64,000 nucleotides of DNA from Streptomyces sp. NA02950 (GTDB lineage Bacteria; Actinomycetota; Actinomycetes; Streptomycetales; Streptomycetaceae), in the NCBI RefSeq assembly GCF_013364155.1, contig NZ_CP054916.1:1611001-1675000 (forward strand), written 5' to 3'. The translations under genes were made by a program, and so were the position numbers. The notes beneath the pieces were generated by a model. The model was not told the origin of the DNA. It searched no databases and saw only the letters and a list, made by a program, of their open reading frames with translations. Shown piece by piece: positions 1 to 64,000 of this stretch. Position 1 is the stretch's first letter. Every line of letters starts with the position of its first letter.

Positions 1-796
1 AGAGCACCTCGCCCGCGCCCGCCACCCCGCCGCCGACCACCGCGACCTCGATCTCGACCAGTGCGGCGGTCGCGGCGATCCCGGCGGCCAGCGCCTGGGC
101 CGCGCGGGCGAAGGAGGCCCGCGCGACCGGGTCACCGGCCCGCGCGGCGACGGCGACGGCTTCGGCGGTGGTGTCCCCGTCCGGGCCCGGGCGCCAGCCG
201 CCGTCCAGGGCCCGGCGGGCGATGTTGGGGCCGCTGGCGATGCGCTCGACGCAGCCGCGCGCCCCGCACGGGCACGGATCCCCGTCGAGGTCCACGCTGA
301 TGTGGCCGATGTGCCCGGCGTTGCCGGTGGGGCCCCGGTGCAGCCCGCCGCCCAGCACCAGTCCGCCCCCCACACCGGTGGACACCACCATGCACAGGGC
401 GGCGGTACGCCCGCGGGCCGCGCCCTGCCAGTGCTCGGCGGCCGTCATCGCCACCCCGTCCCCGACGAGGGTGACCGGCAGTTCGCCGGTGGTCTCCCGG
501 ACCCCGGCGACCAGCGGGAAGTCGCGCCAGCCGGGGATGTTGACCGGGCTGACGGTGCCGACGGAGGCGTCCACCGGGCCCGCGCTGCCGATCCCGACGG
601 CGGCCACCCGTGCCCAGTGGCCGGTGGCCGACAGCTCCCGCAGCACCGCGGAGACCTCCCGCATCACCGTGGCGCCGTCCTCCCGCGCGGGGGTGGCCCG
701 GCGGGCCCGTACGACCGGGGTGCCACTTCCGTCCACCAGAGCGCCCGCGATCTTGGTCCCGCCGATGTCCAGTGCGGCGATGAGGTCACATGGCAT
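1..796 (-). CDS. ROK family sugar kinase/regulator (partial, C-terminus off the left edge)
   Basis: ROK proteins are ATP-dependent sugar kinases (glucokinase, N-acetylglucosamine or fructokinase types) or repressors. No N-terminal DNA-binding domain precedes the ATP site here, so a cytoplasmic kinase is more likely. The phosphate-binding DIGGTK is at residues 10-15, a second glycine-rich STGVGGG segment lies mid-protein, and the ROK zinc signature is complete (GHIS followed by CPCGARGCVE). About 265 residues are visible. The ATG at 796 is preceded by an AGGAG ribosome site. It faces the LacI regulator across a shared operator, so that regulator probably controls it. Sugar substrate unknown. 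Confidence 0.9.
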   Translation of the reverse strand, partial: MPCDLIAALDIGGTKIAGALVDGSGTPVVRARRATPAREDGATVMREVSAVLRELSATGHWARVAAVGIGSAGPVDASVGTVSPVNIPGWRDFPLVAGVRETTGELPVTLVGDGVAMTAAEHWQGAARGRTAALCMVVSTGVGGGLVLGGGLHRGPTGNAGHIGHISVDLDGDPCPCGARGCVERIASGPNIARRALDGGWRPGPDGDTTAEAVAVAARAGDPVARASFARAAQALAAGIAATAALVEIEVAVVGGGVAGAGEVL

Positions 797-857
797 GGAT
801 GTCGACTCTCCTGGTGGGCCGGGCGCCAAGGGTGTGCGGGACCAGTCTTCCCTGCGG

Positions 858-884
858 CTGACAACGTTGTCCAGAGGCTATGCT
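858..884 (+). promoter_or_regulatory. Palindromic LacI-type operator in a divergent promoter region
   Basis: GACAACGTTGTC at 860-871 is a perfect 12-bp palindrome with the central CG step typical of LacI-family operators. It overlaps a possible -35 (CTGACA, 858-863) and lies upstream of a possible -10 (TATGCT, 879-884) for the regulator gene. The site sits between the ROK gene and the LacI gene, so autoregulation plus control of the kinase is the simplest reading. The palindrome is seen directly; the regulator assignment is inference. Confidence 0.7.
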
Positions 885-929
885 CGACACCGCTTCCGCC
901 ACCACGACCAGCGACGGGACGAGCGCACC

Positions 930-1994
930 GTGACCGACACCGCCCCGGCCCCCGCCGGCCGCACCACCGCACACCGCTACGGCACCCGGCCCACGATGAA
1001 GGACGTCGCCGCCCGAGCCGGGGTCGGGCTGAAAACCGTATCGCGCGTGGTCAACGGCGAGCCGGGGGTCACCCCGGACACCGAGCGCCGCGTCCAGGAG
1101 GCCATCACCGCGCTCGGCTTCCGCCGCAACGACAGCGCCCGCATCCTGCGCAAGGGCCGTACCGCCAGCATCGGCCTGGTGCTGGAGGATCTGGCCGACC
1201 CCTTCTACGGACCGCTGAGCCGCGCCGTGGAAGAGGTCGCGCGCGCCCACGGCGCACTGCTGATCAACGGCTCCAGCGCCGAGGACCCCGAGCGGGAGCA
1301 GGAGTTGGTGCTCGCCCTGTGCGCCCGGCGGGTGGACGGTCTGGTGGTCATCCCGGCCGGGCACGACCACCGCTATCTGGCCCCGGAGATAGCGGCGGGG
1401 GTGGCCACGGTCTTCGTCGACCGCCCGGCGGGCCGCATCGACGCCGACGCCGTGGTCTCCGACAGCTTCGGCGGGGCGCGGGAGGCCGTCGCCCATCTGA
1501 TCGCCCACGGCCACCGCAGGATCGGCTTCCTCGGCGACCAGCCGAGCATCCACACCGCCGCCGAACGGCTGCGCGGCTATCGGGCCGCGATGGCCGAGGC
1601 CGGGCTGCCGGTCCGGGACGCCTGGGTCTCGCTGGGCCCGACCGACCCGGCGCGGGTGCGGGCCGCGGCCACCGCCGCGCTGGACGCCGCGGAGCCGGTC
1701 ACCGCGCTCTTCGCGGGCAACAACCGGGTGACGGTCACCGTCGTCCGGGTGCTCGCCGAACGGGCCGCGCCCGCGCCCCCGGTGGCCCTCGTCGGCTTCG
1801 ACGACTTCGAGCTGGCCGATCTGCTCTCCCCCGCCGTCACCGTGGTCGCCCAGGACGCGGCCCAGCTCGGCCGTACCGCCGCCGATCTGCTCTTCCGCCG
1901 CCTGGACGGCGCGGGCGGCGAACCCCGCCGGGTCGTCCTGCCGACGCGGCTGATCCCCCGCGGCTCCGGCGAGCTGCCCCCGGCCGTGTCCTGA
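930..1994 (+). CDS. LacI family transcriptional regulator
   Basis: Cytoplasmic sugar-responsive repressor of 354 residues, normal for the family. The helix-turn-helix and hinge run from about residue 23 (MKDVAARAGVGLKTVSRVVN), followed by a periplasmic-binding-protein-like ligand core with the usual IGLVLEDLADPFY and VALVGFDDFELADLL segments. The GTG at 930 is chosen because it falls just after the divergent promoter; the ATG at 996 is an alternative but would leave only the bare HTH. The reading frame is open much further upstream, but that part overlaps the ROK gene and is not coding. Likely binds the palindrome at 860-871. Confidence 0.92.
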   Translation: MTDTAPAPAGRTTAHRYGTRPTMKDVAARAGVGLKTVSRVVNGEPGVTPDTERRVQEAITALGFRRNDSARILRKGRTASIGLVLEDLADPFYGPLSRAVEEVARAHGALLINGSSAEDPEREQELVLALCARRVDGLVVIPAGHDHRYLAPEIAAGVATVFVDRPAGRIDADAVVSDSFGGAREAVAHLIAHGHRRIGFLGDQPSIHTAAERLRGYRAAMAEAGLPVRDAWVSLGPTDPARVRAAATAALDAAEPVTALFAGNNRVTVTVVRVLAERAAPAPPVALVGFDDFELADLLSPAVTVVAQDAAQLGRTAADLLFRRLDGAGGEPRRVVLPTRLIPRGSGELPPAVS

Positions 1995-2083
1995 ACGGAC
2001 CCGCCCCGGTTGCCGCGCCCCCCGGACGCCCGCAGGGTGGGGGCGGAGGACCGGGACCCGGCCGCCGGGACGAGGGAGACGCG

Positions 2084-2536
2084 ATGAACGGGCGCATGAC
2101 GCGGACGATCTGCGCGGTGAGCCTCATGGCCGTGCTGGCGCCGGCCGCCGCCGGCTGCTCGGACGAGGGTGGCACCCCGTCGTCCGCGGTGTCCCGGGCC
2201 TCCGCCGCCGTGGCGTCGGCCACCGCGTCGGCCCAGGCCGAGCTGGACAAGATCAAGGGTGGGGAAAAGGCCACCCGCGATGTGAAGGCGGGCTCGGTGT
2301 CGCTCAACGGCCAGGGGCGGGCCGTGGCCCATCTGACCGTCACCAACTCCGGTGAGCGGGCGGCCTCCTACGCGATCCTGGTGAACTTCCGCAACGCCGA
2401 CAAGGATCTGGTCGACGCGGTCGTGGTGACCGTCTCCTCGGCCAAGCCGCGCACCCCCGTGAAGGCGACCGCGCGCAGCCACCGGAAGCTCACCGGAAAG
2501 ATCACCGCACAGGTCGGCACCGCGGTGCGCTACTGA
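2084..2536 (+). CDS. Small secreted lipoprotein, FxLYD-like domain
   Basis: A 150-residue protein with a short basic N-terminus, a hydrophobic segment and a lipobox-like AAAGC around residue 25, so it is probably exported and lipid-anchored. After an Ala/Ser-rich linker, the second half (VSLNGQGRAVAHLTVTNSG and following) has the alternating pattern of a small beta-sandwich like FxLYD domains. The ATG at 2084 follows a GAGGGAG ribosome site. It lies 90 bp after the LacI gene and may be read through from it, but nothing links the functions. Function unknown. Confidence 0.75.
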   Translation: MNGRMTRTICAVSLMAVLAPAAAGCSDEGGTPSSAVSRASAAVASATASAQAELDKIKGGEKATRDVKAGSVSLNGQGRAVAHLTVTNSGERAASYAILVNFRNADKDLVDAVVVTVSSAKPRTPVKATARSHRKLTGKITAQVGTAVRY

Positions 2537-2637
2537 GCGCTCCGCGGTGCCGATCTGCCGGGAGGTGCGGTCGTCCGTCCGCGGCTGCGTCGTGGCCGGC
2601 CGCGCCCACGCGGCGGAGCCGCACATCGACACAGCCC

Positions 2638-2656
2638 CGCGCCCCTTCGGGGCGCG
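2638..2656. terminator. Bidirectional hairpin terminator
   Basis: CGCGCCCC and GGGGCGCG are perfectly paired around a TTC loop. The hairpin lies between the convergent lipoprotein gene (stop 2536) and SHOCT gene (stop 2666). There is no T-tract, as is usual in streptomycetes. Confidence 0.6.
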
Positions 2657-2665
2657 ACCGACTCC

Positions 2666-3049
2666 TCAGGCGGCGAGCACCTTGGCCTTGGCCCGTTCGT
2701 ACTCCTCGGTGGTGATGTCGCCGTGGTCCTTGAGCTCCACCAGCCGTGACAGCTCCTCCGCGCGACCGGTTCCGGCGGTCGTGCGCACGAACTCCCGGAA
2801 GTCCTCCTCGGCCTTCTCCGCCCGCGCCATCTGGCGCTGTCCCATGCCCTTGCCGCGGGCCATGAGATACACGAAGACTCCGAGGAAGGGCAGGATGACC
2901 ACGAAGACCGTCCAGCCGGCCTTGGCCCAGCCACTCAGCGAGTCATCGCGGAAGACGTCGCCGAAGACGTGGAACAGCAGGATCAGCCACAGGACCCATA
3001 GGAAGATCCACATCGTGGTCCAGAACACATTCAGCAGTGGGTAGTCCAT
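2666..3049 (-). CDS. SHOCT domain small membrane protein
   Basis: A 127-residue protein with two predicted membrane helices: WTTMWIFLWVLWLILLFHV near residue 10 and a WTVFVVILPFLGVFVYL segment near residue 50. A charged linker follows, then a C-terminal SHOCT motif (LSRLVELKDHGDITTEEYE) of the kind thought to mediate oligomerisation. The ATG at 3049 follows a GGGAGG ribosome site; an upstream in-frame start would add 19 residues without one. The exact role of these proteins is not known. Confidence 0.85.
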   Translation of the reverse strand: MDYPLLNVFWTTMWIFLWVLWLILLFHVFGDVFRDDSLSGWAKAGWTVFVVILPFLGVFVYLMARGKGMGQRQMARAEKAEEDFREFVRTTAGTGRAEELSRLVELKDHGDITTEEYERAKAKVLAA

Positions 3050-3213
3050 CGTCTGCCTCCCGTCGGACACGCCCGGCGGGACCACGAGGGTCCCACCCGG
3101 GCCCACGTGTCCAGCTTACGTCCGCGGACCGGACCGCCCCGGTCGGCGCAAGCCGGGGTGCCGGACGGGCGCGGGTGCGTAGGAATGGGGAGTGGAGAGA
3201 CGAAGGGCGGCTG

Positions 3214-3843
3214 ATGGACCTCCAGATTCTTCCGCTTGCCGTCACCATGATGGCGGGTCCGCAGATCGTTGCCGATGTGATCCTCGTGACCACGCGGCGG
3301 CCGGTGCGGGTCTCGCTGGCGTTCCTGCTGGGCGTGGCGATCGCGACGACGGCCGGGGTCGCCCTCACCCGGGGGATCTTCGCGTTGCTGGGCAGCGCGG
3401 TGTCACCGGGCAGCCCCGAGCAGCGTGGGTCGGCGGCGACCGTGCTCCAACTGGTGCTGGTCGGGCTGCTGGTGGCGGCCGCGGTGAAGAACTATGTGAA
3501 GCGCGAGACGGTCGAGCCGCCGAAGTGGCTGGGCTCGCTGATGGAGGCGGGTCCCGGCAGGGCGTTGGTCACCGGGCTGCTGATCATCCTCTGTATGCCG
3601 TCCGACATCGTGGTCATGCTGACCGTGGGGGCCTCGCTGGAGCAGTATGACGAGGGGCTGGTGGAGGCGCTGCCGTTCATCGGGCTCACCGTGCTGATCG
3701 CCGCGCTGCCGCTGCTGGTCTATCTGCTCTTCGGCCGCCGGGCGCGGGAGGCCATGCCCCGGCTGCGGGAGTGGCTGAACAGCTACAGCTGGGTGGTCAA
3801 TATCGCGGCCTGCCTGATCTTCATCGTGCTGATCCTCACCTGA
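3214..3843 (+). CDS. GAP family integral membrane protein
   Basis: 209 residues with about six hydrophobic segments and a LysE/Sap-like arrangement, matching the actinobacterial GAP (Sap, sulfolipid-addressing-like) family. These are presumed exporters of lipid or small-molecule cargo, but the substrate is not predictable here. The ATG at 3214 begins the first hydrophobic stretch (LQILPLAVTMMAGPQIVADV) and has GAAGGG about 6 bp upstream. It is convergent with the next gene. Confidence 0.75.
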   Translation: MDLQILPLAVTMMAGPQIVADVILVTTRRPVRVSLAFLLGVAIATTAGVALTRGIFALLGSAVSPGSPEQRGSAATVLQLVLVGLLVAAAVKNYVKRETVEPPKWLGSLMEAGPGRALVTGLLIILCMPSDIVVMLTVGASLEQYDEGLVEALPFIGLTVLIAALPLLVYLLFGRRAREAMPRLREWLNSYSWVVNIAACLIFIVLILT

Positions 3844-3878
3844 GGCCCCGCCGGGACCTCGGCGCTTTCCAGGGGCCG

Positions 3879-5201
3879 TCAGCCCTTGAGGCGGCCGCGG
3901 TCGGCGGCGCCGGTGCGGCCGGTCGCGGCCAGCAGGGCGATCACCGCGAGCGCGGCCAGCAGGATCAGCACCAGGAACAGCACGGTGAGCACGGTGGGGT
4001 GGTTCCACAGCGCGAACACCGCGACCGGGACCAGCAGGGCCGCGACGGTCAGCCCGCGCCGGTGGTCCGCCGTCCAGGTGCCGGCCCGTCCGGTGCGCAT
4101 CCCGTGGTCGGCGCCCCAGCGGGCGGCGGTGTCGGCGGCCTGCTCGGCGGTGCCGCGGACCGCGCACGGCAGCCGTCCGGGCCCGGCGAGATACGCGCCG
4201 AGGGCGACCACGAGGGAGAGCACCAGCACGGTGACCACGGTGACCCGCAGAAAGCGCACCACGGTGTCGAAGATGACCGAGGCGGCGGCCCGGGAGAGCA
4301 CGCCCGACGGCACATGGCCCAGGTAGTAACGGCGGCCGACGACCAGGGCGAGCGCGAGCACGAGCGAGGCGGCCGCGGCGCCCAGGGCGGCGCGGGCCAG
4401 GGCGCGGCGGCGCCGGTGGGCCAGCAGCACCCCGGTGCCGCCGAGGGCGAAGGTCAGCAGCGGGAGCCAGTTCCCGGCCAGGTCGAGCAGCCGGGCGGAG
4501 CGTCTGATGGTGTCGAGTTGGTCGGAGTGGAAGAGGATCAGCTTCTGGTCGATGTCCGGGATGCCGTCGGCGGAGGGGAACCCGGCGGCCACCAGCTGCT
4601 GTTTGACCCGTTCCACGGCGGGGCCGACGTTGAGCACGACGGTGTCGCCCTCGACGCCGACCGGGCCGTGGCGCTTGCCGGTCAGGGCGTCGACGACGGC
4701 CGCGTGGGCGGCCCGGTTGGCTCCGGTCCACACCGCGGCGAACTGCTCGCTGTGCACGATGTGCGCGGCGATCCTCCGCACCGCCTGGTCGAGGGCGGCG
4801 TCCCATTGCGGTGCCAGCCCCTCGACGGTGTCGGCCGCCTTCGGCGGAAGGCCCTGGGCGCGCATCCAGTCGGCGATGTCGGAGGTGAACTCCCGGCTGT
4901 TGCGGCGCATGTCGACGGCCTCGCCGACCCGTTGCACGGCGGTGTCCTGGATGGCCGGGTCGGTGGCGAGCGGGGCCACGGTCGCCACGAAGCGGTCGGT
5001 GTCCAGGACGTTGTCGTGGACCCACACGGTCAGCACCGACGCCGGGACGAGCAGACAGGCCAGCAGGATCAGCAGGGCCGAGGCGGTGCTTCTGACGAGC
5101 CGTCCGGGCCCGCGCGGCCACCCCCGGGGGCCGTCCCGCCCGGCCGGGGCGGACGGCCCCGGCGGGGGCGTACCCGGCGGGTCGTCATGGGCGCTCGCCA
5201 T
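3879..5201 (-). CDS. Actinobacterial integral membrane protein, unknown function
   Basis: 440 residues: a proline-rich cytoplasmic N-terminus, a membrane helix at about 40-60, and a long extracytoplasmic region of roughly 170 residues containing VHDNVLDTDRFVATVAPLA and many helices. Three to four further membrane helices follow in the C-terminal half and the protein ends in a basic tail. The overall layout matches a widespread uncharacterised Streptomyces membrane family. I see no catalytic motif. It probably stands alone in its own transcription unit. Confidence 0.8.
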   Translation of the reverse strand: MASAHDDPPGTPPPGPSAPAGRDGPRGWPRGPGRLVRSTASALLILLACLLVPASVLTVWVHDNVLDTDRFVATVAPLATDPAIQDTAVQRVGEAVDMRRNSREFTSDIADWMRAQGLPPKAADTVEGLAPQWDAALDQAVRRIAAHIVHSEQFAAVWTGANRAAHAAVVDALTGKRHGPVGVEGDTVVLNVGPAVERVKQQLVAAGFPSADGIPDIDQKLILFHSDQLDTIRRSARLLDLAGNWLPLLTFALGGTGVLLAHRRRRALARAALGAAAASLVLALALVVGRRYYLGHVPSGVLSRAAASVIFDTVVRFLRVTVVTVLVLSLVVALGAYLAGPGRLPCAVRGTAEQAADTAARWGADHGMRTGRAGTWTADHRRGLTVAALLVPVAVFALWNHPTVLTVLFLVLILLAALAVIALLAATGRTGAADRGRLKG

Positions 5202-5329
5202 GCCACCATCTCCCGCCCTCCCCGGCGGTGCCGCATCCCGGGTGACACGTCCGGGTGAGCGGATGTGGCCGGGCGGGTCAGGCGTCCGGGCGACGGGCCG
5301 TCAGCCGGGTCCGGTCACCGGTGCCGGGC

Positions 5330-6619
5330 TCAGCGCGGGGAGCCCTCCGGCGCGCGTCCGGCCAGCGCGTCGAGCCGGCCGCGGGCCAGTCCGGTCAGCC
5401 GCTCGACCTCGGCGGCGTCCAGCGCCCCGCAGTCCAGCCCGCGCAGCAGATGGCCGCTGAGCGCCCGGGCGGTGGCGGGCTCGTCCATCACGGCGCCGCC
5501 CGCGCGCCGCACATAGGCGGACAGCCGGGCCGCGGCCGCCTCCAGGCCCTCGCGGTAGAAGCCGTAGACGGCGGCGTAGCGGGTGGGGAGATGGCCGGGG
5601 TGCATGTCCCAGCCCTGGTAGTACGCACGGGCCAAGGAGCGCCGGACGAGGCGGTGGTGGAGCCGCCAGGCGTCGTGGACGTGTTCGGCCGGGCCGACGG
5701 GCAGCACGTTGGTCGAGCCGTCGGAGAGCCGGACGCCGGTGCCCGCGGCGGCCACCTGCATCACGGCCTTGGCGTGGTCGGCGACGGGGTGGTCCGGGGA
5801 CTGGTGGGCGGGGCTCACCCCGCAGGCGGCGCTGTAGTCGAAGGTGCCGTAGTGCAGTCCGGTGGCGCGCCCCTGGGCAGCGTCGATCATCCGGGCGACG
5901 GTGGCGCGGCCGTCGGGGCCGAGCACGGCCTGGGTGGTCTCGATCTGGATCTCGAAGCCGATCCGGCCCGGCGTGAGTCCGCATGACCTCTCGAACTCCT
6001 CGCACAGCCGCACCATGGCGGCGATCTGCTCGGGATAGGTGACCTTGGGCAGGGTGAGCACCAGGCCGTCGGGGAGGCCGCCGGAGTTCATCAGCCCGGT
6101 GAGGAAGATGTCCAGGGTGCGGATGCCGCGGTCGCGGACGGCGGCCTCCATGCACTTCATCCGGATGCCGACGTACGGCGGCGCGGTGCCGTCGGCGTGG
6201 GCGGCGGCGAGGAGGGAGGCGGCGCGGGCCGCCGCGGCGTCCTCCTCTTCATCGGGGCGCGGGCCGTAGCCGTCCTCGAAGTCGATGCGCAGATCCTCGA
6301 CCGGTTCGCGCTCCAGCTTGGCGCGCACCCGCCGGTGGACGGGCTCGGCGAGCTCATCGGGGAGGCCGAGGACGGCGGCGAGGGAGGCGGCGTCGGGCGC
6401 GCACTGGTCGAGGGCGGCCAGCGCCTGGTCGCCCCAGGAGCGGACGGTGTCGGCCGCGAAGGCGTCGGCGGGGACGTAGACGGTGTGGACGGGCTGGCGG
6501 GTGCCGGGGTCGCCGGGGAAGCGGCGGGCGAGTTCGGCGTCGACGGTGGCGAGGGAGGCGGCGATGTCCTCGCGTACGGCACCCGGAAGGGTGGTCTCCA
6601 CCGTCTCGCCCCGGACCAT
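5330..6619 (-). CDS. DUF6986 family, HpcH/HpaI aldolase / citrate-lyase-beta-like enzyme
   Basis: 429 residues with a TIM-barrel aldolase look: the metal and CoA-ester lyase landmarks RIDFEDGYG, IGFEIQIETTQAV (glutamate ligand region) and LHYGTFDYSAACG are visible. Family members are predicted lyases of 3-hydroxy or 2-oxo acids; substrate unproven. The ATG at 6619 is chosen because GGAGG lies just upstream; an upstream in-frame start would add 9 residues. A perfect inverted repeat at 6658-6674 in its promoter region resembles the site before the NCS2 permease at 26759, hinting at ureide or purine-related control. Confidence 0.8.
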   Translation of the reverse strand: MVRGETVETTLPGAVREDIAASLATVDAELARRFPGDPGTRQPVHTVYVPADAFAADTVRSWGDQALAALDQCAPDAASLAAVLGLPDELAEPVHRRVRAKLEREPVEDLRIDFEDGYGPRPDEEEDAAAARAASLLAAAHADGTAPPYVGIRMKCMEAAVRDRGIRTLDIFLTGLMNSGGLPDGLVLTLPKVTYPEQIAAMVRLCEEFERSCGLTPGRIGFEIQIETTQAVLGPDGRATVARMIDAAQGRATGLHYGTFDYSAACGVSPAHQSPDHPVADHAKAVMQVAAAGTGVRLSDGSTNVLPVGPAEHVHDAWRLHHRLVRRSLARAYYQGWDMHPGHLPTRYAAVYGFYREGLEAAAARLSAYVRRAGGAVMDEPATARALSGHLLRGLDCGALDAAEVERLTGLARGRLDALAGRAPEGSPR

Positions 6620-6657
6620 TCCCGCACCTCCACGCCTCGACCGCACGGATCCACACT

Positions 6658-6674
6658 TTCAACAATTCGTTGAA
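6658..6674 (-). promoter_or_regulatory. 17-bp inverted-repeat operator upstream of the DUF6986 gene
   Basis: TTCAAC-N5-GTTGAA is a perfect inverted repeat 39 bp upstream of the chosen start codon. The half-site TTCAAC/GTTGAA recurs as ATCAACAG/CTGTTGAA at 26655-26671 before the nucleobase permease. The repeat is directly visible; that one regulator (GntR or IclR type) binds both is inference. Confidence 0.6.
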
Positions 6675-6747
6675 TGAACGTATCCGGGCGGCGCGGGCGG
6701 GTCAACACCCGCGTCCGGCGGGCCCGATACGGGCGCGGACAGCCGCG

Positions 6748-6778
6748 GGGCCCCGTACGCGGCGGGCGTACGGGGCCC
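6748..6778 (-). terminator. Strong hairpin terminator after etfA
   Basis: GGGCCCCGTACGC pairs perfectly over 13 bp with GCGTACGGGGCCC around a 5-nt loop, about 20 bp downstream of the etfA stop codon. It also separates the etf operon from the divergent promoter region of the DUF6986 gene. Confidence 0.75.
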
Positions 6779-6798
6779 ACGGGCGGGCTCGGCGGGGA

Positions 6799-7761
6799 TC
6801 AGCCCTTGCGGGTCTTGACCTCTTCGGTGAGCTGCGGGACGACCTCGAAGAGGTCGCCGACCACGCCGTAGTCGACCAGATCGAAGATCGGGGCCTCGGC
6901 GTCCTTGTTGATCGCCACGATCGTCTTCGAGGTCTGCATACCGGCACGGTGCTGGATCGCACCGGAGATACCCGCCGCGATGTACAGCTGCGGCGAGACC
7001 GACTTGCCCGTCTGACCCACCTGGCTGGTGTGCGGATACCAGCCCGCGTCCACCGCCGCACGCGACGCACCCACAGCGGCACCCAGCGCATCGGCCAGCG
7101 CCTCCACCACGGGGAAGTTCTCCGCACCCCCCACACCACGGCCACCGGAAACCACGATCGCGGCCTCCGTCAGCTCCGGACGCCCGGTCGACTCACGCGC
7201 CGTACGCGAGGTCACCTTCGTCCCCCTGGCCTGCCCGGAGAAGGAAACACTCAACGGCTCCACGGTACCCGCGGCCGCGGCGGCCTCCGGAGCGGCCGAG
7301 TTGGGCTTGACCGTGATCACCGGCGTGCCCCTGGAGACCCGGGACCTGGTGGTGAAAGCGGCGGCGAAGACCGACTGGCTCGCCACCGGACCCTCCTGAC
7401 CCGCCTCCAGATCAACCGCGTCGGTGATGATGCCGGACCCGATGCGCAGCGCCAGCCGGGCCGCGATCTCCTTGCCCTCCGCGGAGGACGGCACCAGCAC
7501 CGCGCCCGGAGACACCGCCTGGTACGCGGCATGCAGCGCGTCCACCTTCGGGACCACCAGATAGTCGGCGAACTCCGGCGCCTCGGCGGTCAGAACCCTG
7601 ACCGCGCCGTACTCGGCGAGGGTGGCGGCAGTGGCCTGCGCACCGGCGCCCACAGCCACCGCCACCGGCTCACCGATACGGCGGGCCAGGGTCAGCAGCT
7701 CCAGAGTGGGCTTGCGGACGGCACCGTCCACATGATCGACAAAGACAAGGACTTCAGCCAT
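6799..7761 (-). CDS. etfA: Electron transfer flavoprotein subunit alpha
   Basis: FAD-binding alpha subunit of the ETF heterodimer, which takes electrons from acyl-CoA dehydrogenases and passes them to ETF-quinone oxidoreductase. 320 residues is the standard length. The C-terminal FAD domain signature is present ([61 protein letters not shown]). The ATG at 7761 lies 55 bp after etfB on the same strand, so the two are co-transcribed as usual. Confidence 0.97.
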
Positions 7762-7816
7762 GGGAATCGCTCTCCTGCGAAATGCGAGATGTCGGGGGCG
7801 GTAGGGACGGCGCGGC

Positions 7817-8611
7817 TCAGATGAACTTCTGGCCCGCCAGGAACTCGGCGAGCTGCCTACCGCCCTCGCCCTCGTCCTTGACGATCGTGCCCGCGGTGCG
7901 GGCCGGACGCTCCGCAGCGGAGTCGACCGCGGTCCAGGCACCCTCCAGACCGACCTCGCCCCCGTCGATCTCCAGGTCCTCCAGGCCCCAGGAGGTCACC
8001 GGCTTCTTCTTCGCCGCCATGATCCCCTTGAAGGACGGGTAACGCGCCTCGCCCGACTGATCGGTCACCGACACCACCGCCGGAAGCGACGCCTCCAGCT
8101 GCTCGGTGGCCGTATCACCGTCCCGGCGGCCCCTGACCGTGCCGTCCTCGACCGAGACCTCCGACAGCAGGGTCACCTGCGGAACACCCAGCCGCTCGGC
8201 CAGCAGCGCCGGAAGCACACCCATCGTCCCGTCCGTGGACGCCATACCGCAGACCACCAGGTCGTAACCGGCCTTCTCCACCGCCTTGGCCAGCACCAGC
8301 GACGTGCCCAGCACATCCGTGCCGTGCAGACCGTCGTCCTCCACGTGCACCGCCTTGTCCGCACCCATGGACAGCGCCTTGCGCAGCGCGTCCTTGGCAT
8401 CCTCCGGACCCACGGTCAGCACCGTGATCTCCGCGTCACCGTCACCGTCGTAGTCGTCGGCGATCTGCAGGGCCTGCTCGACCGCGTACTCATCCAGCTC
8501 CGAGAGCAGGCCGTCCACGTCGTCACGGTCGACGGTCAGGTCTTCGGCGAAGTGCCGGTCGCCGGTGGCGTCGGGCACGTACTTCACACAGACAACGATC
8601 CTCAAGCTCAC
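7817..8611 (-). CDS. etfB: Electron transfer flavoprotein subunit beta
   Basis: AMP-binding beta subunit of ETF, 264 residues. The N-terminal IVVCVKYVPD, the VCGMASTDGTMGVLPALLAE segment and the recognition-loop region near SFKGIMAAKKKPV are conserved. The start is GTG at 8611 preceded by GTAGGAGAG. It heads an etfBA operon. The upstream region contains an AT-rich palindromic element (8726-8741) that may regulate it. Confidence 0.97.
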   Translation of the reverse strand: MSLRIVVCVKYVPDATGDRHFAEDLTVDRDDVDGLLSELDEYAVEQALQIADDYDGDGDAEITVLTVGPEDAKDALRKALSMGADKAVHVEDDGLHGTDVLGTSLVLAKAVEKAGYDLVVCGMASTDGTMGVLPALLAERLGVPQVTLLSEVSVEDGTVRGRRDGDTATEQLEASLPAVVSVTDQSGEARYPSFKGIMAAKKKPVTSWGLEDLEIDGGEVGLEGAWTAVDSAAERPARTAGTIVKDEGEGGRQLAEFLAGQKFI

Positions 8612-8725
8612 GCCGGCTCTCCTACTGCATCGTCTCTTCCGAGCTGCCTTGTGCTGGCAGCATAGGCGCCTCCAGGGGCGCTACCCGCTCGGTTCCCGGT
8701 CGGGGCGGCCCATGCACCGAACGAA

Positions 8726-8741
8726 ATATTACTCGTCAGTA
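8726..8741 (-). promoter_or_regulatory. Possible promoter/operator of etfBA
   Basis: On the minus strand TAATAT (8726-8731) could be a -10 element. It overlaps an imperfect palindrome with TACT/AGTA arms (8730-8741), similar in style to TetR-type operators of lipid catabolism genes. No good -35 is seen. This is a weak candidate. Confidence 0.3.
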
Positions 8742-8811
8742 CACCCAGCGCGTTCCCCGTACGCAACCCGCACGAACTGTGACGTTGCCAACGGACGATC
8801 AGCGGGACGAC

Positions 8812-9357
8812 TCAGTCACGCAAACCGTTGAAGCCACCCTGGTGGTAGAGCAGCGGACGACCCGCCCCGGAGGAGTCCCCCGCGGTCACCTCACCGATGA
8901 CCACATGGTGGTCCCCCGCGGGGATCCGGGCCACCACCCGGCACACCAGCCACCCCAGCACCCCGTCCAGCAGCGGCACTCCCTCCGGCCCCGAGCGCCA
9001 GCCGGTGGCCGGTCCGAAGCGGTCCGCACCGCTGCGGGCGAAGGTCGCGGCCAGGTCCCGCTGGTGCTCCCCCAGGACGTGCACCCCGACATGCCCGGCC
9101 TCGGCGATCACCGGCCAGCTCGAGGAGGCGGTGCCCACGCCGAAGGAGAGCAGCGGGGGCTCGGCCGCGACGGAGGAGAGCGAGGTCGCGGTGAACCCCA
9201 CGGGCCGCTCACCGCGCGCGGTGATCACGGCCACACCGGCCGCGTGCCGCCGGAAGACCGAGCGGAGCAGGGCGGAGGGGTCGACGGCGCCGGAGGCGCC
9301 GGAGGAGGGTTCGGCCGCGGCGAGCCGGGGCGTGCCCAGGTCGGGCGTTGCCGTCAT
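8812..9357 (-). CDS. Flavin reductase family (FMN-binding) protein
   Basis: 181 residues of the short-chain flavin reductase fold (HpaC / ActVB type) that supplies reduced FMN or FAD to two-component monooxygenases. Motifs include RHAAGVAVITARG, VGFTATSLSSVAAEPPLLSF and GEHQRDLAATFA. The start is the ATG at 9357, where the conserved domain begins after a short Ala/Ser-rich leader; a longer open frame upstream is not coding-like. No monooxygenase partner is adjacent, so the partner is unknown. Confidence 0.88.
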   Translation of the reverse strand: MTATPDLGTPRLAAAEPSSGASGAVDPSALLRSVFRRHAAGVAVITARGERPVGFTATSLSSVAAEPPLLSFGVGTASSSWPVIAEAGHVGVHVLGEHQRDLAATFARSGADRFGPATGWRSGPEGVPLLDGVLGWLVCRVVARIPAGDHHVVIGEVTAGDSSGAGRPLLYHQGGFNGLRD

Positions 9358-9553
9358 GGAGGTGCCCTTCTGCGGGAGAGTACGAGCGGGGGGAGCCGTG
9401 GGGTCGTTGTCGGTCACCCGCCCGGACAGCGTGCGCTCGCGGTCCGCAGCAGATCCACGTGCACGCGTCCGTAGAGAAGGAGTCCAGGCCGCATGACGTT
9501 CACCCTGACGACGCCCGGAGCACACCGTCAAGTGCGGGCCGGGATGGGGGTCG

Positions 9554-9880
9554 TCACACCGCATCACCCAGCGCGGCGATGACATCGGCCCGCCGGGGCT
9601 GCCCGGAGGCACGGCGGACGATCCGGCCGGAGGCGTCCAGCACCAGCACGGTGGGGGTGCGGTCGATGTCCAGCGCCCGTACCAGCTCCAGCGACGCCTC
9701 GGCGTCGATCTCGAGGTGCGCCACACCGTCCACCATCGCGGCGACCTCGCCCAGCGTCCGCCGGGTGGCTCGGCAAGGCTGGCAGAAGGCGCTGGAGAAC
9801 TGGACGAGCGTCGCCCGCCGGCCCAGCTCCCCGCCCAGCTCGGCGGCGCTCAGCCGCCCGCTCCGGTCCCCGTCGCGCAC
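9554..9880 (-). CDS. Thioredoxin-like protein
   Basis: 108 residues with the redox motif FCQPC near residue 30 (in place of WCGPC), followed by the expected beta-strand, cis-Pro region (DRTPTVLVLDASGRIV) and C-terminal helix. Probably a cytoplasmic thiol-disulfide exchange protein. The GTG at 9880 is chosen because AAGGAC lies upstream and the domain starts shortly after; the frame stays open far upstream but runs antisense to plsC. The non-canonical CQPC suggests a redox potential different from housekeeping thioredoxin (inference). Confidence 0.85.
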   Translation of the reverse strand: MRDGDRSGRLSAAELGGELGRRATLVQFSSAFCQPCRATRRTLGEVAAMVDGVAHLEIDAEASLELVRALDIDRTPTVLVLDASGRIVRRASGQPRRADVIAALGDAV

Positions 9881-10090
9881 CCCTGTCGTCCTTCCGCTCG
9901 GTCGTCCTTCGTGCAGCGTTCCGATGGCCGCGGGGATTCCCGGACGTGATGAGGATCTCCCGGCAGGGCCCTGCCCCGCGGTAGCACCTCGACCCGACAT
10001 CGGGCACCATCTGCCAGAAGCCGCATACCTACGGCCGCGTAACTTCCGCCGGGAGAGCCCTCCCCGGGAACATCGACGAAGGGTCCCTCT

Positions 10091-10822
10091 ATGGCAGAGC
10101 TCGTCTACCCGCCGGTCATCGGCGTCGCCCGCACCATGTTCAAGGCGCTGGACCTGCGCTTCGACATCAAGGGCACCGAGAATGTCCCGCAGCGGGGCGG
10201 CGCGGTTCTGGTCAGCAACCACATCGGCTACCTCGACTTCGTCTTCTGCGGGCTGACCGCCCTTCCGGCGAAGCGGCTGGTGCGGTTCATGGCGAAGGAG
10301 TCGGTCTTCCGGCACAAGGTGTCCGGACCGCTGATGCGCGCCATGAAGCACATCCCGGTGGACCGGGCGGCGGGTATGGACGCGTACAAGCACGCCCTGA
10401 AGGCGCTGCGCTCGGGCGAGATCATCGGGGTGTTCCCGGAGGCGACCATCTCGCGCTCCTTCACCCTGAAGAACTTCAAGTCGGGTGCGGCGCGGCTGGC
10501 CCAGGAGGCGGGCGTGCCGCTGCTGCCGATGGCGCTGTGGGGCACCCAGCGGCTGTGGACCAAGGGCCACAAGCGGGCGCTGGGCCGCCATCACTTCCCG
10601 ATCACCATGCGGGTCGGGGAGCCGATGGAGGCCGACCCCGCCGAGCCGTCGGACACCCTGACCGACCGGCTGCGCGGCCGGGTCCAGGAACTGCTGGAGG
10701 CAGCGCAGCGGGCCTATCCGGTACGGCCGAAGAGTCCGGAGGACACCTGGTGGGTCCCGGCCCACCTCGGCGGTACGGCGCCCACCCCGGCGGAGGCGCT
10801 GGCCCTGGACCGCGGCCGCTGA
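10091..10822 (+). CDS. 1-acyl-sn-glycerol-3-phosphate acyltransferase (PlsC family)
   Basis: Membrane-associated acyltransferase of phospholipid synthesis, 243 residues. Block I is SNHIGYLDFV (NHxxxxD), block III is FPEATISRS, and the substrate-binding region LPMALWGTQRLWTKG is present. The start ATG has GAAGGG upstream. It is convergent with the threonine-aldolase-like operon, with a perfect hairpin between them. Streptomycetes have several paralogues, so no symbol is given. Confidence 0.93.
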   Translation: MAELVYPPVIGVARTMFKALDLRFDIKGTENVPQRGGAVLVSNHIGYLDFVFCGLTALPAKRLVRFMAKESVFRHKVSGPLMRAMKHIPVDRAAGMDAYKHALKALRSGEIIGVFPEATISRSFTLKNFKSGAARLAQEAGVPLLPMALWGTQRLWTKGHKRALGRHHFPITMRVGEPMEADPAEPSDTLTDRLRGRVQELLEAAQRAYPVRPKSPEDTWWVPAHLGGTAPTPAEALALDRGR

Positions 10823-10879
10823 GCGCTCCGCGGCCAGTGCCGCGAGGCGCCGTGAGCCGCCCGCGACGGACATGACATG

Positions 10880-10906
10880 AGGGGCGGGCCGCTTCGGCCC
10901 GCCCCT
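10880..10906. terminator. Bidirectional hairpin terminator
   Basis: A 12-bp perfect stem (AGGGGCGGGCCG with its complement) closes a CTT loop, between the convergent plsC-family gene (stop 10822) and the aldolase-like gene (stop 10927). Confidence 0.8.
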
Positions 10907-10926
10907 GCGTCGTCGGTCGTCCGGCG

Positions 10927-11991
10927 CTACGCCTTGCCCATCTCGTCCTTCAGCGCCGCGACGAAGCCGTCGACGTCCTCCTCCGTGGTGTCGTAGGAAC
11001 ACATCCAGCGCACATCGCCGGCCGCTTCGTCCCAGAAGTAGAAGCGGTACCGCTTCTGGAGGCGCTCGCTCACATCGTGCGGCAGCCGGGCGAAGACCGC
11101 GTTGGCCTGGACCGGGTAGAGGATCTTCACCCCGTCCACCTCGCGGACGCCCTCGGCCAGCCGCCGGGCCATGGCGTTGGCCTGCCGTGCGTTGCGCAGC
11201 CACAGATCGCGTGCGAGCAGCGCCTCGAGCTGGACGGAGACGAACCGCATCTTGGAGGCGAGCTGCATGGAAAGCTTGCGCAGATGCTTCATGGCGCGCC
11301 CGGCGTCCGGGTTGAGCACCACGACGGCCTCGCCGAACAGCATGCCGTTCTTGGTGCCGCCGAACGACACGATGTCCAAGCCCGCCACATTGGTGAACGA
11401 CCGCATCGGCACGTCCAGGGACGCGGCCGCGTTGGCTATCCGGGCCCCGTCGAGGTGGACCTTCATCCCCCGCTCATGGGCGTGGTCGCAGATGGCCCGG
11501 ATCTCGTCCACCGTGTAGACGGTGCCCAGTTCGGTGTTCTGGGCGATCGAGACGACCTGCGGCATCGCCCGGTGCTCGTCGTCCCAGCCCCAGGCCTGGC
11601 GGTCGATGAGGTCGGGGGTGAGCTTGCCGTCATCGGTGGGCACGGTGAGCAGCTTGAGCCCGCCGACGCGCTCGGGGGCGCCGCACTCGTCGACGTTGAT
11701 GTGCGCGGTCTCGGCACAGACGACGGCGCCCCAGCGGTCGGTGAGGGCCTGGAGGGCGACGACGTTGGAGCCGGTGCCGTTGAAGACCGGGAACGCCTGG
11801 GCGTCGGGCCCGAAGTGGCTGCGCATGACGAACTGGAGATGCGCCGTGTAGTCGTCCTCGCCGTAGGAGACCTGGTGGCCTCCGTTGGCGAGGGCGAGCG
11901 CGGCGAGGATCTCCGGGTGCGCCCCCGCGTAGTTGTCACTGGCGAAGCCGCGTATCTCGGGGTCGTGATGGCGACGGGCGTCGGTCCTCAC
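10927..11991 (-). CDS. Threonine aldolase / beta-eliminating lyase family PLP enzyme
   Basis: 354-residue fold-type I PLP enzyme, most like low-specificity L-threonine aldolase (threonine to glycine plus acetaldehyde). Landmarks: ASDNYAGAHPEILAAL at the N-terminus, FNGTGSNVVAL for the phosphate, HLDGARIANAAA with the PLP-binding Asp, and FGGTKNGML with the Schiff-base Lys. The GTG at 11991 overlaps the stop of the upstream SDR gene (GTGA), implying translational coupling; a GTG at 12009 is an alternative. Third gene of a DUF6421-SDR-aldolase operon. Confidence 0.9.
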   Translation of the reverse strand: MRTDARRHHDPEIRGFASDNYAGAHPEILAALALANGGHQVSYGEDDYTAHLQFVMRSHFGPDAQAFPVFNGTGSNVVALQALTDRWGAVVCAETAHINVDECGAPERVGGLKLLTVPTDDGKLTPDLIDRQAWGWDDEHRAMPQVVSIAQNTELGTVYTVDEIRAICDHAHERGMKVHLDGARIANAAASLDVPMRSFTNVAGLDIVSFGGTKNGMLFGEAVVVLNPDAGRAMKHLRKLSMQLASKMRFVSVQLEALLARDLWLRNARQANAMARRLAEGVREVDGVKILYPVQANAVFARLPHDVSERLQKRYRFYFWDEAAGDVRWMCSYDTTEEDVDGFVAALKDEMGKA

Positions 11992-12773
11992 GGCTTGGGG
12001 GTCAGCCACAGACGGGTTCCGTTCACTTCCTGGGCGGGCCGGTCCCAGACTCCGGTGATGGCCTCGGCCAGCTCCTTGGCGTCCGTGAAGCCCGCGAACT
12101 TCGCGTTGGGGCGCTCCGCGCGCATGGCGTCGTGCACCAGCGCCTTGATCACCAGGATGACAGCGGCGGCCGACGGTCCGCCCTCGCCCCCCAGCTTGCG
12201 GAAGGAGTCGCCGAGCGCGAGCGTCCATGCCTCGGCGGCGGCCTTGGCCGCGGCGTACGCGGCGTTGCCCGCGGTGGGCTGGGACGCGCCCGCCGCGCTG
12301 ATCAGCACATAGCGGCCCTTGCCGCTGCGCTGGAGGGCGTCGTGGAAGGCGAGCGAGGTGTGCTGGGCGGTGCGGATCAGCAGATTGTGGAGGGTGTCCC
12401 AGTCGGCGAGCGGGGCGTCGGCGAAGGTCTTGCTGCCGCGCCAGCCGCCGACCAGGTGCACCAGGCCGTCGACCCGGCCGAACTCCTTCTCGGTGCGGTC
12501 GGCCCACTCCCGGGTCGCCCCCAGGTCCAGCAGGTCCACGGTGTCGCCGGTGACGGTGGCGCCGCCATGGGCGTAACGGGCGGCGTCCACCGCCTCGGCC
12601 AGCCGGGCGGGGTCGGCGTCGGAGGCCACGACGGTGGCTCCGGCCTCGGCGAGCCGGAGCAGTGTGGCGCGGCCCGCGGGGCCGGCCGCCCCCGCCACCG
12701 CCACGACCGCGCCGTCGAGCGGGCCCTTGTCGCCCGGCTCGTTGGGGGTCGGGCTCGACGTCGGTGTGGTCAT
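11988..12773 (-). CDS. Short-chain dehydrogenase/reductase (SDR)
   Basis: 261-residue Rossmann-fold oxidoreductase. The cofactor motif is the variant GAAGPAGRA near residue 25 rather than TGxxxGxG. The catalytic region has LISAAGASQ for the Ser, and YAAAKAAAEAW supplies Tyr and Lys (YxxxK). The ATG at 12773 follows GAGGAGG. It sits between DUF6421 and the PLP enzyme in one operon. Substrate unknown. Confidence 0.88.
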   Translation of the reverse strand: MTTPTSSPTPNEPGDKGPLDGAVVAVAGAAGPAGRATLLRLAEAGATVVASDADPARLAEAVDAARYAHGGATVTGDTVDLLDLGATREWADRTEKEFGRVDGLVHLVGGWRGSKTFADAPLADWDTLHNLLIRTAQHTSLAFHDALQRSGKGRYVLISAAGASQPTAGNAAYAAAKAAAEAWTLALGDSFRKLGGEGGPSAAAVILVIKALVHDAMRAERPNAKFAGFTDAKELAEAITGVWDRPAQEVNGTRLWLTPKP

Positions 12774-12832
12774 GGTCGTTGCCTCCTCGGTCTTCCCTGC
12801 CGAATGTCCGTCCGTCTGTCCCTCGACGGGGC

Positions 12833-14233
12833 TCACGCGGCCGCCCGCACATCGTCGGCGTCCGCCGTGATCCCCTTGGTGGAGGCAACCACGTCACGCA
12901 GCTTCTTGGCGAGCGCCTCGTAGAACATGCTGAGCGGAAACTCGTCGGGGAGCACGTCGTCGACGAGCTTGCGCGGCGGCTGGGTCAGGTCCAGGGCATC
13001 GGGGCCCTTGGCCCACACCGAGCCGGGGTGCGGTGCCAGATAGGTGGACACCAGTTCGTACGCCTTGAACCAGTGGACCAGCTTGGGGCGGTCGATACCG
13101 TCGCGGTAGAGCTTCTCGATCTCGCCGCACAGCTGATTGGTGACCTGCGAGGCGCGGGACCAGTCGATGTGCAGGGTGTTGTCCGTCCAGCGTACGACGT
13201 CGTGCTGGTGGAGGTAGGCGAAGAGCAACTGGCCGCCGAGCCCGTCGTAGTTGCGGACGCGGTCGCCGGTGACCGGGAAGCGGAACATCCGGTCGAAGAT
13301 CACGGCGTACTGGACGTCACGCGCCTGGGCGACGCCCTCGGCCTCCAGCTTCACGGCCTCCTTGAAGGCGGTGAGATCACAGCGCAGCTCCTCCAGGCCG
13401 TACATCCAGAACGGCTGCCGCTGCTTGATCATGAAGGGGTCGAAGGGCAGGTCACCGTGGCTGTGGGTACGGTCGTGGACCATGTCCCACAGGGCGAACG
13501 CCTCCTGGCAGCGGCTCTGGTCGGCCAGCATCTCCGCGATGTCCTCGGGGAGTTCGATGCCCAGGGCCCGTACGGCGGCCTGGCTCACCCGCCGGAAGCG
13601 GGCGGCCTCGCGGTCGCAGAAGATACCGCCCCAGCTGAAGCGCTCGGGGGCCTCCCGGACGGCGATGGTCTCGGGGAAGAGCACCGCGGAGTTGGTGTCG
13701 TAGCCGGCCGTGAAGTCCTCGAAGGCGATGCCGATGTAGAGCGGGTTGTCGTAGCGGGTGCGCTCCAGCTCGGCCAGCCAGTCCGGCCAGACCATGCGCA
13801 GCACGACGGCTTCCAGATTGCGGTTGGGGTTGCCGTTCTGTGTGTACATGGGGAAGACGACCAGGTGCTGGAGGCCGTCGGTCCGCCCCTGGGCGGGCTG
13901 GAAGGCCAGCAGCGAGTCCAGGAAGTCGGGCACCCCGAAACCGCCGTCGGCCCAGCGGCGCAGATCGGCGACCAGCGCACGGTGGTACTCGGCGTTGTGC
14001 GGGAGCAGCGGGGCCAGCTCCTCGATCGCTTTGATCACCCGATCGGCGGCGGCCGCGGCGGTGGCGCGGGAGGGTGCGCCCTCCGCGTCGAAGTCGATCG
14101 AACCGTCCTTGGACTGCCAGGGGCGAATCGTTTCGACAGCATCCTTCAGAGTCGGCCACGCGGGGTGCTCAACAACACGCTCCGCAGGCAGAACACCACC
14201 GTCCGCTATGGCGGACGAAAGGATTTCCGTCAT
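12833..14233 (-). CDS. DUF6421 family protein
   Basis: 466-residue conserved Streptomyces protein of unknown function. It has no signal peptide or membrane segment and is rich in His, Trp and acidic residues, for example the segments LWDMVHDRTHSHGDLPFDPF and FAYLHQHDVVRW. These look like possible metal or active-site clusters, but this is only an impression. The ATG at 14233 follows AAGGAGAGG. It is the first gene of an operon with an SDR and a threonine-aldolase-like enzyme, a gene order that recurs in streptomycetes as far as I recall. Confidence 0.85.
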   Translation of the reverse strand: MTEILSSAIADGGVLPAERVVEHPAWPTLKDAVETIRPWQSKDGSIDFDAEGAPSRATAAAAADRVIKAIEELAPLLPHNAEYHRALVADLRRWADGGFGVPDFLDSLLAFQPAQGRTDGLQHLVVFPMYTQNGNPNRNLEAVVLRMVWPDWLAELERTRYDNPLYIGIAFEDFTAGYDTNSAVLFPETIAVREAPERFSWGGIFCDREAARFRRVSQAAVRALGIELPEDIAEMLADQSRCQEAFALWDMVHDRTHSHGDLPFDPFMIKQRQPFWMYGLEELRCDLTAFKEAVKLEAEGVAQARDVQYAVIFDRMFRFPVTGDRVRNYDGLGGQLLFAYLHQHDVVRWTDNTLHIDWSRASQVTNQLCGEIEKLYRDGIDRPKLVHWFKAYELVSTYLAPHPGSVWAKGPDALDLTQPPRKLVDDVLPDEFPLSMFYEALAKKLRDVVASTKGITADADDVRAAA

Positions 14234-14486
14234 GACCTCTCCTTCGCCGAAGAAACTATCGTGATGCCACCGTATCTGTGGACGGTTCTTTCGCTCAAGG
14301 GGCGTTACGGGAAATTGTCCTGCCCTACACCCGCAGTACCGCTGTTTTTCCTGCCCCATCCGGGCCGAGCCATGCCCCGGCCGTGCTTCAGCCATCCCGA
14401 CACGATCGGCCGTTAGGCTGTGCGCCCGTCCGGGCAGGCTGCCGTTCGACCACCCGGTCACCGGCCGACAGAAGAGCGAGACAGCG

Positions 14487-15170
14487 TTGACTTTTCTCAC
14501 CATCGGACACCGCGGAGTGATGGGCGTCGAGCCGGAGAACACCCTGCGCTCGTTCGTCCGCGCCGAGCACGAGGGTCTGGACGTCATCGAGCTGGACCTG
14601 CACCTCAGCAAGGACGGCGCGCTCGTGGTGATGCACGACGCCGACGTGGACCGGACGACCGACGGCACGGGGCCGATCAGCGACCGCACCCTCGCCGAGC
14701 TGCGCGAGCTGGACGCCGGGGACGGCGAGCGGATCCCGGTCTTCGAGGAGGTCGTGGACGCCGTACGGGCACCGCTCCAGGCCGAGATCAAGGACGTGGC
14801 GGCCGCGCGGGCGCTGGCGGAGGTCATGGCCCGGCGCGATCTGCTGGACCGGGTGGATGTGATCTCCTTCCACGACGAGGCCCTCGCCGAGTTCCGCTCC
14901 CTGCTGCCGGAGGTGCGCACCGCGCTGGTCGCCAGCCGCTACGGCCTGGACGTGATCGACCGGGCACGGGCGGTGGGCGCCGGGATGCTGGTGCTCAACA
15001 TCCGCAGGCTGACCCTGGAGCTGGTGGAGCGGGCCCACGCCGCCGACCTCAGGGTCATCGGCTGGACGGTGAACACCCCCGACCATCTGAAACTGGCCCG
15101 CGGCCTCGGTCTCGACGGCGGCACCACCGACTTCCCCGAGATCCGGCGGGCGGCGCGCTACACGGCGTAA
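14487..15170 (+). CDS. Glycerophosphodiester phosphodiesterase (GDPD)
   Basis: 227-residue TIM-barrel phosphodiesterase releasing glycerol-3-phosphate from glycerophosphodiesters. Catalytic signatures: GHRGVMGVEPENT (His-Arg and the downstream Glu), IELDLHLSKDGALVVMHDADVDRTT (metal ligands and second His), and a C-terminal VIGWTVNTPD. The start is TTG at 14487, directly before the first beta strand. No signal peptide, so cytoplasmic. Monocistronic. Confidence 0.93.
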   Translation: MTFLTIGHRGVMGVEPENTLRSFVRAEHEGLDVIELDLHLSKDGALVVMHDADVDRTTDGTGPISDRTLAELRELDAGDGERIPVFEEVVDAVRAPLQAEIKDVAAARALAEVMARRDLLDRVDVISFHDEALAEFRSLLPEVRTALVASRYGLDVIDRARAVGAGMLVLNIRRLTLELVERAHAADLRVIGWTVNTPDHLKLARGLGLDGGTTDFPEIRRAARYTA

Positions 15171-15263
15171 GCGCACGCTGACGGCGACCCGGCGGCGCCC
15201 CCGCGGCGGGAAAGGCGCCGTGCCCCTCCGGAACCGCCGGTCGGGGTGCGTAGGGTCGCGGAC

Positions 15264-15656
15264 ATGGTGCACGTACTGAGCAGCCGCACACTGCTGCGGC
15301 CGACGGACCCCGAGCGCTCCCGGGCGTTCTACGGCGAGGCACTCGGGCTCGCGGTCTACCGCGAGTTCGGGACCGGCCCCGAGCGCGGCACGGTCTACTT
15401 CCTGGGCGGCGGCTACCTCGAGCTCTCCGGCCGCTCGGACACCCCGCCCGCGCCGGGCCTCCAGCTGTGGCTCCAGGTCGCGGACGCGGCGGCGGCGTAC
15501 AAGGAGCTGGCCGCGCGAGGCGTGGAGGTGCTGCGCCCGCCGCAACAGGAGCCCTGGGGGCTGGTCGAGATGTGGATCGCGGACCCGGACGGACTCAAAA
15601 TCGTTATCGTCGAGGTACCGGAAGATCATCCGATTCGCTACCGACCGGGGATCTAA
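15264..15656 (+). CDS. VOC (glyoxalase-like) protein whose 3' end was replaced by an integrated element
   Basis: 130 residues, two beta-alpha-beta-beta-beta units: SSRTLLRPTDPERSRAFYGE at the start and QLWLQVADAAAAYKELAARG in the second half. A VOC metalloenzyme or resistance-type binding protein; ligand unknown. From about position 15593 the base usage turns AT-richer (ACTCAAAATCGTTATCG) while still encoding a normal family C-terminus. A GC-rich second copy of that same C-terminus lies 660 bp downstream (16247-16316). The element therefore appears to have supplied a substitute 3' end that keeps the gene functional. Confidence 0.88.
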   Translation: MVHVLSSRTLLRPTDPERSRAFYGEALGLAVYREFGTGPERGTVYFLGGGYLELSGRSDTPPAPGLQLWLQVADAAAAYKELAARGVEVLRPPQQEPWGLVEMWIADPDGLKIVIVEVPEDHPIRYRPGI

Positions 15657-15736
15657 CAGCGTGCAGACATGACGAAGCCCCGCCCGGCACCACGGGGGAG
15701 CGCACGGACGGGGCCGCTATCGGGTTGTTGACCGAC

Positions 15737-15820
15737 CTACGGAACCACGCCTTTCCCTCCGCACCGATTGCACGTGACGGCGTAGGCAATCCCCTTGTGC
15801 TCGACGACCACCGCCGTCAT
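15737..15820 (-). CDS. Tiny ORF, 27 residues, CxxCGG protein in the element remnant
   Basis: The ATG at 15820 has GGAAGCGAGGA upstream. The product (MTAVVVEHKGIAYAVTC then NRCGGKGVVP) has one CNRCGG zinc-knuckle-like motif. It lies downstream of the broken integrase in the same orientation. Small proteins of this style occur in actinomycete mobile elements, but I cannot name it. It could be a real small gene or a fragment of a larger lost one. Confidence 0.4.
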   Translation of the reverse strand: MTAVVVEHKGIAYAVTCNRCGGKGVVP

Positions 15821-15914
15821 CCGTGGTCCTCGCTTCCGCGTACAGCCGTACGCGTTGGCGGGCCGCGGGATCGGACCCGGCATTCTCGGGCCCGCGTCGA
15901 TGACCGCCTGTTGC

Positions 15915-16208
15915 GTTCGTGCATGTCCGCCATGGACCGCACGGCCCGATCCAGGCGCCACCAAAGGATCATGTCGAATCGCGATGGTTCGGCCAGCCAC
16001 GTGCTCAGCTCTGGCCGATCGAAGGCGTCGTCTTGGAGGCGGATACGTCGAGGTCTTCCGCCTCGCCGACGATGCGGGCTCCAAGCGCCTGCGCTGACTG
16101 CTGGTTGGCGCTCCGCTGACGTGTCGGCGACGTCGTTTCCACTGTTCGAACGCTGAGGCGAATCGCCGACAGGGCCTCAAGCCGCTCGGTACCGAGTAGG
16201 ACGGTCAT
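15915..16208 (-). pseudogene. Truncated, frameshifted serine recombinase (integrase)
   Basis: From the ATG at 16208 the first 67 codons give a typical serine-recombinase N-terminus: the catalytic-Ser strand AIRLSV, TTSPTRQ with an active-site Arg, and GEAEDLDVSASKTTP. The frame then hits a stop at 16005. A one-base deletion near 16022 explains it: in the next frame homology continues as DRPELSTWLAEPSRF and WWRLDRAVRSMADMHE, the conserved RLDR region. After about 15918 homology ends, so the whole C-terminal DNA-binding part is missing. The start codon lies 38 bp from the right repeat, as expected for an integrase beside its attachment site. Confidence 0.8.
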
Positions 16209-16246
16209 GCCGTCAGTGTGCCCTGATAACAACATCCTCGTGGTCT

Positions 16247-16316
16247 GGACCCGGACGGCGTGCGGATCGCGGTCGTGGAGGTCCCGGAGGACCATCCGCT
16301 GCGCTACCGACCCTGA
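16247..16316 (+). pseudogene. Displaced native 3' end of the VOC gene
   Basis: Read in frame from the repeat, this encodes DPDGVRIAVVEVPEDHPLR and YRP then stop, matching the intact VOC C-terminus (DPDGLKIVIVEVPEDHPIR) with host-like GC-rich codons. It has no start of its own. This is what remains of the original target-gene tail after integration. Confidence 0.8.
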
Positions 16317-16346
16317 CCCGCGGCACGGTACGGCTAGGGGTACGGG

Positions 16347-16766
16347 TCAGCCGGGCTGGCTGCTGTCCTTCATCTCACCCCAGCCGTGCCAGCGGTCGAT
16401 CCCGATCCAGGCGCTGAACCGGGCCCGGTCCCGCTGCGGGTAGTCCTGGCCGATGTAGTGCCGGGCCAGCCGGTCGATATCGGCCAGGTCCTTGTCCTCC
16501 CGCAGCTCGACGACGCGGCCGATGACGCTGAGGTGGGTGTACCAGCTGCTCTCGTCCAGCACGGTGAGCGTGACCCGGGGGTCGTCGCGGATGTGCTGGA
16601 GCCGCTTGCGCCCCTCGTCCATGTTGACCAGGATCCGGCCGTCGTCCCACAGGTACCAGGTGGCCGTGGACACCGGCTGACCGTCGGGCCGCAGCGTGGT
16701 GACGACGGCCGGGTTGGCCTTCTTCAGCAGGGCGACGGCGGCCTCGGGAAGCGGGGCATTCGACAC
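16347..16766 (-). CDS. PPOX-class F420-dependent oxidoreductase family
   Basis: 139-residue split-barrel protein of the pyridoxamine-phosphate-oxidase-like / F420-binding type. Typical segments: ANPAVVTTLRPDGQPVSTA, WYLWDDGRILVNMDEGRKR and VTLTVLDESSWYTHLSVIGR, ending near WHGWGEM. Expected to bind F420 or FMN and reduce small molecules. The GTG at 16766 follows AGGAGAG; an ATG at 16790 is an alternative. The same frame is open upstream into another conserved small protein, see the 16347-17087 entry. Confidence 0.88.
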   Translation of the reverse strand: MSNAPLPEAAVALLKKANPAVVTTLRPDGQPVSTATWYLWDDGRILVNMDEGRKRLQHIRDDPRVTLTVLDESSWYTHLSVIGRVVELREDKDLADIDRLARHYIGQDYPQRDRARFSAWIGIDRWHGWGEMKDSSQPG

Positions 16767-17087
16767 GGTCTCTCCTCTTCGGTGATCCATGGGCTGCGTG
16801 TTCACCGTGCCACACCCCGGCACCGCCCCACCGCCGTTCCGGCGCCGCCGGAACTCCTCGAGCCATCCGCGCACCTGCCCGTCGTCATGGAGCCACCCGC
16901 CGTCCGGCCCCGCGGGCAGGTCCACTCCGTGCAGCAGCTCCAGCGCCCAGCGGCTCAGCCCGTCCAGGGCGAGCGTGTCATCGGTGAGCCGGCGGGCGGC
17001 CCACCGATCGGCGCCGTCCCGGCTCGCCCGCCCCTCGACCAGGGCGGTCAGGCGCGCTTCGATCTCGTCGTGCTCCGCACGGCTCAC
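16347..17087 (-). CDS. Longer reading: small conserved Streptomyces protein fused in frame to the PPOX enzyme
   Basis: The GTG at 17087 has a good AGGAG site and opens a frame beginning SRAEHDEIEARLTALVEG, a roughly 85-residue acidic helical protein that I recall as usually ending after a WLEEFRRR-like tail. Here no stop follows: the frame runs through a short linker (NGGGAVPGCGTVNTQP) into the PPOX gene, for 246 residues in all. Either a real fusion was created by loss of the stop, or both the long protein and the internally started PPOX enzyme are made. Confidence 0.55.
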   Translation of the reverse strand: MSRAEHDEIEARLTALVEGRASRDGADRWAARRLTDDTLALDGLSRWALELLHGVDLPAGPDGGWLHDDGQVRGWLEEFRRRRNGGGAVPGCGTVNTQPMDHRRGETVSNAPLPEAAVALLKKANPAVVTTLRPDGQPVSTATWYLWDDGRILVNMDEGRKRLQHIRDDPRVTLTVLDESSWYTHLSVIGRVVELREDKDLADIDRLARHYIGQDYPQRDRARFSAWIGIDRWHGWGEMKDSSQPG

Positions 17088-17226
17088 GCGGCGGCTCCTC
17101 TCCGTCCGCCGGACCGTACCGCGCGCACGGACAGTCGTTGCGCTCCCCCACTGCCCCTGTGCGCTCCCGTAGCCGGGAGCGGGGCGGGGAATCCTGCCGG
17201 TACAGATCCGTCCCGGGAGGTGTGCC

Positions 17227-17835
17227 GTGCACGGACCTCCGCTTGTCGGCTGGCTGCTGGTGGTGCTGTGCGCGGCCAGCGGTGCGTACTGCCTGGTGCG
17301 GATGCGGGGCGAACCGCCGGGCGCGGGGCGGCGGGGCGCGGGGGCCGAGGCGCTGATGGGGTGGGGGACGGCGGTGATGGCGGTGCCGTCCGCCGTGCTG
17401 GATCCGCGGCCCTGGGGACCGCCCGCCTTCGCGGTGGTCTTCGGTGTCGCGGCGGTACGGGCCCTGCTGCTCCCGGTGCGCGGGGGCGCGGGGTGGTCCG
17501 GGCACCATCTGCACCACGCCATAGGAGCGTTGGCCATGGTCTATATGGCGCTCGTGATGACAGCGGGCACCACGGGCGGTCATGAACACGCCGGTGCCAT
17601 GACCCGGGAACGGATGGCGGCGGGCGTACCGCTCCTCACCGGGGCGCTGCTCGCCTACTTCGCCGTCTATGTGGTGCGCTGCGGGCTGCGGCTGGTGCCG
17701 CTCACGGACGGCGGGGCGGACCGCGGCGCGGACCGCGGCGCGCGCCCCGTCTCCTGGTCGCGGCGGCCCGAGCTGTGGCATGCGTGTCGGCTGTCGATGG
17801 CGATCGGGATGTTCGCGATGCTCCTGGCGCTCTAG
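17227..17835 (+). CDS. DUF5134 family membrane protein
   Basis: 202 residues with about five membrane segments and a His-rich central part (GHHLHHAIGALAMVYMAL, then GGHEHAGAM), the pattern of actinobacterial DUF5134 proteins. The histidines suggest metal or heme contact in the membrane, but no function is established. The GTG at 17227 follows GGGAGG. Confidence 0.82.
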   Translation: MHGPPLVGWLLVVLCAASGAYCLVRMRGEPPGAGRRGAGAEALMGWGTAVMAVPSAVLDPRPWGPPAFAVVFGVAAVRALLLPVRGGAGWSGHHLHHAIGALAMVYMALVMTAGTTGGHEHAGAMTRERMAAGVPLLTGALLAYFAVYVVRCGLRLVPLTDGGADRGADRGARPVSWSRRPELWHACRLSMAIGMFAMLLAL

Positions 17836-17926
17836 AGAACCGCGCACGGCGGGCGCACCGTGGTATACGTCACTTCGCCTTCGGGACCGTACCCCGGTTC
17901 GACGCCGCGCCCATAGGGTGACGGCC

Positions 17927-18862
17927 ATGATGGTCCCGCTCGTACTGATGGGCCTGGGCGCACTGGCGGCGGCAATGGCGCCACGCCTGATGTCCCGCTC
18001 CGACTGGGTCGACCGCGAACCCGTGCTCGCCCTCTGGGTGTGGCAGTGCGTCGTCGTCGCCGTGCTGCTGTGCTGTGCGCTCACCATGGCGCTCACCGCC
18101 GCGGCCGCCTCGGAGGCCGTACGCAGGAACGTCTTCGCGGGCGCGCCGCACGGTGTGGTGGAGGCGTACGCGCTCACCGGCTACGGGCCGTGGGCCGCGC
18201 CGGTGGCCCTCGCCCTCGCTTCCGGGGCCGTGTGGAGCGCGGTGATGCTGACCCGCGAGATCTGCCACGCCCGCGCCTGGCGCAAGCGGCACCGGGCCGA
18301 ACTCCTCGTGCGTTCCCCGGTGTTGCCCGGTGAGGAGCCCGCCGGGGACCGTCTTGTCGTCCTGGAGGGCGACAAGCCCGACGCGTGGCTGCTGCCGGGC
18401 GTCACGCCCCAACTGGTCATCACCACCGCGGCGCTGCGCCGTCTCAAGGGCCGTCGGCTCGACGCCGTCATCGCCCATGAGCAGGGTCACGCGCGCGCCC
18501 GGCACCACTGGCTGCTGCACTGCTCGGGCGCGCTGGCCGGCGGCTTCCCGCAGGTGCCGGTCTTCGCGGCGTTCCGTGACGAGGTGCACCGGCTGGTGGA
18601 GCTGGCCGCCGACGACTCCGCCTCGCGCCGCTTCGGCCGGACCACCACGGCGCTGGCGCTGGTCGAACTCAACGAGGACAGCGGGGTGTTCGGCCCCTGT
18701 CCCAGCGGTCTCGCCCAGGTGCCGCAGCGGGTGGACCGGCTGCTGGCCCCCGCTTCGCGCCTCCCGGTGGGGCGCCGCTGGCGGCTGACGGCCGCGGCGC
18801 TGCTCGTACCGGTCGTTCCTCTGCTGGTGACGCTGGTACCGGCGCTGCGGGTGCTGGGCTGA
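17927..18862 (+). CDS. M56 family (BlaR1/MecR1-like) membrane metallopeptidase
   Basis: 311 residues: about three N-terminal membrane helices, then a zinc protease domain with AVIAHEQGHARARHHWL (HExxH-type HEQGH) and the third-ligand region ELAADDSASRRFG, and a C-terminal membrane helix. Family members cleave repressors in response to cell-envelope signals. The usual partner BlaI/MecI-type repressor gene is not adjacent here. Start at the first ATG of ATGATG, 17927; a GTG at 17918 is also possible. Confidence 0.88.
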   Translation: MMVPLVLMGLGALAAAMAPRLMSRSDWVDREPVLALWVWQCVVVAVLLCCALTMALTAAAASEAVRRNVFAGAPHGVVEAYALTGYGPWAAPVALALASGAVWSAVMLTREICHARAWRKRHRAELLVRSPVLPGEEPAGDRLVVLEGDKPDAWLLPGVTPQLVITTAALRRLKGRRLDAVIAHEQGHARARHHWLLHCSGALAGGFPQVPVFAAFRDEVHRLVELAADDSASRRFGRTTTALALVELNEDSGVFGPCPSGLAQVPQRVDRLLAPASRLPVGRRWRLTAAALLVPVVPLLVTLVPALRVLG

Positions 18863-18872
18863 GGCTGCTGGA

Positions 18873-18891
18873 CTGAGCCTGCTGGGCTCAG
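18873..18891 (+). terminator. Candidate hairpin terminator after the M56 gene
   Basis: CTGAGCC pairs with GGCTCAG around a 5-nt loop, 10 bp after the stop codon. The stem is short and has no T-tract. Confidence 0.4.
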
Positions 18892-19008
18892 CCGCTGGGC
18901 CGGGGCCCCGCCCCACCGCGCTCTCGCCGTACGCGGGCTCCACCGCGCGCTCGCCGCCCGTCCCACCCTCCTGGCACCCGGCCCCGCCCGTCAGCGATCA
19001 TCGAGTGC

Positions 19009-19695
19009 ATGCAGCCGCCGCCGATCCGCCACCCCGCCCGCACCTCGGCCGTGCTCTTCGCGTTCTTCCTCCTCGTGCTCGCGCTGGTGGCCGCCTCATG
19101 GGCTCCGCTGGACCGCGCCGACCGGGACATCGCGGTGTCCCTCCACCACTCCGCCGTGACGCACCACGACTCGACCGAGACCGCCCGGGTGCTGTCGGAC
19201 TGGGTCTGGGACCCCTGGGCGATGCGTGCGCTGCTGGCGGTGGTGGTGGGGTGGCTGCTGTGGCGTCGCGAGTGGCTGACGGCCGGATGGGTCGCGGCCA
19301 CGGCGGCCCTGGGCACGCTGCTCCAGCAGGTGATCAAGGCAGCGGTCGGCCGTGAGCGTCCGCACTGGCCCGATCCGGTGGACTCGGCGCACTACGCCGC
19401 CTTCCCGTCCGGCCACGCGCTCACCGCGACCGTCGCCTGCGGGCTGGTGCTCTGGGTGATGGCGCTGCACGGCGCGCGGGCCCGGTGGCGGTGGCCGGTG
19501 GCGGTGGCCGGTGCGGTGTCGGTGATCGGTGTGGGCCTCACCCGGCTGTACCTCGGGGTGCACTGGCCCAGCGATGTGCTGGGCGGCTGGCTGCTGGGGG
19601 CCGCACTGGTGTACGCCGCCGTCGCCGTGTATCCGTACGCGGCGTCCCGCGACGGCGAGCGCACCCCGTCCGACGAGGGGAACGTGCGGTCCTGA
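19009..19695 (+). CDS. PAP2 family membrane phosphatase
   Basis: 228 residues, about six membrane helices. All three acid-phosphatase motifs are present: KAAVGRERP (KxxxxxxRP), FPSGHALT (PSGH) and TRLYLGVHWPSD (SRxxxxxHxxxD with Thr for Ser). Likely dephosphorylates phosphatidate, undecaprenyl or similar isoprenoid diphosphates on the outer face of the membrane. The ATG at 19009 starts a short basic segment before helix 1. Confidence 0.93.
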   Translation: MQPPPIRHPARTSAVLFAFFLLVLALVAASWAPLDRADRDIAVSLHHSAVTHHDSTETARVLSDWVWDPWAMRALLAVVVGWLLWRREWLTAGWVAATAALGTLLQQVIKAAVGRERPHWPDPVDSAHYAAFPSGHALTATVACGLVLWVMALHGARARWRWPVAVAGAVSVIGVGLTRLYLGVHWPSDVLGGWLLGAALVYAAVAVYPYAASRDGERTPSDEGNVRS

Positions 19696-19896
19696 GCGGT
19701 CCGTCCCGCGCCGGCCCGCGCGAAGGGGCCGGGGAGACCGGAGGCCGGTTTCCTCCCCGCCGTATTCTTGACTGGCCCTCGCACCGGGGGCACCGGATCC
19801 ACCCGCCGTCACGGCGGACGACGAGAGGCGAGCGCACTTCATGCATGGCACGCACCCCCGCGTACCGCGGGGACATGAGCGCGCGGGCGTCGCCGT

Positions 19897-20070
19897 ATGA
19901 CCACCCTCGGCGGCCCGGCGGGCGTCGCGCGCTCCGAACGGGCGGGGGACTTCTGGCGGGTCTCGCCGCCCGGCGATGTGCTGCGGCTGCCGGCCGTCAC
20001 CGGCACCGACGGGTATCCGCCGCAGTGCCCGGACCTGGCATCCGCCCAGGCCGCGATCGGCGGCGGCTGA
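19897..20070 (+). CDS. Possible small protein of 57 residues
   Basis: This is the only plausible coding stretch in the 509-bp gap between the PAP2 gene and the HATPase gene. It is an ORF beginning MTTLGGPAGVARSERAGDFW with high GC third positions and no recognised domain. It has no clear ribosome site, so it may be chance. The rest of the gap shows only the repeat at 20164-20189. Confidence 0.28.
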   Translation: MTTLGGPAGVARSERAGDFWRVSPPGDVLRLPAVTGTDGYPPQCPDLASAQAAIGGG

Positions 20071-20163
20071 CCGGGTCCGCACCCCAGGCCGCACGGCGGC
20101 GCCACGAATCCGCCGCACCACGGGAACCATGTCGCCGTACGCCCGACGGCCACGGGGAACATG

Positions 20164-20189
20164 TTGTACGAGCAAGGGTTGTACGAGCA
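20164..20189 (+). repeat. Direct repeat TTGTACGAGCA x2 upstream of the HATPase gene
   Basis: Two identical 11-bp copies (20164-20174 and 20179-20189) have a 15-bp period and lie just before the ribosome site and start codon at 20205. They could be a regulator binding site or a local duplication; position alone suggests influence on the downstream gene. Confidence 0.6.
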
Positions 20190-20204
20190 GGGCAGGGAGG
20201 CACC

Positions 20205-20576
20205 ATGCTGACGCTGCGATCCGACGGGGCATCCCTTGCCGATGCCCGGGATCTCGTCGGCGCGTTCCTCGCCGAACACTGCCCGGGCGTGGACGCGGCG
20301 GCGGTGAAGACCGTGATAAGTGAGCTGATCACCAACGCGATCCGGCACACCTCCGGTTCCTGGTCGCTGACGGCGGCACTGGCCGACGGCGTCTTCAGCG
20401 TCGATGTCCACGACAGCAGCAGCAGTCCGCCCGTGCCGCGTCCCGGTGTGCCGGACGGCACGGGCGGCTGGGGGATGCACATCATCAGCCGGCTGGCCCG
20501 GCAGATGGAGGTCACGCTCACCGCCCAGGGCAAGATCGTCACCGTCCAGTGGCCCGCCACCGGCGACATCCGCTGA
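20205..20576 (+). CDS. Anti-sigma regulatory factor-like ATP-binding protein (HATPase_c_2)
   Basis: 123 residues of the RsbW/SpoIIAB-type GHKL fold. The N-box is SELITNAIRHTSG, the ATP lid G-boxes are in DGTGGWGMHIISRLA. Streptomycetes have dozens of these soluble ATP-binding proteins, acting as anti-sigma factors or kinase partners of STAS anti-anti-sigma proteins. The ATG at 20205 follows GGGAGG. A broken STAS gene follows immediately, so this may be the survivor of a regulator pair. Confidence 0.88.
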   Translation: MLTLRSDGASLADARDLVGAFLAEHCPGVDAAAVKTVISELITNAIRHTSGSWSLTAALADGVFSVDVHDSSSSPPVPRPGVPDGTGGWGMHIISRLARQMEVTLTAQGKIVTVQWPATGDIR

Positions 20577-20608
20577 GCGGGTCAGCCGCCGCCCACCGGC
20601 ACAGGAGG

Positions 20609-20940
20609 GTCGTTGTCGAGGACCTCCTCCCCCCCGCGGCCACCGGCGCCCTCGCCCGCCACCCCGGGCTGCGCCATCTGCGTCTGGACCTGGCGGAGTT
20701 GGCCATGTGCGACTCGATGGGCTGACGGGGCTGCTCCGGATCCGCCGCCTCACCGGCGGCGCCGCGCACGGCCGGCGGCTCGGTGGTCCGCCCGGCGCCG
20801 ATCGGCGGCGCACCCTGGCGGCGCCCGTCTCCGCCTCGACCGCCGCCCGGCCGCACTCGACCGGCTGCTGGACCTCACCGGAACCCTGGACCGTCTCCTC
20901 GCACCCCCACGGACGCGGACCGCCCGACTCCGGACCGGGT
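20609..20940 (+). pseudogene. Broken STAS (anti-anti-sigma) gene
   Basis: The piece LRHLRLDLAELAMCDSMG, the core of a STAS domain with the usual phosphoserine position, is followed at once by a stop (20723-20725). Shifting by one base continues it as LTGLLRIRRLTGGAAHG, and a second shift gives LRLDRRPAALDRLLDLTGTL, the usual STAS C-terminus. At least two frameshifts and a missing N-terminal strand mean no intact product. It lies just after the HATPase gene, its expected partner type. Confidence 0.6.
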
Positions 20941-21081
20941 CGGCGCCGCGGACGGCCCGGAGTGGCGGACGGCCCGGAGTGGCGTTCCGCAACTCCGTTC
21001 CCCCATGGCATGGTTGATCAAGGAGCGGCGGCTGCCGCTCGTGGTCCCGCTGGGCGATGACGGTGAAGGGTGAGGCGTGTG

Positions 21082-21825
21082 GTGGAACGGCTGAGCACCG
21101 TCGGGCGGGGCGGGCCGCTGGGCGGTGTGCTGTTCGACTTCTCCGGGACGCTGTTCCGGATCGAGTCCGCCGAGTCCTGGCTGCGGGCGGCCCTGGAGAT
21201 GACCGGGACGGCCGTGCCGGAGGAGGAGCTGGCGGGGTACGCGCGCGGTCTGGAGGAGGCCGGGGCGCTGCCGGGTGGTGCGCCGCCGGTCGCGGTGCCG
21301 CCGGATCTGGCGGAGCTGTGGAGCGCCCGGGACCGTACCGCCGAGTCGCACCGGGCCGCGTACACGGGACTGGCGCGCCAGGTGCCGCTCCCCCGCCCGG
21401 AGTTGTACGACGCCCTCTACGCACGCCACCGGGAGCCCGCCGCCTGGCGGCCGTACCCCGACGCCGCGGGGGTCCTCGCCGAGCTGCGGCGGCGCGGCGT
21501 ACGGATCGGAGTGGTCAGCAACATCGGCTGGGACCTGCGCCCGGTCTTCCGGGCCCATGGTCTGGATCCGCTGGTGGACGCGTATGCGCTCTCCTACGAG
21601 CACGGGGTGCAGAAGCCCGACCCGCGCTTGTTCCGGGTCGCCTGCGACGCGCTGTCCCTGGCGCCGCACGAGGCTCTGATGGTGGGTGACGACCGGCGCG
21701 CGGACGGTGGTGCGGCGGCTGTGGGGTGCCGGGTGCACCTGGTCGAACATCTGCCGGTGGACCGGCGCCCGGACGCTCTGCGGGCGGTCCTGGAGCTGCT
21801 TCCGGACCGTTCCGGACCCCGTTGA
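21082..21825 (+). CDS. HAD family hydrolase
   Basis: About 247 residues with all HAD motifs: motif I DFSGTLF (the second catalytic Asp is Ser, so DxS rather than DxD), motif II VVSNIGWD, motif III Lys in EHGVQKPDPR, and motif IV MVGDDRRAD. A cap domain lies between I and II. The DFSGT variant lacks the general acid Asp expected for a phosphatase, so another activity is possible. Start uncertain: GTG codons at 21070, 21079 and 21082; the GAAGGGTGAGG site favours 21079 or 21082. Confidence 0.88.
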   Translation: MERLSTVGRGGPLGGVLFDFSGTLFRIESAESWLRAALEMTGTAVPEEELAGYARGLEEAGALPGGAPPVAVPPDLAELWSARDRTAESHRAAYTGLARQVPLPRPELYDALYARHREPAAWRPYPDAAGVLAELRRRGVRIGVVSNIGWDLRPVFRAHGLDPLVDAYALSYEHGVQKPDPRLFRVACDALSLAPHEALMVGDDRRADGGAAAVGCRVHLVEHLPVDRRPDALRAVLELLPDRSGPR

Positions 21826-21944
21826 CCAGCACATCGTGCCGTGGTACGAACCCGCCGGCTCGGACGATCCCCCGCGTCGCCCGAACCGGCGGAGACAACA
21901 AGCCATCCTTTGGTGATCACCGGATAGCCGGATACCGCTCTGAG

Positions 21945-21967
21945 TATATTGGCTCGGAGCCAGCCAA
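21945..21967 (+). promoter_or_regulatory. -10 element and overlapping palindromic operator before the TetR gene
   Basis: TATATT (21945-21950) looks like a -10. It overlaps a palindrome with two overlapping symmetries: TGGCT-CGG-AGCCA (21950-21962) and TTGGCT-N7-AGCCAA (21949-21967). The position just upstream of the TetR start fits autorepression. Confidence 0.55.
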
Positions 21968-21980
21968 CGCAGGAGTAAGC

Positions 21981-22607
21981 ATGTCCCCCCGCAGTGCATC
22001 GGTCAATGAGGAGCTGCGCCGCCGTTCCCAGGCCCGTCTGCTGGAGGCGACGGTCGAACTGGTCGGCGAGCGCGGGTACGAGGCGACGACGCTCGGCGAT
22101 ATCGCCGACCGGGCCGGGGCGGCCCGGGGGCTGGTGTCGTACTACTTCCCGGGCAAGCGACAGCTCTTCCAGACCGCCGTGCACCGGCTGATGCACACCG
22201 AGCTGGCCAGGGCGCTGGAGCGGGAGCCGGTCCCGGAGGGCGAGGGGTCCGGCCGGGAGCTGCTGGCACGGGCGATCGACACGATCCTGGGGCTGGCCCG
22301 GGACCGGCCGCGGCTGATGCGGACACATATGGCGGGGATCCTCGCGGCCGAAGGGTTCATCCAGTGCCCCGAACAGCAGCGGCTGGCCGAGCTGTTGCGC
22401 GAGACGGTGGTCCGCTACGGCTCCGCGGACCCCGACGGCGACTACCGGCTGCTGCGGGCGCTGCTGATGGGCGCGGTGGTGGCGGTGCTGCTGCCGGGGG
22501 CGCCGATGGCTCCGGAGCGGCTGCGGGCGGAGCTGTTCCACCGCTACGGACTGGACTGGGAGCTCGGTGACCCGCCGGGCGAGGAGCCGCCCGGCGGGTC
22601 CGTCTGA
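21981..22607 (+). CDS. TetR family transcriptional regulator
   Basis: 208 residues. The N-terminal HTH is LVGERGYEATTLGDIADRAG then GLVSYYFPGKRQLF, and the C-terminal ligand domain is all-helical. The ATG at 21981 follows AGGAG. It is probably self-regulated through the palindrome just upstream. It converges on the LVIVD gene, and its last codons contain a 13-bp perfect hairpin that likely terminates both. Target genes beyond itself are not apparent. Confidence 0.92.
   Translation: MSPRSASVNEELRRRSQARLLEATVELVGERGYEATTLGDIADRAGAARGLVSYYFPGKRQLFQTAVHRLMHTELARALEREPVPEGEGSGRELLARAIDTILGLARDRPRLMRTHMAGILAAEGFIQCPEQQRLAELLRETVVRYGSADPDGDYRLLRALLMGAVVAVLLPGAPMAPERLRAELFHRYGLDWELGDPPGEEPPGGSV
22569..22600. 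terminator. Bidirectional terminator hairpin inside the 3' end of the TetR coding region
   Basis: GACCCGCCGGGCG and CGCCCGGCGGGTC form a perfect 13-bp stem around AGGAGC. The hairpin ends 7 bp before the end of the TetR gene and lies 24 bp beyond the stop of the convergent LVIVD gene. Confidence 0.7.
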
Positions 22608-22623
22608 CATCCGGCAGGGGCCG

Positions 22624-24105
22624 TCAGCGGTAGTCGGGCTGGGTCTGCACATTGAGCTCGGGCAGCCGGACCTTCCGGGCGCTGTCGGTGCGCTTGTCGT
22701 CGATCTTCAGCACATCGAGACCCTTGGCTATGTCGTTGGAGTAGATGTAGCCGTTGTAGTAGTACGCGGACCAGGCGCCGCCGCCGACGAGGGTGTCGGC
22801 CGAGAGCGGGCCGCGCTCGAAGTAGCCGATCTCCTGGGGACGGCTGGAGTCGGTGAAGTCCCAGACGGACACACCGCCCTGGTACCACGCCTGCACCATG
22901 ATGTCGCGGCCCTTGGCCGGGATCAGCGAACCGTTGTGGGCGACGCAGTTCTCGGTGTCGGCCTGATGGCGCGGGATCTTGTAGTAGCCGCGGAAGACCA
23001 GCTTGCGCTTGTCGCCCTTGCCGGTGATGTCGTAGATGCCGTCGGCACCGCGGTCGGGCCCGATCCGGTCGTTGCAGGTGGCGGCACCGCCGCCGCCCAG
23101 CTCATCGGTGAACACGACCTTGGTGCCGCGTTCGTTGAAGGTCGCCGAGTGCCAGAAGGCGAAGTTGACGTTGTCCTCGACCCGGTCGATCACCCGGGGC
23201 TTCGCGGGGTCGGCGATGTCGAGGAGGATGCCGTCGCCCATGCACGCGCCCGCCGCCAGCTCCAGGTCGGGGAAGGTGGTGAGGTCATGGCAGCCGGTGG
23301 TCTGGGAGACACCGGGGTTGGTGGGGCCGCCGGGGTTGCCGCCGTCCGGGAAGAGCACGGGGAAGTCCACCACCGCGGCCTTCTCGGGGGCCCGGCGCGG
23401 CACCTTGATCACGGAGATGCCGTCGTGCGGGGGCCGGCAGTCCGGGAAGGTCTCGCTGGGCGCGTAGGAGGAGACGTAGATGTAGACGTCCCTGCGCTCG
23501 GGCACCAGGGTGTGGGTGTGCGAACCGCAGGAGGTCTCGACCGCGGCGACGTACTTGGGGTTCCGCTTGTCGCTGATGTCGAAGACCTTCATCCCCTCCC
23601 ACGAGGACTTCTCGGTCGCGGGCTGGGTGGTGCTGGTGCAGGAGTTGTCGTTGCGCGAGGAGTCGGTCGACAGGAAGAGCAGATCGCCGGAGACCGAGAC
23701 GTCGTTCTGCGCACCGGGGCAGAGCACCTGACTGACGATCTTCGGGGTCTTCGGCCGGCTGATGTCGTAGATGACAAAGCCGTCGTAGTTGCCCGCGAAG
23801 GCATAGTGGCCCTGGAAGGCCAGGTCGGAGTTGGTTCCCTTGAGGTCCTGCTTGGGGATGTTGGTGAGGTGGCTGATGTTGTCGCTGTGGACGATCTCGT
23901 CCACCCCGGGGATCTCGCCGTTCTCGATGGCGGCCCGGGTGTCGGCCGCCTGACCCTTCGTCACCCGCTCGCTGCGCGGGGCGTCACCGGGGTCGGGGGT
24001 CGCGGCCGCCGGTCCGGCCACCAGCAACGAGGCCACCAGGCCGATGGCTGCGAAGGCCGCTCCGAGGTATCTGCGCCGATGCGGGGATCTGTCCCACGGC
24101 TTCAC
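22624..24105 (-). CDS. LVIVD repeat-containing secreted protein
   Basis: 493 residues. The N-terminus (RSPHRRRYLGAAFAAIGLVA) is a signal peptide with a Tat-like RRRYLG, with cleavage near AAATPD. The mature part is a beta-propeller of LVIVD-type repeats, recognisable by recurring YDISRPKTPKIVS, FDISDKRNPKYVA, LDIADPAKPRVID and WDFTDSSRPQEIG units. It is extracellular and probably binds or senses something; no catalytic residues are seen. The GTG at 24105 follows GGGAGGA. It is divergent from the DUF305 lipoprotein. Confidence 0.9.
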   Translation of the reverse strand: MKPWDRSPHRRRYLGAAFAAIGLVASLLVAGPAAATPDPGDAPRSERVTKGQAADTRAAIENGEIPGVDEIVHSDNISHLTNIPKQDLKGTNSDLAFQGHYAFAGNYDGFVIYDISRPKTPKIVSQVLCPGAQNDVSVSGDLLFLSTDSSRNDNSCTSTTQPATEKSSWEGMKVFDISDKRNPKYVAAVETSCGSHTHTLVPERRDVYIYVSSYAPSETFPDCRPPHDGISVIKVPRRAPEKAAVVDFPVLFPDGGNPGGPTNPGVSQTTGCHDLTTFPDLELAAGACMGDGILLDIADPAKPRVIDRVEDNVNFAFWHSATFNERGTKVVFTDELGGGGAATCNDRIGPDRGADGIYDITGKGDKRKLVFRGYYKIPRHQADTENCVAHNGSLIPAKGRDIMVQAWYQGGVSVWDFTDSSRPQEIGYFERGPLSADTLVGGGAWSAYYYNGYIYSNDIAKGLDVLKIDDKRTDSARKVRLPELNVQTQPDYR

Positions 24106-24241
24106 TGCGTCCTCCCATGTCCTCTTTCTCCGTTCGGGGTTGAACGGTTCGCGGACGAGGGCAGTATCGCGCTTTCCATGTACACCACAACAGGGAGCAA
24201 CATAATCGTCAGAAAGAATTCCCACCGCCCCGGGAGGCAAC

Positions 24242-24910
24242 GTGTCGCACCGCCGTACGTCGCTCCGTACCGCGTCCCTCACGATCGCGGCGGCCACCGC
24301 CGCCCTGGCGCTCGCCCTCGCGGGGTGTGATGGACAGGGCGGGGAGCGGGCCGACACGGGCAAGGGGAAGGGCGGCGGTCCGGCGGTCATCGCACCGGGC
24401 GCCCCCGGTGGGTCGGCCCGGACCCTGTCGGCCGACGAGGCGGCGAAGGCGGGCGACGACGACTCCCCCAACTCCGCGGACCGGGCCTACGTCCGCATGA
24501 TGATCCAGCACCACCGGCAAGCCCTGGTGATGACCGGCCTGGCGCCCGACCGGGCCGGATCGGGCAGGCTCAGACGGTTCGCGGAACGCATCGCCGCCGC
24601 CCAGCGGCCGGAGATCGACGCGATGAAGGGCTGGCTCACCACCCATGGCGGCGGCCGGGCGGACGGACACGAAGGGCATGGCGCGATGCCCGGGATGGCC
24701 ACCCCGGAGCAGCTGGACGCGCTGCGCGCCGCCAAAGGCGCCGACTTCGACCGGCTCTTCCTCAAGCTGATGATCGCCCATCACCGGGGCGCGGTGGCCA
24801 TGGCCACGGATGTGCTCGCCAAGGGCAACAACGTCCGGGTGGAGGAGATGGCGGGCGATGTCATCGCCCAGCAGAGCAGCGAGATCCGGCGGATGCGGCG
24901 GCTGGCGTAG
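24242..24910 (+). CDS. DUF305 lipoprotein
   Basis: 222 residues. Signal peptide with lipobox LALAGC near residue 29, a low-complexity Gly/Lys linker, then two DUF305 repeats (ferritin-like four-helix) marked by YVRMMIQHHRQAL and LFLKLMIAHHRGAV. The paired histidines and Met-rich segment HEGHGAMPGM suggest copper or other metal binding outside the cell (inference). The GTG at 24242 follows GGGAGG. Divergent from the LVIVD protein, with which it probably shares control. Confidence 0.88.
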   Translation: MSHRRTSLRTASLTIAAATAALALALAGCDGQGGERADTGKGKGGGPAVIAPGAPGGSARTLSADEAAKAGDDDSPNSADRAYVRMMIQHHRQALVMTGLAPDRAGSGRLRRFAERIAAAQRPEIDAMKGWLTTHGGGRADGHEGHGAMPGMATPEQLDALRAAKGADFDRLFLKLMIAHHRGAVAMATDVLAKGNNVRVEEMAGDVIAQQSSEIRRMRRLA

Positions 24911-25009
24911 GCCGTGTCCTCGCGGGTCCGGGCGGGACTTCGCGGACACGCCCCAGGGGCGCCGCGCCGTGCGCGCCACGGCCGGGGCCGTCTCACCGGC
25001 CGTCAGCGC

Positions 25010-25032
25010 GGGGCGCCGCCCGGCGGCGCCCC
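25010..25032 (+). terminator. Hairpin terminator after the DUF305 gene
   Basis: GGGGCGCCG pairs with CGGCGCCCC (9 bp) around CCCGG, 100 bp after the DUF305 stop. Confidence 0.55.
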
Positions 25033-25068
25033 GTCACCCGTGCCGGTCATTGCGGCGCACGGGTACCT

Positions 25069-25091
25069 CCCACCGGGACCCTCCCGGTGGG
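25069..25091 (+). promoter_or_regulatory. Hairpin in the leader of the FprA-like gene
   Basis: CCCACCGGGA and TCCCGGTGGG form a perfect 10-bp stem with a CCC loop, ending 33 bp before the GTG start. It may be a second terminator for the upstream gene or an attenuator-like structure; the sequence cannot decide. Confidence 0.5.
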
Positions 25092-25124
25092 ATGCTGGAG
25101 ACATCCTCCGGAAGGAGCTCCTCC

Positions 25125-26486
25125 GTGCTGCGTGTCGCGGTCGTCGGATCCGGGCCGAGCGGGGTGTACACGGCCCAGGCGCTGGTTCAGCAGCAGACCG
25201 TCCCCGAGGTGACGGTCGATGTGCTGGACCGGCTGCCGTGCCCGTACGGACTGGTGCGCTACGGCGTCGCCCCGGACCACGAGAAGATCAAGTCGCTCCA
25301 GCACACCCTGCGCGCGGTGCTGGAGCACCCCCGGGTGCGCTTCCTGGGCCATGTGCCGGTGGGGCCGCCGCCGCTGACGCCCGAGCGGCTGCTCGGGCTC
25401 TACCACGCGGTGGTCTACTGCGTCGGGGCGGCGACCGACCGGCGGCTCGGCGTCCCCGGTGAGGAGCTGCCGGGCAGCGCCTCCGCCACCGAGTTCGTCT
25501 CCTGGTACAGCGCCCATCCGGACGCCCCCGGTGACGCCTTCGGCCCCGGCGACGCCTTCGCGCTCGGCGCCCGCTCCGCCGTGGTGATCGGGGTCGGCAA
25601 TGTGGCGGTGGACGTGGCGCGGATCCTGGCCCGCGGAGCGGAGGAGCTGCGCCCCACCGATGTGCCGCACGCCGCGCTCGGAGCGCTCGCCGACAGCCGG
25701 GTGACCGATGTCCACATGGTCGGCAGGCGCGGCCCCTCCCAGGCGAAGTTCACCACCAAGGAACTGCGCGAGCTGGGCGCGCTGTCCGGCGCCGAGGTGC
25801 TCGTGCGCCCCGAGGAACTGGCGCTCGACCCCGCGTACGGCGACCCGTCCGGGCTGCCGGGGCAGGGTCGGCGCAATATCGAGGTGCTGCGCGCATGGGC
25901 GGAGCGGGAGCCGCTGGGCCGGCCGCGGCGGATCCATCTGCGCTTCTTCCTGCGCCCGGTGGAGCTGCTGGGCGAACACGCGGTGCACGCCGTGCGCTTC
26001 GAGCGGACCGCCCCGGACGACGGCGGCGGGGTCACGGGCACCGGGGTGTTCGAGGAGATCGAGGCGCAGTTGGTGCTGCGGTCGGTGGGCTACCGCGGAG
26101 TGGCGCTGCCGGGACTGCCGTTCGACGCCGACCGGGGCACGGTGCCCAACGCGGCGGGGCGGGTGCTGCGCGGCGGGGCGTCCTCGTCCGGTGAGTACGT
26201 GGCGGGGTGGATCAAACGCGGGCCGACCGGGGTGATCGGCACCAACCGCCCCTGCGCCAAGGAGACCGTGGCCTCGCTGCTGGCCGACGCGGAGGCACTG
26301 GCGGCCCGCCCGGTGGCCGGGGATCCGCTGCGGGAGCTGCGCGCGGCCGGGCTGGAGCCGGTGCAGTGGCCGGGGTGGCTGCGGATCGAGGCGGCGGAGG
26401 CGGCGCTCGGGGAGACGCTGGGGCGCCCGACGGTGAAGATCCCGGACTGGACGGGACTGCTCGGCGCGGCACACGGACGGGACTGA
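25125..26486 (+). CDS. FprA-like ferredoxin/adrenodoxin-NADP+ reductase
   Basis: 453 residues, the length of mycobacterial FprA. FAD-binding GSGPSGVYTAQAL is at the N-terminus, then PCPYGLVRYGVAPDHEKIKS with the conserved active-site region, the NADP-binding VIGVGNVAVDVARIL, and C-terminal GWIKRGPTGVIGTNRPCAKE typical of this family. It transfers electrons between NADPH and ferredoxins, for example those feeding cytochromes P450. The GTG at 25125 has GGAAGGAG upstream; an ATG at 25092 is an alternative that would put the ribosome site inside the leader hairpin. Confidence 0.93.
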   Translation: MLRVAVVGSGPSGVYTAQALVQQQTVPEVTVDVLDRLPCPYGLVRYGVAPDHEKIKSLQHTLRAVLEHPRVRFLGHVPVGPPPLTPERLLGLYHAVVYCVGAATDRRLGVPGEELPGSASATEFVSWYSAHPDAPGDAFGPGDAFALGARSAVVIGVGNVAVDVARILARGAEELRPTDVPHAALGALADSRVTDVHMVGRRGPSQAKFTTKELRELGALSGAEVLVRPEELALDPAYGDPSGLPGQGRRNIEVLRAWAEREPLGRPRRIHLRFFLRPVELLGEHAVHAVRFERTAPDDGGGVTGTGVFEEIEAQLVLRSVGYRGVALPGLPFDADRGTVPNAAGRVLRGGASSSGEYVAGWIKRGPTGVIGTNRPCAKETVASLLADAEALAARPVAGDPLRELRAAGLEPVQWPGWLRIEAAEAALGETLGRPTVKIPDWTGLLGAAHGRD

Positions 26487-26501
26487 GCACCGCCGCGGAT
26501 C

Positions 26502-26561
26502 CGGCCCCGGCGACGAGCCCGAGCAGCGCCGCCGATACGGCCCCGGCGACGAGCCCGAGCA
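26502..26561 (+). repeat. Imperfect 36-bp tandem duplication downstream of the FprA gene
   Basis: The 24-bp block at 26502-26525 recurs exactly at 26538-26561, within the 272-bp gap before the NCS2 permease. It is GC-rich, non-coding and likely a slippage duplication. Confidence 0.6.
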
Positions 26562-26627
26562 CCGCCGCGGGCCGTGCCCCGGGCGCCGTGGATCCGGTCC
26601 CGGCTGCCACGGATCCGTTCGCAGGGG

Positions 26628-26671
26628 TTGACACACGTCGGCAACGGCCCTGAAATCAACAGACTGTTGAA
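26628..26671 (+). promoter_or_regulatory. Promoter and palindromic operator of the NCS2 permease gene
   Basis: TTGACA (26628-26633) and TGAAAT (26651-26656) have 17-bp spacing. A perfect palindrome, TCAACAG-A-CTGTTGA (26656-26670), overlaps the -10 and likely start site, a repressor position. Its TCAAC/GTTGA arms match those of the operator at 6658-6674. Confidence 0.6.
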
Positions 26672-26758
26672 TCCCTCTGCGTCGAGTCCGCCGCCCCCGC
26701 CGCGGGACCGGAGTTCCCGGCCCTCCCCCTCCCCCGCCGTACCGCGCAAGGAGCAGCC

Positions 26759-28186
26759 ATGACATCCGTACGTCCCGTACGCCATCCCGTGGACGAGATA
26801 CCACCGCCCGGCAGGCTCACGGCCCTGGGCCTCCAGCATGTGCTGGCCATGTACGCGGGGGCGGTGGCCGTGCCCCTGATCGTCGGCGGCGCGATGAAGC
26901 TCTCCCCCGCCGATCTGGCCTATCTCATCAACGCCGATCTGCTGCTGTGCGGGATCGCGACCGTGCTCCAGTGCGTCGGGCTGTGGCGGTTCGGCGTCCG
27001 GCTGCCGATCATGCAGGGCTGCACCTTCGCCGCGGTCACCCCGATGGTGCTCATCGGCACCGAGGGCGGCGGACTGACCGCGATCTACGGCTCGGTGATC
27101 GTGTCCGGGCTGGCGATGATGCTGCTGGCGCCGGTCTTCGGGCGGCTGCTGAGGTTCTTCCCCCCGCTGGTGACCGGTACGGTGATCCTGGTCATCGGCC
27201 TGTCGCTGCTGCCGGTCGCGGGCAACTGGGCGGCGGGCGGCCAGGGCGCAGCGGACTTCGGGGCGCCGAGGAACATCGGTCTCGCCGCGGCGGTACTGGT
27301 CCTCGTGATCGCCGTGCAGCGCTTCGGCCCCGGTTTCCTCGGCCGGGTCGCGGTGCTGGTCGGCATCCTGGGCGGGACCGCGGCCGCCGTACCGCTGGGG
27401 TTCACCGACTTCTCCGGGGTGGGCGACTCCGAGTGGGTGGGGGTCTCCACCCCGTTCCACTTCGGTGCGCCGACGTTCGAGGCGGCGGCCGTGGTGTCGA
27501 TGCTGATCGTGGCCCTGGTGACGATGACCGAGACAACGGGTGACTTCATCGCGGTGGGCGAGATGACCGACCGTGCGGTGGACGGCCGGCGGCTGGCGGA
27601 CGGACTGCGTGCGGACGGTGCGGCCACCGTGCTCGGCGGTGTCTTCAACACCTTCCCGTACACCGCCTTCGCGCAGAACGTGGGCCTGGTGGGGATGACC
27701 CGGGTGCGCAGCCGGTGGGTGGTGGCGGCCGCAGGCGGGATGCTGGTGGTACTCGGACTCGCGCCGAAGCTGGGCGCGGTCGTGGCGGCGGTCCCGGCCC
27801 CGGTGCTGGGCGGGGCCGGTCTGGTGATGTTCGGTACGGTCGCCGCGAGCGGGCTGCGAACGCTGGCCGGGGTCGGCTTCCGGGACAACCACAACCTCAC
27901 GGTGGTGGCGGTGTCGGTCGGGGTCGGACTGCTGCCGGTGGGGGTGCCGGGGATCTACCGGGAGTTCCCGGACTGGTTCCAGACGGTGATGGACAGCGGG
28001 ATCAGCGCGGGTTGTGTGACGGCCATCGCGCTCAATCTGCTCTTCAACCATCTGCCGGGCGGGCGGACCCCGGCCACGGGCCCTGCTCCGGCCGCCGACT
28101 CAGCCCCGGTCGCCGCCGACGCGCCCGTCCTGGAGGGCGGCGGCGCCCAGCACACTGTCGAGCAGACCGGGGAACAGCGCGTCTAG
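26759..28186 (+). CDS. NCS2 family nucleobase:cation symporter (xanthine/uracil permease type)
   Basis: 475 residues, about 12-14 membrane segments. Typical NCS2 signatures: GLQHVLAMYAGAVAVPLIVG in helix 1, MQGCTFAAVTPM, FINTFPYTAF-like VFNTFPYTAFAQNVGLV and the VTMTETTGDFIAVGE region with substrate-binding Glu. Most like the xanthine/uric-acid branch, so purine uptake is the likely role. The C-terminal 87 bp overlap the convergent ArsR gene. A palindromic operator lies at its promoter. Confidence 0.92.
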   Translation: MTSVRPVRHPVDEIPPPGRLTALGLQHVLAMYAGAVAVPLIVGGAMKLSPADLAYLINADLLLCGIATVLQCVGLWRFGVRLPIMQGCTFAAVTPMVLIGTEGGGLTAIYGSVIVSGLAMMLLAPVFGRLLRFFPPLVTGTVILVIGLSLLPVAGNWAAGGQGAADFGAPRNIGLAAAVLVLVIAVQRFGPGFLGRVAVLVGILGGTAAAVPLGFTDFSGVGDSEWVGVSTPFHFGAPTFEAAAVVSMLIVALVTMTETTGDFIAVGEMTDRAVDGRRLADGLRADGAATVLGGVFNTFPYTAFAQNVGLVGMTRVRSRWVVAAAGGMLVVLGLAPKLGAVVAAVPAPVLGGAGLVMFGTVAASGLRTLAGVGFRDNHNLTVVAVSVGVGLLPVGVPGIYREFPDWFQTVMDSGISAGCVTAIALNLLFNHLPGGRTPATGPAPAADSAPVAADAPVLEGGGAQHTVEQTGEQRV

Positions 28187-28474
28187 GTCCTCGCGGCGCA
28201 GGGCGTTCATCTTGGCGGTGCCCCGGTAGATCTGGTGGATCACCCCGGCTTCGCGCAGCACCCGGCAGTGGTGGGTGGTGGTGGATTTGCTGACGGGCAG
28301 GTCGAGGACCGAACAGGACACCTCGACCGGCTCCTCCGCCAGCGTCCGCACCACCCGCATCCGCGTCGGGTCGGCCAGCGCGTGCAGCACGTCCTCGAGA
28401 CGGATCTCCTCACGCCGCGGGTGCTCCAGCGAGCGGCCGGTCACCTGGGCCTGGGGCGTGGTCTGCGTCTGCAC
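28100..28474 (-). CDS. ArsR family winged-helix regulator
   Basis: 124 residues: LEDVLHALADPTRMRVVRTL at the start of the winged helix, recognition helix SKSTTTHHCRVLREAGVI, then the wing. No metal-binding cysteine pattern of ArsR/SmtB (only one Cys), so it may sense an organic ligand or redox state. The GTG at 28474 follows GAGGAG. It overlaps the 3' end of the NCS2 gene tail-to-tail by 87 bp. A 12-bp inverted repeat in its own promoter is a likely autoregulatory operator. Confidence 0.9.
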   Translation of the reverse strand: MQTQTTPQAQVTGRSLEHPRREEIRLEDVLHALADPTRMRVVRTLAEEPVEVSCSVLDLPVSKSTTTHHCRVLREAGVIHQIYRGTAKMNALRREDLDALFPGLLDSVLGAAALQDGRVGGDRG

Positions 28475-28516
28475 GGCTTCTCCTCGTCACCTGGGGTATT
28501 CCACCCAGGGTACGAG

Positions 28517-28554
28517 ACCCATCGTAGTTTGACACTCTTCGTACTACGATGGGT
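28517..28554 (-). promoter_or_regulatory. 12-bp inverted repeat, likely operator of the ArsR gene
   Basis: ACCCATCGTAGT (28517-28528) and ACTACGATGGGT (28543-28554) are exact inverted copies separated by 14 bp, about 45 bp upstream of the ArsR start. The inner spacer contains TTGACA. Typical of a self-repressed HTH gene. Confidence 0.65.
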
Positions 28555-28619
28555 TCCGGCGTGTTCGTCGGGATACGTCCGGTGACGGCCGCACCGGGCG
28601 GGTGAACGGGGGCGGGGGC

Positions 28620-28880
28620 TCACTCCCGCGAGGCGTCCCGTGCCATCTCCAGGAGCAGCAGCCCCAACCGGTTGCCCAGGGGGCCCAGTTCGGTGCGGTA
28701 GTGCAGCAGGGTCCCGTTCTCCCGGGCCAGTTCGGACCGCGGTACGCCCCTGGCCCCGCGCAGCTTGCCGAGCTGCCGCGCCGCCGCGCTGCGCTGCTGG
28801 ACCAGTGCCGCGATGGCGCGGTCCAGGTCGTCGACGACGGCCTGCTGTTCCTCCAGCTCGGAGGCGTCGGTGTGGTTCAT
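28620..28880 (-). CDS. Chorismate-mutase-like (AroQ fold) protein
   Basis: 86-residue three-helix protein. The central active-site helix residues match AroQ: QQRSAAARQLGK supplies the Arg and Lys, and LAREN the Arg-Glu pair. But the N-terminal Arg (R11 of the E. coli enzyme) has no counterpart in EEQQAVVDDLDR and the C-terminal Gln region is changed, so true chorismate to prephenate activity is uncertain. Its ATG overlaps the end of the upstream ATP-grasp gene by 4 bp, so it is translated with it. It could supply prephenate or be a repurposed fold. Confidence 0.7.
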   Translation of the reverse strand: MNHTDASELEEQQAVVDDLDRAIAALVQQRSAAARQLGKLRGARGVPRSELARENGTLLHYRTELGPLGNRLGLLLLEMARDASRE

Positions 28881-30139
28881 GCGAACGGGTCCAGTACTTC
28901 ATGGGCCTGGGCGAGCACATCCCGCATCGGCACCGCGGACACATCCTCGGTGCCGACGGGTTCGGTCCGGATGACGATCGACTCGGCCAGCTCCCGGCTC
29001 CGGCGGACGGCCTCCTCCCGGGTCGCCGCGTGCACCAGCACATAGCCGCGCCGGTCGTCCGACCACTGCTCCGGCCGGACCGTGTCCCCGACCTCCAGGT
29101 ACACCTTCAGCTCGGCCACGCCGCGGGCCGCGCGCACCGCGTCGACCCCGCTCACCTCGGTGACCCGCCCCGGCGCCACCCGGAGGAAGCGGATGGCGGC
29201 CGCGCCCCTCGGCTCGGGGGGCGGCACGGTGAAGTCCCCACGGGCCTCGCGCTGGAAGGGCAGGTCCTCCAGATCGACACCGGTGGCCAGCTCGACCAGC
29301 TTGCTGATCCGGTCACCGCCGCAGCGGCTGTGCGACTCCACCACCCGCGGTCCGCTCTCCGTCAGCATGATCTCGGTATGGGCCACCCCGTCCACCAGGC
29401 CCACCGCGTCCAGCACCTCCCGGGTGAACGCGGCGACCGCCTCGGCGTCCGGCGCGGGCAGCGCGGCCGGGATGACATGGCCCCGCTCGATCACCCCGCC
29501 GTCGGTCTCCTTGCCGGTGATCGCGAGCACGGTGTGCCGACCGTCCAGGGTGAAGGTCTCGACGCTGATCTCCTCGCCCTCGAGCAGCTCCTCGACCATG
29601 AAGTCACCATGCCCGTAGGTCTCGATCCACTCCCATACCTCGTCCACCTCACCGGGAGAGCGCACGGTGCGGACGCCCAGGCTCCCGGAACCCATGACGG
29701 GCTTCACCACCGCGCCGCCGTGTGCGGCGGCGAACGCGCGCAGTTCCTCGCGGGTGGTTCTGCGGGCGGCCGGGACGGGGCCGATGCCCTTGGCATTGAG
29801 CAGTTCCCGCAGCGCCATCTTGTCGTGCAGGGTGGCCGTGACCTCGGCGCCGTTTCCGGGGAGGCCGAGGACGGTGTTCAGATGCCCGGCGATCACCTGG
29901 CCGATCTCGCTCTGGGTGATGATCCGGGAGAACGGGTCATGGGTGTGGAGCGTCCGGGTCAGCTCGGTCACCAGTCCGATGTCCTGGTAGTCGAAGAGAT
30001 GGACCCGCTCGCAGTACTCCATGATGTCCGGGTCGAAAACCCCGGGCTTCTCGTAGTTGGTGATCCGCAGTCCCGAAGCGGCCGCCTTCTGGAGAATGCG
30101 GGGAATTCCGCCGAGGACAAGGATGTGAGGCATTGCCAT
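28877..30139 (-). CDS. ATP-grasp ligase 1
   Basis: 420-residue ATP-grasp carboxylate-amine (amino acid) ligase of the BacD / carnosine-synthase-like type: activates a carboxylate as acyl-phosphate and joins it to an amine. Seen: N-terminal PHILVLGGIPRILQKA, ATP-binding Lys in AAVVKPVMGSGSLGV, EEISVETFTLDG, and Mg-binding HTEIMLTESGPRVVESHSRC followed by GG. ATG at 30139 (an internal ATG at 30133 is possible). Downstream of MFS transporter 1 (20-bp gap) and coupled to the chorismate-mutase-like gene. Substrates unknown. Confidence 0.9.
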   Translation of the reverse strand: MAMPHILVLGGIPRILQKAAASGLRITNYEKPGVFDPDIMEYCERVHLFDYQDIGLVTELTRTLHTHDPFSRIITQSEIGQVIAGHLNTVLGLPGNGAEVTATLHDKMALRELLNAKGIGPVPAARRTTREELRAFAAAHGGAVVKPVMGSGSLGVRTVRSPGEVDEVWEWIETYGHGDFMVEELLEGEEISVETFTLDGRHTVLAITGKETDGGVIERGHVIPAALPAPDAEAVAAFTREVLDAVGLVDGVAHTEIMLTESGPRVVESHSRCGGDRISKLVELATGVDLEDLPFQREARGDFTVPPPEPRGAAAIRFLRVAPGRVTEVSGVDAVRAARGVAELKVYLEVGDTVRPEQWSDDRRGYVLVHAATREEAVRRSRELAESIVIRTEPVGTEDVSAVPMRDVLAQAHEVLDPFA

Positions 30140-30159
30140 GTCTACCCCAAAGACAGTTG

Positions 30160-31377
30160 TCAACGATGGGCTTCGGCCCGGCTCTTGATCCCTGGAGCCG
30201 GTGCCGATCTGAACCGCAAGAAACCAGTGAGATAGAGGACGCATGCCGCGGCGACCGCTGCCGTGGGCATCCATCCACCGAAAGTGCCGCCCCGATGCTC
30301 CGCCACATATCCGCACAGGGCGCTGCCGGCGGCCACTCCGACATTGGCGCTGGAACCGGCCCAGGTGAACACTTCCTGGAGCCGGTCCTCCGTTCCGCGG
30401 ACACGGCCCAGCATGGTGAATTCCTCGATACCGATGGCCGCCATGGGAATGCCCGCGAGGAACAGCGCCCCCGCCAGCGCCCAGGGACCGGACTGCGAGG
30501 ACACCAGCGCGAACAGGGCCAGCCAGGCGGCCAGCAGCAGCCCGAGGCGGCGCCCGGGAATCTTCTCCGCGGGCAGCAGTCCGTACAGCGCACCGCCCAG
30601 CACACTGCCCAGAGCGGGCGCCAGCAGGACGTACCCCGCGGACTCCGCGGCGCCCGACTCGTCGAGCACCGACACCACGGCCACATCCATCGCGCCCGCC
30701 ACCGCGGCGGTGGTCGCGGCGACGCACAGCAGCCAGACCACCGGTGGCGACAGCGTCCGCGCCGCCCGGCCGCGTACGGCCGCGCCGGACGCGCCCAGAT
30801 GGCGGCGGACGAGCCGGGTCGAGGCGAACCCCACACCGCCCACCACCACACAGCCGTCCGCGACCACCAGACCCAGCCGCGGGTCGAGCGCGGCCAGGGC
30901 GCCGGTCGCGGGCGGGGCGGCGATGAAGAGGAGTTCGGTGACCACGGACTCGAAGGAGTTGGCCGGGACGTGGAGCCGTTCCGGCAGCTCCGTCTTCGGC
31001 CACAGCGCCCGCATGGCCGCGCCGATGGGGGGCGTGGTGAAGCCGAGGACGCACGCGCCGGTGAGGAAGCCCGGTACGGAGCGGGCCTCGGCCCCGGACA
31101 GCGCCAGCGCCGTCCCGGCCACCCCGGCGGTCGCCCCCACCGCGTAGACCGGGGAGGTGCCGAACCGCGAGCTGAGCCGCCCGGCGACGGGGCTGCCGAG
31201 CGCCACTCCGACGGTCAGCCCGCTGGCGCCCAGTCCGCCCACCCCGATGCCCAGCCGCGCCGTGCCCAGGAAGAGCACGCTCAGTCCGCATGCGACATAA
31301 CCGAACCGTCCGATCAGCGCGAAGAATTCGGCCGGTTTGGCCCCGGGAACACGGAAGAGTTCCGCATACTGCCTCAC
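30160..31377 (-). CDS. MFS transporter 1
   Basis: 405 residues, about 12 membrane helices. It begins near FALIGRFGYVACGLSVLFLG and contains a loop 2-3 basic motif (GRLSSRFGTSPVYAVGA). Likely exports the cluster product or an intermediate, giving self-protection. The start is GTG at 31377, 14 bp after the upstream ATP-grasp gene, so it lies within a four-gene operon: ATP-grasp 2, MFS, ATP-grasp 1, chorismate-mutase-like. Confidence 0.88.
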   Translation of the reverse strand: MRQYAELFRVPGAKPAEFFALIGRFGYVACGLSVLFLGTARLGIGVGGLGASGLTVGVALGSPVAGRLSSRFGTSPVYAVGATAGVAGTALALSGAEARSVPGFLTGACVLGFTTPPIGAAMRALWPKTELPERLHVPANSFESVVTELLFIAAPPATGALAALDPRLGLVVADGCVVVGGVGFASTRLVRRHLGASGAAVRGRAARTLSPPVVWLLCVAATTAAVAGAMDVAVVSVLDESGAAESAGYVLLAPALGSVLGGALYGLLPAEKIPGRRLGLLLAAWLALFALVSSQSGPWALAGALFLAGIPMAAIGIEEFTMLGRVRGTEDRLQEVFTWAGSSANVGVAAGSALCGYVAEHRGGTFGGWMPTAAVAAACVLYLTGFLRFRSAPAPGIKSRAEAHR

Positions 31378-31391
31378 CGCGAGCTCCGGAA

Positions 31392-32696
31392 CTACTGGAC
31401 GCGGCGGGGGGAAACCGGGGCGAGTTCCAGTGTGATGGCGTCCTCGATCGCCTTGAGCTGGGCGAAGAAGTCGGCGAAGTCCCGGCTCGTGGCCAGCACC
31501 CGGAACGGATGGGCGATCGTCCCGTCGTCCGCCGCCATCCGGTCACCAGGCGACTTGGCCCGGACCACCTCCAGCACCCCGGGCAGCGCGGCGAGTTCCT
31601 CCTCACCGCCGATATCGGTGATCTCGAACTCGCCCTCCGGGGCCTGCGGGGTGTAGTAGAAGGCGTGACCGGTGAACTCGGGAAACTCCTCGAGCTGCCG
31701 ACCGAGCGCGGCGAGCCCCAGCTGCCGCAGTACGTCGTAACCGGCCGCCGCCCGCAGCAGTTCGGCGACTCCGCCGCCGATCCGGCCGTTGACCTCGATC
31801 ACCACCGGGCCGGAGGGGGTGAGCATCAACTCGGTGTGGGTCGCGCCCCAGGTGACCCCGAGGGCTCGCAGGGCGTCCGTCGTGGCCTCGCCGATCCGGT
31901 CCACGCGCCCCTCGGGCAGCCCGGACGGCATCACATCCCCCACCTCGCGGAACGGAGGGGCCAGCGGCAGCTTGTCGGTGACCGCGAGATGGTGGATCAC
32001 GCCGTCCGCCACGACGGACTCGACGCTCACACGCGTGCCCATACGTTCGTCGTCATGCCAGTTCTGACCGGCGATGACCTCTTCGACCACGAAGATCGGC
32101 CGGGATCCGACCACCCGGCGGTCGGTCGCGTACCGCTCCAGGGCGTCCGTGTACGCGGCAACCAGGGCGTCCGGGGTCTCGGCGCGGGTGACGCACAGAC
32201 TGCCCATCCCCACGGCCGGTTTGAGCATCAGCGGGAACGTCAGCTCCTCGGCGGCCCGCCGCAGCTCGCACTCGTCGGACACCACGGCGAACGCGGGGCA
32301 GTGGACGCCCGCGGCGCTCAACGCCAGCCGCTGGAGGTCCTTGCGCCGCAACCGGATCGCGGTCTGCGGGGTGTTGCCGGGCAGGCCGAGCGCGGCGGCG
32401 GCGACCGAGGCGTGATAGCTCACCATCTCGCTGAGGGCCAGCACACCGTCCACCGGCGTGCCCCGCGCGACCGTCCGGAGCACCTCGTCGATGACCTGGT
32501 CGGGGCGGTCGACGGTCTCCACCGGCCCGAGCGCGCCGAGTCGTTCGTTACGGAGCGCCTGCTCCGCCTCCGACCCCCAGCGCAGCGTGACAACGGTGTA
32601 TGTGGCCATGCCATGCAAGGAGGTCACGATGTCGTGCAATCCCGGCCCGGGAGGCGCATCCACCAGAACGAGGTGCGGCTTGGACGACGGTAACAC
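31392..32696 (-). CDS. ATP-grasp ligase 2, first gene of its operon, TTA codon at position 2
   Basis: 434 residues. Seen: FPLMLKPAVGMGSLCVTRA (ATP Lys), VVEEVIAGQNWHDDE, GATHTELMLTPSGPVVIEVN followed by GRIGGG (metal ligands). The acidic/basic N-terminal domain HLVLVDAPPGPGLHDIVTSL is the pre-ATP-grasp fold. The GTG at 32696 is chosen because GGGGGGAGAG lies just upstream; an in-frame ATG would add 13 residues. The second codon is TTA (32691-32693), making translation likely dependent on the bldA tRNA. Substrates unknown. Confidence 0.9.
   Translation of the reverse strand: MLPSSKPHLVLVDAPPGPGLHDIVTSLHGMATYTVVTLRWGSEAEQALRNERLGALGPVETVDRPDQVIDEVLRTVARGTPVDGVLALSEMVSYHASVAAAALGLPGNTPQTAIRLRRKDLQRLALSAAGVHCPAFAVVSDECELRRAAEELTFPLMLKPAVGMGSLCVTRAETPDALVAAYTDALERYATDRRVVGSRPIFVVEEVIAGQNWHDDERMGTRVSVESVVADGVIHHLAVTDKLPLAPPFREVGDVMPSGLPEGRVDRIGEATTDALRALGVTWGATHTELMLTPSGPVVIEVNGRIGGGVAELLRAAAGYDVLRQLGLAALGRQLEEFPEFTGHAFYYTPQAPEGEFEITDIGGEEELAALPGVLEVVRAKSPGDRMAADDGTIAHPFRVLATSRDFADFFAQLKAIEDAITLELAPVSPRRVQ
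32691..32693 (-). other. TTA codon 2 of ATP-grasp 2
   Basis: In-frame TTA (Leu) directly after the GTG start. Rare in Streptomyces and read by the bldA tRNA. Confidence 0.85.
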
Positions 32697-32801
32697 GCGC
32701 TCTCCCCCCAAATTTTTGGACACGCGCACGCACAAGGCGGCACACTCTTCTCAGAGGTGCCGTTCGGTCAATTCAACTCCGGGTTACGGAAAGACACTGG
32801 A

Positions 32802-32829
32802 ATCCTAACTCAGAACTGATCGAAGTCAA
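32802..32829 (-). promoter_or_regulatory. Promoter of the ATP-grasp 2 operon
   Basis: On the minus strand TTGACT (32824-32829) and TAGGAT (32802-32807) are spaced by 16 bp, a good vegetative-type promoter, about 105 bp before the start codon. Confidence 0.55.
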
Positions 32830-32901
32830 TAGCTGTCAGCTCCTCCTGACGGGGGCTCACCATGGTGGCACCCCGTAACCTCCGCTGGTCAGGCGGCTTG
32901 C

Positions 32902-32932
32902 TTGACATGAACCACAGCGGGTGCGAGAAAAT
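32902..32932 (+). promoter_or_regulatory. Possible promoter of the class II aldolase gene
   Basis: TTGACA (32902-32907) is followed 19 bp later by GAAAAT (32927-32932), about 48 bp before the GTG start. The -10 spacing is long, so this is a moderate candidate. It shares the 283-bp divergent region with the ATP-grasp 2 promoter. Confidence 0.4.
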
Positions 32933-32979
32933 CGTGACGTCTCAATCACTCGTCAGTGCGTTTCGAAGTGGAGTATTGA

Positions 32980-33771
32980 GTGAGTCTTTCCGATCTCAAA
33001 CCCATACCGAGAGACCAGCTCAGCTTACGGCTGCCGCAGGTATTCGACGACATCGCGGAAGAGCGGCGGCACCGCCAGGAGAGCCTGGTTATCGCATTCC
33101 GCTTGTTCGGCCGGTTCGGCTTCGAAGAGGGAATCGCCGGGCACATCACGGCACGCGACCCGGAGCACACCGATCACTTCTGGGTCAATCCGTACGGCAT
33201 GTCCTTCAAACACATCCGGGTCAGCGATCTGTGCCTGGTGAACCACCGGGGCGAGGTGGTCCACGGCCGTTACGACATCAACGAGGCGGCGTTCGCGATT
33301 CATTCCCGGATCCACGCGGCCCGCCCCGAGGTGGTGGCCGCCGCCCACAGCCACTCCATCCACGGCAAGGCGTTCTCCGCCCTCGGCGAGTTGCTGGAGC
33401 CCATCACCCAGGATGTCTGCGCCTTCTACGAGGACCACGCGCTGTACGAGGAGTACAACGGCGTGGTGGACGACCTCGAGGAAGGACGGCGGATCGCCCG
33501 CGCCCTCGGCGGCCACAAAGCGGTGATCCTGCGTAACCACGGACTGCTCACCGTGGGGCGGTACGTGGAGGCCGCCGCCTGGTGGTTCATCACCATGGAG
33601 CGGTCCTGTCAGGCACAGTTGCTCGCCAAGGCGGCGGGCGAGGTCGTGCACATCGACCACGACACCGCCCTGATGACACAGAAGGACATCGGCACCGACG
33701 ACATGGCGTGGACCAACTTCCAGCCGCTGCGCGACCAGACCGTCAGAAGCGAGCCCGATCTCTTCGACTGA
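32980..33771 (+). CDS. Class II aldolase/adducin family protein
   Basis: 263 residues. Zn ligands of the fuculose-1-phosphate aldolase fold are visible: AAHSHSIHG (two His) and LRNHGLLTVG (third His); GIAGHITARDPEHTDHF is the substrate region. Members catalyse retro-aldol cleavage or decarboxylation. The start is GTG at 32980 with GGAG upstream. Codon 16 is TTA (33025-33027). It is transcribed divergently from the ATP-grasp 2 operon and ends tail-to-tail with MFS 2, so monocistronic. Role in the pathway unknown; could make a hydroxylated amino acid precursor. Confidence 0.88.
   Translation: MSLSDLKPIPRDQLSLRLPQVFDDIAEERRHRQESLVIAFRLFGRFGFEEGIAGHITARDPEHTDHFWVNPYGMSFKHIRVSDLCLVNHRGEVVHGRYDINEAAFAIHSRIHAARPEVVAAAHSHSIHGKAFSALGELLEPITQDVCAFYEDHALYEEYNGVVDDLEEGRRIARALGGHKAVILRNHGLLTVGRYVEAAAWWFITMERSCQAQLLAKAAGEVVHIDHDTALMTQKDIGTDDMAWTNFQPLRDQTVRSEPDLFD
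33025..33027 (+). other. TTA codon 16 of the class II aldolase gene
   Basis: In-frame TTA within DQLSLRL (the second Leu). Confidence 0.85.
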
Positions 33772-33817
33772 GGCCAGGCCGGATCGGGACCGGGCCGCCG
33801 CACCGTGGCGGGCCGTA

Positions 33818-35047
33818 TCACCCCTGTTGGGTGGTCTCATCCGGCCGGGCGGCCGCGCGGTCGGCCGCCCGGTCCCGCCACGCGGGCAGGAAGGCGATGA
33901 GCATCAGCAGCGCGGTCAGGGCGAAGGCCCGCGGATAGCCGACCGGAGCGGCCAGCGCCCCGAAGCCCACGGCGCCCACGCCCATCCCCGCGTCGTAGGC
34001 GAAGTTCCACAGCGCGCTGACCGTGCCGTATCCGGAGGCCGTGACCCGGGCGTACATCAGGGTGATGGTGGCGTTCTGGGCGACTCCGAAACCGATGCCG
34101 AACAGCGCCACCCCGGCCACCACGGCCACCGGGTTTCCGGTGAGCGCGGTGACGAGGATCCCGGCGGCAGACGCGAGCAGACCGGGCACCACCAGTCCGG
34201 CGGGCCCGTGCCGGTCGCCGTGACGCCCCGCGGCCCAGCGGGCCGCGGTCGACGCGGCGGGCTGGACGAACAGCGCCACCGCTACCAGCCCCGTGTACGT
34301 CGACGGAACGGCCAGCGGCAGGAAGGTGACCACGATCCCGGCGCCGAGCGCGGTGGTCGCGAACACCAGGGTGGGCCGCAGCAGTCCGGGTGTACGGAAT
34401 CCGGCGACGATGCCCAGCGGACGGTCCGGCGTCGGCTCCCGGGCGGGCAGCCCCGGCACCACGACGATCGCGGCCAGCGCCACCACCGCCCCCGTCACGG
34501 CCACGGTGGTGTAGCCGATGTGGGTCGCCAGCCAGACCCCCGCGGGCAGCCCCACCAGCGAGGGCACCCCCGCCACGATGCCGGCCACCGCCAGCCCCTC
34601 GCCGCGCCGCTCGGGCGGGATCAGAGACACCGTCAGCGCACCACCGGCCACCACCGTCAGGGCAAAGCCGAATCCGCGCAGCAGACAGACCGCCACGATC
34701 CACACCATGCCGTCGAACGCGGTCAGCACCAGCGCGGGCGCGCCGAGCAGCACCAGACCCACCGCCAGCGAGACGCGATAGCCGTAGCGGCCGACGAACC
34801 GCGGGGTGATCAGCTCCCCGGCCACCGTGGCCAGCATCAGCGCCCCGGTGGCCAGGCCCGCGGCGTTGCTGCCGCCGCCGGACGACTCCTTGGCGTAGAG
34901 CGGGACGACCGACAGCAGCAGGAAGAAGCTCGCCGAGGCGCCGATCACCGTCACAAAGCGCAGCAGCAGCGCCCGGGTCACCAGCCGCGGCCGGGCGACG
35001 GCGGCGGTGCCGGTGTCGGGGGTCTGCGGGTCCGTCGATGAGGTCAT
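33818..35047 (-). CDS. MFS transporter 2
   Basis: 409 residues, about 12 membrane helices. It starts near ALLLRFVTVIGASASFFLLL, with a GRYGYR motif after helix 2 and a C-terminal Asp/Arg-rich tail. ATG at 35047; no strong ribosome site is visible. Divergent from the MocR gene with only 46 bp between starts, a typical regulator-transporter pair, so MocR probably controls it. Could import a precursor or export a product. Confidence 0.87.
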   Translation of the reverse strand: MTSSTDPQTPDTGTAAVARPRLVTRALLLRFVTVIGASASFFLLLSVVPLYAKESSGGGSNAAGLATGALMLATVAGELITPRFVGRYGYRVSLAVGLVLLGAPALVLTAFDGMVWIVAVCLLRGFGFALTVVAGGALTVSLIPPERRGEGLAVAGIVAGVPSLVGLPAGVWLATHIGYTTVAVTGAVVALAAIVVVPGLPAREPTPDRPLGIVAGFRTPGLLRPTLVFATTALGAGIVVTFLPLAVPSTYTGLVAVALFVQPAASTAARWAAGRHGDRHGPAGLVVPGLLASAAGILVTALTGNPVAVVAGVALFGIGFGVAQNATITLMYARVTASGYGTVSALWNFAYDAGMGVGAVGFGALAAPVGYPRAFALTALLMLIAFLPAWRDRAADRAAARPDETTQQG

Positions 35048-35093
35048 ACCGGAACGGTAGAGACCGGGCGGGTCACCGGTAAGCTCCATTTCC

Positions 35094-36500
35094 ATGCCGC
35101 TGGAGTGGTCCGGTCTGTCGCCGGATCTGTTGCTGGTCCTCGACCGGGAGGGCGGGGAGCCCCTGCGGTCGCAGTTGGAGCGTCAGCTCCGGGACGCCAT
35201 CCGGTCCGGGCGGCTCCAGGTCGGCGAGCGGCTGCCGTCCTCCCGTGAACTGGCCCGCCGTCTCGCGCTGTCCCGGGGGCTGGTGCAGGACGCCTACGCC
35301 CAGCTCCAGGCCGAGGGATATCTCGTCACCCGGGTCGGCTCGGCCACCCGGGTCGCCGCGGGCGCGGGTGCCCCGCCCGCCACGGCCCGGCCCTCCCCGG
35401 AGCGTTCGCGGCTGGTGGCGGACTTCCAGTGGGGTGTCCCCGAGCTGAGCGGCTTTCCGCTGGCCGACTGGCTGTGGGCGATGCGGGACGCGGGCCGCAC
35501 CATGCCGGTGTCGGCGCTCGGCTACGGCGATCCGCGGGGCAGTGCGGTGCTGCGCGAGGTGCTGGCCGGATATCTGCGGCGGGTGCGGGCGGCGTCGGCG
35601 GATCCGGAGCGGATGGTGATCTGCTCCGGCTATGCCCAGGGGCTCGGGCTGGCACTGCGCGCACTCGCCCAGAGCGGGGTGCGCACGGTGGCGTACGAGG
35701 ATCCGGGCTCGCCCGCGGCGACCTCCTCGGTGGTGGCCTGGGCGGGCCTTTCGGCGGTGCCGGCGCCGGTGGACGAGCACGGGATCGACGTCACGGCGCT
35801 GGAGGCCACCGACGCCCGCGCGGTGGTCGTCACCCCGGCGCACCAGTGGCCGACCGGGGTGGTGCTGGCGCCCGAGCGGCGCCGGGCGCTGATCGCCTGG
35901 GCGCGGCGGCGGGACGCCACCATCATCGAGGACGACTACGACGCGGAGTTCCGCTACGACCGGGAGCCGGTCGGCGCGCTCCAGGGGCTGGCCGCCGACC
36001 GGGTGATCGCCATCGGCACCGTCAGCAAATCGCTCGCGCCGGGGCTGCGGATCGGCTGGCTGCTGTGCCCGCCGGCCGTCGTGGAGCGGATCACCGAGCA
36101 CAAGTATCTGAACGACCGCGGCTCCCCGGTGCTCGATCAGCTCGCCCTGGCGCGGATGATCGAGTCCGGTCGCTTCGATCGCCATCTGCGCCGGATGCGC
36201 ACGCTCTACGAAGCCCGGCGCACGGCGTTGGTCCGGGCCCTGGACACCCATGCGCCCGATGTGAAGGTGAGCGGTCTCGCGGCCGGCTTCCACGCGGTGG
36301 CGCATCTCGGCGACCAGGCCGATGAACGGGCCGTGGTCGCCGCCGCGCGGGCCCGGTCCGTGGGCCTGTACGGGATGAGCGCATGCCGTGCGGACCGGGC
36401 GGCGGAGCCGGTGGAACTCGTCCTCGGCTTCGGCAATGTGGGCGAGCGCGCCATCGCGGAGGGCATCGCCGCGGTGGGCGATCTGCTCTCCGGCTGCTGA
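35094..36500 (+). CDS. MocR-type regulator (GntR HTH fused to aminotransferase fold)
   Basis: 468 residues. N-terminal GntR winged helix (ERLPSSRELARRLALSRGLV), then a fold-type I aminotransferase domain with EDPGSPAAT, PLP Asp region IIEDDYDAEFRYD and Schiff-base Lys in TVSKSLAPGLRIGWL. MocR proteins use PLP and amino-acid-like effectors to switch neighbouring genes. Divergent from MFS 2, with a very short promoter region. It is the only regulator inside the visible cluster. It may sense an amino-acid intermediate (inference). Confidence 0.92.
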   Translation: MPLEWSGLSPDLLLVLDREGGEPLRSQLERQLRDAIRSGRLQVGERLPSSRELARRLALSRGLVQDAYAQLQAEGYLVTRVGSATRVAAGAGAPPATARPSPERSRLVADFQWGVPELSGFPLADWLWAMRDAGRTMPVSALGYGDPRGSAVLREVLAGYLRRVRAASADPERMVICSGYAQGLGLALRALAQSGVRTVAYEDPGSPAATSSVVAWAGLSAVPAPVDEHGIDVTALEATDARAVVVTPAHQWPTGVVLAPERRRALIAWARRRDATIIEDDYDAEFRYDREPVGALQGLAADRVIAIGTVSKSLAPGLRIGWLLCPPAVVERITEHKYLNDRGSPVLDQLALARMIESGRFDRHLRRMRTLYEARRTALVRALDTHAPDVKVSGLAAGFHAVAHLGDQADERAVVAAARARSVGLYGMSACRADRAAEPVELVLGFGNVGERAIAEGIAAVGDLLSGC

Positions 36501-36539
36501 GCCCGAGCGGGATGACCGGGCCGGCCGGGACGACCGGGG

Positions 36540-37778
36540 CTACCGGGTGTGGACAGTGAGCTTGCCGAGGGTGGCGCGGCAGCGCTCGACGGCCGTGTCG
36601 GTGTCGGGGCCGCGGACGGCGACATGGCCCAGACCGTCCCACTGACCGTCGAAGGACCGCACGGTGTCGCCGGGTTCCACCCACAGGTCGACCGCCAGGG
36701 TGTCCGGTGCGGTGTGCACCGCGTCCAGCCCCTCGACGCGCTCGACGGTGCCCTCCTCGGCCGTGATCAGCCAGCTCGCGGCGGCGCCGCGGGCCGCCGG
36801 GCGGTCCGGCAGCGCCTCCACCAGACCCACCGGCCAGCCGATCGCCATGGACATCGGGTCATGGCCGTGGACGGCCTCGATCATGTCGGTGAGCAGGGCG
36901 CCGCCCACGCGGTTCTGGGATTCGCAGATGACCGGGCCGTCGGGGCCGAGGATGAGTTCGGTGTGGGTGGGCCCGTCGCGGAATCCCATGGCGTCGAGGA
37001 ACCGGGTCGTGGTGTCCACCAGCGCCCGTTCGTCCTCCGGCGACAGCCGCCCGGGAATGGCGTGGCCGACGTGTACGTGGTTGCGCTTGTCGGTGATCGC
37101 CTCGGTCACGGCCATCACCACGTGGCGGCCGCCGAAGCTGAAGGACTCCGCGCTGTAGAGCGGCCCTTCGATGTACTCCTCCATGATGAAACGGTCGACG
37201 TCATAGCTGTCGATGAGGGGGTGGCCGGAGCCGCCGCGCAACTGCTGGACATGGCGCCACGCGGTGTCGGTGGCGCTCTCGTCGTGGACCCGCATCACGC
37301 CGAAACTGGCGGTGCCGTTGACGGGTTTGACGATGAACGGGTAGCCGTGCGCTGCGCCGAACTCCTTCAGGCTCTCCTGGCCGGTCACCAGTGCGGCACC
37401 GACCCGGGGCAGATGTTCCGGCGCCCGCTCGGCGAGCCGGGTGCGCATCAGCCACTTGTCCGTGAAGCGGTGGCTCACCTCGTAGGACGTACCGCCCAGG
37501 CCCAGCAGGTCGTTGACCCGGGCGGCCGGGTCGAGTCCGGGCTCGGTCAGCGAGACGGCGGCGGTGAACTCCCGCTCCTGGTACGCCTTCTCGACCAGGG
37601 GGCGCAGGATCTCCCAGTCGGTGTAGTCGGCGAGGATCGCGGTGTCCACCAGGGGGCGCTGCTCGGGCCGCAAGTCCTCCTCGAACTGGCAGTAGACGAC
37701 GTCCAGTCCGAGGTCCTTGGCCTTCTGGAGCTGATATCCCGGACCTCCGATGAGCAGGATGCGGTCGGGGCGCGTCAT
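36540..37778 (-). CDS. ATP-grasp ligase 3
   Basis: 412 residues. N-terminal RILLIGGPGYQLQKAKDLGL, ATP Lys in YPFIVKPVNGTASFGVMRV, FIMEEYIEGPLYSAESFSFG, and metal-binding THTELILGPDGPVICESQ followed by NRVGG. ATG at 37778 overlaps the stop of the glutamate mutase E gene (ATGA), so the ligase is coupled to 3-methylaspartate supply, a hint that it uses that amino acid (inference). Last gene of the long minus-strand operon; convergent with MocR. Confidence 0.9.
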   Translation of the reverse strand: MTRPDRILLIGGPGYQLQKAKDLGLDVVYCQFEEDLRPEQRPLVDTAILADYTDWEILRPLVEKAYQEREFTAAVSLTEPGLDPAARVNDLLGLGGTSYEVSHRFTDKWLMRTRLAERAPEHLPRVGAALVTGQESLKEFGAAHGYPFIVKPVNGTASFGVMRVHDESATDTAWRHVQQLRGGSGHPLIDSYDVDRFIMEEYIEGPLYSAESFSFGGRHVVMAVTEAITDKRNHVHVGHAIPGRLSPEDERALVDTTTRFLDAMGFRDGPTHTELILGPDGPVICESQNRVGGALLTDMIEAVHGHDPMSMAIGWPVGLVEALPDRPAARGAAASWLITAEEGTVERVEGLDAVHTAPDTLAVDLWVEPGDTVRSFDGQWDGLGHVAVRGPDTDTAVERCRATLGKLTVHTR

Positions 37779-39142
37779 GTCGGTTCCTCGCAGAATAGGT
37801 TCGGAAAGTAGTTGATGTCGCGGGTGAGGTCGGCGAGCAGCGAACCGGGGGGCGTCCCGGGGCCGTCGGGGCCGTGCAGCAGCTCGTGGTGGCGGCGCAG
37901 GGTGGTGCCGGACAGCGGCAGGGCACCGGCGGAGAGATAGCGGATGGCGCCCTCGGCGTCGCGCTTGGGAACGATCGCGGAGCGGGCGAACCGGCTGGCG
38001 CTGAAGGGGATGTCCAGGGTGCCGCGGGCGAACGCCTCGACGATCGCGGCCGCCGGATCGCGGCCCCGTTCCAGCACCGGTTCGACGATCTCGGCGACCT
38101 CGGCGAGGATCCAGCCGCGCTCCTCGCGCACCCGGTCCCGGTCCACCGAAAGGAAGTCCAGCAGCCGGGAGTTGGCGCGGTCGGCCAGCCGCAGCCCGTC
38201 GATGTTGGCCCGGGTGCCGGGAATCCCCGCCGCCTCCTCGTAGGTCTTGGTGATGAGCTTGGAGGCGCCGCCCAGCCGGGCGACCAGCGCCCCGTAGAGG
38301 ATCAGGTCCTCCGCGTGGCCGCGCTGCCGGGGGAAGACGCCCATGAACTCGTGGAGCACCGGGTGCACCTGGACATCGGCGGGAAGGTGGTGCCGCGCCA
38401 GGATCTCGATCGCCTCGAGCGCGGCCACGTCCTGGACCAGATGGCCGCCCTGCGGATAGGCCACGGACAGACACTTCACCCCGGCACGGGTGGCGAGGAC
38501 CGCTTCCAGAACGCTCACCGCCAGGCTGATCGAGGGCGGGACGAGGACGGCGGTGAGCGTGCCGAACAACTCGCGGTCGACCACGACGCCGAGGTCGGCC
38601 AGAGCGCCGCAGCGCCGGTCGACGGCCTCCCACGCGGCGAGTGACGCGCTGAGCGGAACGTCTTTGGAGTAGGGCAGGTTGTACGAGATCCCGCCCCCTT
38701 CGAACGAGGTGATCCCGGCGGCGACCGCCACGTCGAACAGCACCCGCGGATCCGGTGAACCGTGCCGGATCTCCAGCGGCGCCCCGACCGCCTCGTTGAG
38801 CTCCCGGCCGCGCCGCCAGCCGTGGCTGACCAGGGGGTAGCCGTTGAGGTCCTGCGGCCGGGTGGCCAGGGTGCGGGCCGCCCGGTCGAAGCGCCGCAGC
38901 CGGGTGTGGGAGTCGATGGTCAGGGTGAGGACGTCCGGTCCGGCCTCCGCCTCCAGCGCCAGCAGCAGCGCCTTCATCTCCGCGTGGCCACCGACCCCGC
39001 AGCGGGGCTGGAGGGCCACCCGGCCGTCGTCCCGGGCCCCGGCCAGCACCTCGGCCGCGGTGGGCTTGCCCAGGCCGGCGATGTACGCGGCCGACTCCCG
39101 GAGTCCGGGAAGGACTCCGGGAGCCGCGGCGGACGGACTCAT
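37775..39142 (-). CDS. Methylaspartate (glutamate) mutase subunit E
   Basis: 455-residue catalytic TIM-barrel subunit of the B12-dependent enzyme that rearranges L-glutamate to (2S,3S)-3-methylaspartate. Seen: LQPRCGVGGHAEMKALL (glutamate-binding Arg and neighbours), NGYPLVSHGWRRGRELN, GSPDPRVLFDVAVAAGITSF then EGGGISYNLPYSKDVPL (catalytic Glu region), and KCLSVAYPQGGHLVQD. Shorter N-terminal extras are absent. ATGA overlap with both neighbours. It requires the B12-binding small subunit encoded just upstream. Confidence 0.93.
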   Translation of the reverse strand: MSPSAAAPGVLPGLRESAAYIAGLGKPTAAEVLAGARDDGRVALQPRCGVGGHAEMKALLLALEAEAGPDVLTLTIDSHTRLRRFDRAARTLATRPQDLNGYPLVSHGWRRGRELNEAVGAPLEIRHGSPDPRVLFDVAVAAGITSFEGGGISYNLPYSKDVPLSASLAAWEAVDRRCGALADLGVVVDRELFGTLTAVLVPPSISLAVSVLEAVLATRAGVKCLSVAYPQGGHLVQDVAALEAIEILARHHLPADVQVHPVLHEFMGVFPRQRGHAEDLILYGALVARLGGASKLITKTYEEAAGIPGTRANIDGLRLADRANSRLLDFLSVDRDRVREERGWILAEVAEIVEPVLERGRDPAAAIVEAFARGTLDIPFSASRFARSAIVPKRDAEGAIRYLSAGALPLSGTTLRRHHELLHGPDGPGTPPGSLLADLTRDINYFPNLFCEEPT

Positions 39143-39600
39143 GACACCAGGGAGCGCTCGACCCGCGCCACCTCCGCGCGGGTGGCGCGCAGCCGGTCCA
39201 GCACGGCCGGCAGGTCGTCGGGGTCCTCGACGATCCGGTCCACGCCCAGGTCGTACAGGCGGGAGACGGCCGAGGGGTCCTTGACGCTGCCCACCGACAG
39301 ATTCCCGCCGACAACGACGGGACATCCGATGCGCCCGGATCTCCGGGCCTCCGGGAGGTCCCTCAAGTCCTCGTGGACATGGCCGTTGAGGCTGCCGATG
39401 AGGATCGCCTCCGCCTCCGGGTGCTCCCGGTACGCCCTGGCGAACTCCTCCACCGGGGTGCACGCCCCGAGGTTGACCACCTCGAAGCCCTGTCCGCGCA
39501 GTGCGTAGGCGATGAGCTGGTTGGCCACCACATGGCAGTCGCTCGCGGCCACTCCGAGGATGACCAGACGGCGCCCGGCGGTCGTGTGTGCCGAGGACAT
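39139..39600 (-). CDS. Methylaspartate mutase subunit S (cobalamin-binding), DxHxxG changed to DxHxxA
   Basis: 153 residues, the small Rossmann-like subunit carrying adenosylcobalamin. The cobalt-ligating motif is SDCHVVANQ: Asp21 and His23 are present, but the usual Gly is Ala26. The other landmarks are normal: FEVVNLGACTPVEEF, ILIGSLNGHVHEDL (SxL) and PVVVGGNLSVG (GG). ATG at 39600, overlapping the GlmE gene by 4 bp. The Ala may tighten the nucleotide-tail pocket; activity is still likely because ligands are kept (inference). Confidence 0.92.
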   Translation of the reverse strand: MSSAHTTAGRRLVILGVAASDCHVVANQLIAYALRGQGFEVVNLGACTPVEEFARAYREHPEAEAILIGSLNGHVHEDLRDLPEARRSGRIGCPVVVGGNLSVGSVKDPSAVSRLYDLGVDRIVEDPDDLPAVLDRLRATRAEVARVERSLVS

Positions 39601-39605
39601 CGGGG

Positions 39606-40124
39606 CTAGACCAGCTCGCCGGTGCAGGCGTCGTCCAGATACGCCTGCTTGGCGGCGGCGTCGCGGGCGGAGCGCAGATAGCGGGACCAGGCACGCCGCT
39701 CGTGTGAGGTGGCGTCGAGCTCCATCACGCACTGGGTGGGCCGCAGAAAACCCGGCTTCGGCGGATAGGGCAGGAAGCCCGCGTCGTCCTTGTAGTACAG
39801 GCCCTGCCACATCTCGTTCTTGTCGCGCCAGACGCACACCAGCATGAAGTACTTGGCGCCGTCCCGGTGGAGCAGGACGAAGCCCATCTCCTTACGGAAC
39901 TCCAGCCGCCCGGCGGCCGCTTCGGCGCGGAGGAAGTCCCGGGCCTCGGTGCTGACGTCCGGGGTGGCCGCCACTTCGGGGCGGCGGATGTCGTACCACT
40001 TCAGACAGGCGTCGGGCAGGACGAGGGGGTCACCGGGGAAGATCTGCTTGGGGTTGTGCGACCAGTCCGCCGGGTATTCGGCGAGCCCGGTGAGCTGGGA
40101 AGCGGTCTGTGTCATCTGGTCCAT
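39606..40124 (-). CDS. Unknown 172-residue protein coupled to glutamate mutase
   Basis: I do not recognise this family. The protein is soluble, with many aromatic residues: YPADWSHNPKQIFPGDPLVL, KWYDIRRPEV, FVLLHRDGAKYFMLVCVWRD and WQGLYYKDDAGFLPYPP. A compact alpha-beta domain seems likely. It ends 5 bp before the mutase S gene, so it belongs to that operon and may be a modification enzyme or a binding protein for methylaspartate. Start uncertain between the ATGs at 40124 and 40115. Confidence 0.8.
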   Translation of the reverse strand: MDQMTQTASQLTGLAEYPADWSHNPKQIFPGDPLVLPDACLKWYDIRRPEVAATPDVSTEARDFLRAEAAAGRLEFRKEMGFVLLHRDGAKYFMLVCVWRDKNEMWQGLYYKDDAGFLPYPPKPGFLRPTQCVMELDATSHERRAWSRYLRSARDAAAKQAYLDDACTGELV

Positions 40125-40190
40125 GCCTCTCGTGGTCTCGGGAGGTGCGGTGAGTGGCGGCCGCCGGACGACGGCCGCCGGGAGCGGGGG

Positions 40191-41432
40191 TCAGGCCGGA
40201 AGGGGCGCGCGGTACAGGCCGTGCTGTTCGAGCTCCCGCAGCCGCCGGTAGTCGGCGGTGATCCGCTCCGGGTCGTCCGCGCTGAGGTACAGATAGCCGG
40301 GTGAGGTGAACAGGTCGACGGTGCGCGGCAGCGGCGCGCCCTCGGCGTGGGTGAGCACGATCTCGACGAGCGAGCCCAGCGCCCGGACGGGGGCGAAGCG
40401 CTCGTCGGAGAGAACGGCCCCGTCATGGGGGTTGATCAGGGTGACATAGCGCAGCCGGGACCGGATCCGGTAGCGCGGCAGCCGTCCCCCGGTCAGCTCC
40501 TCGGGGTGGGCCACCGCCCGGGCCAGACAGTCCACCTGGTCGGTGCCGAGGAACCGGGACACCACCGACGGGGCGTGGGATCCGCCGAGCCGGGCGGCGG
40601 ACTCGACGAGCACCGGCCCGGTGTCCGTGACGATGACCTCGGTGTGCGAGGCGCCGTTGCGGACCTCCAGGGCGTCCAGCACGGCCAGGGCGTAGTCGGT
40701 GACGGTGGCCACCACCGGCTCGTCCGGCGGCACCGGCTCCTCGTAGTCGTACATCGGATGGGCGCCGTCGACGGGGCTCTTGCGGTACCGCCACACCTCC
40801 ACCATGTGGTGGACACCGTCGCGGCTGACCGTGTTGACGAAGTACTCGTCGCCGCGCAGATACTCCTGGCCGAGCACGGTCGTATTGGCCCCGGAGTAGC
40901 GGTCGGTGCTCGTGGTGATGGCGGTGAAGGTCTCCCGCAGCTCGGCCTCGGAGTGGCAGAAGCGCACATGGTCGGTCCCGGCGCTGGCGCGGGGTTTGAC
41001 CACCACCGGCCAGCTGTCCAACTCGCTTGCCCAGGCGATGAGTTCATCGGCGAAGGACGCGGTGACACCGCGCGCGGTGGCGAGTCCGGCGGCCCGGACC
41101 GCCTCGGCCATGGCGGATTTGTCCCGCCGGACCAGGGGGTTGGTCATCCCGTTGCCCGGGGTGCCGAGGGCCGCGGACAGCGCGTCGGCGAGCAGCACAC
41201 CCGACTCGGTGCCGGGGAGGACGATGTCCACGCCCTCGTGGCGCAGCGCCCTGGCGGTGGCCGCCACATCGCCGAGGTGCTCGATCTCCACCGCGCAACC
41301 GCCCTGGGCCCGCCCCGACAGATGCACATCGGGGGTGTCGGACCGCACATGGACACTCTCCACACCGTGGCGGGCCAGGGCCCCGGGCAGAAAGGCCCCG
41401 ATGCCATGGGCGTCGACGACGGCGGCCCTCAT
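40191..41432 (-). CDS. ATP-grasp ligase 4
   Basis: 413 residues. N-terminal AAVVDAHGIGAFLPGALARH, LPGTESGVLLADAL, ATP Lys in WPVVVKPRASAGTDHVRFC, and metal-binding ASHTEVIVTDTGPVLVESAA followed by RLGGS. ATG at 41432 overlaps the end of the TrpB-like gene by 4 bp, so the two are coupled; it may ligate the amino acid made by that enzyme (inference). The four ligases are clearly diverged from each other, not recent duplicates. Confidence 0.9.
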   Translation of the reverse strand: MRAAVVDAHGIGAFLPGALARHGVESVHVRSDTPDVHLSGRAQGGCAVEIEHLGDVAATARALRHEGVDIVLPGTESGVLLADALSAALGTPGNGMTNPLVRRDKSAMAEAVRAAGLATARGVTASFADELIAWASELDSWPVVVKPRASAGTDHVRFCHSEAELRETFTAITTSTDRYSGANTTVLGQEYLRGDEYFVNTVSRDGVHHMVEVWRYRKSPVDGAHPMYDYEEPVPPDEPVVATVTDYALAVLDALEVRNGASHTEVIVTDTGPVLVESAARLGGSHAPSVVSRFLGTDQVDCLARAVAHPEELTGGRLPRYRIRSRLRYVTLINPHDGAVLSDERFAPVRALGSLVEIVLTHAEGAPLPRTVDLFTSPGYLYLSADDPERITADYRRLRELEQHGLYRAPLPA

Positions 41433-42802
41433 CGGCTACCGCTCGCTCGGGGAATGCCGGCGGCGGCGTGGGCGAGCATGTCCTCGTCGGCCTCGGCGTC
41501 GGTCAGCTCGCCCGCGAAGTACTTCTGGTAGGCGGCGAGGTCGAAGTGGCCGTGGCCGGACAGGCCGAAGACGATGGTCTTGGCGCTGCCCTCCGCTCGG
41601 CAGCGCAGCGCCTCGTCGATGGCGACGCGGATGGCGTGGGTGGACTCGGGCGCGGGCAGGATGCCCTCCGTCCGGGCGAACCGGACACCGGCCTCGAGAC
41701 AGCCGACCTGGGGTACGGCGACCGCCTCCATCAGCCCCTCCTCGATCACCCGCGTGATCATCGGGCCGATACCGTGGGCGCGCAGCCCGCCCGCATGGAC
41801 CGACGGCGGAATGAACTGGTGGCCGAGGGTGTGCATCCGGAACAGCGGGCCGAGCTGCCCGGTGTCCGCGTAGTCGTAGGCCACGGTGCCGCGGGTCAGG
41901 GTGGGGCAGGCGGCGGGCTCCACGGCGATCACCCGCACCGGGCGGCCACCGCGCAGCTGGGCGCCGATGAAGGGGAAGGCCAGCCCGGCCAGATTGCTGC
42001 CGCCCCCGGCGCAGCCGACGATGATGTCCGGATAGTCCTCGGCCGACTCCAGCTGCTTCAGGGCCTCCTGGCCGATGACGGTCTGGTGCAGCAGGACGTG
42101 GTTGGCCGCGCTGCCGAGCACATAGCCGAGCGAGGGGTCCTGGGCGAACGTCTCCAGCGCCTCGGAGGTGGCGATGCCCAGGCTTCCGGGGCAGTCGGGG
42201 TCATCGGCGAGGATCTTGCGGCCGACGGCCGTCTCCGGACTGGGGCTGGGGACGCAGACCGCCCCGTAGGTCTCCATCAGCGCGGTGCGGTACGGCTTCT
42301 GCCGGGCGCTCACCCTGACCATGTAGACCGTGGCGGACATCCCGAAGAACGAGGCGCTGAGCGCGGTGGCGCTCCCCCACTGTCCGGCGCCGGTCTCGGT
42401 CACCAGTCCGGTCTTCCCGGCCTGCTTGTTGTAGTACGCCTGGGCGATCCCGGTGTTGGGCTTGTGGCTGCCGGTGGGGGCGACGCCCTCGTACTTGTAG
42501 TAGATCCGCGCCGGGGTGTCGAGCGCCCGCTCCAGCCGCCGGGCCCGGTACAGCGGCGAGGGGCGCCACTGGGCGTAGAGCTGCCGGACCGGCTCGGGGA
42601 TCTCGAACTCGCGTGCCGTGCCGGTCTCCTGCTCGATCAGCGGCTCGGGCATGGTGTGCGCCATCTCGTCACGGGAGAGCGGCTGCCCGGTCCGCGGGTT
42701 GAGCGCGGGCGCGAGCGCGGGGCCCGGCAGATCCGCGGCCAGGTTGTACCAGTGGGTCGGCGCGTCCGCCTGTGCCAGCGGAAACGTCGTCCTCTCCATC
42801 AT
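41429..42802 (-). CDS. TrpB2-like PLP-dependent beta-replacement enzyme
   Basis: 457 residues of the TrpB2 branch (tryptophan synthase beta-like without alpha partner). PLP Lys in APTGSHKPNTGIAQAYYN, ETGAGQWGSATALSA, phosphate loop CAGGGSNLAGLAFP, and the long N-terminal segment typical of TrpB2 (LNPRTGQPLSRDEM). Family enzymes add a nucleophile to the aminoacrylate from Ser or phosphoserine; there is no TrpA here. In this setting it likely makes a non-standard amino acid. Start ATG 42802, 1-bp overlap with the transglutaminase-like stop. Confidence 0.92.
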   Translation of the reverse strand: MMERTTFPLAQADAPTHWYNLAADLPGPALAPALNPRTGQPLSRDEMAHTMPEPLIEQETGTAREFEIPEPVRQLYAQWRPSPLYRARRLERALDTPARIYYKYEGVAPTGSHKPNTGIAQAYYNKQAGKTGLVTETGAGQWGSATALSASFFGMSATVYMVRVSARQKPYRTALMETYGAVCVPSPSPETAVGRKILADDPDCPGSLGIATSEALETFAQDPSLGYVLGSAANHVLLHQTVIGQEALKQLESAEDYPDIIVGCAGGGSNLAGLAFPFIGAQLRGGRPVRVIAVEPAACPTLTRGTVAYDYADTGQLGPLFRMHTLGHQFIPPSVHAGGLRAHGIGPMITRVIEEGLMEAVAVPQVGCLEAGVRFARTEGILPAPESTHAIRVAIDEALRCRAEGSAKTIVFGLSGHGHFDLAAYQKYFAGELTDAEADEDMLAHAAAGIPRASGSR

Positions 42803-43488
42803 CAGGCCCCTTTCGCGGTGGTGGCCTCGGCGACGAGTGAGCCGGGGGCCGTGGTGTGTGCTCCGGCGAACAGCCGCGGATGGGCCTGCCGGATCCCGTC
42901 GACCACCAGGTCGTACGGGACGTCGTCGAACTCGCCGCGGTCGGCGAGGAATTCCATGTGGCGGCGGCCCTGTTCGTCGTAGGGGTGGTAGAGGCTGTCG
43001 GCGAGCCCGTCGAACTCCAAGGGGCGGATGCCGTAGAGCTTGCAGAGCAGTTTGTTGAAGACCGGGGTGGCCCTGACCCAGACGCCGTTCAGCCGGACCG
43101 AGGTGAGGCTGTGGAAGCGGAAGACATCGCCGCCGACCAGCTCACGCAGGCGCGGGGAGGCCAGGTGGTTGCGCACATCGGCGTAGACCACCCGGCTGGG
43201 GATGCCGACGGCGCGCACCGCCGTCGCGTAGACGATGGACTTGTGGACGCAGAATCCCGAGCCGCGGTCGATGACGGCCGCGGCGGTCAGGCCCCGGCGG
43301 GACAGATCGGCGTCGTAGACGTCGTAGCGGATGCCGTCCCGCACGGCGTAGTACAGGGCGACGGCCTTCTCCACCTCGCTCGTGGCGTCCGCTCCGGCGA
43401 GGGCGGTCTCGACGAAGCCCTGTACGGCCGGGGTGTCGTGGTTGAGGAACTCGGTGCACTTCCGTGCCGATTCGAGGTGTTCGGTCAT
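42802..43488 (-). CDS. Transglutaminase-like (papain-fold) protein
   Basis: 228 residues. The catalytic Cys sits in RGSGFCVHKSIVYATAVRAV and the His in FRFHSLTSVRLNGVWVRATP; the usual Asp position is Thr (RATP), as in many bacterial members. Such proteins can form amide bonds from carrier-bound thioesters (as in andrimid biosynthesis) or act as proteases. Placed between the dehydrogenase and TrpB-like genes and near a free carrier protein, amide formation from an aminoacyl-carrier is a reasonable idea (inference). ATGA overlap with the upstream gene. Confidence 0.85.
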   Translation of the reverse strand: MTEHLESARKCTEFLNHDTPAVQGFVETALAGADATSEVEKAVALYYAVRDGIRYDVYDADLSRRGLTAAAVIDRGSGFCVHKSIVYATAVRAVGIPSRVVYADVRNHLASPRLRELVGGDVFRFHSLTSVRLNGVWVRATPVFNKLLCKLYGIRPLEFDGLADSLYHPYDEQGRRHMEFLADRGEFDDVPYDLVVDGIRQAHPRLFAGAHTTAPGSLVAEATTAKGA

Positions 43489-44669
43489 GCCGTCCTCTTC
43501 TCTTGTCCGCCGCGGGCGGCGGAGGCCCGGTCCAGCCCCAGGAAGACGGCCAGGCGCTGACGCTGCATCTCCGAGGTCCCCGAGTAGATGGTCCCGGAGA
43601 CCGCGTTCCGCAACTCCTTCTCGATGCCGTACTCGGTGGTGTACCCGGCCCCGCCGAAGATCTGTACGGCCGCCAGCGCGGACCGGACGTTGGCCTCGCT
43701 GACCACCAGCTTGGCGATGGCCAGGTCGGACACCACGCTCTCCCGCGCGGTGAACTTCTCCGCGGTGTCGTAGAGCCACTTGCGGGAGGTCTCCACGTCC
43801 ATCTTCATATCGACGATGCGATGGGACACCGCCTGGTTCGCGCCGATGTGCACCCCGAACTGGGTCCGGGTGCGGGCGTGGTCGACGCACCGCTCCAGGC
43901 GGTGGCACATCTCACCGAGGGTGCCGGAGAAGCCGCACAGGATCTCCCACTTCATCACCTCGTCGAGGATCAGGAAGCCCGAGCCCACCGAGCCCAGCAC
44001 CTGGGAGCGGGCCACCCGGACGCCGTCGAGGAAGACCTCGGACAGCGGGGAGGTGCGCAGCCCCATCTTGCCGACGGGGTTGCCGACGGTGAGGCCGGGG
44101 GTGTCGGTGGGGACGAGAAAGGCGGTGAGGGCGTCCAGGGCGCCCGCGGTGCCGGTGCGCGCGTAGACCACCAGCAGATCGGCGATGGGGCCGTTGCTCA
44201 CAAATGCCTTGCTGCCGCTCAGCAGGAAGTCCTCGCCGTCGGCCACCGCGGTGGTGCGCATCCCCATCACATCCGAGCCGCCGTCCGGTTCGGTGATCGC
44301 GTGTGCGCCGATCAGGGTGCCGGAGCAGATCCCGGGCAGATAGCGCTGCTTGAGCGCCGTGGACCCGAAGCGCTGGAGCGGTACCCCGGTGCTCACGATA
44401 TGGGTGGAGACCGAGAAGGTCAGCCCCGCGTCCCGGCAGCTGTGGCCCAGCCCCTCCAATACGTACATGGTGGTCGGCAGGTCCTGGCCGAGCCCGCCCC
44501 ATTCGGTGGCGAACGGCAGCCCGAACAGGCCCATGTCGCGCAGCCGGGCCCAGCCGTCCCAGGTGAACTCCCCCGCGCCGTCCCGCTCCAGGTGGTCGGC
44601 GCCGATCGCCGCCCCAACCTTCTCGACCGCGGCCCGTAAGGACCGCTGTTCCTCACTCCAGTGCCTCAC
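43485..44669 (-). CDS. Acyl-CoA dehydrogenase-like flavoprotein
   Basis: 394 residues, full acyl-CoA dehydrogenase fold: HAITEPDGGSDVMGMRTTAV (FAD), FVSNGPIADLLVVYA, R-rich helix region and IFGGAGYTTEYGIEKELRNA then GTSEMQRQRLAVFLG (FAD and base loop). In clusters with a free adenylating enzyme and carrier protein, such enzymes oxidise carrier-bound aminoacyl groups, as in prolyl-carrier oxidation to pyrrole. The start is GTG at 44669; codon 11 is TTA (44637-44639). 11 bp after the cupin gene. Confidence 0.9.
   Translation of the reverse strand: MRHWSEEQRSLRAAVEKVGAAIGADHLERDGAGEFTWDGWARLRDMGLFGLPFATEWGGLGQDLPTTMYVLEGLGHSCRDAGLTFSVSTHIVSTGVPLQRFGSTALKQRYLPGICSGTLIGAHAITEPDGGSDVMGMRTTAVADGEDFLLSGSKAFVSNGPIADLLVVYARTGTAGALDALTAFLVPTDTPGLTVGNPVGKMGLRTSPLSEVFLDGVRVARSQVLGSVGSGFLILDEVMKWEILCGFSGTLGEMCHRLERCVDHARTRTQFGVHIGANQAVSHRIVDMKMDVETSRKWLYDTAEKFTARESVVSDLAIAKLVVSEANVRSALAAVQIFGGAGYTTEYGIEKELRNAVSGTIYSGTSEMQRQRLAVFLGLDRASAARGGQEKRTA
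44637..44639 (-). other. TTA codon 11 of the acyl-CoA dehydrogenase-like gene
   Basis: In-frame TTA in QRSLRA. Confidence 0.85.
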
Positions 44670-44680
44670 ACGGACCTCCG

Positions 44681-45058
44681 TCAGTACTGCGAGAACGCGC
44701 CTTCGGCCAGGGTGTGCCGCTCATCGCCCTGGAGTGGCGGGTTGAAGACGCTGATCAGCTCGAGGTCGGTGTCGGGGGCGGCGATCAGGAAGTGGGCGTC
44801 GTGGTCGTTGAGGGCGTAGAGCACCCCGGGCGACAGATCGTGGGTGGCACTGCCGTCGGCCAGCTCGATCCAGCCCCGGCCCCCGATGCAGTAACAGGCT
44901 TCGAGGTGGCGCCGGTACTCCAGCCGGGACTTGGTGCCGGCCCGGACGATGGTGTGGCAGAGCGTGAAGCCCATCCGGTCGGCCTCGAGCAGGAAGCGGT
45001 GACTCAGCCCGTTTCCCCAGTCGACGGTCTTCACCTCGGTCTTCTTACGGACGATCAC
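44681..45058 (-). CDS. Ectoine synthase (EctC)-like cupin without EctA/EctB
   Basis: 125 residues matching EctC along its length: VDWGNGLSHRFLLEADRMGF, HLEACYCIGGRGWIE, GVLYALNDHDAHFL and ELISVFNPPLQGDE. The iron ligands known from EctC (Glu of LEACYCI, Tyr of LYAL, His of HDAHF) are kept. EctC closes N-acetyl-diaminobutyrate into a tetrahydropyrimidine. No ectA, ectB or ectD is nearby, so here it likely catalyses a related cyclodehydration in the product. The start GTG overlaps the carrier-protein stop (GTGA). Confidence 0.88.
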   Translation of the reverse strand: MIVRKKTEVKTVDWGNGLSHRFLLEADRMGFTLCHTIVRAGTKSRLEYRRHLEACYCIGGRGWIELADGSATHDLSPGVLYALNDHDAHFLIAAPDTDLELISVFNPPLQGDERHTLAEGAFSQY

Positions 45059-45330
45059 CTGGTCACCTCTCCATCCGCCGTGACGGTCCTGCGGGCGTAT
45101 TCGATGAACTGCCGTATCGCGGTCACCGAGCGGAAGGACTCCGGGGAGATCTCCAGGTCCTCGATCGGGAGGCGGTAGCGGCCGCGGAGCCAGTCGATGA
45201 GCTGGAGCAGCTGGAGACTGCTCATCACTCCGCTGTCGAACAGATCGAGCGACGGATCCAGGTCTCCGGCGGGTGTGCCGGGCAGATAGGTCGTCACGAT
45301 GTACTCGCTGATCTCGTGTTCCAAGCTCAT
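45055..45330 (-). CDS. Free-standing acyl/peptidyl carrier protein
   Basis: 91 residues, four-helix carrier fold: LPGTPAGDLDPSLDLFDSGV then MSSLQLLQLIDWL. The phosphopantetheine Ser is the second Ser of MSSL; the usual preceding Asp (DSL) is Ser, a known variant in discrete aminoacyl carriers. It lies between the free adenylating enzyme and the cupin, so it probably carries the amino acid those enzymes handle. ATG at 45330; 127 bp separate it from the adenylating gene, where I see nothing else. Confidence 0.85.
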   Translation of the reverse strand: MSLEHEISEYIVTTYLPGTPAGDLDPSLDLFDSGVMSSLQLLQLIDWLRGRYRLPIEDLEISPESFRSVTAIRQFIEYARRTVTADGEVTR

Positions 45331-45457
45331 GGCAGCAGACCCTGGGTGTTGTTCGGCGTGTACGCGGTCGCGCGACGCCGAGGCGGCTCGGATGTCAGTT
45401 CGCTGAGCGTGCCCCGTGGCAGGGCGGGAACGGCCGTGTCCACTCCTGGACAGGGCG

Positions 45458-47011
45458 TCAGGTGAGGGCCGGATCCTTGAGAAGTTCTTCCTTGATCCGG
45501 GCCCGGTCGGCCTTGCCGGTGGGCCCGGTGGGCAGCGGCTCCCGGGTCAGCCGGAAGGTGGGCAGGGCGGCCCGCGCCAGTCCGGCGGAGCAGTGGCCCA
45601 GCAGTCGCAGGCTGGTGAGATCGCTGTCGGGGGCGGTGCGCACCACGGCGCACAGCCGGGTACCGGCGAGGGGGTCGGGAAGGGGCACAACAACGGCGTC
45701 GAGCACCTTCGGATGGCTGAGGATCACTGTCTCGATCTGTTCCAGGTTGACCCGCACTCCGGCGACCTTGACCTGGAAGTCATTGCGGCCGACGAGGGTC
45801 AGCTCGCCGTCGGTCCCGCGGCGCACCAAATCGCCGGTGCGGTACCAGACACGCTCGCCGGTGTCCGTGGCCACGGGGACGAACCGGTCCTCGGTGCCCG
45901 CGGCACCGAGATAGCCCGTGGACTGGAACGGGGTGGTCACCATCAACTCGCCGGTGCCGGGGCCTTCGACGGTCCGCTCACCGTCCCGGAGCTGGACGGT
46001 CACCCCCGGCAGGGGCCGGCCCAGCGGAAGGGTCTCCCGCTCGGCGGCCTCCGCCGCGGGGAAGGAGTGCACCAGGCTGTCGTTGGTCTCCGTGCACCCG
46101 TAGACATTGTGGAAGACCGCCTCGGGGAACAGCGGCGCGAGCTGGGCGCGCAGGCCACGCGGGGTGTGCTCACCGGTCAGCAGCACATGCCGGACACCGG
46201 GGACGGGATCGCCGCCGGAGGCCGCCTGGACCAGCAGCCGGAAGAACATCGGCACGGCCTGGACCACCTGGGGGCGGGTCCGGCGCAGCAGCCGCTCGAG
46301 CTGATGCGGGTTGGTGGCGAGGTCCGGGGCGACGGGGACGACGCGGCCGCCGCCGCGGAGGGTGGCCCAGATGTCCAGCAGGCACAGATCGAAGTTCAGG
46401 GGTGCGTAGTTGAGCACCGTGGTGCCGGGGCCGAGGCCGAAGGTGCCCATGGCCCAGTCGGTGAACCGGCCGAGGGCCTCCCGCCCCAGCGGGACGATCT
46501 TGGGGATACCGGTGGAGCCGGAGGTGGTGAGCAGCAGGCCGGTGCCGGAGGGGAGCGGGGGCGCGGCCTTCGCCGTGGACTCCGCAGACTCGGCGGGCTC
46601 GGCGGCCGGGTCGGCGGGCGCGGGCGTCGCCGAGTACTCCGCGGTGGCGGGCGGGTGTAACGCGAAGGTCCCGCCTCCGTCCGCCTCGTCCGCCGTCGCC
46701 TCGGCCTGGCAGCCGGACCGCAGCAGCAGCGTGGCCAGCACCTCCCGGCCGAGGTCGGGCGAGACCAGGAAAACCGGGCGGCGGGCCCGGAAACAGGCCA
46801 GGGTCATCGCGATCGACGCGGGCGACTTGACGGCCCGTAACGCGATCGGGGCGTCCCGGTGGAGACCGGCGGCGGTGAGTGCGGCACCGGCCCGGCGGGT
46901 CAGCTCCGCCAGCGCCGCATAACTGACGGTGCTCTCCCGCCACCACAACGCCGGTGCGTCCGGCGTCCGTTCCGCGTGATCGAGGACATCACGTGCGATG
47001 CAGTCAGACAT
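45458..47011 (-). CDS. Free-standing amino acid adenylating enzyme
   Basis: 517 residues of the ANL superfamily: LLLTTSGSTGIPKIVP (P-loop A3), NYAPLNFDLCLLDIWATL (the Asp of NFD is placed to bind an alpha-amino group), VYGCTETNDS, WYRTGDLVRR, GRNDFQVKVAGVRVN and PTGPTGKADR (A10 Lys). No carrier or condensation domain is attached. Expected to load an amino acid onto the carrier at 45055-45330; 3-methylaspartate or proline are candidates from context. Codon 58 is TTA (46838-46840). First gene of the minus-strand operon. Confidence 0.9.
   Translation of the reverse strand: MSDCIARDVLDHAERTPDAPALWWRESTVSYAALAELTRRAGAALTAAGLHRDAPIALRAVKSPASIAMTLACFRARRPVFLVSPDLGREVLATLLLRSGCQAEATADEADGGGTFALHPPATAEYSATPAPADPAAEPAESAESTAKAAPPLPSGTGLLLTTSGSTGIPKIVPLGREALGRFTDWAMGTFGLGPGTTVLNYAPLNFDLCLLDIWATLRGGGRVVPVAPDLATNPHQLERLLRRTRPQVVQAVPMFFRLLVQAASGGDPVPGVRHVLLTGEHTPRGLRAQLAPLFPEAVFHNVYGCTETNDSLVHSFPAAEAAERETLPLGRPLPGVTVQLRDGERTVEGPGTGELMVTTPFQSTGYLGAAGTEDRFVPVATDTGERVWYRTGDLVRRGTDGELTLVGRNDFQVKVAGVRVNLEQIETVILSHPKVLDAVVVPLPDPLAGTRLCAVVRTAPDSDLTSLRLLGHCSAGLARAALPTFRLTREPLPTGPTGKADRARIKEELLKDPALT
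46838..46840 (-). other. TTA codon 58 of the adenylating enzyme gene
   Basis: In-frame TTA within PIALRAV. Confidence 0.85.
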
Positions 47012-47154
47012 CTACTCCCCCGTGGTACTTCCCCCGATATACCGTTACCCACTATCACATTCGTCACATTGCATAGTCAACGGACGTATCGCTCGTTTCT
47101 CGGTGATTCTTCTCGCTCCGGACCGGGGCCGCCGCCCCGGCCTGGAGCTCCGCC

Positions 47155-48822
47155 TCACAGGAGCGCGAGGCGGTCGCGCAGGGTGTCCAGGCCCATCGCG
47201 CCCAGCTTCAGCGCTGCGGTGTGGAACGCCTTCTGGTCGAACGCGGCACCCTGGCGGGCGCGTGCGTCGTCGCGGGCGGCCAGCCACTGCCGCTCCCCCA
47301 GCTTGTACGAGGGCGCCTGGCCCGGCCAGCCCAGATAGCGGTCGATCTCGTCGCGCACCTGGTCCTGCTGGGTGATGGTCCGGGTGAGCATGAACTCCAG
47401 CCCGAGTTCGGGGGTCCAGCGCTCGCCCTCGTGGAATCCGGTGCCGACCGGGATGGGCAGTTCCAGATGCATCCCGATGTCGACGATCACCCGTGCGGCC
47501 CGGAAGAGCTGCCCGGCCAGCATGCCCAGCAGATCGCCGTCGTCGTCGAGCCGGCCCAGCTCGCGCATCAGCCGCTCCGCGTACAGCGCCCAGCCCTCGC
47601 TGTAGCCGGAGACATGGGCCATCAGCCGCTGGAAGCGGTTGAGCCGCCCCGACTGGTGGACGGCGGTGGCCACTTGCAGATGGTGGCCGGGAACGCCCTC
47701 GTGGTAGACGGTGGTGACCTCGCGCCAGGTCGGGAAGTCGGTCTGGCCCGGGGGGATCGACCACCACATCCGGCCCGGCCGTGAGAAGTCGTCGGACGGC
47801 CCGGTGTAGTACGCGCCGACGATGCCGCCGGGAGGCGCGATCAGGCACTCCAGCGCCATCAGCGCGTCGGGGATCTCGAAGTGGCTGCCGCGCAGATCGG
47901 CCAGCGCCGCGTCGGACAGCCGCTGCATCCATTCCCGCAGGGCGTCCGCACCGTGCAGCCGGTGGTCCGGGTCGGCGTCGAGGGCGGCCGCGGCCTCGGC
48001 GGGGGTGGCGCCCGGCCCGATCCGGCCGGCGACCTGCTTCAGCTCGGTCTCGATCCGGCAGAACTCCTCCCAGCCCCAGGCATAGGACTCCTTGAGGTCC
48101 AGCTCGGCGCCGGTGAAGAAGCGCAGCCACAGGGCGTAGGCATCCGGGCCCACGGCGTCCCCGGCCGGGGCCGCGGGAGCCAGCTCCTCGCGCAGGAAGC
48201 GGGCCATCCCGGCGAAGGCGGCGGACGCGGCGGCGGCGCCGGCGTCCAGATCGGCGCGGAGCCCGGGCGGCACCTCCGCGGGGGCGACCAGGCCGGCGAA
48301 GTGGCCGTCGGCCCAGGTGTCGCACTGGGCGGCGGTCTTGGTGACCTGGCGCAGCGCGGACACCCGGCCCCCGGCCGCGGCGTGGCGGAGCCCGGCCTCC
48401 AGGTTCGTCATGGCTTCCGGCATCCGGGCCAGCCGGGCGGCGATCAGCGACCAGTCGTCGGGGGTGCGGTTGGGCATCAGGTCGAAGACCAGGCACAGGT
48501 TCTGTACGGGGCTCTCGATGACGTTGAGTTCGGCGCTGTCCAGCCCGGCCTCGTGGATCTCCAGGTCGAGACCCACGCGCTCGGTGAAGACCGCGCGCGC
48601 GGCTGTTTCGGAGTCGTCCCGCGGCGTGGCGGCCCGGATGGCGCGGAGGGTGGCGGCATGGAGCTCGGCACGCGCCCGGTGGCCTTCGGGTGAGTAGTCG
48701 GTGAGCCGGTCGTCATGACCGGGGACACCCAGGTGGGTCGCGGCATTGGGGTCGAGAGCGGCGTAGTCGTCGACATAGCGGTCGCAGAGGGCATGGATGG
48801 GGCCGGAGACCGAATCAGCCAT
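47155..48822 (-). CDS. DUF885 family putative metallopeptidase
   Basis: 555 residues, DUF885. Zinc-protease-like VYHEGVPGHHLQVATA (HExxxGHH), followed by YSEGWALYAERLM with a further Glu, which is typical. No signal peptide. Family role is unproven; carboxypeptidase-like activity is assumed. It lies between the two arms of the cluster, in the same direction as the adenylating gene but 143 bp upstream of it, so it need not be part of that operon. It could be a housekeeping gene flanked by cluster parts or a peptide-processing enzyme. Confidence 0.9.
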   Translation of the reverse strand: MADSVSGPIHALCDRYVDDYAALDPNAATHLGVPGHDDRLTDYSPEGHRARAELHAATLRAIRAATPRDDSETAARAVFTERVGLDLEIHEAGLDSAELNVIESPVQNLCLVFDLMPNRTPDDWSLIAARLARMPEAMTNLEAGLRHAAAGGRVSALRQVTKTAAQCDTWADGHFAGLVAPAEVPPGLRADLDAGAAAASAAFAGMARFLREELAPAAPAGDAVGPDAYALWLRFFTGAELDLKESYAWGWEEFCRIETELKQVAGRIGPGATPAEAAAALDADPDHRLHGADALREWMQRLSDAALADLRGSHFEIPDALMALECLIAPPGGIVGAYYTGPSDDFSRPGRMWWSIPPGQTDFPTWREVTTVYHEGVPGHHLQVATAVHQSGRLNRFQRLMAHVSGYSEGWALYAERLMRELGRLDDDGDLLGMLAGQLFRAARVIVDIGMHLELPIPVGTGFHEGERWTPELGLEFMLTRTITQQDQVRDEIDRYLGWPGQAPSYKLGERQWLAARDDARARQGAAFDQKAFHTAALKLGAMGLDTLRDRLALL

Positions 48823-49360
48823 GGGGCCGACAGTACCTGTTCCGTAGCGGACACGGCGAAAGAGATTCTGCGTGATTCTCAGGTATGGCTCATTCTGTGT
48901 GGTGGCCCGGCTGGTTGACGATCAGTGCGCGGTGCACCCAAGCCGGAGTCTCGGTTCTTCTGTAATGAGGGATTCCGTTTTTACCGACGGAGATTTGGGT
49001 TATGCATTTCAGCCACCGCGGCCGAGTGGGACAGAGTCCGTGGCAGTGCCCTTGATCACTGCACCCAGAGCGCCGAGTTGACGCGTCGAACCACCCGTCA
49101 CGCCCTGACCTCGGCTTTTGGCATGCACATCTTTGACAGACCGCACAACTGGACACTTCCGGTCAATGATGTTGACGAGCGAAGGAACGTATGAGAGAAA
49201 TTTTTTGGCACGCCGATCGTGCGTCAGGGCCGGTTCACGATCCGCGGCACACCCCCCATTCCCGTATCCCGCCCACCCGTCGTGGTGCCTTCGTGCGGGT
49301 AACTCCGGAAGCATTCGAGAGCACATCCGTCTTTCACCCCCCGCGAGCTGGAGTTTTTTG
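48823..49360 (+). promoter_or_regulatory. 538-bp AT-richer divergent region before the right-arm operon
   Basis: This gap separates DUF885 from the enolpyruvyl transferase gene and must hold the promoter of the large right-arm operon. Candidate -35 boxes are TTGACA (49133-49138) and TTGACG (49172-49177), but I see no convincing -10 at the right distance. An ATG at 49191 with GAAGGA before it opens a short frame (MREIFWHADRASGPV) overlapping the next gene; it may be a leader peptide or chance. Confidence 0.45.
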
Positions 49361-50782
49361 GTGCCTGAGGTGCAGGATTTCGACCAGCCCACAACGTTAT
49401 CGGCGGACCTCGTGGTGGACGGCGGCGCACGGACGCCCGGCCACCCGGCCGCGCTCACCGTCGAAGTACCGGGCGACAAGTCGGTGAGCCATCGCGCCCT
49501 GCTGGCCGCGCTGCTCCCCGGGGCACCGTCCCGGCTCACCCTGCGCGGGGCCAACCTCGGTGGCGCCGTCCGTGCGCTGCTGCCCGCCCTGCGCGGGCTG
49601 GGCCTGCGGACGCACACCGACGGCGACACCCTCACGGTGGAGCGCGACGGCGCTCCCGTTCCGCAACCGGTACGCCCCCACCCCACCGTGACCGACTGGC
49701 CGGAGGGGGTGCCGTATCTGGAGACCGGGGGTTCGAGCGCCGCGGCCCGGCTGCTCATCGGACTGCTCGCCGGGACCGGGCGCAGCGCCGTGGTGGACGG
49801 CGACGAGACCCTGCGCCACCGGCCGATGGACTGGTTGGTCACCCCGCTGGTCCAACTCGGCGCGGACATCCGCTACCTGGCGGAGCCGGGGCGTTTGCCG
49901 GCGCTGGTCCGCACACCGGTCCGGCGGCCGGGCGCGGTGGACCTCGCGGTGGGCAGCGCCCAAGCCCGCTCCGGTGTTCTGCTGGCCGCCGTGGCGGCGC
50001 GGCTCGCGGTCGAGATCCGCCATCCGGTGCGCTCCCGGGACCACACCGAGCGGATGCTCTCCGCGTTCGGCGCCCGGCTGACGGAGGGCCCCGGCGCGGT
50101 GGGCTACGACGGCGGTGCGTACACCGTGCCGCCGGTCGTGGACATCCCCGCGGATCCGTCCCTCGCCGCCTATCCGGTGGCCGCTCAGCTGCTCGGCCAC
50201 GGCGGCGGTGAGCTGCGGGTACCGGACGTCTGTCTCAACCCCACCCGCCTCGGCTTCTTCGAGGTGCTGCGCCGGGCCGGCGCGGACCTCGGCTACGAGG
50301 ACACCCGGCCCGGCTCCAGCGGGGAGACGGTGGGCACGATCGTGGCCCGCGGCGGTCTCGACGGGGTCACCGCGGTCCGCGTCGACGACCCCGCCACCCT
50401 GCACACGCTGATCGACGAGGTCCCGCTGCTCGCCCTGGTCGCCGCCCGGCTGCCCGGCACCTCCTGGATCGGCTGCGCCGAGGAGCTGCGGTTCAAGGAG
50501 ACCGACCGGCTGACCACCACCGCGCGGATGGCCTCCGCGTTCGGCGCGCGCGTCGAGGTGGCGGACGACGGACTGCGGGTCACCGGCGGCGCACCGCTGG
50601 CCGCCGGAGAGGTCCCCGGCTTCGAGGACCACCGCATCGCCATGGCCGCCGCCACCCTGGCCATGAGCCTTCCCGGGCGCACCACCGTGCTGGGCGGTGG
50701 CTGCCACCGCACGTCCTTCCCCGACTTCGCCGAGGTGCAACGCGCCGTCGGCGCGGACATCACCGAGGTCGCCACGGTATGA
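49361..50782 (+). CDS. EPSP synthase-like enolpyruvyl transferase, altered active-site loops
   Basis: 473 residues. Many EPSP synthase residues are kept: EVPGDKSVSHR (Lys40, Ser41, Arg45), ETLRHRPM, SAQARSGVLL, SRDHTERML, LNPTRLGFFEVL, LIDEVPLLAL, ELRFKETDRL and DHRIAMAAA. Two loops differ: the usual GNxGTxxR is GGSSAAAR (123-130), and PGDISSAAF is PADPSLAAY. It may make EPSP for the pathway or transfer enolpyruvate to another acceptor, as NikO does to UMP in nikkomycin biosynthesis. The GTG at 49361 has GGAG upstream. Codon 13 is TTA (49397-49399). First gene of the right-arm operon. Confidence 0.88.
   Translation: MPEVQDFDQPTTLSADLVVDGGARTPGHPAALTVEVPGDKSVSHRALLAALLPGAPSRLTLRGANLGGAVRALLPALRGLGLRTHTDGDTLTVERDGAPVPQPVRPHPTVTDWPEGVPYLETGGSSAAARLLIGLLAGTGRSAVVDGDETLRHRPMDWLVTPLVQLGADIRYLAEPGRLPALVRTPVRRPGAVDLAVGSAQARSGVLLAAVAARLAVEIRHPVRSRDHTERMLSAFGARLTEGPGAVGYDGGAYTVPPVVDIPADPSLAAYPVAAQLLGHGGGELRVPDVCLNPTRLGFFEVLRRAGADLGYEDTRPGSSGETVGTIVARGGLDGVTAVRVDDPATLHTLIDEVPLLALVAARLPGTSWIGCAEELRFKETDRLTTTARMASAFGARVEVADDGLRVTGGAPLAAGEVPGFEDHRIAMAAATLAMSLPGRTTVLGGGCHRTSFPDFAEVQRAVGADITEVATV
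49397..49399 (+). other. TTA codon 13 of the enolpyruvyl transferase gene
   Basis: In-frame TTA within QPTTLSA. Confidence 0.85.
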
Positions 50783-52062
50783 ACACCACGCAGCAGACAC
50801 CGGCGGAAGAGGCCCGGTCCACCGGCACCACCCTGGGTCCGGCCTTCCACTCCGGCCGGGGCCCCTGGCTCACCGCCGAGGACGGCACCGTGTGGTTCGA
50901 CGCCACATCGGGAAGCGGCGCGGCCACCCTCGGCCATCAGCACCCGGCCGTGGTCGCCGCCACCACCGCCCAGCTGAACCGGCTGGTGCACACCGGTTGC
51001 AAACTGGGCTCGGACGCACGCACCCGGATGGTCCGGCGGCTGGGCGGGCTCAGCCCGTACCGGGTCCCGGCCGTCCTGCCCACGGTGACCGGCGCGGAGG
51101 CGGTGGAGACCGCCCTGAAGATCGCCCGCGCGGCCACCGGCCACCGTGCGGTGGTCGGCTTCACCCACGGCTATCACGGCAAGACCACCGGTGCCCTCGG
51201 GCTCACCTGGCGCGCGGAGTTCAAGGAGTACAGCGCGCTGCCGTCGGGCACGGTGGTCACCGCCACCCTGCCCGATCCGCGCACCGGCAGGGCCGACGGC
51301 CCCGAGGCGGTGGCCGCCCTGCGGGCGGACCTGGCCACGGCGCTGGACGCCGCGGACCGCCTCGGCGGCACCGCCGCGGTGGTCCTGGAGCCCATCCAGG
51401 TCACCGAGGGGCTGCTGATCGTTCCGCCGCCGCTGCTGGACGAGATCGCCCGCGCCGCGCACGCCCGGGGCGCCCTGCTGGTGCTGGACGAGATCTACAC
51501 CGGACTCGGCCGGGCGGGGCGGATGTTCACCGCCGAGCTGATGGCCGAGACCCCCGATCTGACCCTGGTGGGCAAGACACTGGGCAACGGGTTCCCCATC
51601 GGCGCCGTGGTGGGTGAGCGCACGGTGCTGGACGCGCTTCCGGCCGGGGTGCAGACCTCCACCTTCTCCGGCTCACCGCTGAGCTGCGCCGCGGCCGAAG
51701 CGGTGCTGGACACCGTGATCGCGGAGGAAGTGCCCACCCGTGCGAAGGAGTTGGGCGACCGGCTCGCCACCGACCTGGCCAAGCTGGCGGTGCGCTTCCC
51801 CTGGATGGCCGCGGTCCGCACGGCCGGAGCCCTGGCGGCCTTCGACTGTGTGACGGACGGCCGGCCGGATCCGGCACTCGCGCAGGCCGTCAGAGGCGCG
51901 GCACTGCGCGGGCGGCTGCTGTTGTTCGGCGGCGGGCCCGAGGGCGCCAGCATCAAGATCGTGCCCCCGGCGCTGCTGGAGGAGCGGGACTACCGGTTCC
52001 TGGCCGAGGGACTGGCCGCCGCCGTCGCCGCGGCCGACCACGGGGAGGAGGCGCGGTCATGA
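50779..52062 (+). CDS. Class III aminotransferase (PLP)
   Basis: 427 residues. Seen: TVTGAEAVETALKIARAATG (PLP phosphate), GFTHGYHGKTTGALGLTW (Tyr stacking on PLP), LVLDEIYTGLGRAGRMF (Asp pairing with the pyridine N), and the Schiff-base Lys in LVGKTLGNGFPIGAVV. Moves an omega or ring amino group, using for example glutamate or ornithine. ATGA overlap with the enolpyruvyl transferase and with the next gene: tightly coupled, so it likely acts on the product of its neighbours. Confidence 0.93.
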   Translation: MNTTQQTPAEEARSTGTTLGPAFHSGRGPWLTAEDGTVWFDATSGSGAATLGHQHPAVVAATTAQLNRLVHTGCKLGSDARTRMVRRLGGLSPYRVPAVLPTVTGAEAVETALKIARAATGHRAVVGFTHGYHGKTTGALGLTWRAEFKEYSALPSGTVVTATLPDPRTGRADGPEAVAALRADLATALDAADRLGGTAAVVLEPIQVTEGLLIVPPPLLDEIARAAHARGALLVLDEIYTGLGRAGRMFTAELMAETPDLTLVGKTLGNGFPIGAVVGERTVLDALPAGVQTSTFSGSPLSCAAAEAVLDTVIAEEVPTRAKELGDRLATDLAKLAVRFPWMAAVRTAGALAAFDCVTDGRPDPALAQAVRGAALRGRLLLFGGGPEGASIKIVPPALLEERDYRFLAEGLAAAVAAADHGEEARS

Positions 52063-53300
52063 CCTTCCAGCAGTTGTCGGAGGATGTCCTGGAGTCCGGT
52101 CTGTGCACCGTGTGCGGGGCCTGCCAACTCGCCTGTCCGCCCGGGGTGATCGGCTTCGACGGTCTCGAGCCGGTGCTCACCGAACCCGCCTGGACCGCGT
52201 CCGACTGCGGCACCTGCAACGACTGCCTCACGGTGTGCCCCGGGGCCGACCCGGCCACCCCGCACGCCGAGGAGCGGCTGTTCGGCCGGACCCGCACCCC
52301 CGAGGAGCGGTGGACCGGCATCTTCTCGGAGGTGCTGGCCGGGCACGCGCTCTCGCCCGAGCTGTACGAGGCGTCCGCGAGCGGCGGGAGCCTGAGCGCG
52401 CTGCTCCAGACCGCGCTGGTGGCGCTGGAAGCGGATGTGGTGCTGTCGATGGGACGCGACCCGGAGCAGCCGTGGCGGGCCGCCCCGCGGCTGGTCCGCG
52501 ACCCCGCCGAGCTGACCGAGACCGCCCAGTCCACCTATCAACTCGCCCCGTACCTGGGACTGTTGCGTACGATCATGGAGTCCGAGCCGGACGCCATGGT
52601 GGCGCTCACCGGAGTGGCCTGCCACATCCAGGCGATGCGCAAGCTCCAGGCGATGGACACCGCTGCGGGGCGCTGGGCCCGGGACCACGTGGTGCTGATG
52701 ATGGAGCCCGCCTGCTCCTCCAACACCCGTCCCGAGGGCACCGCCTCGGTGATCGAGCAACGCGCCCAGGTCCCGGTGGAGTCGGTGGTCCGGCTGCGCT
52801 ACCGCGAGGGCGACTACCCCGGTGAGATCGCCATCCGCACCGACGACGGCGAGACCCACCAGGTGCCGTTCTGGCAGGCGGTGCGCGACTTCGCGAGCAA
52901 CAAGACCCACCGCTGTCTGGCCTGCGGCGACTGGATGTCGGGCCTGGCCGATGTGAGTGTCAGCGACGGCGACCCCAATATCTTCGCCGCCAGCGTCAAT
53001 GGCGTCGAACAGCCCAAGCACGGGCGGGTGTTCGTCCGTACCAAGAGCGGATCGGAGGCGGTGGCCGCGGCCGACTTCCACGGGCTGCTCTCGTTCCGCC
53101 CGGTGGAGCTGCGCGGACTCAACCTCGGGCTGGAGCGCAAGCGCAACCGGCGGGCGTCGTACGAGCGCTCCGGCGCGCCGATACCCGCCGGGCCCATTCC
53201 GCACCACCGGGAGGAGCTGGAGATCATCCCCGACGAGCAGTGGATCGCCGCTCCGGACGAGCCCGCGCGGGACACCGCGGAGCGGGGTGAGCGCCGGTGA
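52059..53300 (+). CDS. FrhB-like coenzyme F420 hydrogenase/dehydrogenase beta-subunit family protein
   Basis: 413 residues. Two [4Fe-4S] ferredoxin-type clusters at the N-terminus (CTVCGACQLACPPG and CGTCNDCLTVCPG), an FAD domain, and a late CLACGDW. Related to F420-reducing hydrogenase beta subunits and plant 7-hydroxymethyl chlorophyll a reductase, which reduce using ferredoxin or F420. Probably a ring or double-bond reductase in this pathway. ATGA overlap upstream and GTGA overlap downstream. Confidence 0.9.
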   Translation: MTFQQLSEDVLESGLCTVCGACQLACPPGVIGFDGLEPVLTEPAWTASDCGTCNDCLTVCPGADPATPHAEERLFGRTRTPEERWTGIFSEVLAGHALSPELYEASASGGSLSALLQTALVALEADVVLSMGRDPEQPWRAAPRLVRDPAELTETAQSTYQLAPYLGLLRTIMESEPDAMVALTGVACHIQAMRKLQAMDTAAGRWARDHVVLMMEPACSSNTRPEGTASVIEQRAQVPVESVVRLRYREGDYPGEIAIRTDDGETHQVPFWQAVRDFASNKTHRCLACGDWMSGLADVSVSDGDPNIFAASVNGVEQPKHGRVFVRTKSGSEAVAAADFHGLLSFRPVELRGLNLGLERKRNRRASYERSGAPIPAGPIPHHREELEIIPDEQWIAAPDEPARDTAERGERR

Positions 53301-54370
53301 CCTCCATCACCGCGCCACCGGCCCTGACCTCCCGGCGGCTGGTGGCCGGGGACCGGGCGCTGCCGGACACCGTCACGGTGCGCACCGGTCCGCCCGGCCG
53401 CGGCGAGCTGCGCGTCCGGGCCGCGTACAGCCTGGTCAGCCCCGGTACCGAACTGCACTATCTGGACCGCTGGGCGGGCACCGGGGAAGGGCTGCCGCTC
53501 GGCTACTGCTCGGCCGGAGTGGTGGACGCCGTCGGGCCCGGGGCGCCGGGGTTCGCCGTCGGCGACCGGGTGACCGCGATGGGCTGGGGCGAGGCCGTGC
53601 ACGGCGATGTGGTCACGGTGCCCTACCGGCTGTGCCGCCGGGTCGCCGACGGAGTGGACCTGGCCGACGCGGTGGTGGCCAATCTGGCCGCCACCGCCGT
53701 GCACGCCGTGGACCGGGCGGAGTTGCGCCCCGGCGACGAGACCGCGGTGGTCGGCGCGGGGATGGTGGGGCTGCTGGTGGCCCAGATCGCCGCCGTGCGG
53801 GACCATCGCGCCACCGTGCTGGACCTGCGGCCCGAACGGGTGGGCGCGGCCGCCTCGTTGGGACTTTCCGCGGCCACCGGCCGGGACTTCTTCGACCGTG
53901 AGGAGAAGGGGGCGGAGCTGCCCGAGGGCGGCCGCTGTGTGTTCCTGTGCGGCACCGGGGAGGCCGGGGAGACCCTCGCCGCCGCGGCCCGCTGGGCGGG
54001 CCGGGCACCGGGCCGCCCCCGGCTGGTGGGGGTGGGCCGCTTCTCGGCGCGGGTGGACTTCAGCGTCGAGCTGGGCAACCTGGACATCCGCTACGCCGCC
54101 CGCTGCGGCGCCGGTTACCGCGATCCGTCCTACGCCCGCGGGCTGTCCGACGTGAGCGCGCCCGAGGGCGAGGGCACCGTCACGGAGAACCTTCAGCGCG
54201 CCCTGGACCTGATCGAGGACGGCGCCGTCCAGCCGGCCCGGATGGGGCTGCCCCGGGTGCCGCTGGAGCGGGCCGCGGAGGTCTACGCCGAGCTGCGCGA
54301 GCGCCCGGCGCACCCCGCCGTGATCTTCACCTACGGAAGCGGCGAGGCGAACGAGGGGAGCCGGGCATGA
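53297..54370 (+). CDS. MDR (zinc-type alcohol dehydrogenase-like) oxidoreductase, SPGTE variant
   Basis: 357 residues. The MDR fold is clear (Rossmann GAGMVGLLVAQIAAV near residue 150), but the catalytic zinc Cys and the GHE motif are missing: the region reads AAYSLVSPGTELHYLDRWAG and LPLGYCSAGVVDAVGPG. This SPGTE form occurs in zinc-free MDR enzymes such as the BchC branch. A reductase or dehydrogenase on a non-alcohol substrate is plausible. Start GTG, GTGA overlap. Confidence 0.85.
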   Translation: MTSITAPPALTSRRLVAGDRALPDTVTVRTGPPGRGELRVRAAYSLVSPGTELHYLDRWAGTGEGLPLGYCSAGVVDAVGPGAPGFAVGDRVTAMGWGEAVHGDVVTVPYRLCRRVADGVDLADAVVANLAATAVHAVDRAELRPGDETAVVGAGMVGLLVAQIAAVRDHRATVLDLRPERVGAAASLGLSAATGRDFFDREEKGAELPEGGRCVFLCGTGEAGETLAAAARWAGRAPGRPRLVGVGRFSARVDFSVELGNLDIRYAARCGAGYRDPSYARGLSDVSAPEGEGTVTENLQRALDLIEDGAVQPARMGLPRVPLERAAEVYAELRERPAHPAVIFTYGSGEANEGSRA

Positions 54371-56343
54371 CGAGCGCACCGCCCCCGGACACCGGCCACC
54401 GCCCGTTCCCCACCGCCGAGTCGGCCGGAACACTGGTCCACCGGTTCCTGGAGACCGCCCGGGCCCGCCCCGACCGCGAGGCCGTGGTGACCCCTGAGGT
54501 CCGCTGGACCTACCGGCAGGCGGAGGAACGATCCGCCCGGGTGTGCGGAGCGCTGCGCACGGCCGGGCTGCGCCCCGGGGACCGGGTGGGGCTGCTGTTC
54601 TCGCACGGCGCGGAAATGATCGCGGCGCTGCTGGGCGCCCTGCGCGCCGGAGTGTCGTACGTCCCGCTGGACGGCGCGTACCCGGCGGAGCGGCTCGGCT
54701 TCATGGCGTCCGACGCGGGGGTCCGCGCGCTGGTCACCGGCACCGCGCACACCGCGCTCGCGGAACGGCTGGCGGGCGGGGCGTTCCCGGTGCTGGCGTA
54801 CGAGGACGTCGTACGCGGTGACGCGGCGGCGGGGGCGGGGGTCCACGCGGTGCCGGAGGGGGAGGCGTACGTCCTCTACACCTCCGGCTCCACCGGGCGC
54901 CCCAAGCCGGTGGCCCAGTGGCACCGCAATGTGCTGCACCACACCCGGGCCTGGGCCGACGGGCTGGCCATCGGCCCGCGGGACCGGCTGACCCTCCAGT
55001 CCGCATACAGCTGGGACTCGGCCGTCCAGGACACCTTCGCCGCGCTGCTGACCGGCGCGGCCCTGTATCCGGTGGACCTCAAGGCGCTCGGCGTGACCGG
55101 GCTGCTGGAGTGGATGGCCGCCGAGGAACTGACCGTCTACCACTCCACCCTGCCGGTCTTCCGGGCGCTGGTCCGGGCGATGGCGGGCCGTGGTGTCCGG
55201 CTGCCCGCGATGCGGATGCTGGCGCTGGGCGGGGACACGCTCCATCTGGCCGATCTGGACGCTGCCCGACGCCACTTCGAGTCCGGGTGCCAGGTGGCCG
55301 GCGCGTACGGCTCCACCGAGTGCTCCTGTGCGCTGCTGCGGGTCGCGGACCCCGGATACCGGCCGCCCACCGGGGTGTTCCCGCTGGGCGACCCGGTGCC
55401 GGAGACCGAGGTGCGGCTGGAGGACGCCGGGGGCCGTACCGTCGAGGGGCCGGGCGAGGGCGAGATCGTGGTGGTCAGCCGGTATCTGGCGCCGGGTTCG
55501 GTGCCGGACGGGCGGACGTACCGCACCGGCGATCTCGCCCGGCGGCTGGACGACGGCACCCTGCTGCTCATCGGGCGCCGGGACTTCCAGGTCAAGATCT
55601 CGGGCATCCGGGTGGAGACCGGTGAGGTGGAGAGCGCGCTCAAACAACTGCCGCAGATCCGCGAGGCGGTGGTGATGCCCTTCACCGACGGCCTGGGCGA
55701 GCGCCAGCTGGCGGGGTACGTGGTGGCCGCCGACGGGGCGCGGGCCGAGCCCGCCGCGCTGCGCACCGCGCTCCGGCGCACCCTGCCGGACCATGCGGTG
55801 CCCACCGCCTATGTCCCGCTGGACGAACTGCCGCTGACGGCCAATCACAAGATCGACCGGGCGGCGCTGCCGCATCCGAGCACCGCCGCCACGACGGGCA
55901 CCGGAACCGGGGAGCCGCCGCCCGTCGGCAGCCCCGCCGAACGGGCCGTGCTCGAGGCGTGGCGGGAGGTACTGGGCGTGGCCCGGCCCGGTCCGGACGA
56001 CAACTTCTTCGATCTGGGGGGCACCTCGCTGCGGATGGCCGCCGTGCACGAGCGGCTGACCCGGACGGTGGCCCCCGCGCTGCGGATGACCGATCTGTAC
56101 CGGGCGCCGACCGTCCGGGCCCTGGCCCGGCTGATCGCCCCGGCCACGGCTCCCCCGGAGACGGCCGCCACGTCGCGGGCCGCCCCGGGCGGCGGTTCCG
56201 CTCCGGGGCGGGACCGCGGTGAGCGCCGCCGCGGCGCGCGCTCCGCCCGCCGGTCGGAGGTCCGTGCCCGGATCGCCCCGCCCGACCCCCGCCCGCCCTT
56301 CGGTGAGACCCGCGACCCCGCCCCAGGAGGCATACGTGACTGA
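54367..56343 (+). CDS. NRPS adenylation-thiolation (A-T) didomain
   Basis: 658 residues. A domain about 25-530: YVLYTSGSTGRPKPVAQWHR (A3), SAYSWDSAVQDTF (Asp of WDS binds the alpha-amino group), GAYGSTECS, YRTGDLARR, GRRDFQVKISGIRVETGEV and PLTANHKIDR (Lys). T domain about 560-640 with phosphopantetheine Ser in FFDLGGTSLRM, then a basic tail. No condensation domain, so it acts as a loading module for the PKS that follows. Start ATG overlaps the MDR stop (ATGA). Substrate amino acid not predicted. Confidence 0.92.
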   Translation: MTSAPPPDTGHRPFPTAESAGTLVHRFLETARARPDREAVVTPEVRWTYRQAEERSARVCGALRTAGLRPGDRVGLLFSHGAEMIAALLGALRAGVSYVPLDGAYPAERLGFMASDAGVRALVTGTAHTALAERLAGGAFPVLAYEDVVRGDAAAGAGVHAVPEGEAYVLYTSGSTGRPKPVAQWHRNVLHHTRAWADGLAIGPRDRLTLQSAYSWDSAVQDTFAALLTGAALYPVDLKALGVTGLLEWMAAEELTVYHSTLPVFRALVRAMAGRGVRLPAMRMLALGGDTLHLADLDAARRHFESGCQVAGAYGSTECSCALLRVADPGYRPPTGVFPLGDPVPETEVRLEDAGGRTVEGPGEGEIVVVSRYLAPGSVPDGRTYRTGDLARRLDDGTLLLIGRRDFQVKISGIRVETGEVESALKQLPQIREAVVMPFTDGLGERQLAGYVVAADGARAEPAALRTALRRTLPDHAVPTAYVPLDELPLTANHKIDRAALPHPSTAATTGTGTGEPPPVGSPAERAVLEAWREVLGVARPGPDDNFFDLGGTSLRMAAVHERLTRTVAPALRMTDLYRAPTVRALARLIAPATAPPETAATSRAAPGGGSAPGRDRGERRRGARSARRSEVRARIAPPDPRPPFGETRDPAPGGIRD

Positions 56344-59300
56344 GCAGCTGGAGGACTCCCCCCTGTCCGGGCGGATCGCCGTCGTCGGCATGGACTGCCG
56401 GTTCCCCGGCGCCCGCGACCACACCGAGTACTGGCGCAACCTCCTCGCGGGCACCGATCACCTCACCGATCTGGACGAGGAGCACCTGCGTGCCGCCGGG
56501 GTGCCGGAGGAGACGTTCACCGGCGACCGCTATGTGCGCCGGGCGGCGGTGGTCGAGGACGCCGACGCCTTCGACGCGTCGTTCTTCTTCCTCAGCTCCC
56601 GCGAGGCCGAGCGGATGGACCCGCAGCTGCGGCTGTTCCTCCAGACCTCCTGGGCGGCGCTGGAGCACAGCGGCCATGACTCGGAGGTCTACCCGGGCCG
56701 GATCGGTATCTTCGCCGGTTCGCTGACCAGCACCTATCTGCTGAACAACGTCCTGACCGGGGAGCGCGGTTTCAACGGTTCGCTGCCCCGGTTGCAGCAG
56801 GACATGGCCACGCTGATGGGCAACGACCCCAACTACCTCACCACCCGCGCCTCGTACCACCTGAAGGTCACAGGGCCCAGTTTCGCGGTACAGACGGCCT
56901 GTTCCACCTCGCTGGTGGCGGTGCACGTGGCGGCGCAGAGCCTGCTCGCCGAGGAGTGCGATGTGGCGCTGGCCGGCGGAGTGGCGCTGCGCTTCCCGCA
57001 GGAGGCGGGATACGTCCACGAGACCGACGGCATCGCCTCGGCCGGGGGCACCGTGCGGCCCTTCGACGCGGGCGCGGACGGCACCGTGTTCGGCAACGGC
57101 GTCGGGGTGGTGGTGCTCAAACGGCTGGAGGACGCGCTCGCCGACGGGGACACCGTCTGGGCGGTGCTGCGCGGTTCGGCGGTCGGCAACGACGGCAACG
57201 ACCGCGCCGGATTCACCGCGCCCGGGATCTCCGGCCAGGCCGCCGTGCTCGGCGAGGCGCTCGGGGTGGCCGGGGTGGACCCGGCCTCGGTCAGCTATCT
57301 GGAGGCCCACGGCACCGGAACCCGGATCGGCGACCCGATCGAACTCGCCGCCGCGGCGCAGGTCTACCAGGTGGACGGCGCTCCCCCGCTCACCCTGGGC
57401 TCGGTCAAGGCCAACATCGGGCATCTGAGCACGGCCGCCGGTGTCGCCGGACTGATCAAGTGTGTGCTGATGCTGCGCCACCGGACACTGGTGCCGACCC
57501 CGCACTTCACCGAGTGGAACCCGGAGTGCGAGGTCGAGGGGACCCGCTTCCGGATGGGCACCGCGGTGGAGCCGTGGCGGCGCGGTGACGGCCCGCTGCG
57601 GTGCGCCGTCACCTCCACCGGGATGGGCGGCACCACCGCCCATGTCGTCCTGGAGGAGGCACCGGAGGCCGCCGTGTCGACGGACGGGGCCGCGCCCGCC
57701 CCGCCGGTGGTGCTGCTCCCGGTGTCCGCCAAGTCGCCCGCCGCGCTGGAGACCGCGCGGCTCGCCCTCGCCGACGCCCTGGAGGAGACAGCGCCGGAGG
57801 ACGCCCCGCACACACTCGGCGACATCCATCTGGACGACGTGGCGTACACCCAGGCCACCACCCGGCACACCTTCGACTACCGGGCCGTGGTCACCGCACC
57901 GGACCGGGCGAGCGCCGTCCGGGCGCTGCGCACCGCCGATCCGCGGTTCGTCTTCCAGGACTCCGGCCACCCCGCCGACCGCCCGGTCACCTTCCTCTTC
58001 CCCGGCCAGGGCGCCCAGTACCCCGCCATGGGCCAGGGCTGGTACGAACACCTGCCGGTCTTCCGCGACACGGTGGACGAGTGCGCCGCACTGCTCGAAC
58101 CCCGTCTCGGGCTCGATCTGCGGGACGCGCTCTACCCCGCGCTCCGCGGCCACCAGGGCGAACGCCACGACCTGGGCCGGACCCGGCTCACCCAGCCCGC
58201 CCTGTTCACCGTGGAGTACGCCCTCGCCCGGCAGTGGATGGCGTGGGGCATCCGCCCGACCGCGCTCATCGGCCACAGCGTGGGTGAGTACGTGGCGGCC
58301 ACCCTGGCCGGGGTGTTCCGGCTGCCCGACGCGCTACGGGTGATCGCCGAACGCGGGCGGCTGGTGGACGGACTGCCCGCCGGGGTGATGCGGGCCGTGA
58401 TGACCACCCCCGAGGAGCTGGCGCCGTACCTGGGCGACGGCGTGGACCTGGCCGCGGTCAACGAACCGGCGGTGTGCACCGTCGCCGGATCGCGCGAGGC
58501 CGTCCGGGCGCTGACGGACCAGCTGACCGCGGATGGTGTGCCGCACCGCAAGGTGTCCACCTCTCACGCCTTCCACTCCGCGATGATGGACCCGGCCGTG
58601 GAGCCGCTGACCGAGGTGGTGCGCGGGGTCGGACTGAGCCGCCCGCGGATCCCGTTCCTGTCCAACCGCACCGGCACCTGGATCCGCGACGAGGAGGCCA
58701 CCGACCCCGCGTACTGGGGCGCGCATCTGCGGGACACCGTGCGGTTCGCGGACGACGTGGCCACCGCGCTGGCCGAGGGCGTCCAGGTCTTCGTGGAGGT
58801 GGGCCCCGGCCACACCCTGGCCACCTTCACCCGGCGCCACTCGGACCGGCAGACGGGTGTCCCGGTGGTCACCTCCACCGCACGCGCCAAGGACCCGGCC
58901 GCCGATCTCACCGCGCTGACCGCCGCGCTCGGCCGGCTGTGGGCGATGGGGCTCACCCCCGACTGGGCGGGCTACTACGCGGGCCGCGGCCGCCGCAAGG
59001 CACCGCTGCCCACCTACCCCTTCGAGGCCACCCGGTACTGGGTCGAGCCCGGTTCGGGGCCGCTGACCGGGGCGGGCGGCCGTACCGGCTCCGGCGCGGT
59101 GGGCAAACTCCCGCTGGACGCGTGGTTCTCGGTACCGGTGTGGCGGCCCGCGGTCGGCACGCTCGACACGGACGTGGCCCCGATCACCGAACCGGTGCTG
59201 CTGTTCGCCGACGCCCGGGGCACCGCCGCCCGGGTCGCCGGACACACGATCGCCGGTGAGGTGCTGACCGTGATCGCGGGCGAGGCGTACGGACGGCACG

Positions 59301-61051
59301 GGGACACCTTCACCCTGCGCCCCGACTCCGAGCAGGACCACGGCCGGCTGATCGGCGAACTGCTCGCCGAGAACCGGCTGCCGGGCCGGATACTGCACGC
59401 CTGGTCCACCGACCCGCTGCCGCCCGAGCGCGGTACCGAGCGCTTCGAAGTGGCCCAGCGCCGGGGCGTCTACAGTCTGATCGCCCTGGTCAAAGCGTTG
59501 GGCAAACACGATGTGACCCGCCCGCTCCAGCTGGACCTGATCAGCGCGGGGGCGTACGCCATCAGCCCGACCGAGCCCGAACCGGCCGCCGAACTGGTGA
59601 CGTTGGCGGTGGCCGCGCGGGTCATCGGCCAGGAGCACGGCAACATCGGCGCCCGCCACATCGATCTGCCCGCGGCCGTCGACCAGCGCTCGCTGCGCAC
59701 CCTGGCGGCCGAACTGACCTCCGTCCAGCCGCCGGAGCTGGCCGTCACCTTGCGCGGCGGCACCCGCTGGGTCGCCGATCTGGAGCCGGTGCGCGCCGAC
59801 TGGACCGCCGAGGCACGGTCCCGGCTGCGGGACGAGGGCGTCTATCTCATCACCGGCGGCCTCGGCGAGATCGGTTCGCTGATCGCCCGCTGGCTGCACG
59901 GCGAGACCCGGGCCCGGCTGGCGCTGCTGACCCGTGACGCGCTGCCCGGGCGAGAGGAGTGGGACACCTGGCTGGAGAGCCACGAGGACGACGACGAGAC
60001 CTCGCTGCGCATCACCCGGCTGCGGGAGCTGGAGGCGGCGGGCGCCGAAACCCTCCTGGTGCACACCGATGTGGCCGATGTGGACGGGCTGCGGACGGCG
60101 GTGGCGAAGGTCGAGGAGCACTTCGGCGCGCTGCACGGGGTGGTCCATGCCGCCGGGCTGCCCAGCGAGCAGTGGGACCGCGCCCTGACCAGTGCCGACG
60201 TGGAGCAGTGCCAGTGGCATTTCGTCCCCAAGGCCCACGGCCAGATCGCTCTGGAGCAGGTGCTCGCCGACCGCCCGGTGGACTTCTGTCTGATGCTGTC
60301 CTCGCTGGCCGGTGTGCTGGGCGGACTGCGGCTGCTGGCGTACGGCGCGGCCAACCACTTCATGGACGCCGCCGCCGAACGGGCCAACCGGGGCCTGGAC
60401 CGTACGGTGTGGATCAGCGCGGCCTGGGATGTGTGGCAGCACCACCAGGACGAGAAGCGGGCCATCTCGGCCATCGGCCGCAGCATGGACGACAAGGCGA
60501 TCCAGCCAGAGGAGGGGCTCGAGGCCATCCGCAGACTGCTGTCGCTGCGCGATGTCTCCCATGTGGCGGTCTCCACCTGGGACATCGGCTACCGGCTGGA
60601 CCAGTGGGTGCGCGACGAGCGGATCGTCCGGCCCAGCGCGGGGGCCGCGGCGCTCGGCGAGGAGGCGGCGGACACCGAGTCCGGCGGGCTCACCGAGCAG
60701 GTGGCCCGACTGGTGCGGGACGCGCTGGGAGCCGAGGAGATGCCCGTGGACGGGGACATCTTCGAGTTCGGCGGGGACTCGCTGCTGATCGTCCGGCTGC
60801 TGTCGGACGTCCGGGAGTTCTTCTCCGTCGAGGTGCCGCTGGCCGATGTGCTCGCCGAGCCGACCCCGGCCGCGCTGGCCGGGCTCGTCCAGCGGCGGCT
60901 GGACGCCCGCGAGGAGGGGGCACGGTCCGGCGGGGACGGCGAGGCCGATGAACTCGAGGCGCTGGCGGCGGAGCTGGCCGCGCTCGACCCCGACGTCACC
61001 GAACGGCTGCTGTCCGAGGCGGCCCTGGCAGAACAGCCCAAGGAGAGCTGA
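56336..61051 (+). CDS. Type I PKS module, KS-AT-KR-ACP
   Basis: 1571 residues. KS about 12-440 with Cys189 in TACSTSLVAVH, EAHGTGT and NIGHL; AT about 555-850 with Ser648 in GHSVGEY and the malonyl-type HAFH; an AT-KR linker; KR with ITGGLGEIGSLIARWL (NADPH, residue 1174) and YGAANHFMD; ACP with Ser1482 in EFGGDSL. No DH, ER or TE, so one malonate extension and ketoreduction. The GTG at 56336 follows CAGGAGG and overlaps the A-T gene by 8 bp. Probably extends the aminoacyl unit loaded by the A-T protein; release must be by another protein. Confidence 0.95.
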   Translation: MTEQLEDSPLSGRIAVVGMDCRFPGARDHTEYWRNLLAGTDHLTDLDEEHLRAAGVPEETFTGDRYVRRAAVVEDADAFDASFFFLSSREAERMDPQLRLFLQTSWAALEHSGHDSEVYPGRIGIFAGSLTSTYLLNNVLTGERGFNGSLPRLQQDMATLMGNDPNYLTTRASYHLKVTGPSFAVQTACSTSLVAVHVAAQSLLAEECDVALAGGVALRFPQEAGYVHETDGIASAGGTVRPFDAGADGTVFGNGVGVVVLKRLEDALADGDTVWAVLRGSAVGNDGNDRAGFTAPGISGQAAVLGEALGVAGVDPASVSYLEAHGTGTRIGDPIELAAAAQVYQVDGAPPLTLGSVKANIGHLSTAAGVAGLIKCVLMLRHRTLVPTPHFTEWNPECEVEGTRFRMGTAVEPWRRGDGPLRCAVTSTGMGGTTAHVVLEEAPEAAVSTDGAAPAPPVVLLPVSAKSPAALETARLALADALEETAPEDAPHTLGDIHLDDVAYTQATTRHTFDYRAVVTAPDRASAVRALRTADPRFVFQDSGHPADRPVTFLFPGQGAQYPAMGQGWYEHLPVFRDTVDECAALLEPRLGLDLRDALYPALRGHQGERHDLGRTRLTQPALFTVEYALARQWMAWGIRPTALIGHSVGEYVAATLAGVFRLPDALRVIAERGRLVDGLPAGVMRAVMTTPEELAPYLGDGVDLAAVNEPAVCTVAGSREAVRALTDQLTADGVPHRKVSTSHAFHSAMMDPAVEPLTEVVRGVGLSRPRIPFLSNRTGTWIRDEEATDPAYWGAHLRDTVRFADDVATALAEGVQVFVEVGPGHTLATFTRRHSDRQTGVPVVTSTARAKDPAADLTALTAALGRLWAMGLTPDWAGYYAGRGRRKAPLPTYPFEATRYWVEPGSGPLTGAGGRTGSGAVGKLPLDAWFSVPVWRPAVGTLDTDVAPITEPVLLFADARGTAARVAGHTIAGEVLTVIAGEAYGRHGDTFTLRPDSEQDHGRLIGELLAENRLPGRILHAWSTDPLPPERGTERFEVAQRRGVYSLIALVKALGKHDVTRPLQLDLISAGAYAISPTEPEPAAELVTLAVAARVIGQEHGNIGARHIDLPAAVDQRSLRTLAAELTSVQPPELAVTLRGGTRWVADLEPVRADWTAEARSRLRDEGVYLITGGLGEIGSLIARWLHGETRARLALLTRDALPGREEWDTWLESHEDDDETSLRITRLRELEAAGAETLLVHTDVADVDGLRTAVAKVEEHFGALHGVVHAAGLPSEQWDRALTSADVEQCQWHFVPKAHGQIALEQVLADRPVDFCLMLSSLAGVLGGLRLLAYGAANHFMDAAAERANRGLDRTVWISAAWDVWQHHQDEKRAISAIGRSMDDKAIQPEEGLEAIRRLLSLRDVSHVAVSTWDIGYRLDQWVRDERIVRPSAGAAALGEEAADTESGGLTEQVARLVRDALGAEEMPVDGDIFEFGGDSLLIVRLLSDVREFFSVEVPLADVLAEPTPAALAGLVQRRLDAREEGARSGGDGEADELEALAAELAALDPDVTERLLSEAALAEQPKES

Positions 61052-61054
61052 CCC

Positions 61055-62086
61055 GTGGACTTCAGCCTGATCTTCTTCTCCGGCGACGAGAAGAACAAAT
61101 ACCGCTTCGTCTTCGACGCCGCCCGGTTCGCCGACGAGAACGGCTTCACCGCCATCTGGACCCCGGAGCGCCACTTCCACCGCTTCGGCGGCCTGTACCC
61201 CAACCCCTCGGTGCTCGGCGCCGCGCTGGCCCAGGCCACCCAGCGGCTCCAGATCCGAGCGGGCAGCGTCATCCTGCCGCTGCACAGCCCGATCCGGGTG
61301 GCCGAGGAGTGGGCGGTGGTGGACAACCTCTCCCAGGGCCGCGCCGGGATCGCGCTGGCCACCGGGTTCAGCCCGGTGGACTTCGCCATCAACCCCACCG
61401 GCTGGGAGGACCGCCGCCGGCGCACCTTCGACGCGGTGACCCGGATCCGCGAACTCTGGGAGGGTGAACCGGTGTTCGTGCAGGACGGCCTCGGCAACCA
61501 CGTCGAGGTGGAGCTGCATCCGCAGCCCGTCCAGCCCGAGTTGCCGATGTGGCTCACCTGCACCAAGAGCCCGGAGACCTTCGAGACGGCCGGGCGGCTG
61601 GGCTGCAATGTGCTCACCGCCCTGATCGACATGACCAACGAGGAGCTCGAGGAGAAGCTCGAGATCTACTTCAAGGCCCTGGACGAGTACGGGCACGACC
61701 GCGAGGACGTGACGGTCACGCTGATGCTGCACACCTTCATCGGCACCGACCTGGACGAGGTGCGGGAGACCGTGTGGCCGCCGTTCACCACGTACCTGAA
61801 GTCCTTCCTCACCGTCATCGACTCGCAGAAGAAGAACCTGGCACCGGGCGCGGGGGTGCGGGACATGTCCGAGGGCGACACCGACCAGCTGATCAAGTTC
61901 GCCTTCGACAAGTACTTCGAGAAGGGCGCCCTGCTGGGCACCCCTGATTCGTGTGTGGCCGTGGTCGACCGGTTCACGGGCATGGGCGTCACCGAGATCG
62001 CCTGTCTCATCGACTTCGGCGTCGACGAGGAGCTGGTCGTGCGCAGCCTCAGCCAGCTGGACGAACTGAGGAGGCGTTACGCATGA
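61055..62086 (+). CDS. Luciferase-like FMN monooxygenase, MupA/Atu3671 family
   Basis: 343 residues, TIM-barrel bacterial-luciferase fold: FSLIFFSGDEKNKYRFVFDA, FTAIWTPERHFHRFGGLYPN, IRAGSVILPLHSPIRVAEEW and DNLSQGRAGIALATGFSPVD. This subfamily is usually found as a domain in, or next to, NRPS and PKS proteins and hydroxylates carrier-bound acyl chains with FMNH2 and O2 (as in mupirocin). Here it stands alone, 3 bp after the PKS gene, with AAGGAGAG at its GTG start. Likely hydroxylates the PKS-bound intermediate. Confidence 0.92.
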   Translation: MDFSLIFFSGDEKNKYRFVFDAARFADENGFTAIWTPERHFHRFGGLYPNPSVLGAALAQATQRLQIRAGSVILPLHSPIRVAEEWAVVDNLSQGRAGIALATGFSPVDFAINPTGWEDRRRRTFDAVTRIRELWEGEPVFVQDGLGNHVEVELHPQPVQPELPMWLTCTKSPETFETAGRLGCNVLTALIDMTNEELEEKLEIYFKALDEYGHDREDVTVTLMLHTFIGTDLDEVRETVWPPFTTYLKSFLTVIDSQKKNLAPGAGVRDMSEGDTDQLIKFAFDKYFEKGALLGTPDSCVAVVDRFTGMGVTEIACLIDFGVDEELVVRSLSQLDELRRRYA

Positions 62087-63429
62087 CAGGCTCGTCCGTA
62101 CCGGCGGAGCTGGCCGCCCGGCTGGCGGCCCTCACCCCGGAGCAGCGCGCCCGGCTGCGGGACCGGGTGCGCCAGGAGCGGCGCCCCCGGCAGCGGGTGC
62201 TGACACCCGGCCAGCGCAGGCTGTGGGAGGCCCATCACACCACCGGCGGCCGCCCGGTGGACGTGGTCTGCCAGGCCGTCCGGCTGACCGGGGCGCGGGT
62301 CGACCTGGATCTGCTGGCGGAGCGGATCGAGGGGTTCGTCCGGCGCCACGAGGCGCTGCGCACCACCTTCGAGGAGACCGCCGACGGTGTCCGGCCGGTG
62401 GTGCACGCGGAGTTGCCGCCCCGGCTGCTGCGCACCTCGTGCCCGGACGCGGAGGAGGCGTACGCGCTCGCCCGCGAGCTGGCGCACGAGGCGTTCGATC
62501 TGGCGGCCGGTCCACTGCTGCGGGTGGTGCTGGCCGAGGGCCCCTCCGGCGACGAGGCGTGGCTGCTGGTGGTCGTCCACAATCTGGTCTTCGACGCCTG
62601 GTCGTTCGAACTGCTGCTGGACGAGCTCGGCCGCGCGCCGGGGACGGCGGAGCCCGAGGCGGTGCCGTTCAGCCGGTTCGCGGAGGAGCAGGCCGCGTGG
62701 TCGGCGAGCGAGGCCGGACGTGCGGCGGCGGCGTACTGGGCGGCCGAGGTCGCGGATCCGCCCGCGCCGCTGCCCACCGACCGGCCGCGCGGCGGGGCGA
62801 CCCGGCGCGACGGCGGACGGGTGGAGTTCAGCCTGCCCGCCGCGGTGGCCAAGGGGATCACGGCAGCAGCCCAGCAGGAGGCCGCCACCGCCTACGCGGG
62901 CTGGCTGGCCGTGGCGTGGGCCGCGTTCGAGGAGTTCGGCGGCTCGTCCGACGTGCTGCTCGGCACCTTCACCGCGGGCCGGGACCGGCCGGGCGCCGAG
63001 GCGACCGTGGGCTATCTGCTCAATGTGCTGCCGGTGCGGCTGCGCGACCCGGGCGACGGCGGCCCCGCCGCGCGGATCCGGGCCGCCCGCGCGGTCTCCC
63101 GGGCCGGGCTGCGGCACGCCGTCTGCCCGGGCGAGCTGATCGACGCCCCGCGCCGGGTGCCGGGCACCCATCCGCTGCTGGACGCGGTGTTCGTCTTCGA
63201 CAACCTCGGCGAGGGCACCCGTACCGTGCAGGGGGCCGAGGTCACCACGGCCGACCTGGACAAGGGCGTGGCCCGCTACGACCTGACGCTCGCGGTCCAC
63301 CCGGGTGCGGACGGGGTGTCCGGCTGGCTGGAGTACGACACCGGGCTGTACGACGAGGCCACGGCGCGCGGGCTGGCCGAGCGGTTCGTCGCCGCGGCCG
63401 AGCGGATGTCCCGGGAGGCCGCGCGGTGA
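62083..63429 (+). CDS. Free-standing condensation-like domain with altered active site
   Basis: 448 residues of the NRPS condensation fold: LTPGQRRLWEAHHTTGG at the start, FVRRHEALRTTFEETADGVR, LAHEAFDLAAGPLLRVVL, and SSDVLLGTFTAGRDRP near the latch. The catalytic HHxxxDG is HNLVFDA (residues 166-172): the second, catalytic His is Asn and the Gly is Ala. Either it uses a different mechanism, or it is a docking or shuttling protein rather than an amide former. ATGA overlap with the monooxygenase gene. Confidence 0.88.
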   Translation: MTGSSVPAELAARLAALTPEQRARLRDRVRQERRPRQRVLTPGQRRLWEAHHTTGGRPVDVVCQAVRLTGARVDLDLLAERIEGFVRRHEALRTTFEETADGVRPVVHAELPPRLLRTSCPDAEEAYALARELAHEAFDLAAGPLLRVVLAEGPSGDEAWLLVVVHNLVFDAWSFELLLDELGRAPGTAEPEAVPFSRFAEEQAAWSASEAGRAAAAYWAAEVADPPAPLPTDRPRGGATRRDGGRVEFSLPAAVAKGITAAAQQEAATAYAGWLAVAWAAFEEFGGSSDVLLGTFTAGRDRPGAEATVGYLLNVLPVRLRDPGDGGPAARIRAARAVSRAGLRHAVCPGELIDAPRRVPGTHPLLDAVFVFDNLGEGTRTVQGAEVTTADLDKGVARYDLTLAVHPGADGVSGWLEYDTGLYDEATARGLAERFVAAAERMSREAAR

Positions 63430-64000
63430 TCACACCACGGCTCTGCGGTCCCGCCTACGAACTGGGCGAGTACGCCGATCCCGTGAGCGAACTGCCGGAG
63501 CTCCGGGCGGCGCCGCGGATCGCGGCCGATCTGACCTCGCCCGCCGCGGGGTTCGTCAGCTACCGCTGGTCCGAGGCGCCGGTGGCCGAGCTGATGACCG
63601 CCGCGGTCCAGCGCACCCTGGCGGCGTCCGGGGTGCCGGGCGGCGACATCGACATGGTGCTGCTGGCCACCGACTCGCTGCCCGGGGGACGCGCCGCGCA
63701 CCGGGACGTCGCCGAACTCCTCCAGGAGACCGGAATGTCCCGGGCCACGGTGTCCACGCTCGGTCTGATGGACTGCGCCACGGCGATGGCCGCGGTGGGC
63801 ACGGCGGCCTCTCTCGTCCGGGACGGCACCGCGCGTCAGGTCATGGTGGTCAGCGGGGATCTGGCCGAGCTGTCCACCGGCGGGCAGCGGGTGGTGGCGG
63901 GCGGCGCGGCGATCGCCAGCGACGGGGCGGCCTCCGCCCTGGTGTCGGCGGACGCGCCGGGTCGTCCGGTGCTGGCCATGGCCCACCACGCCGACCCGGA
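63426..64000 (+). CDS. KAS III-like beta-ketoacyl synthase/acyltransferase (partial, 3' end off the window)
   Basis: 191 residues visible of a thiolase fold. The active Cys is Cys117 in LGLMDCATAMAAV; then VMVVSGDLAELSTGG and the start of the second half. The His and Asn of the C-terminal half lie beyond the edge. KAS III-like proteins in such clusters start chains, or transfer acyl groups to hydroxyls or amines (CerJ type). Start GTG overlaps the condensation-like stop (GTGA), so the operon continues rightward. Confidence 0.88.
   Translation, partial: MITPRLCGPAYELGEYADPVSELPELRAAPRIAADLTSPAAGFVSYRWSEAPVAELMTAAVQRTLAASGVPGGDIDMVLLATDSLPGGRAAHRDVAELLQETGMSRATVSTLGLMDCATAMAAVGTAASLVRDGTARQVMVVSGDLAELSTGGQRVVAGGAAIASDGAASALVSADAPGRPVLAMAHHADP

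Follow-up and report, generated by a model that had tools for sequence, protein, structure and literature searches.

A conserved two-arm gene cluster in Streptomyces sp. NA02950 joining a probable aminopyrrole cassette, a TrpB2-type protein and an AroA-like/PKS line

Gene content and conserved linkage

Genes in the window (the whole 64,000-nt stretch of Streptomyces sp. NA02950 DNA that was analyzed) and its extension were called and then annotated by Pfam and NCBIfam profile scans, and every gene named in an earlier note on this DNA was found to be present. The two arms are transcribed divergently. Gene calls on the extended contig delimited a conserved unit from 33.0/33.8 kb to 64.97 kb, beyond the window end; the rightward extension advised in that note showed the unit running on to 64,969 through the rest of g55 and then g56. 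Two genes missing from the note's gene list also belong to the unit. These are g32, which encodes a class II aldolase-like protein (Aldolase_II; positions 32980..33771, forward strand) with ~74% identity in all three relatives described below, where it lies between g46 and g47, and g33 (33818..35095, reverse strand), an MFS transporter gene (MFS_1) that bounds the main conserved block on the left and whose position is the same in Streptomyces relatives G291, G117, and G254. Genes g28-g31 (28620..32627, reverse strand; Pfam/NCBIfam), encoding chorismate-mutase-like, ATP-grasp, MFS, and ATP-grasp proteins, fall outside the unit and, together with g34, are absent from the conserved blocks of all three relatives; g31 returned a single match (38%) at E ≤ 1e-60 among 292 other genomes of the order. 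All four ATP-grasp ligases counted previously (g29, g31, g35, and g39) exist, but only g35 and g39 fall in the conserved pathway.

Matching blocks comprising 24 cluster genes from both arms were found in three of 16 compared regions (G291, G117, and G254), and the left flanks of these blocks differ. Such shared grouping is not due to chance, and both arms, linked in three other Streptomyces genomes, are taken as one conserved cluster, which bears out the previous view that they belong together. In an 11-genome tree, the four hybrids were separated from seven stand-alone right arms with 100% support, and the distance to G291 was ~0.4 substitutions per site; a tree constrained to hybrid monophyly equaled the free tree, so that this comparison did not discriminate. 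The NA02950 right arm was equally close to hybrids and stand-alone arms (e.g., FrhB, 77-78% vs. 73-77%). Nine other genomes carry the right arm without the left, and the arms must therefore have joined, or come apart, during evolution. Among genes up to g75, the NA02950 cluster has no member of three families present in its relatives, namely DAHP synthase, GNAT, and a second KAS III. A gene for a protein without assigned function, g38 (39606..40124, reverse strand; homology searches), occurred in four of 293 order genomes, exactly the four with the cluster, and among 396 genomes of the phylum in NA02950 only. Plasmid searches gave no match for g38 (E ≤ 1e-10) or for the FrhB gene g49 (E ≤ 1e-30).

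The five-gene cassette and other left-arm genes

The core of the left arm is a recurrent five-gene cassette on the reverse strand, assigned by profile scans. It encodes a free adenylation (A) protein with the pocket DLLMLTVDSK (g45; 45458..47011, by pocket reading), a free carrier protein (g44; 45055..45330), an EctC-like cyclase (g43; 44681..45058), a prolyl-carrier-type acyl-CoA-dehydrogenase-like protein (g42; 43485..44669), and a transglutaminase-like protein (g41; 42802..43488, supported by recurrence in cassette loci). The A/carrier/dehydrogenase trio of the earlier note could be refined as to its dehydrogenase, since g42 matches the PigA/RedW models, below their cut-offs, and has 4irn as its nearest solved chain, prolyl-carrier dehydrogenases being closest. 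EctC-like matches were found in 46 of 391 order genomes (E ≤ 1e-33). Of 20 EctC-like loci fetched outside the hybrids, 19 carried homologs of g42 and g43 together, and a single A-pocket pattern was shared by 22/22 cassette A proteins, showdomycin-like loci included. PsuG-like (pseudouridine-glycosidase-like) and HAD phosphatase genes lay beside the cassette in six of the 20 other loci; neither a PsuG/YeiN-like C-glycosynthase nor a phosphatase was detected by Pfam among g28-g33 and g35-g56.

As described for the antibiotic showdomycin (PMC8724604, which gives accession LAQS00000000 for the sdm cluster of S. showdoensis), the first half of its biosynthesis employs an A protein, a carrier, and a cyclase acting on glutamine, with oxidation and hydrolysis steps that yield a pyrrole intermediate. 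Of the genes expected in a showdomycin-type cluster, those for the A protein, the free carrier, the EctC-like cyclase, and the dehydrogenase occur together here, whereas in place of the C-glycosynthase and phosphatase there are TrpB2, glutamate mutase, and ATP-grasp ligases. Since PsuG-like and phosphatase partners accompany the cassette in six of 20 loci, as in showdomycin synthesis, the cassette probably converts glutamine to 2-aminopyrrole-5-carboxylate, the reactive aminopyrrole from which that antibiotic derives, rather than to an ectoine or proline ring, its identification being based on the gene set, the pocket pattern, and the partner genes. The cyclized amino acid expected earlier thus stands as a cyclized unit, but most likely as this aminopyrrole. 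The description of the cluster as unrecognized holds only in part, given that its A/carrier/EctC/dehydrogenase/transglutaminase set corresponds to the opening half of the showdomycin pathway (PMC8724604). The literature searched contained no description of the combination, of the TrpB2/cassette pair, or of the product. The cassette is apparently common, and since public records name its cyclase ectoine synthase, aminopyrrole natural products may as a class be overlooked.

Adjoining the cassette in NA02950 and its three relatives is a gene for a TrpB2-type tryptophan synthase beta (g40; 41429..42802, reverse strand; profile scans and alignment), and a separate canonical TrpB is carried elsewhere in the genome. 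The g40 protein scores above the cut-offs of two TrpB2-like models (657.6 vs. 366 and 575.3 vs. 518.85 bits), aligns to 6hul with 398 bits, and shares the PLP lysine and TETGAGQ motif of TrpB2, but differs at residue 342, where Ala replaces the Tyr of AGGLRYHG. The resulting AGGLRAH is found in the NA02950 protein, the three relatives, and Nonomuraea. These five cassette-linked TrpB2s formed a clade with support of 1.000 (10 sequences), and their Ala, against Tyr in 5/5 others, is one of 29 fixed residue differences. In Nonomuraea gerenzanensis the TrpB2 gene overlaps the cassette by 4 bases, and no further g22-g66 gene matched within 20.6 kb of that locus. An in-frame TGA noted in eight TrpB2 relatives was taken as an ordinary stop codon, as five re-read alignments contained no internal stop.

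Both subunits of glutamate mutase are encoded on the reverse strand, the epsilon subunit MutE (g36; 37775..39142, profile scans and alignment) and the B12-binding subunit MutS (g37; 39139..39600, profile scans), and score under the NCBIfam equivalog cut-offs (349.9 vs. 390.1 and, for MutS, 96.5 vs. 110). In an alignment read by eye, g36 keeps the positions that we take to be the glutamate ligands of 1I9C, which makes 3-methylaspartate a likely product, as had been proposed. The ATP-grasp ligases are g35 (36540..37778, reverse strand), which has a LAL_C2 domain (Pfam), the L-amino acid ligase 3vot as its nearest solved chain, and 63-64% in three relatives, and the DdaF/PRK07206-like g39 (40191..41432, reverse strand; PRK07206, 333.3 bits, cut-off 302). 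Among ATP-grasp dipeptide ligases (BacD, DdaF, L-amino acid ligases), both resemble solved L-amino acid ligases, neither at an equivalog cut-off. The DUF885 protein g46 (47155..48822, reverse strand; profile scan) carries a HEGVPGHH motif and is read as metallopeptidase-like.

The AroA-like gene set and the PKS/NRPS line

The right arm, on the forward strand, begins with genes identified by profile scans as encoding an AroA (EPSP synthase)-like protein (g47; 49361..50782, also aligned), a class III aminotransferase (g48; 50779..52062), an FrhB-like protein with 4Fe-4S motifs (g49; 52059..53300), and an MDR-type dehydrogenase with weak matches (g50; 53297..54370). This order was preserved in 13/13 loci (NA02950, G254, and 11 others). 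A canonical AroA lies elsewhere in the genome, making g47 a second AroA-like gene. Its GNxGT loop, GNAGT in the canonical protein, reads [GEA]GSSA in 13/13 orthologues, and at 257.2 bits g47 falls short of the 287.25 bits required by the AroA model. Residues K22, S23, and R27 (E. coli numbering), which we presume to bind shikimate-3-phosphate, are kept in 12/13 orthologues, the OK074 gene call being without its N-terminus. A lost lysine, presumably K411, was rejected as proof of lost PEP binding, as the motif shifts by one residue relative to the canonical AroA; CP4 EPSPS likewise deviates at this position. A class II DAHP synthase, an entry enzyme of the shikimate pathway, is encoded downstream in G254 (Pfam), and its family is also represented in G291 and G117. 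In the cyclohexane-carboxylate and enacyloxin pathways an AroA-like gene with reductases lies beside a PKS; here the AroA-like gene is accompanied by genes for a class III aminotransferase and for an FrhB-like protein. The bisenarsan pathway puts an EPSPS homologue to a different use (PMC12159101).

Downstream, profile scans identified an A-T didomain protein with the pocket DSQPAGACAK (g51; 54367..56343), a type I PKS with KS, AT (HAFH motif), KR, and ACP (g52; 56336..61051), a MupA/Atu3671-type FMN monooxygenase (g53; 61055..62086; TIGR04020, 454.9 bits, cut-off 244.45), and a condensation-like protein (g54; 62083..63429, aligned to PvdL), all on the forward strand. In g54, Asn replaces the catalytic second His of HHxxxDG in 11/11 sequences, S. 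noursei being without the first His too, and its role is therefore uncertain. The KAS III-like g55 (63426..64000, forward strand) continues on the extended contig to 64,415 (L007:1426-2415) and is followed by the flavin reductase g56 (64,442-64,969; L007:2442-2969). The right module probably uses this small PKS/NRPS line to make an amino acid derived from shikimate.

A proposed pathway and its alternatives

We put at about an even chance the reading that the locus is one biosynthetic cluster of two exchangeable modules operating as a single pathway. In this proposal g43 would cyclize glutamine to 2-amino-1-pyrroline-5-carboxylate, g45 would place it on carrier g44, g42 would aromatize the carrier-bound ring, and g41 would free 2-aminopyrrole-5-carboxylate; these steps parallel the first half of the showdomycin pathway. 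TrpB2 may then couple the nucleophilic pyrrole carbon with serine to give a tryptophan-like aminopyrrolyl-alanine, which could autoxidize to a maleimide; its substrate could instead be indole or another nucleophile. MutE/MutS would supply 3-methylaspartate, and g35 and g39 would make peptide bonds. In the other module, g47-g50 would convert a shikimate-type intermediate to an amino-carbocyclic acid, which g51 would load, PKS g52 extend by a reduced C2 unit, and g53/g56 hydroxylate, with g54/g55 passing the acid to an amine from the left module. The scheme starts from what was observed, namely which genes are present, how their linkage is conserved, that the cassette recurs along with partner genes, and which residue patterns are kept; from this we infer the aminopyrrole, by its match to showdomycin, as well as the TrpB2 and AroA-like chemistry, the order of ligation, and the convergence of both modules on one product. 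The product is probably new. Only tentatively, we suggest that the TrpB2-derived enzyme joins serine to a showdomycin-type aminopyrrole to form, after autoxidation, a maleimide amino acid (an electrophilic warhead), incorporated into an ATP-grasp peptide with 3-methylaspartate and a shikimate-derived aminocarbocyclic polyketide cap. If true, the aminopyrrole cassette would serve as a general synthon whose bond-forming partners (PsuG, TrpB2, TrpD/F/C/A) can be exchanged. The cassette-linked TrpB2 makes aminopyrrole-amino acid coupling directly testable in vitro.

Two other readings appear improbable. The EctC-like, A, carrier, and dehydrogenase proteins might make an ectoine-like or proline/pyrrole unit for a peptide built by four ATP-grasp enzymes, as would suit the nearness of g42 to prolyl-carrier dehydrogenases and the retention in g43 of what we take to be the EctC metal ligands. 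Ectoine clusters, however, have EctA and EctB beside EctC, and no gene of either type was found by Pfam/NCBIfam beside g43 in the scanned region, where the sole class III aminotransferase sits in the other operon; the g45 pocket, constant with showdomycin-like loci, shares only part of what we assume to be the pyrrole-type code, and g29 and g31 are not conserved in the relatives. It is similarly doubtful that g47 is a self-resistance EPSP synthase guarding against a product that inhibits the shikimate pathway: a second AroA-like gene, and a DAHP synthase gene inside a relative's cluster, would fit such a role, but the loss of the GNxGT loop in all 13 orthologues, the score under the AroA cut-off, and the succession of aminotransferase, FrhB, and MDR genes in all 13 loci argue against it.

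A distinct possibility, if short of a probable one, is that two adjacent clusters are co-inherited and make separate products, an aminopyrrole/methylaspartate peptide on the left and a shikimate/PKS compound on the right. Right arms stand alone in nine genomes and left-type loci probably do so too, which would allow two products, and divergent transcription agrees with this. The sign of left arms alone is weak, however: several matches to g38 and EctC-like proteins seemingly lie in genomes without an FrhB match, as judged from cluster representatives and the best 8000 FrhB candidates only. Against separate clusters, linkage has been retained at the tree distance given above, and six of seven fully fetched stand-alone right arms are followed by carrier, MFS, and NRPS families, whereas the NRPS family follows no hybrid arm. 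Two modules that also occur apart, yet are conserved as a pair, are a natural example of pathway recombination. The NRPS after the stand-alone arm of S. rimosus, the only one scanned, has the organization A-T-C.

Gene content and conservation in relatives

The window covers contig positions 1611001–1675000 of the 9.77-Mb NA02950 genome; the contig was examined as far as window coordinate 102,000, and a codon-usage gene call placed g28 to g56 in the region. Pfam and NCBIfam scans recovered all of the genes listed in the earlier note, and extension to the right showed that the end of the KAS III-like gene g55 and the flavin reductase gene g56 lie outside the window, up to 64,969. No sign of the pathway was seen among the flanking genes scanned on the left (permease, DUF305, pyridine-nucleotide oxidoreductase) or on the right (OYE, BNR, UDG, scramblase, BcrAD-type).

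The glutamate mutase subunit MutE (g36) matched 93 of 293 genomes of the order at E ≤ 1e-30, NA02950 counted in, with 61–77% identity in 14 genomes besides NA02950. These 14 regions were compared together with two whose MutE is 40–43% identical. Three of the 16 regions (genomes G291, G117 and G254) contained every one of g33, g35–g46, g32 and g47–g56; these 24 genes keep their arrangement in two divergent blocks, except that the aldolase-like g32 lies between g46 and g47. The grouping of both arms in one cluster, as previously proposed, is thus borne out by their linkage in three of the 16 regions besides NA02950. The three relatives also shared, by gene family, an additional KAS III-like gene (F53) and downstream genes for GNAT, acyl-CoA-dehydrogenase-like and class II DAHP synthase proteins (Pfam run on G254 only). 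MutS was also found in 11 of the remaining 13 regions, where other matches were scattered, the strongest being g39 (51%, G155) and the MupA-type g53 (48%, G274). The cluster is real and conserved; its two arms very probably form one cluster, and we lean toward both feeding one product. A literature search found no description of it.

Genes g28–g31 and g34 had no match in the regions of the three relatives, and g31 had a single match (38%) at E ≤ 1e-60 among the other 292 genomes of the order. The own-strain run at window positions 28620–32627, adjoining the conserved cluster, codes for two ATP-grasp ligases, an MFS protein and a protein of the chorismate-mutase-like kind; it may have been added as a module, or it may be a small cluster in its own right.

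The g41–g45 cassette and its TrpB2 partner

A search of 391 genomes with the EctC-like g43 (window positions 44681–45058) gave matches in 46 of them at E ≤ 1e-33, in 49 places. Of these places, 45 do not belong to the four hybrids (NA02950 and its three relatives), and 20 of the 45 were fetched. The dehydrogenase-like g42 accompanied g43 in 19 of the 20 loci, and the transglutaminase-like g41 was present in 15. The adenylation protein g45 was matched in 18, with a 31% match in G240 in addition. The A-domain pocket, read via anchor motifs at assigned positions, was DL[LF]x[LVMI]T[VIL]DSK in 22/22 proteins and, by eye, followed the same pattern in Nonomuraea. Residues that we take to be EctC metal ligands were retained, by eye, in the 24 sequences compared.

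Partner genes were tallied by running Pfam on one member per family. PsuG-like and HAD phosphatase genes occurred in six of the 20 loci; paralogues of TrpC, TrpF, TrpA and TrpD, not always all four, in seven (L137, L138, L139, L140, L141, L148, L149); and an arylmalonate-decarboxylase-like gene as sole partner in five (L143, L145, L146, L147, L150). One cassette had none of these partners, and one locus was not a cassette. The Trp-paralogue loci look as if the putative aminopyrrole were handled like anthranilate, yielding an indole analogue. A Streptomyces xanthii plasmid (NZ_CP061282.1, L159:3733-11071) also carries the cassette with Trp paralogues. In public records, cassette-type EctC-like cyclases bear the name ectoine synthase (among the best 120 of 876 matches), and cyclases so named can sit in NRPS-like cassettes, as in L159.

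In the showdomycin study (PMC8724604), SdmE cyclises glutamine to 2-amino-1-pyrroline-5-carboxylate, SdmC activates the cyclised glutamine and SdmD is loaded with it before oxidation and hydrolysis, and the YeiN-like C-glycosynthase SdmA and phosphatase SdmB act afterwards. Cassette loci with PsuG and phosphatase genes match the gene set described there (PMC8724604). Because of this match, g41–g45 most likely make the same aminopyrrole, and by analogy we hold it highly probable that they are a showdomycin-type cassette. The intermediate was reportedly named 2-aminopyrrole-5-carboxylate by Ren et al. in 2021, its autoxidation being said to give a maleimide. Whereas showdomycin has a C-glycosynthase, the left half of our cluster has TrpB2 (g40) in that place, and so looks like a variant of the aminopyrrole pathway with TrpB2 as the replacement.

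In NA02950 and the three relatives, g40 directly adjoins g41; NA02950 has a separate canonical TrpB as well. None of the 20 fetched EctC-like loci contained a g40 match. An independent case of the pairing occurs in Nonomuraea gerenzanensis (NZ_LT559118.1, 11.85 Mb, labelled plasmid), where carrier, EctC, dehydrogenase, transglutaminase-like and TrpB2 genes are co-directional, the TrpB2 (65% identity) overlapping the preceding gene by 4 bases. An A protein lies nearby on the opposite strand, a FAD_binding_3 protein comes next, and no further gene of g22–g66 was matched in the 20.6 kb at E ≤ 1e-10. In a tree of ten TrpB2 sequences, the five cassette-linked ones formed a clade (support 1.000) apart from five others, drawn from 11 further TrpB2 places found. 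Four of these others come from genomes not among the 46 with EctC-like matches, and the fifth (G269) is on a different contig from the cassette. Residue 342, one among 29 fixed differences, is Ala in the cassette-linked clade and Tyr in 5/5 others, as in the solved TrpB2s 6hul and 4qys; the equivalent TrpB1 residue presumably lines the indole pocket. We infer that g40 would couple serine at the carbon of the pyrrole to which SdmA attaches ribose in the showdomycin pathway, and we give this coupling about an even chance. L160:8137-12027 (the Nonomuraea cassette and TrpB2, with no matched glutamate mutase, ATP-grasp or PKS gene in the 20.6 kb) offers a minimal system for testing it.

Other left-arm genes

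MutE aligns to 6h9e, and since the residues that we take to be glutamate ligands are kept, 3-methylaspartate is a likely unit, in agreement with the earlier note. Both g35 and g39 look like L-amino acid ligases. Gene g38 (window positions 39606–40124; 172 aa, no Pfam match) was found in 4/293 genomes of the order, the four hybrids, and had 214 relatives in the protein database, with 13 invariant columns among 37 sequences. Several matches to g38 and to the EctC-like g43 come from entries with an identical longest contig (length 494878, 54824, 235362, 40246, 6523537, 65480 or 9382446), and the first of these lengths is the only one found in the FrhB list as well, which hints that left arms without right arms exist; the hint is weak because the listing covers cluster representatives only.

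The right arm and its occurrence alone

In the AroA-like g47, residues that we take to be those for shikimate-3-phosphate were kept in 12 of 13 orthologues (the other is one truncated gene call), and [GEA]GSSA replaced the GNxGT loop in 13/13. A canonical AroA is encoded elsewhere in the genome. Taken with the DAHP synthase gene of the relatives, these features make a shikimate-derived building block the best reading; that the arm makes a shikimate-derived amino acid is evenly balanced, and elimination rather than enolpyruvyl transfer by g47 is a guess. The g51 pocket was DSQPAGACAK in 11/11 proteins. The PKS g52 has an intact KS (TACSTS, EAHGTGT), a KR and an AT with HAFH, which we take to be malonyl-type. 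In the C-like g54, Asn stood in place of the catalytic His (11/11), and in g55 Cys was present, by eye, in the expected motif.

Scanning the FrhB (g49) alignment against an 84,980-species genome collection gave 11 close relatives (73–80%) and eight distant ones (23–30%). Nine of the 11 genomes, including S. rimosus, S. diastatochromogenes, S. sulfonofaciens, S. noursei and Umezawaea tangerina, had g47 onwards with no left-arm genes in the stretch examined (two reach a contig edge). None of the nine matched MutE at E ≤ 1e-100, with the query that gave matches in the 293-genome search. In six of seven fully fetched stand-alone loci, the arm is followed by genes for a free carrier and an MFS protein and by an NRPS family, the S. 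rimosus NRPS being A-T-C. In the seventh, AC1-42W, a carbamoyltransferase and an NRPS of C-A-T-TE type lie upstream.

A concatenated g47–g55 tree of 11 genomes split the four hybrids from seven stand-alone arms with 100% support, with NA02950 and G291 ~0.4 substitutions per site apart. A simple reading of this split is weakened by the NA02950 proteins, which are no closer to those of the hybrids than to the stand-alone ones (FrhB 77–78% vs. 73–77%; PKS 78% vs. 73–79%). The pattern is consistent with a single joining of the arms, or a single loss, and long retention afterwards.

After the stand-alone arm of S. rimosus lie genes (L100:15763-17264) for a small chorismate-mutase-like protein (by eye; no Pfam hit) and an FMN-dependent dehydrogenase. 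Proteins resembling the g49 FrhB at 46–52% identity are listed for Burkholderia, Flavobacterium, Brenneria, Agrobacterium vitis, Pseudomonas and Nostoc (P0192, P0207, P0209, P0210, P0212 and P0180).
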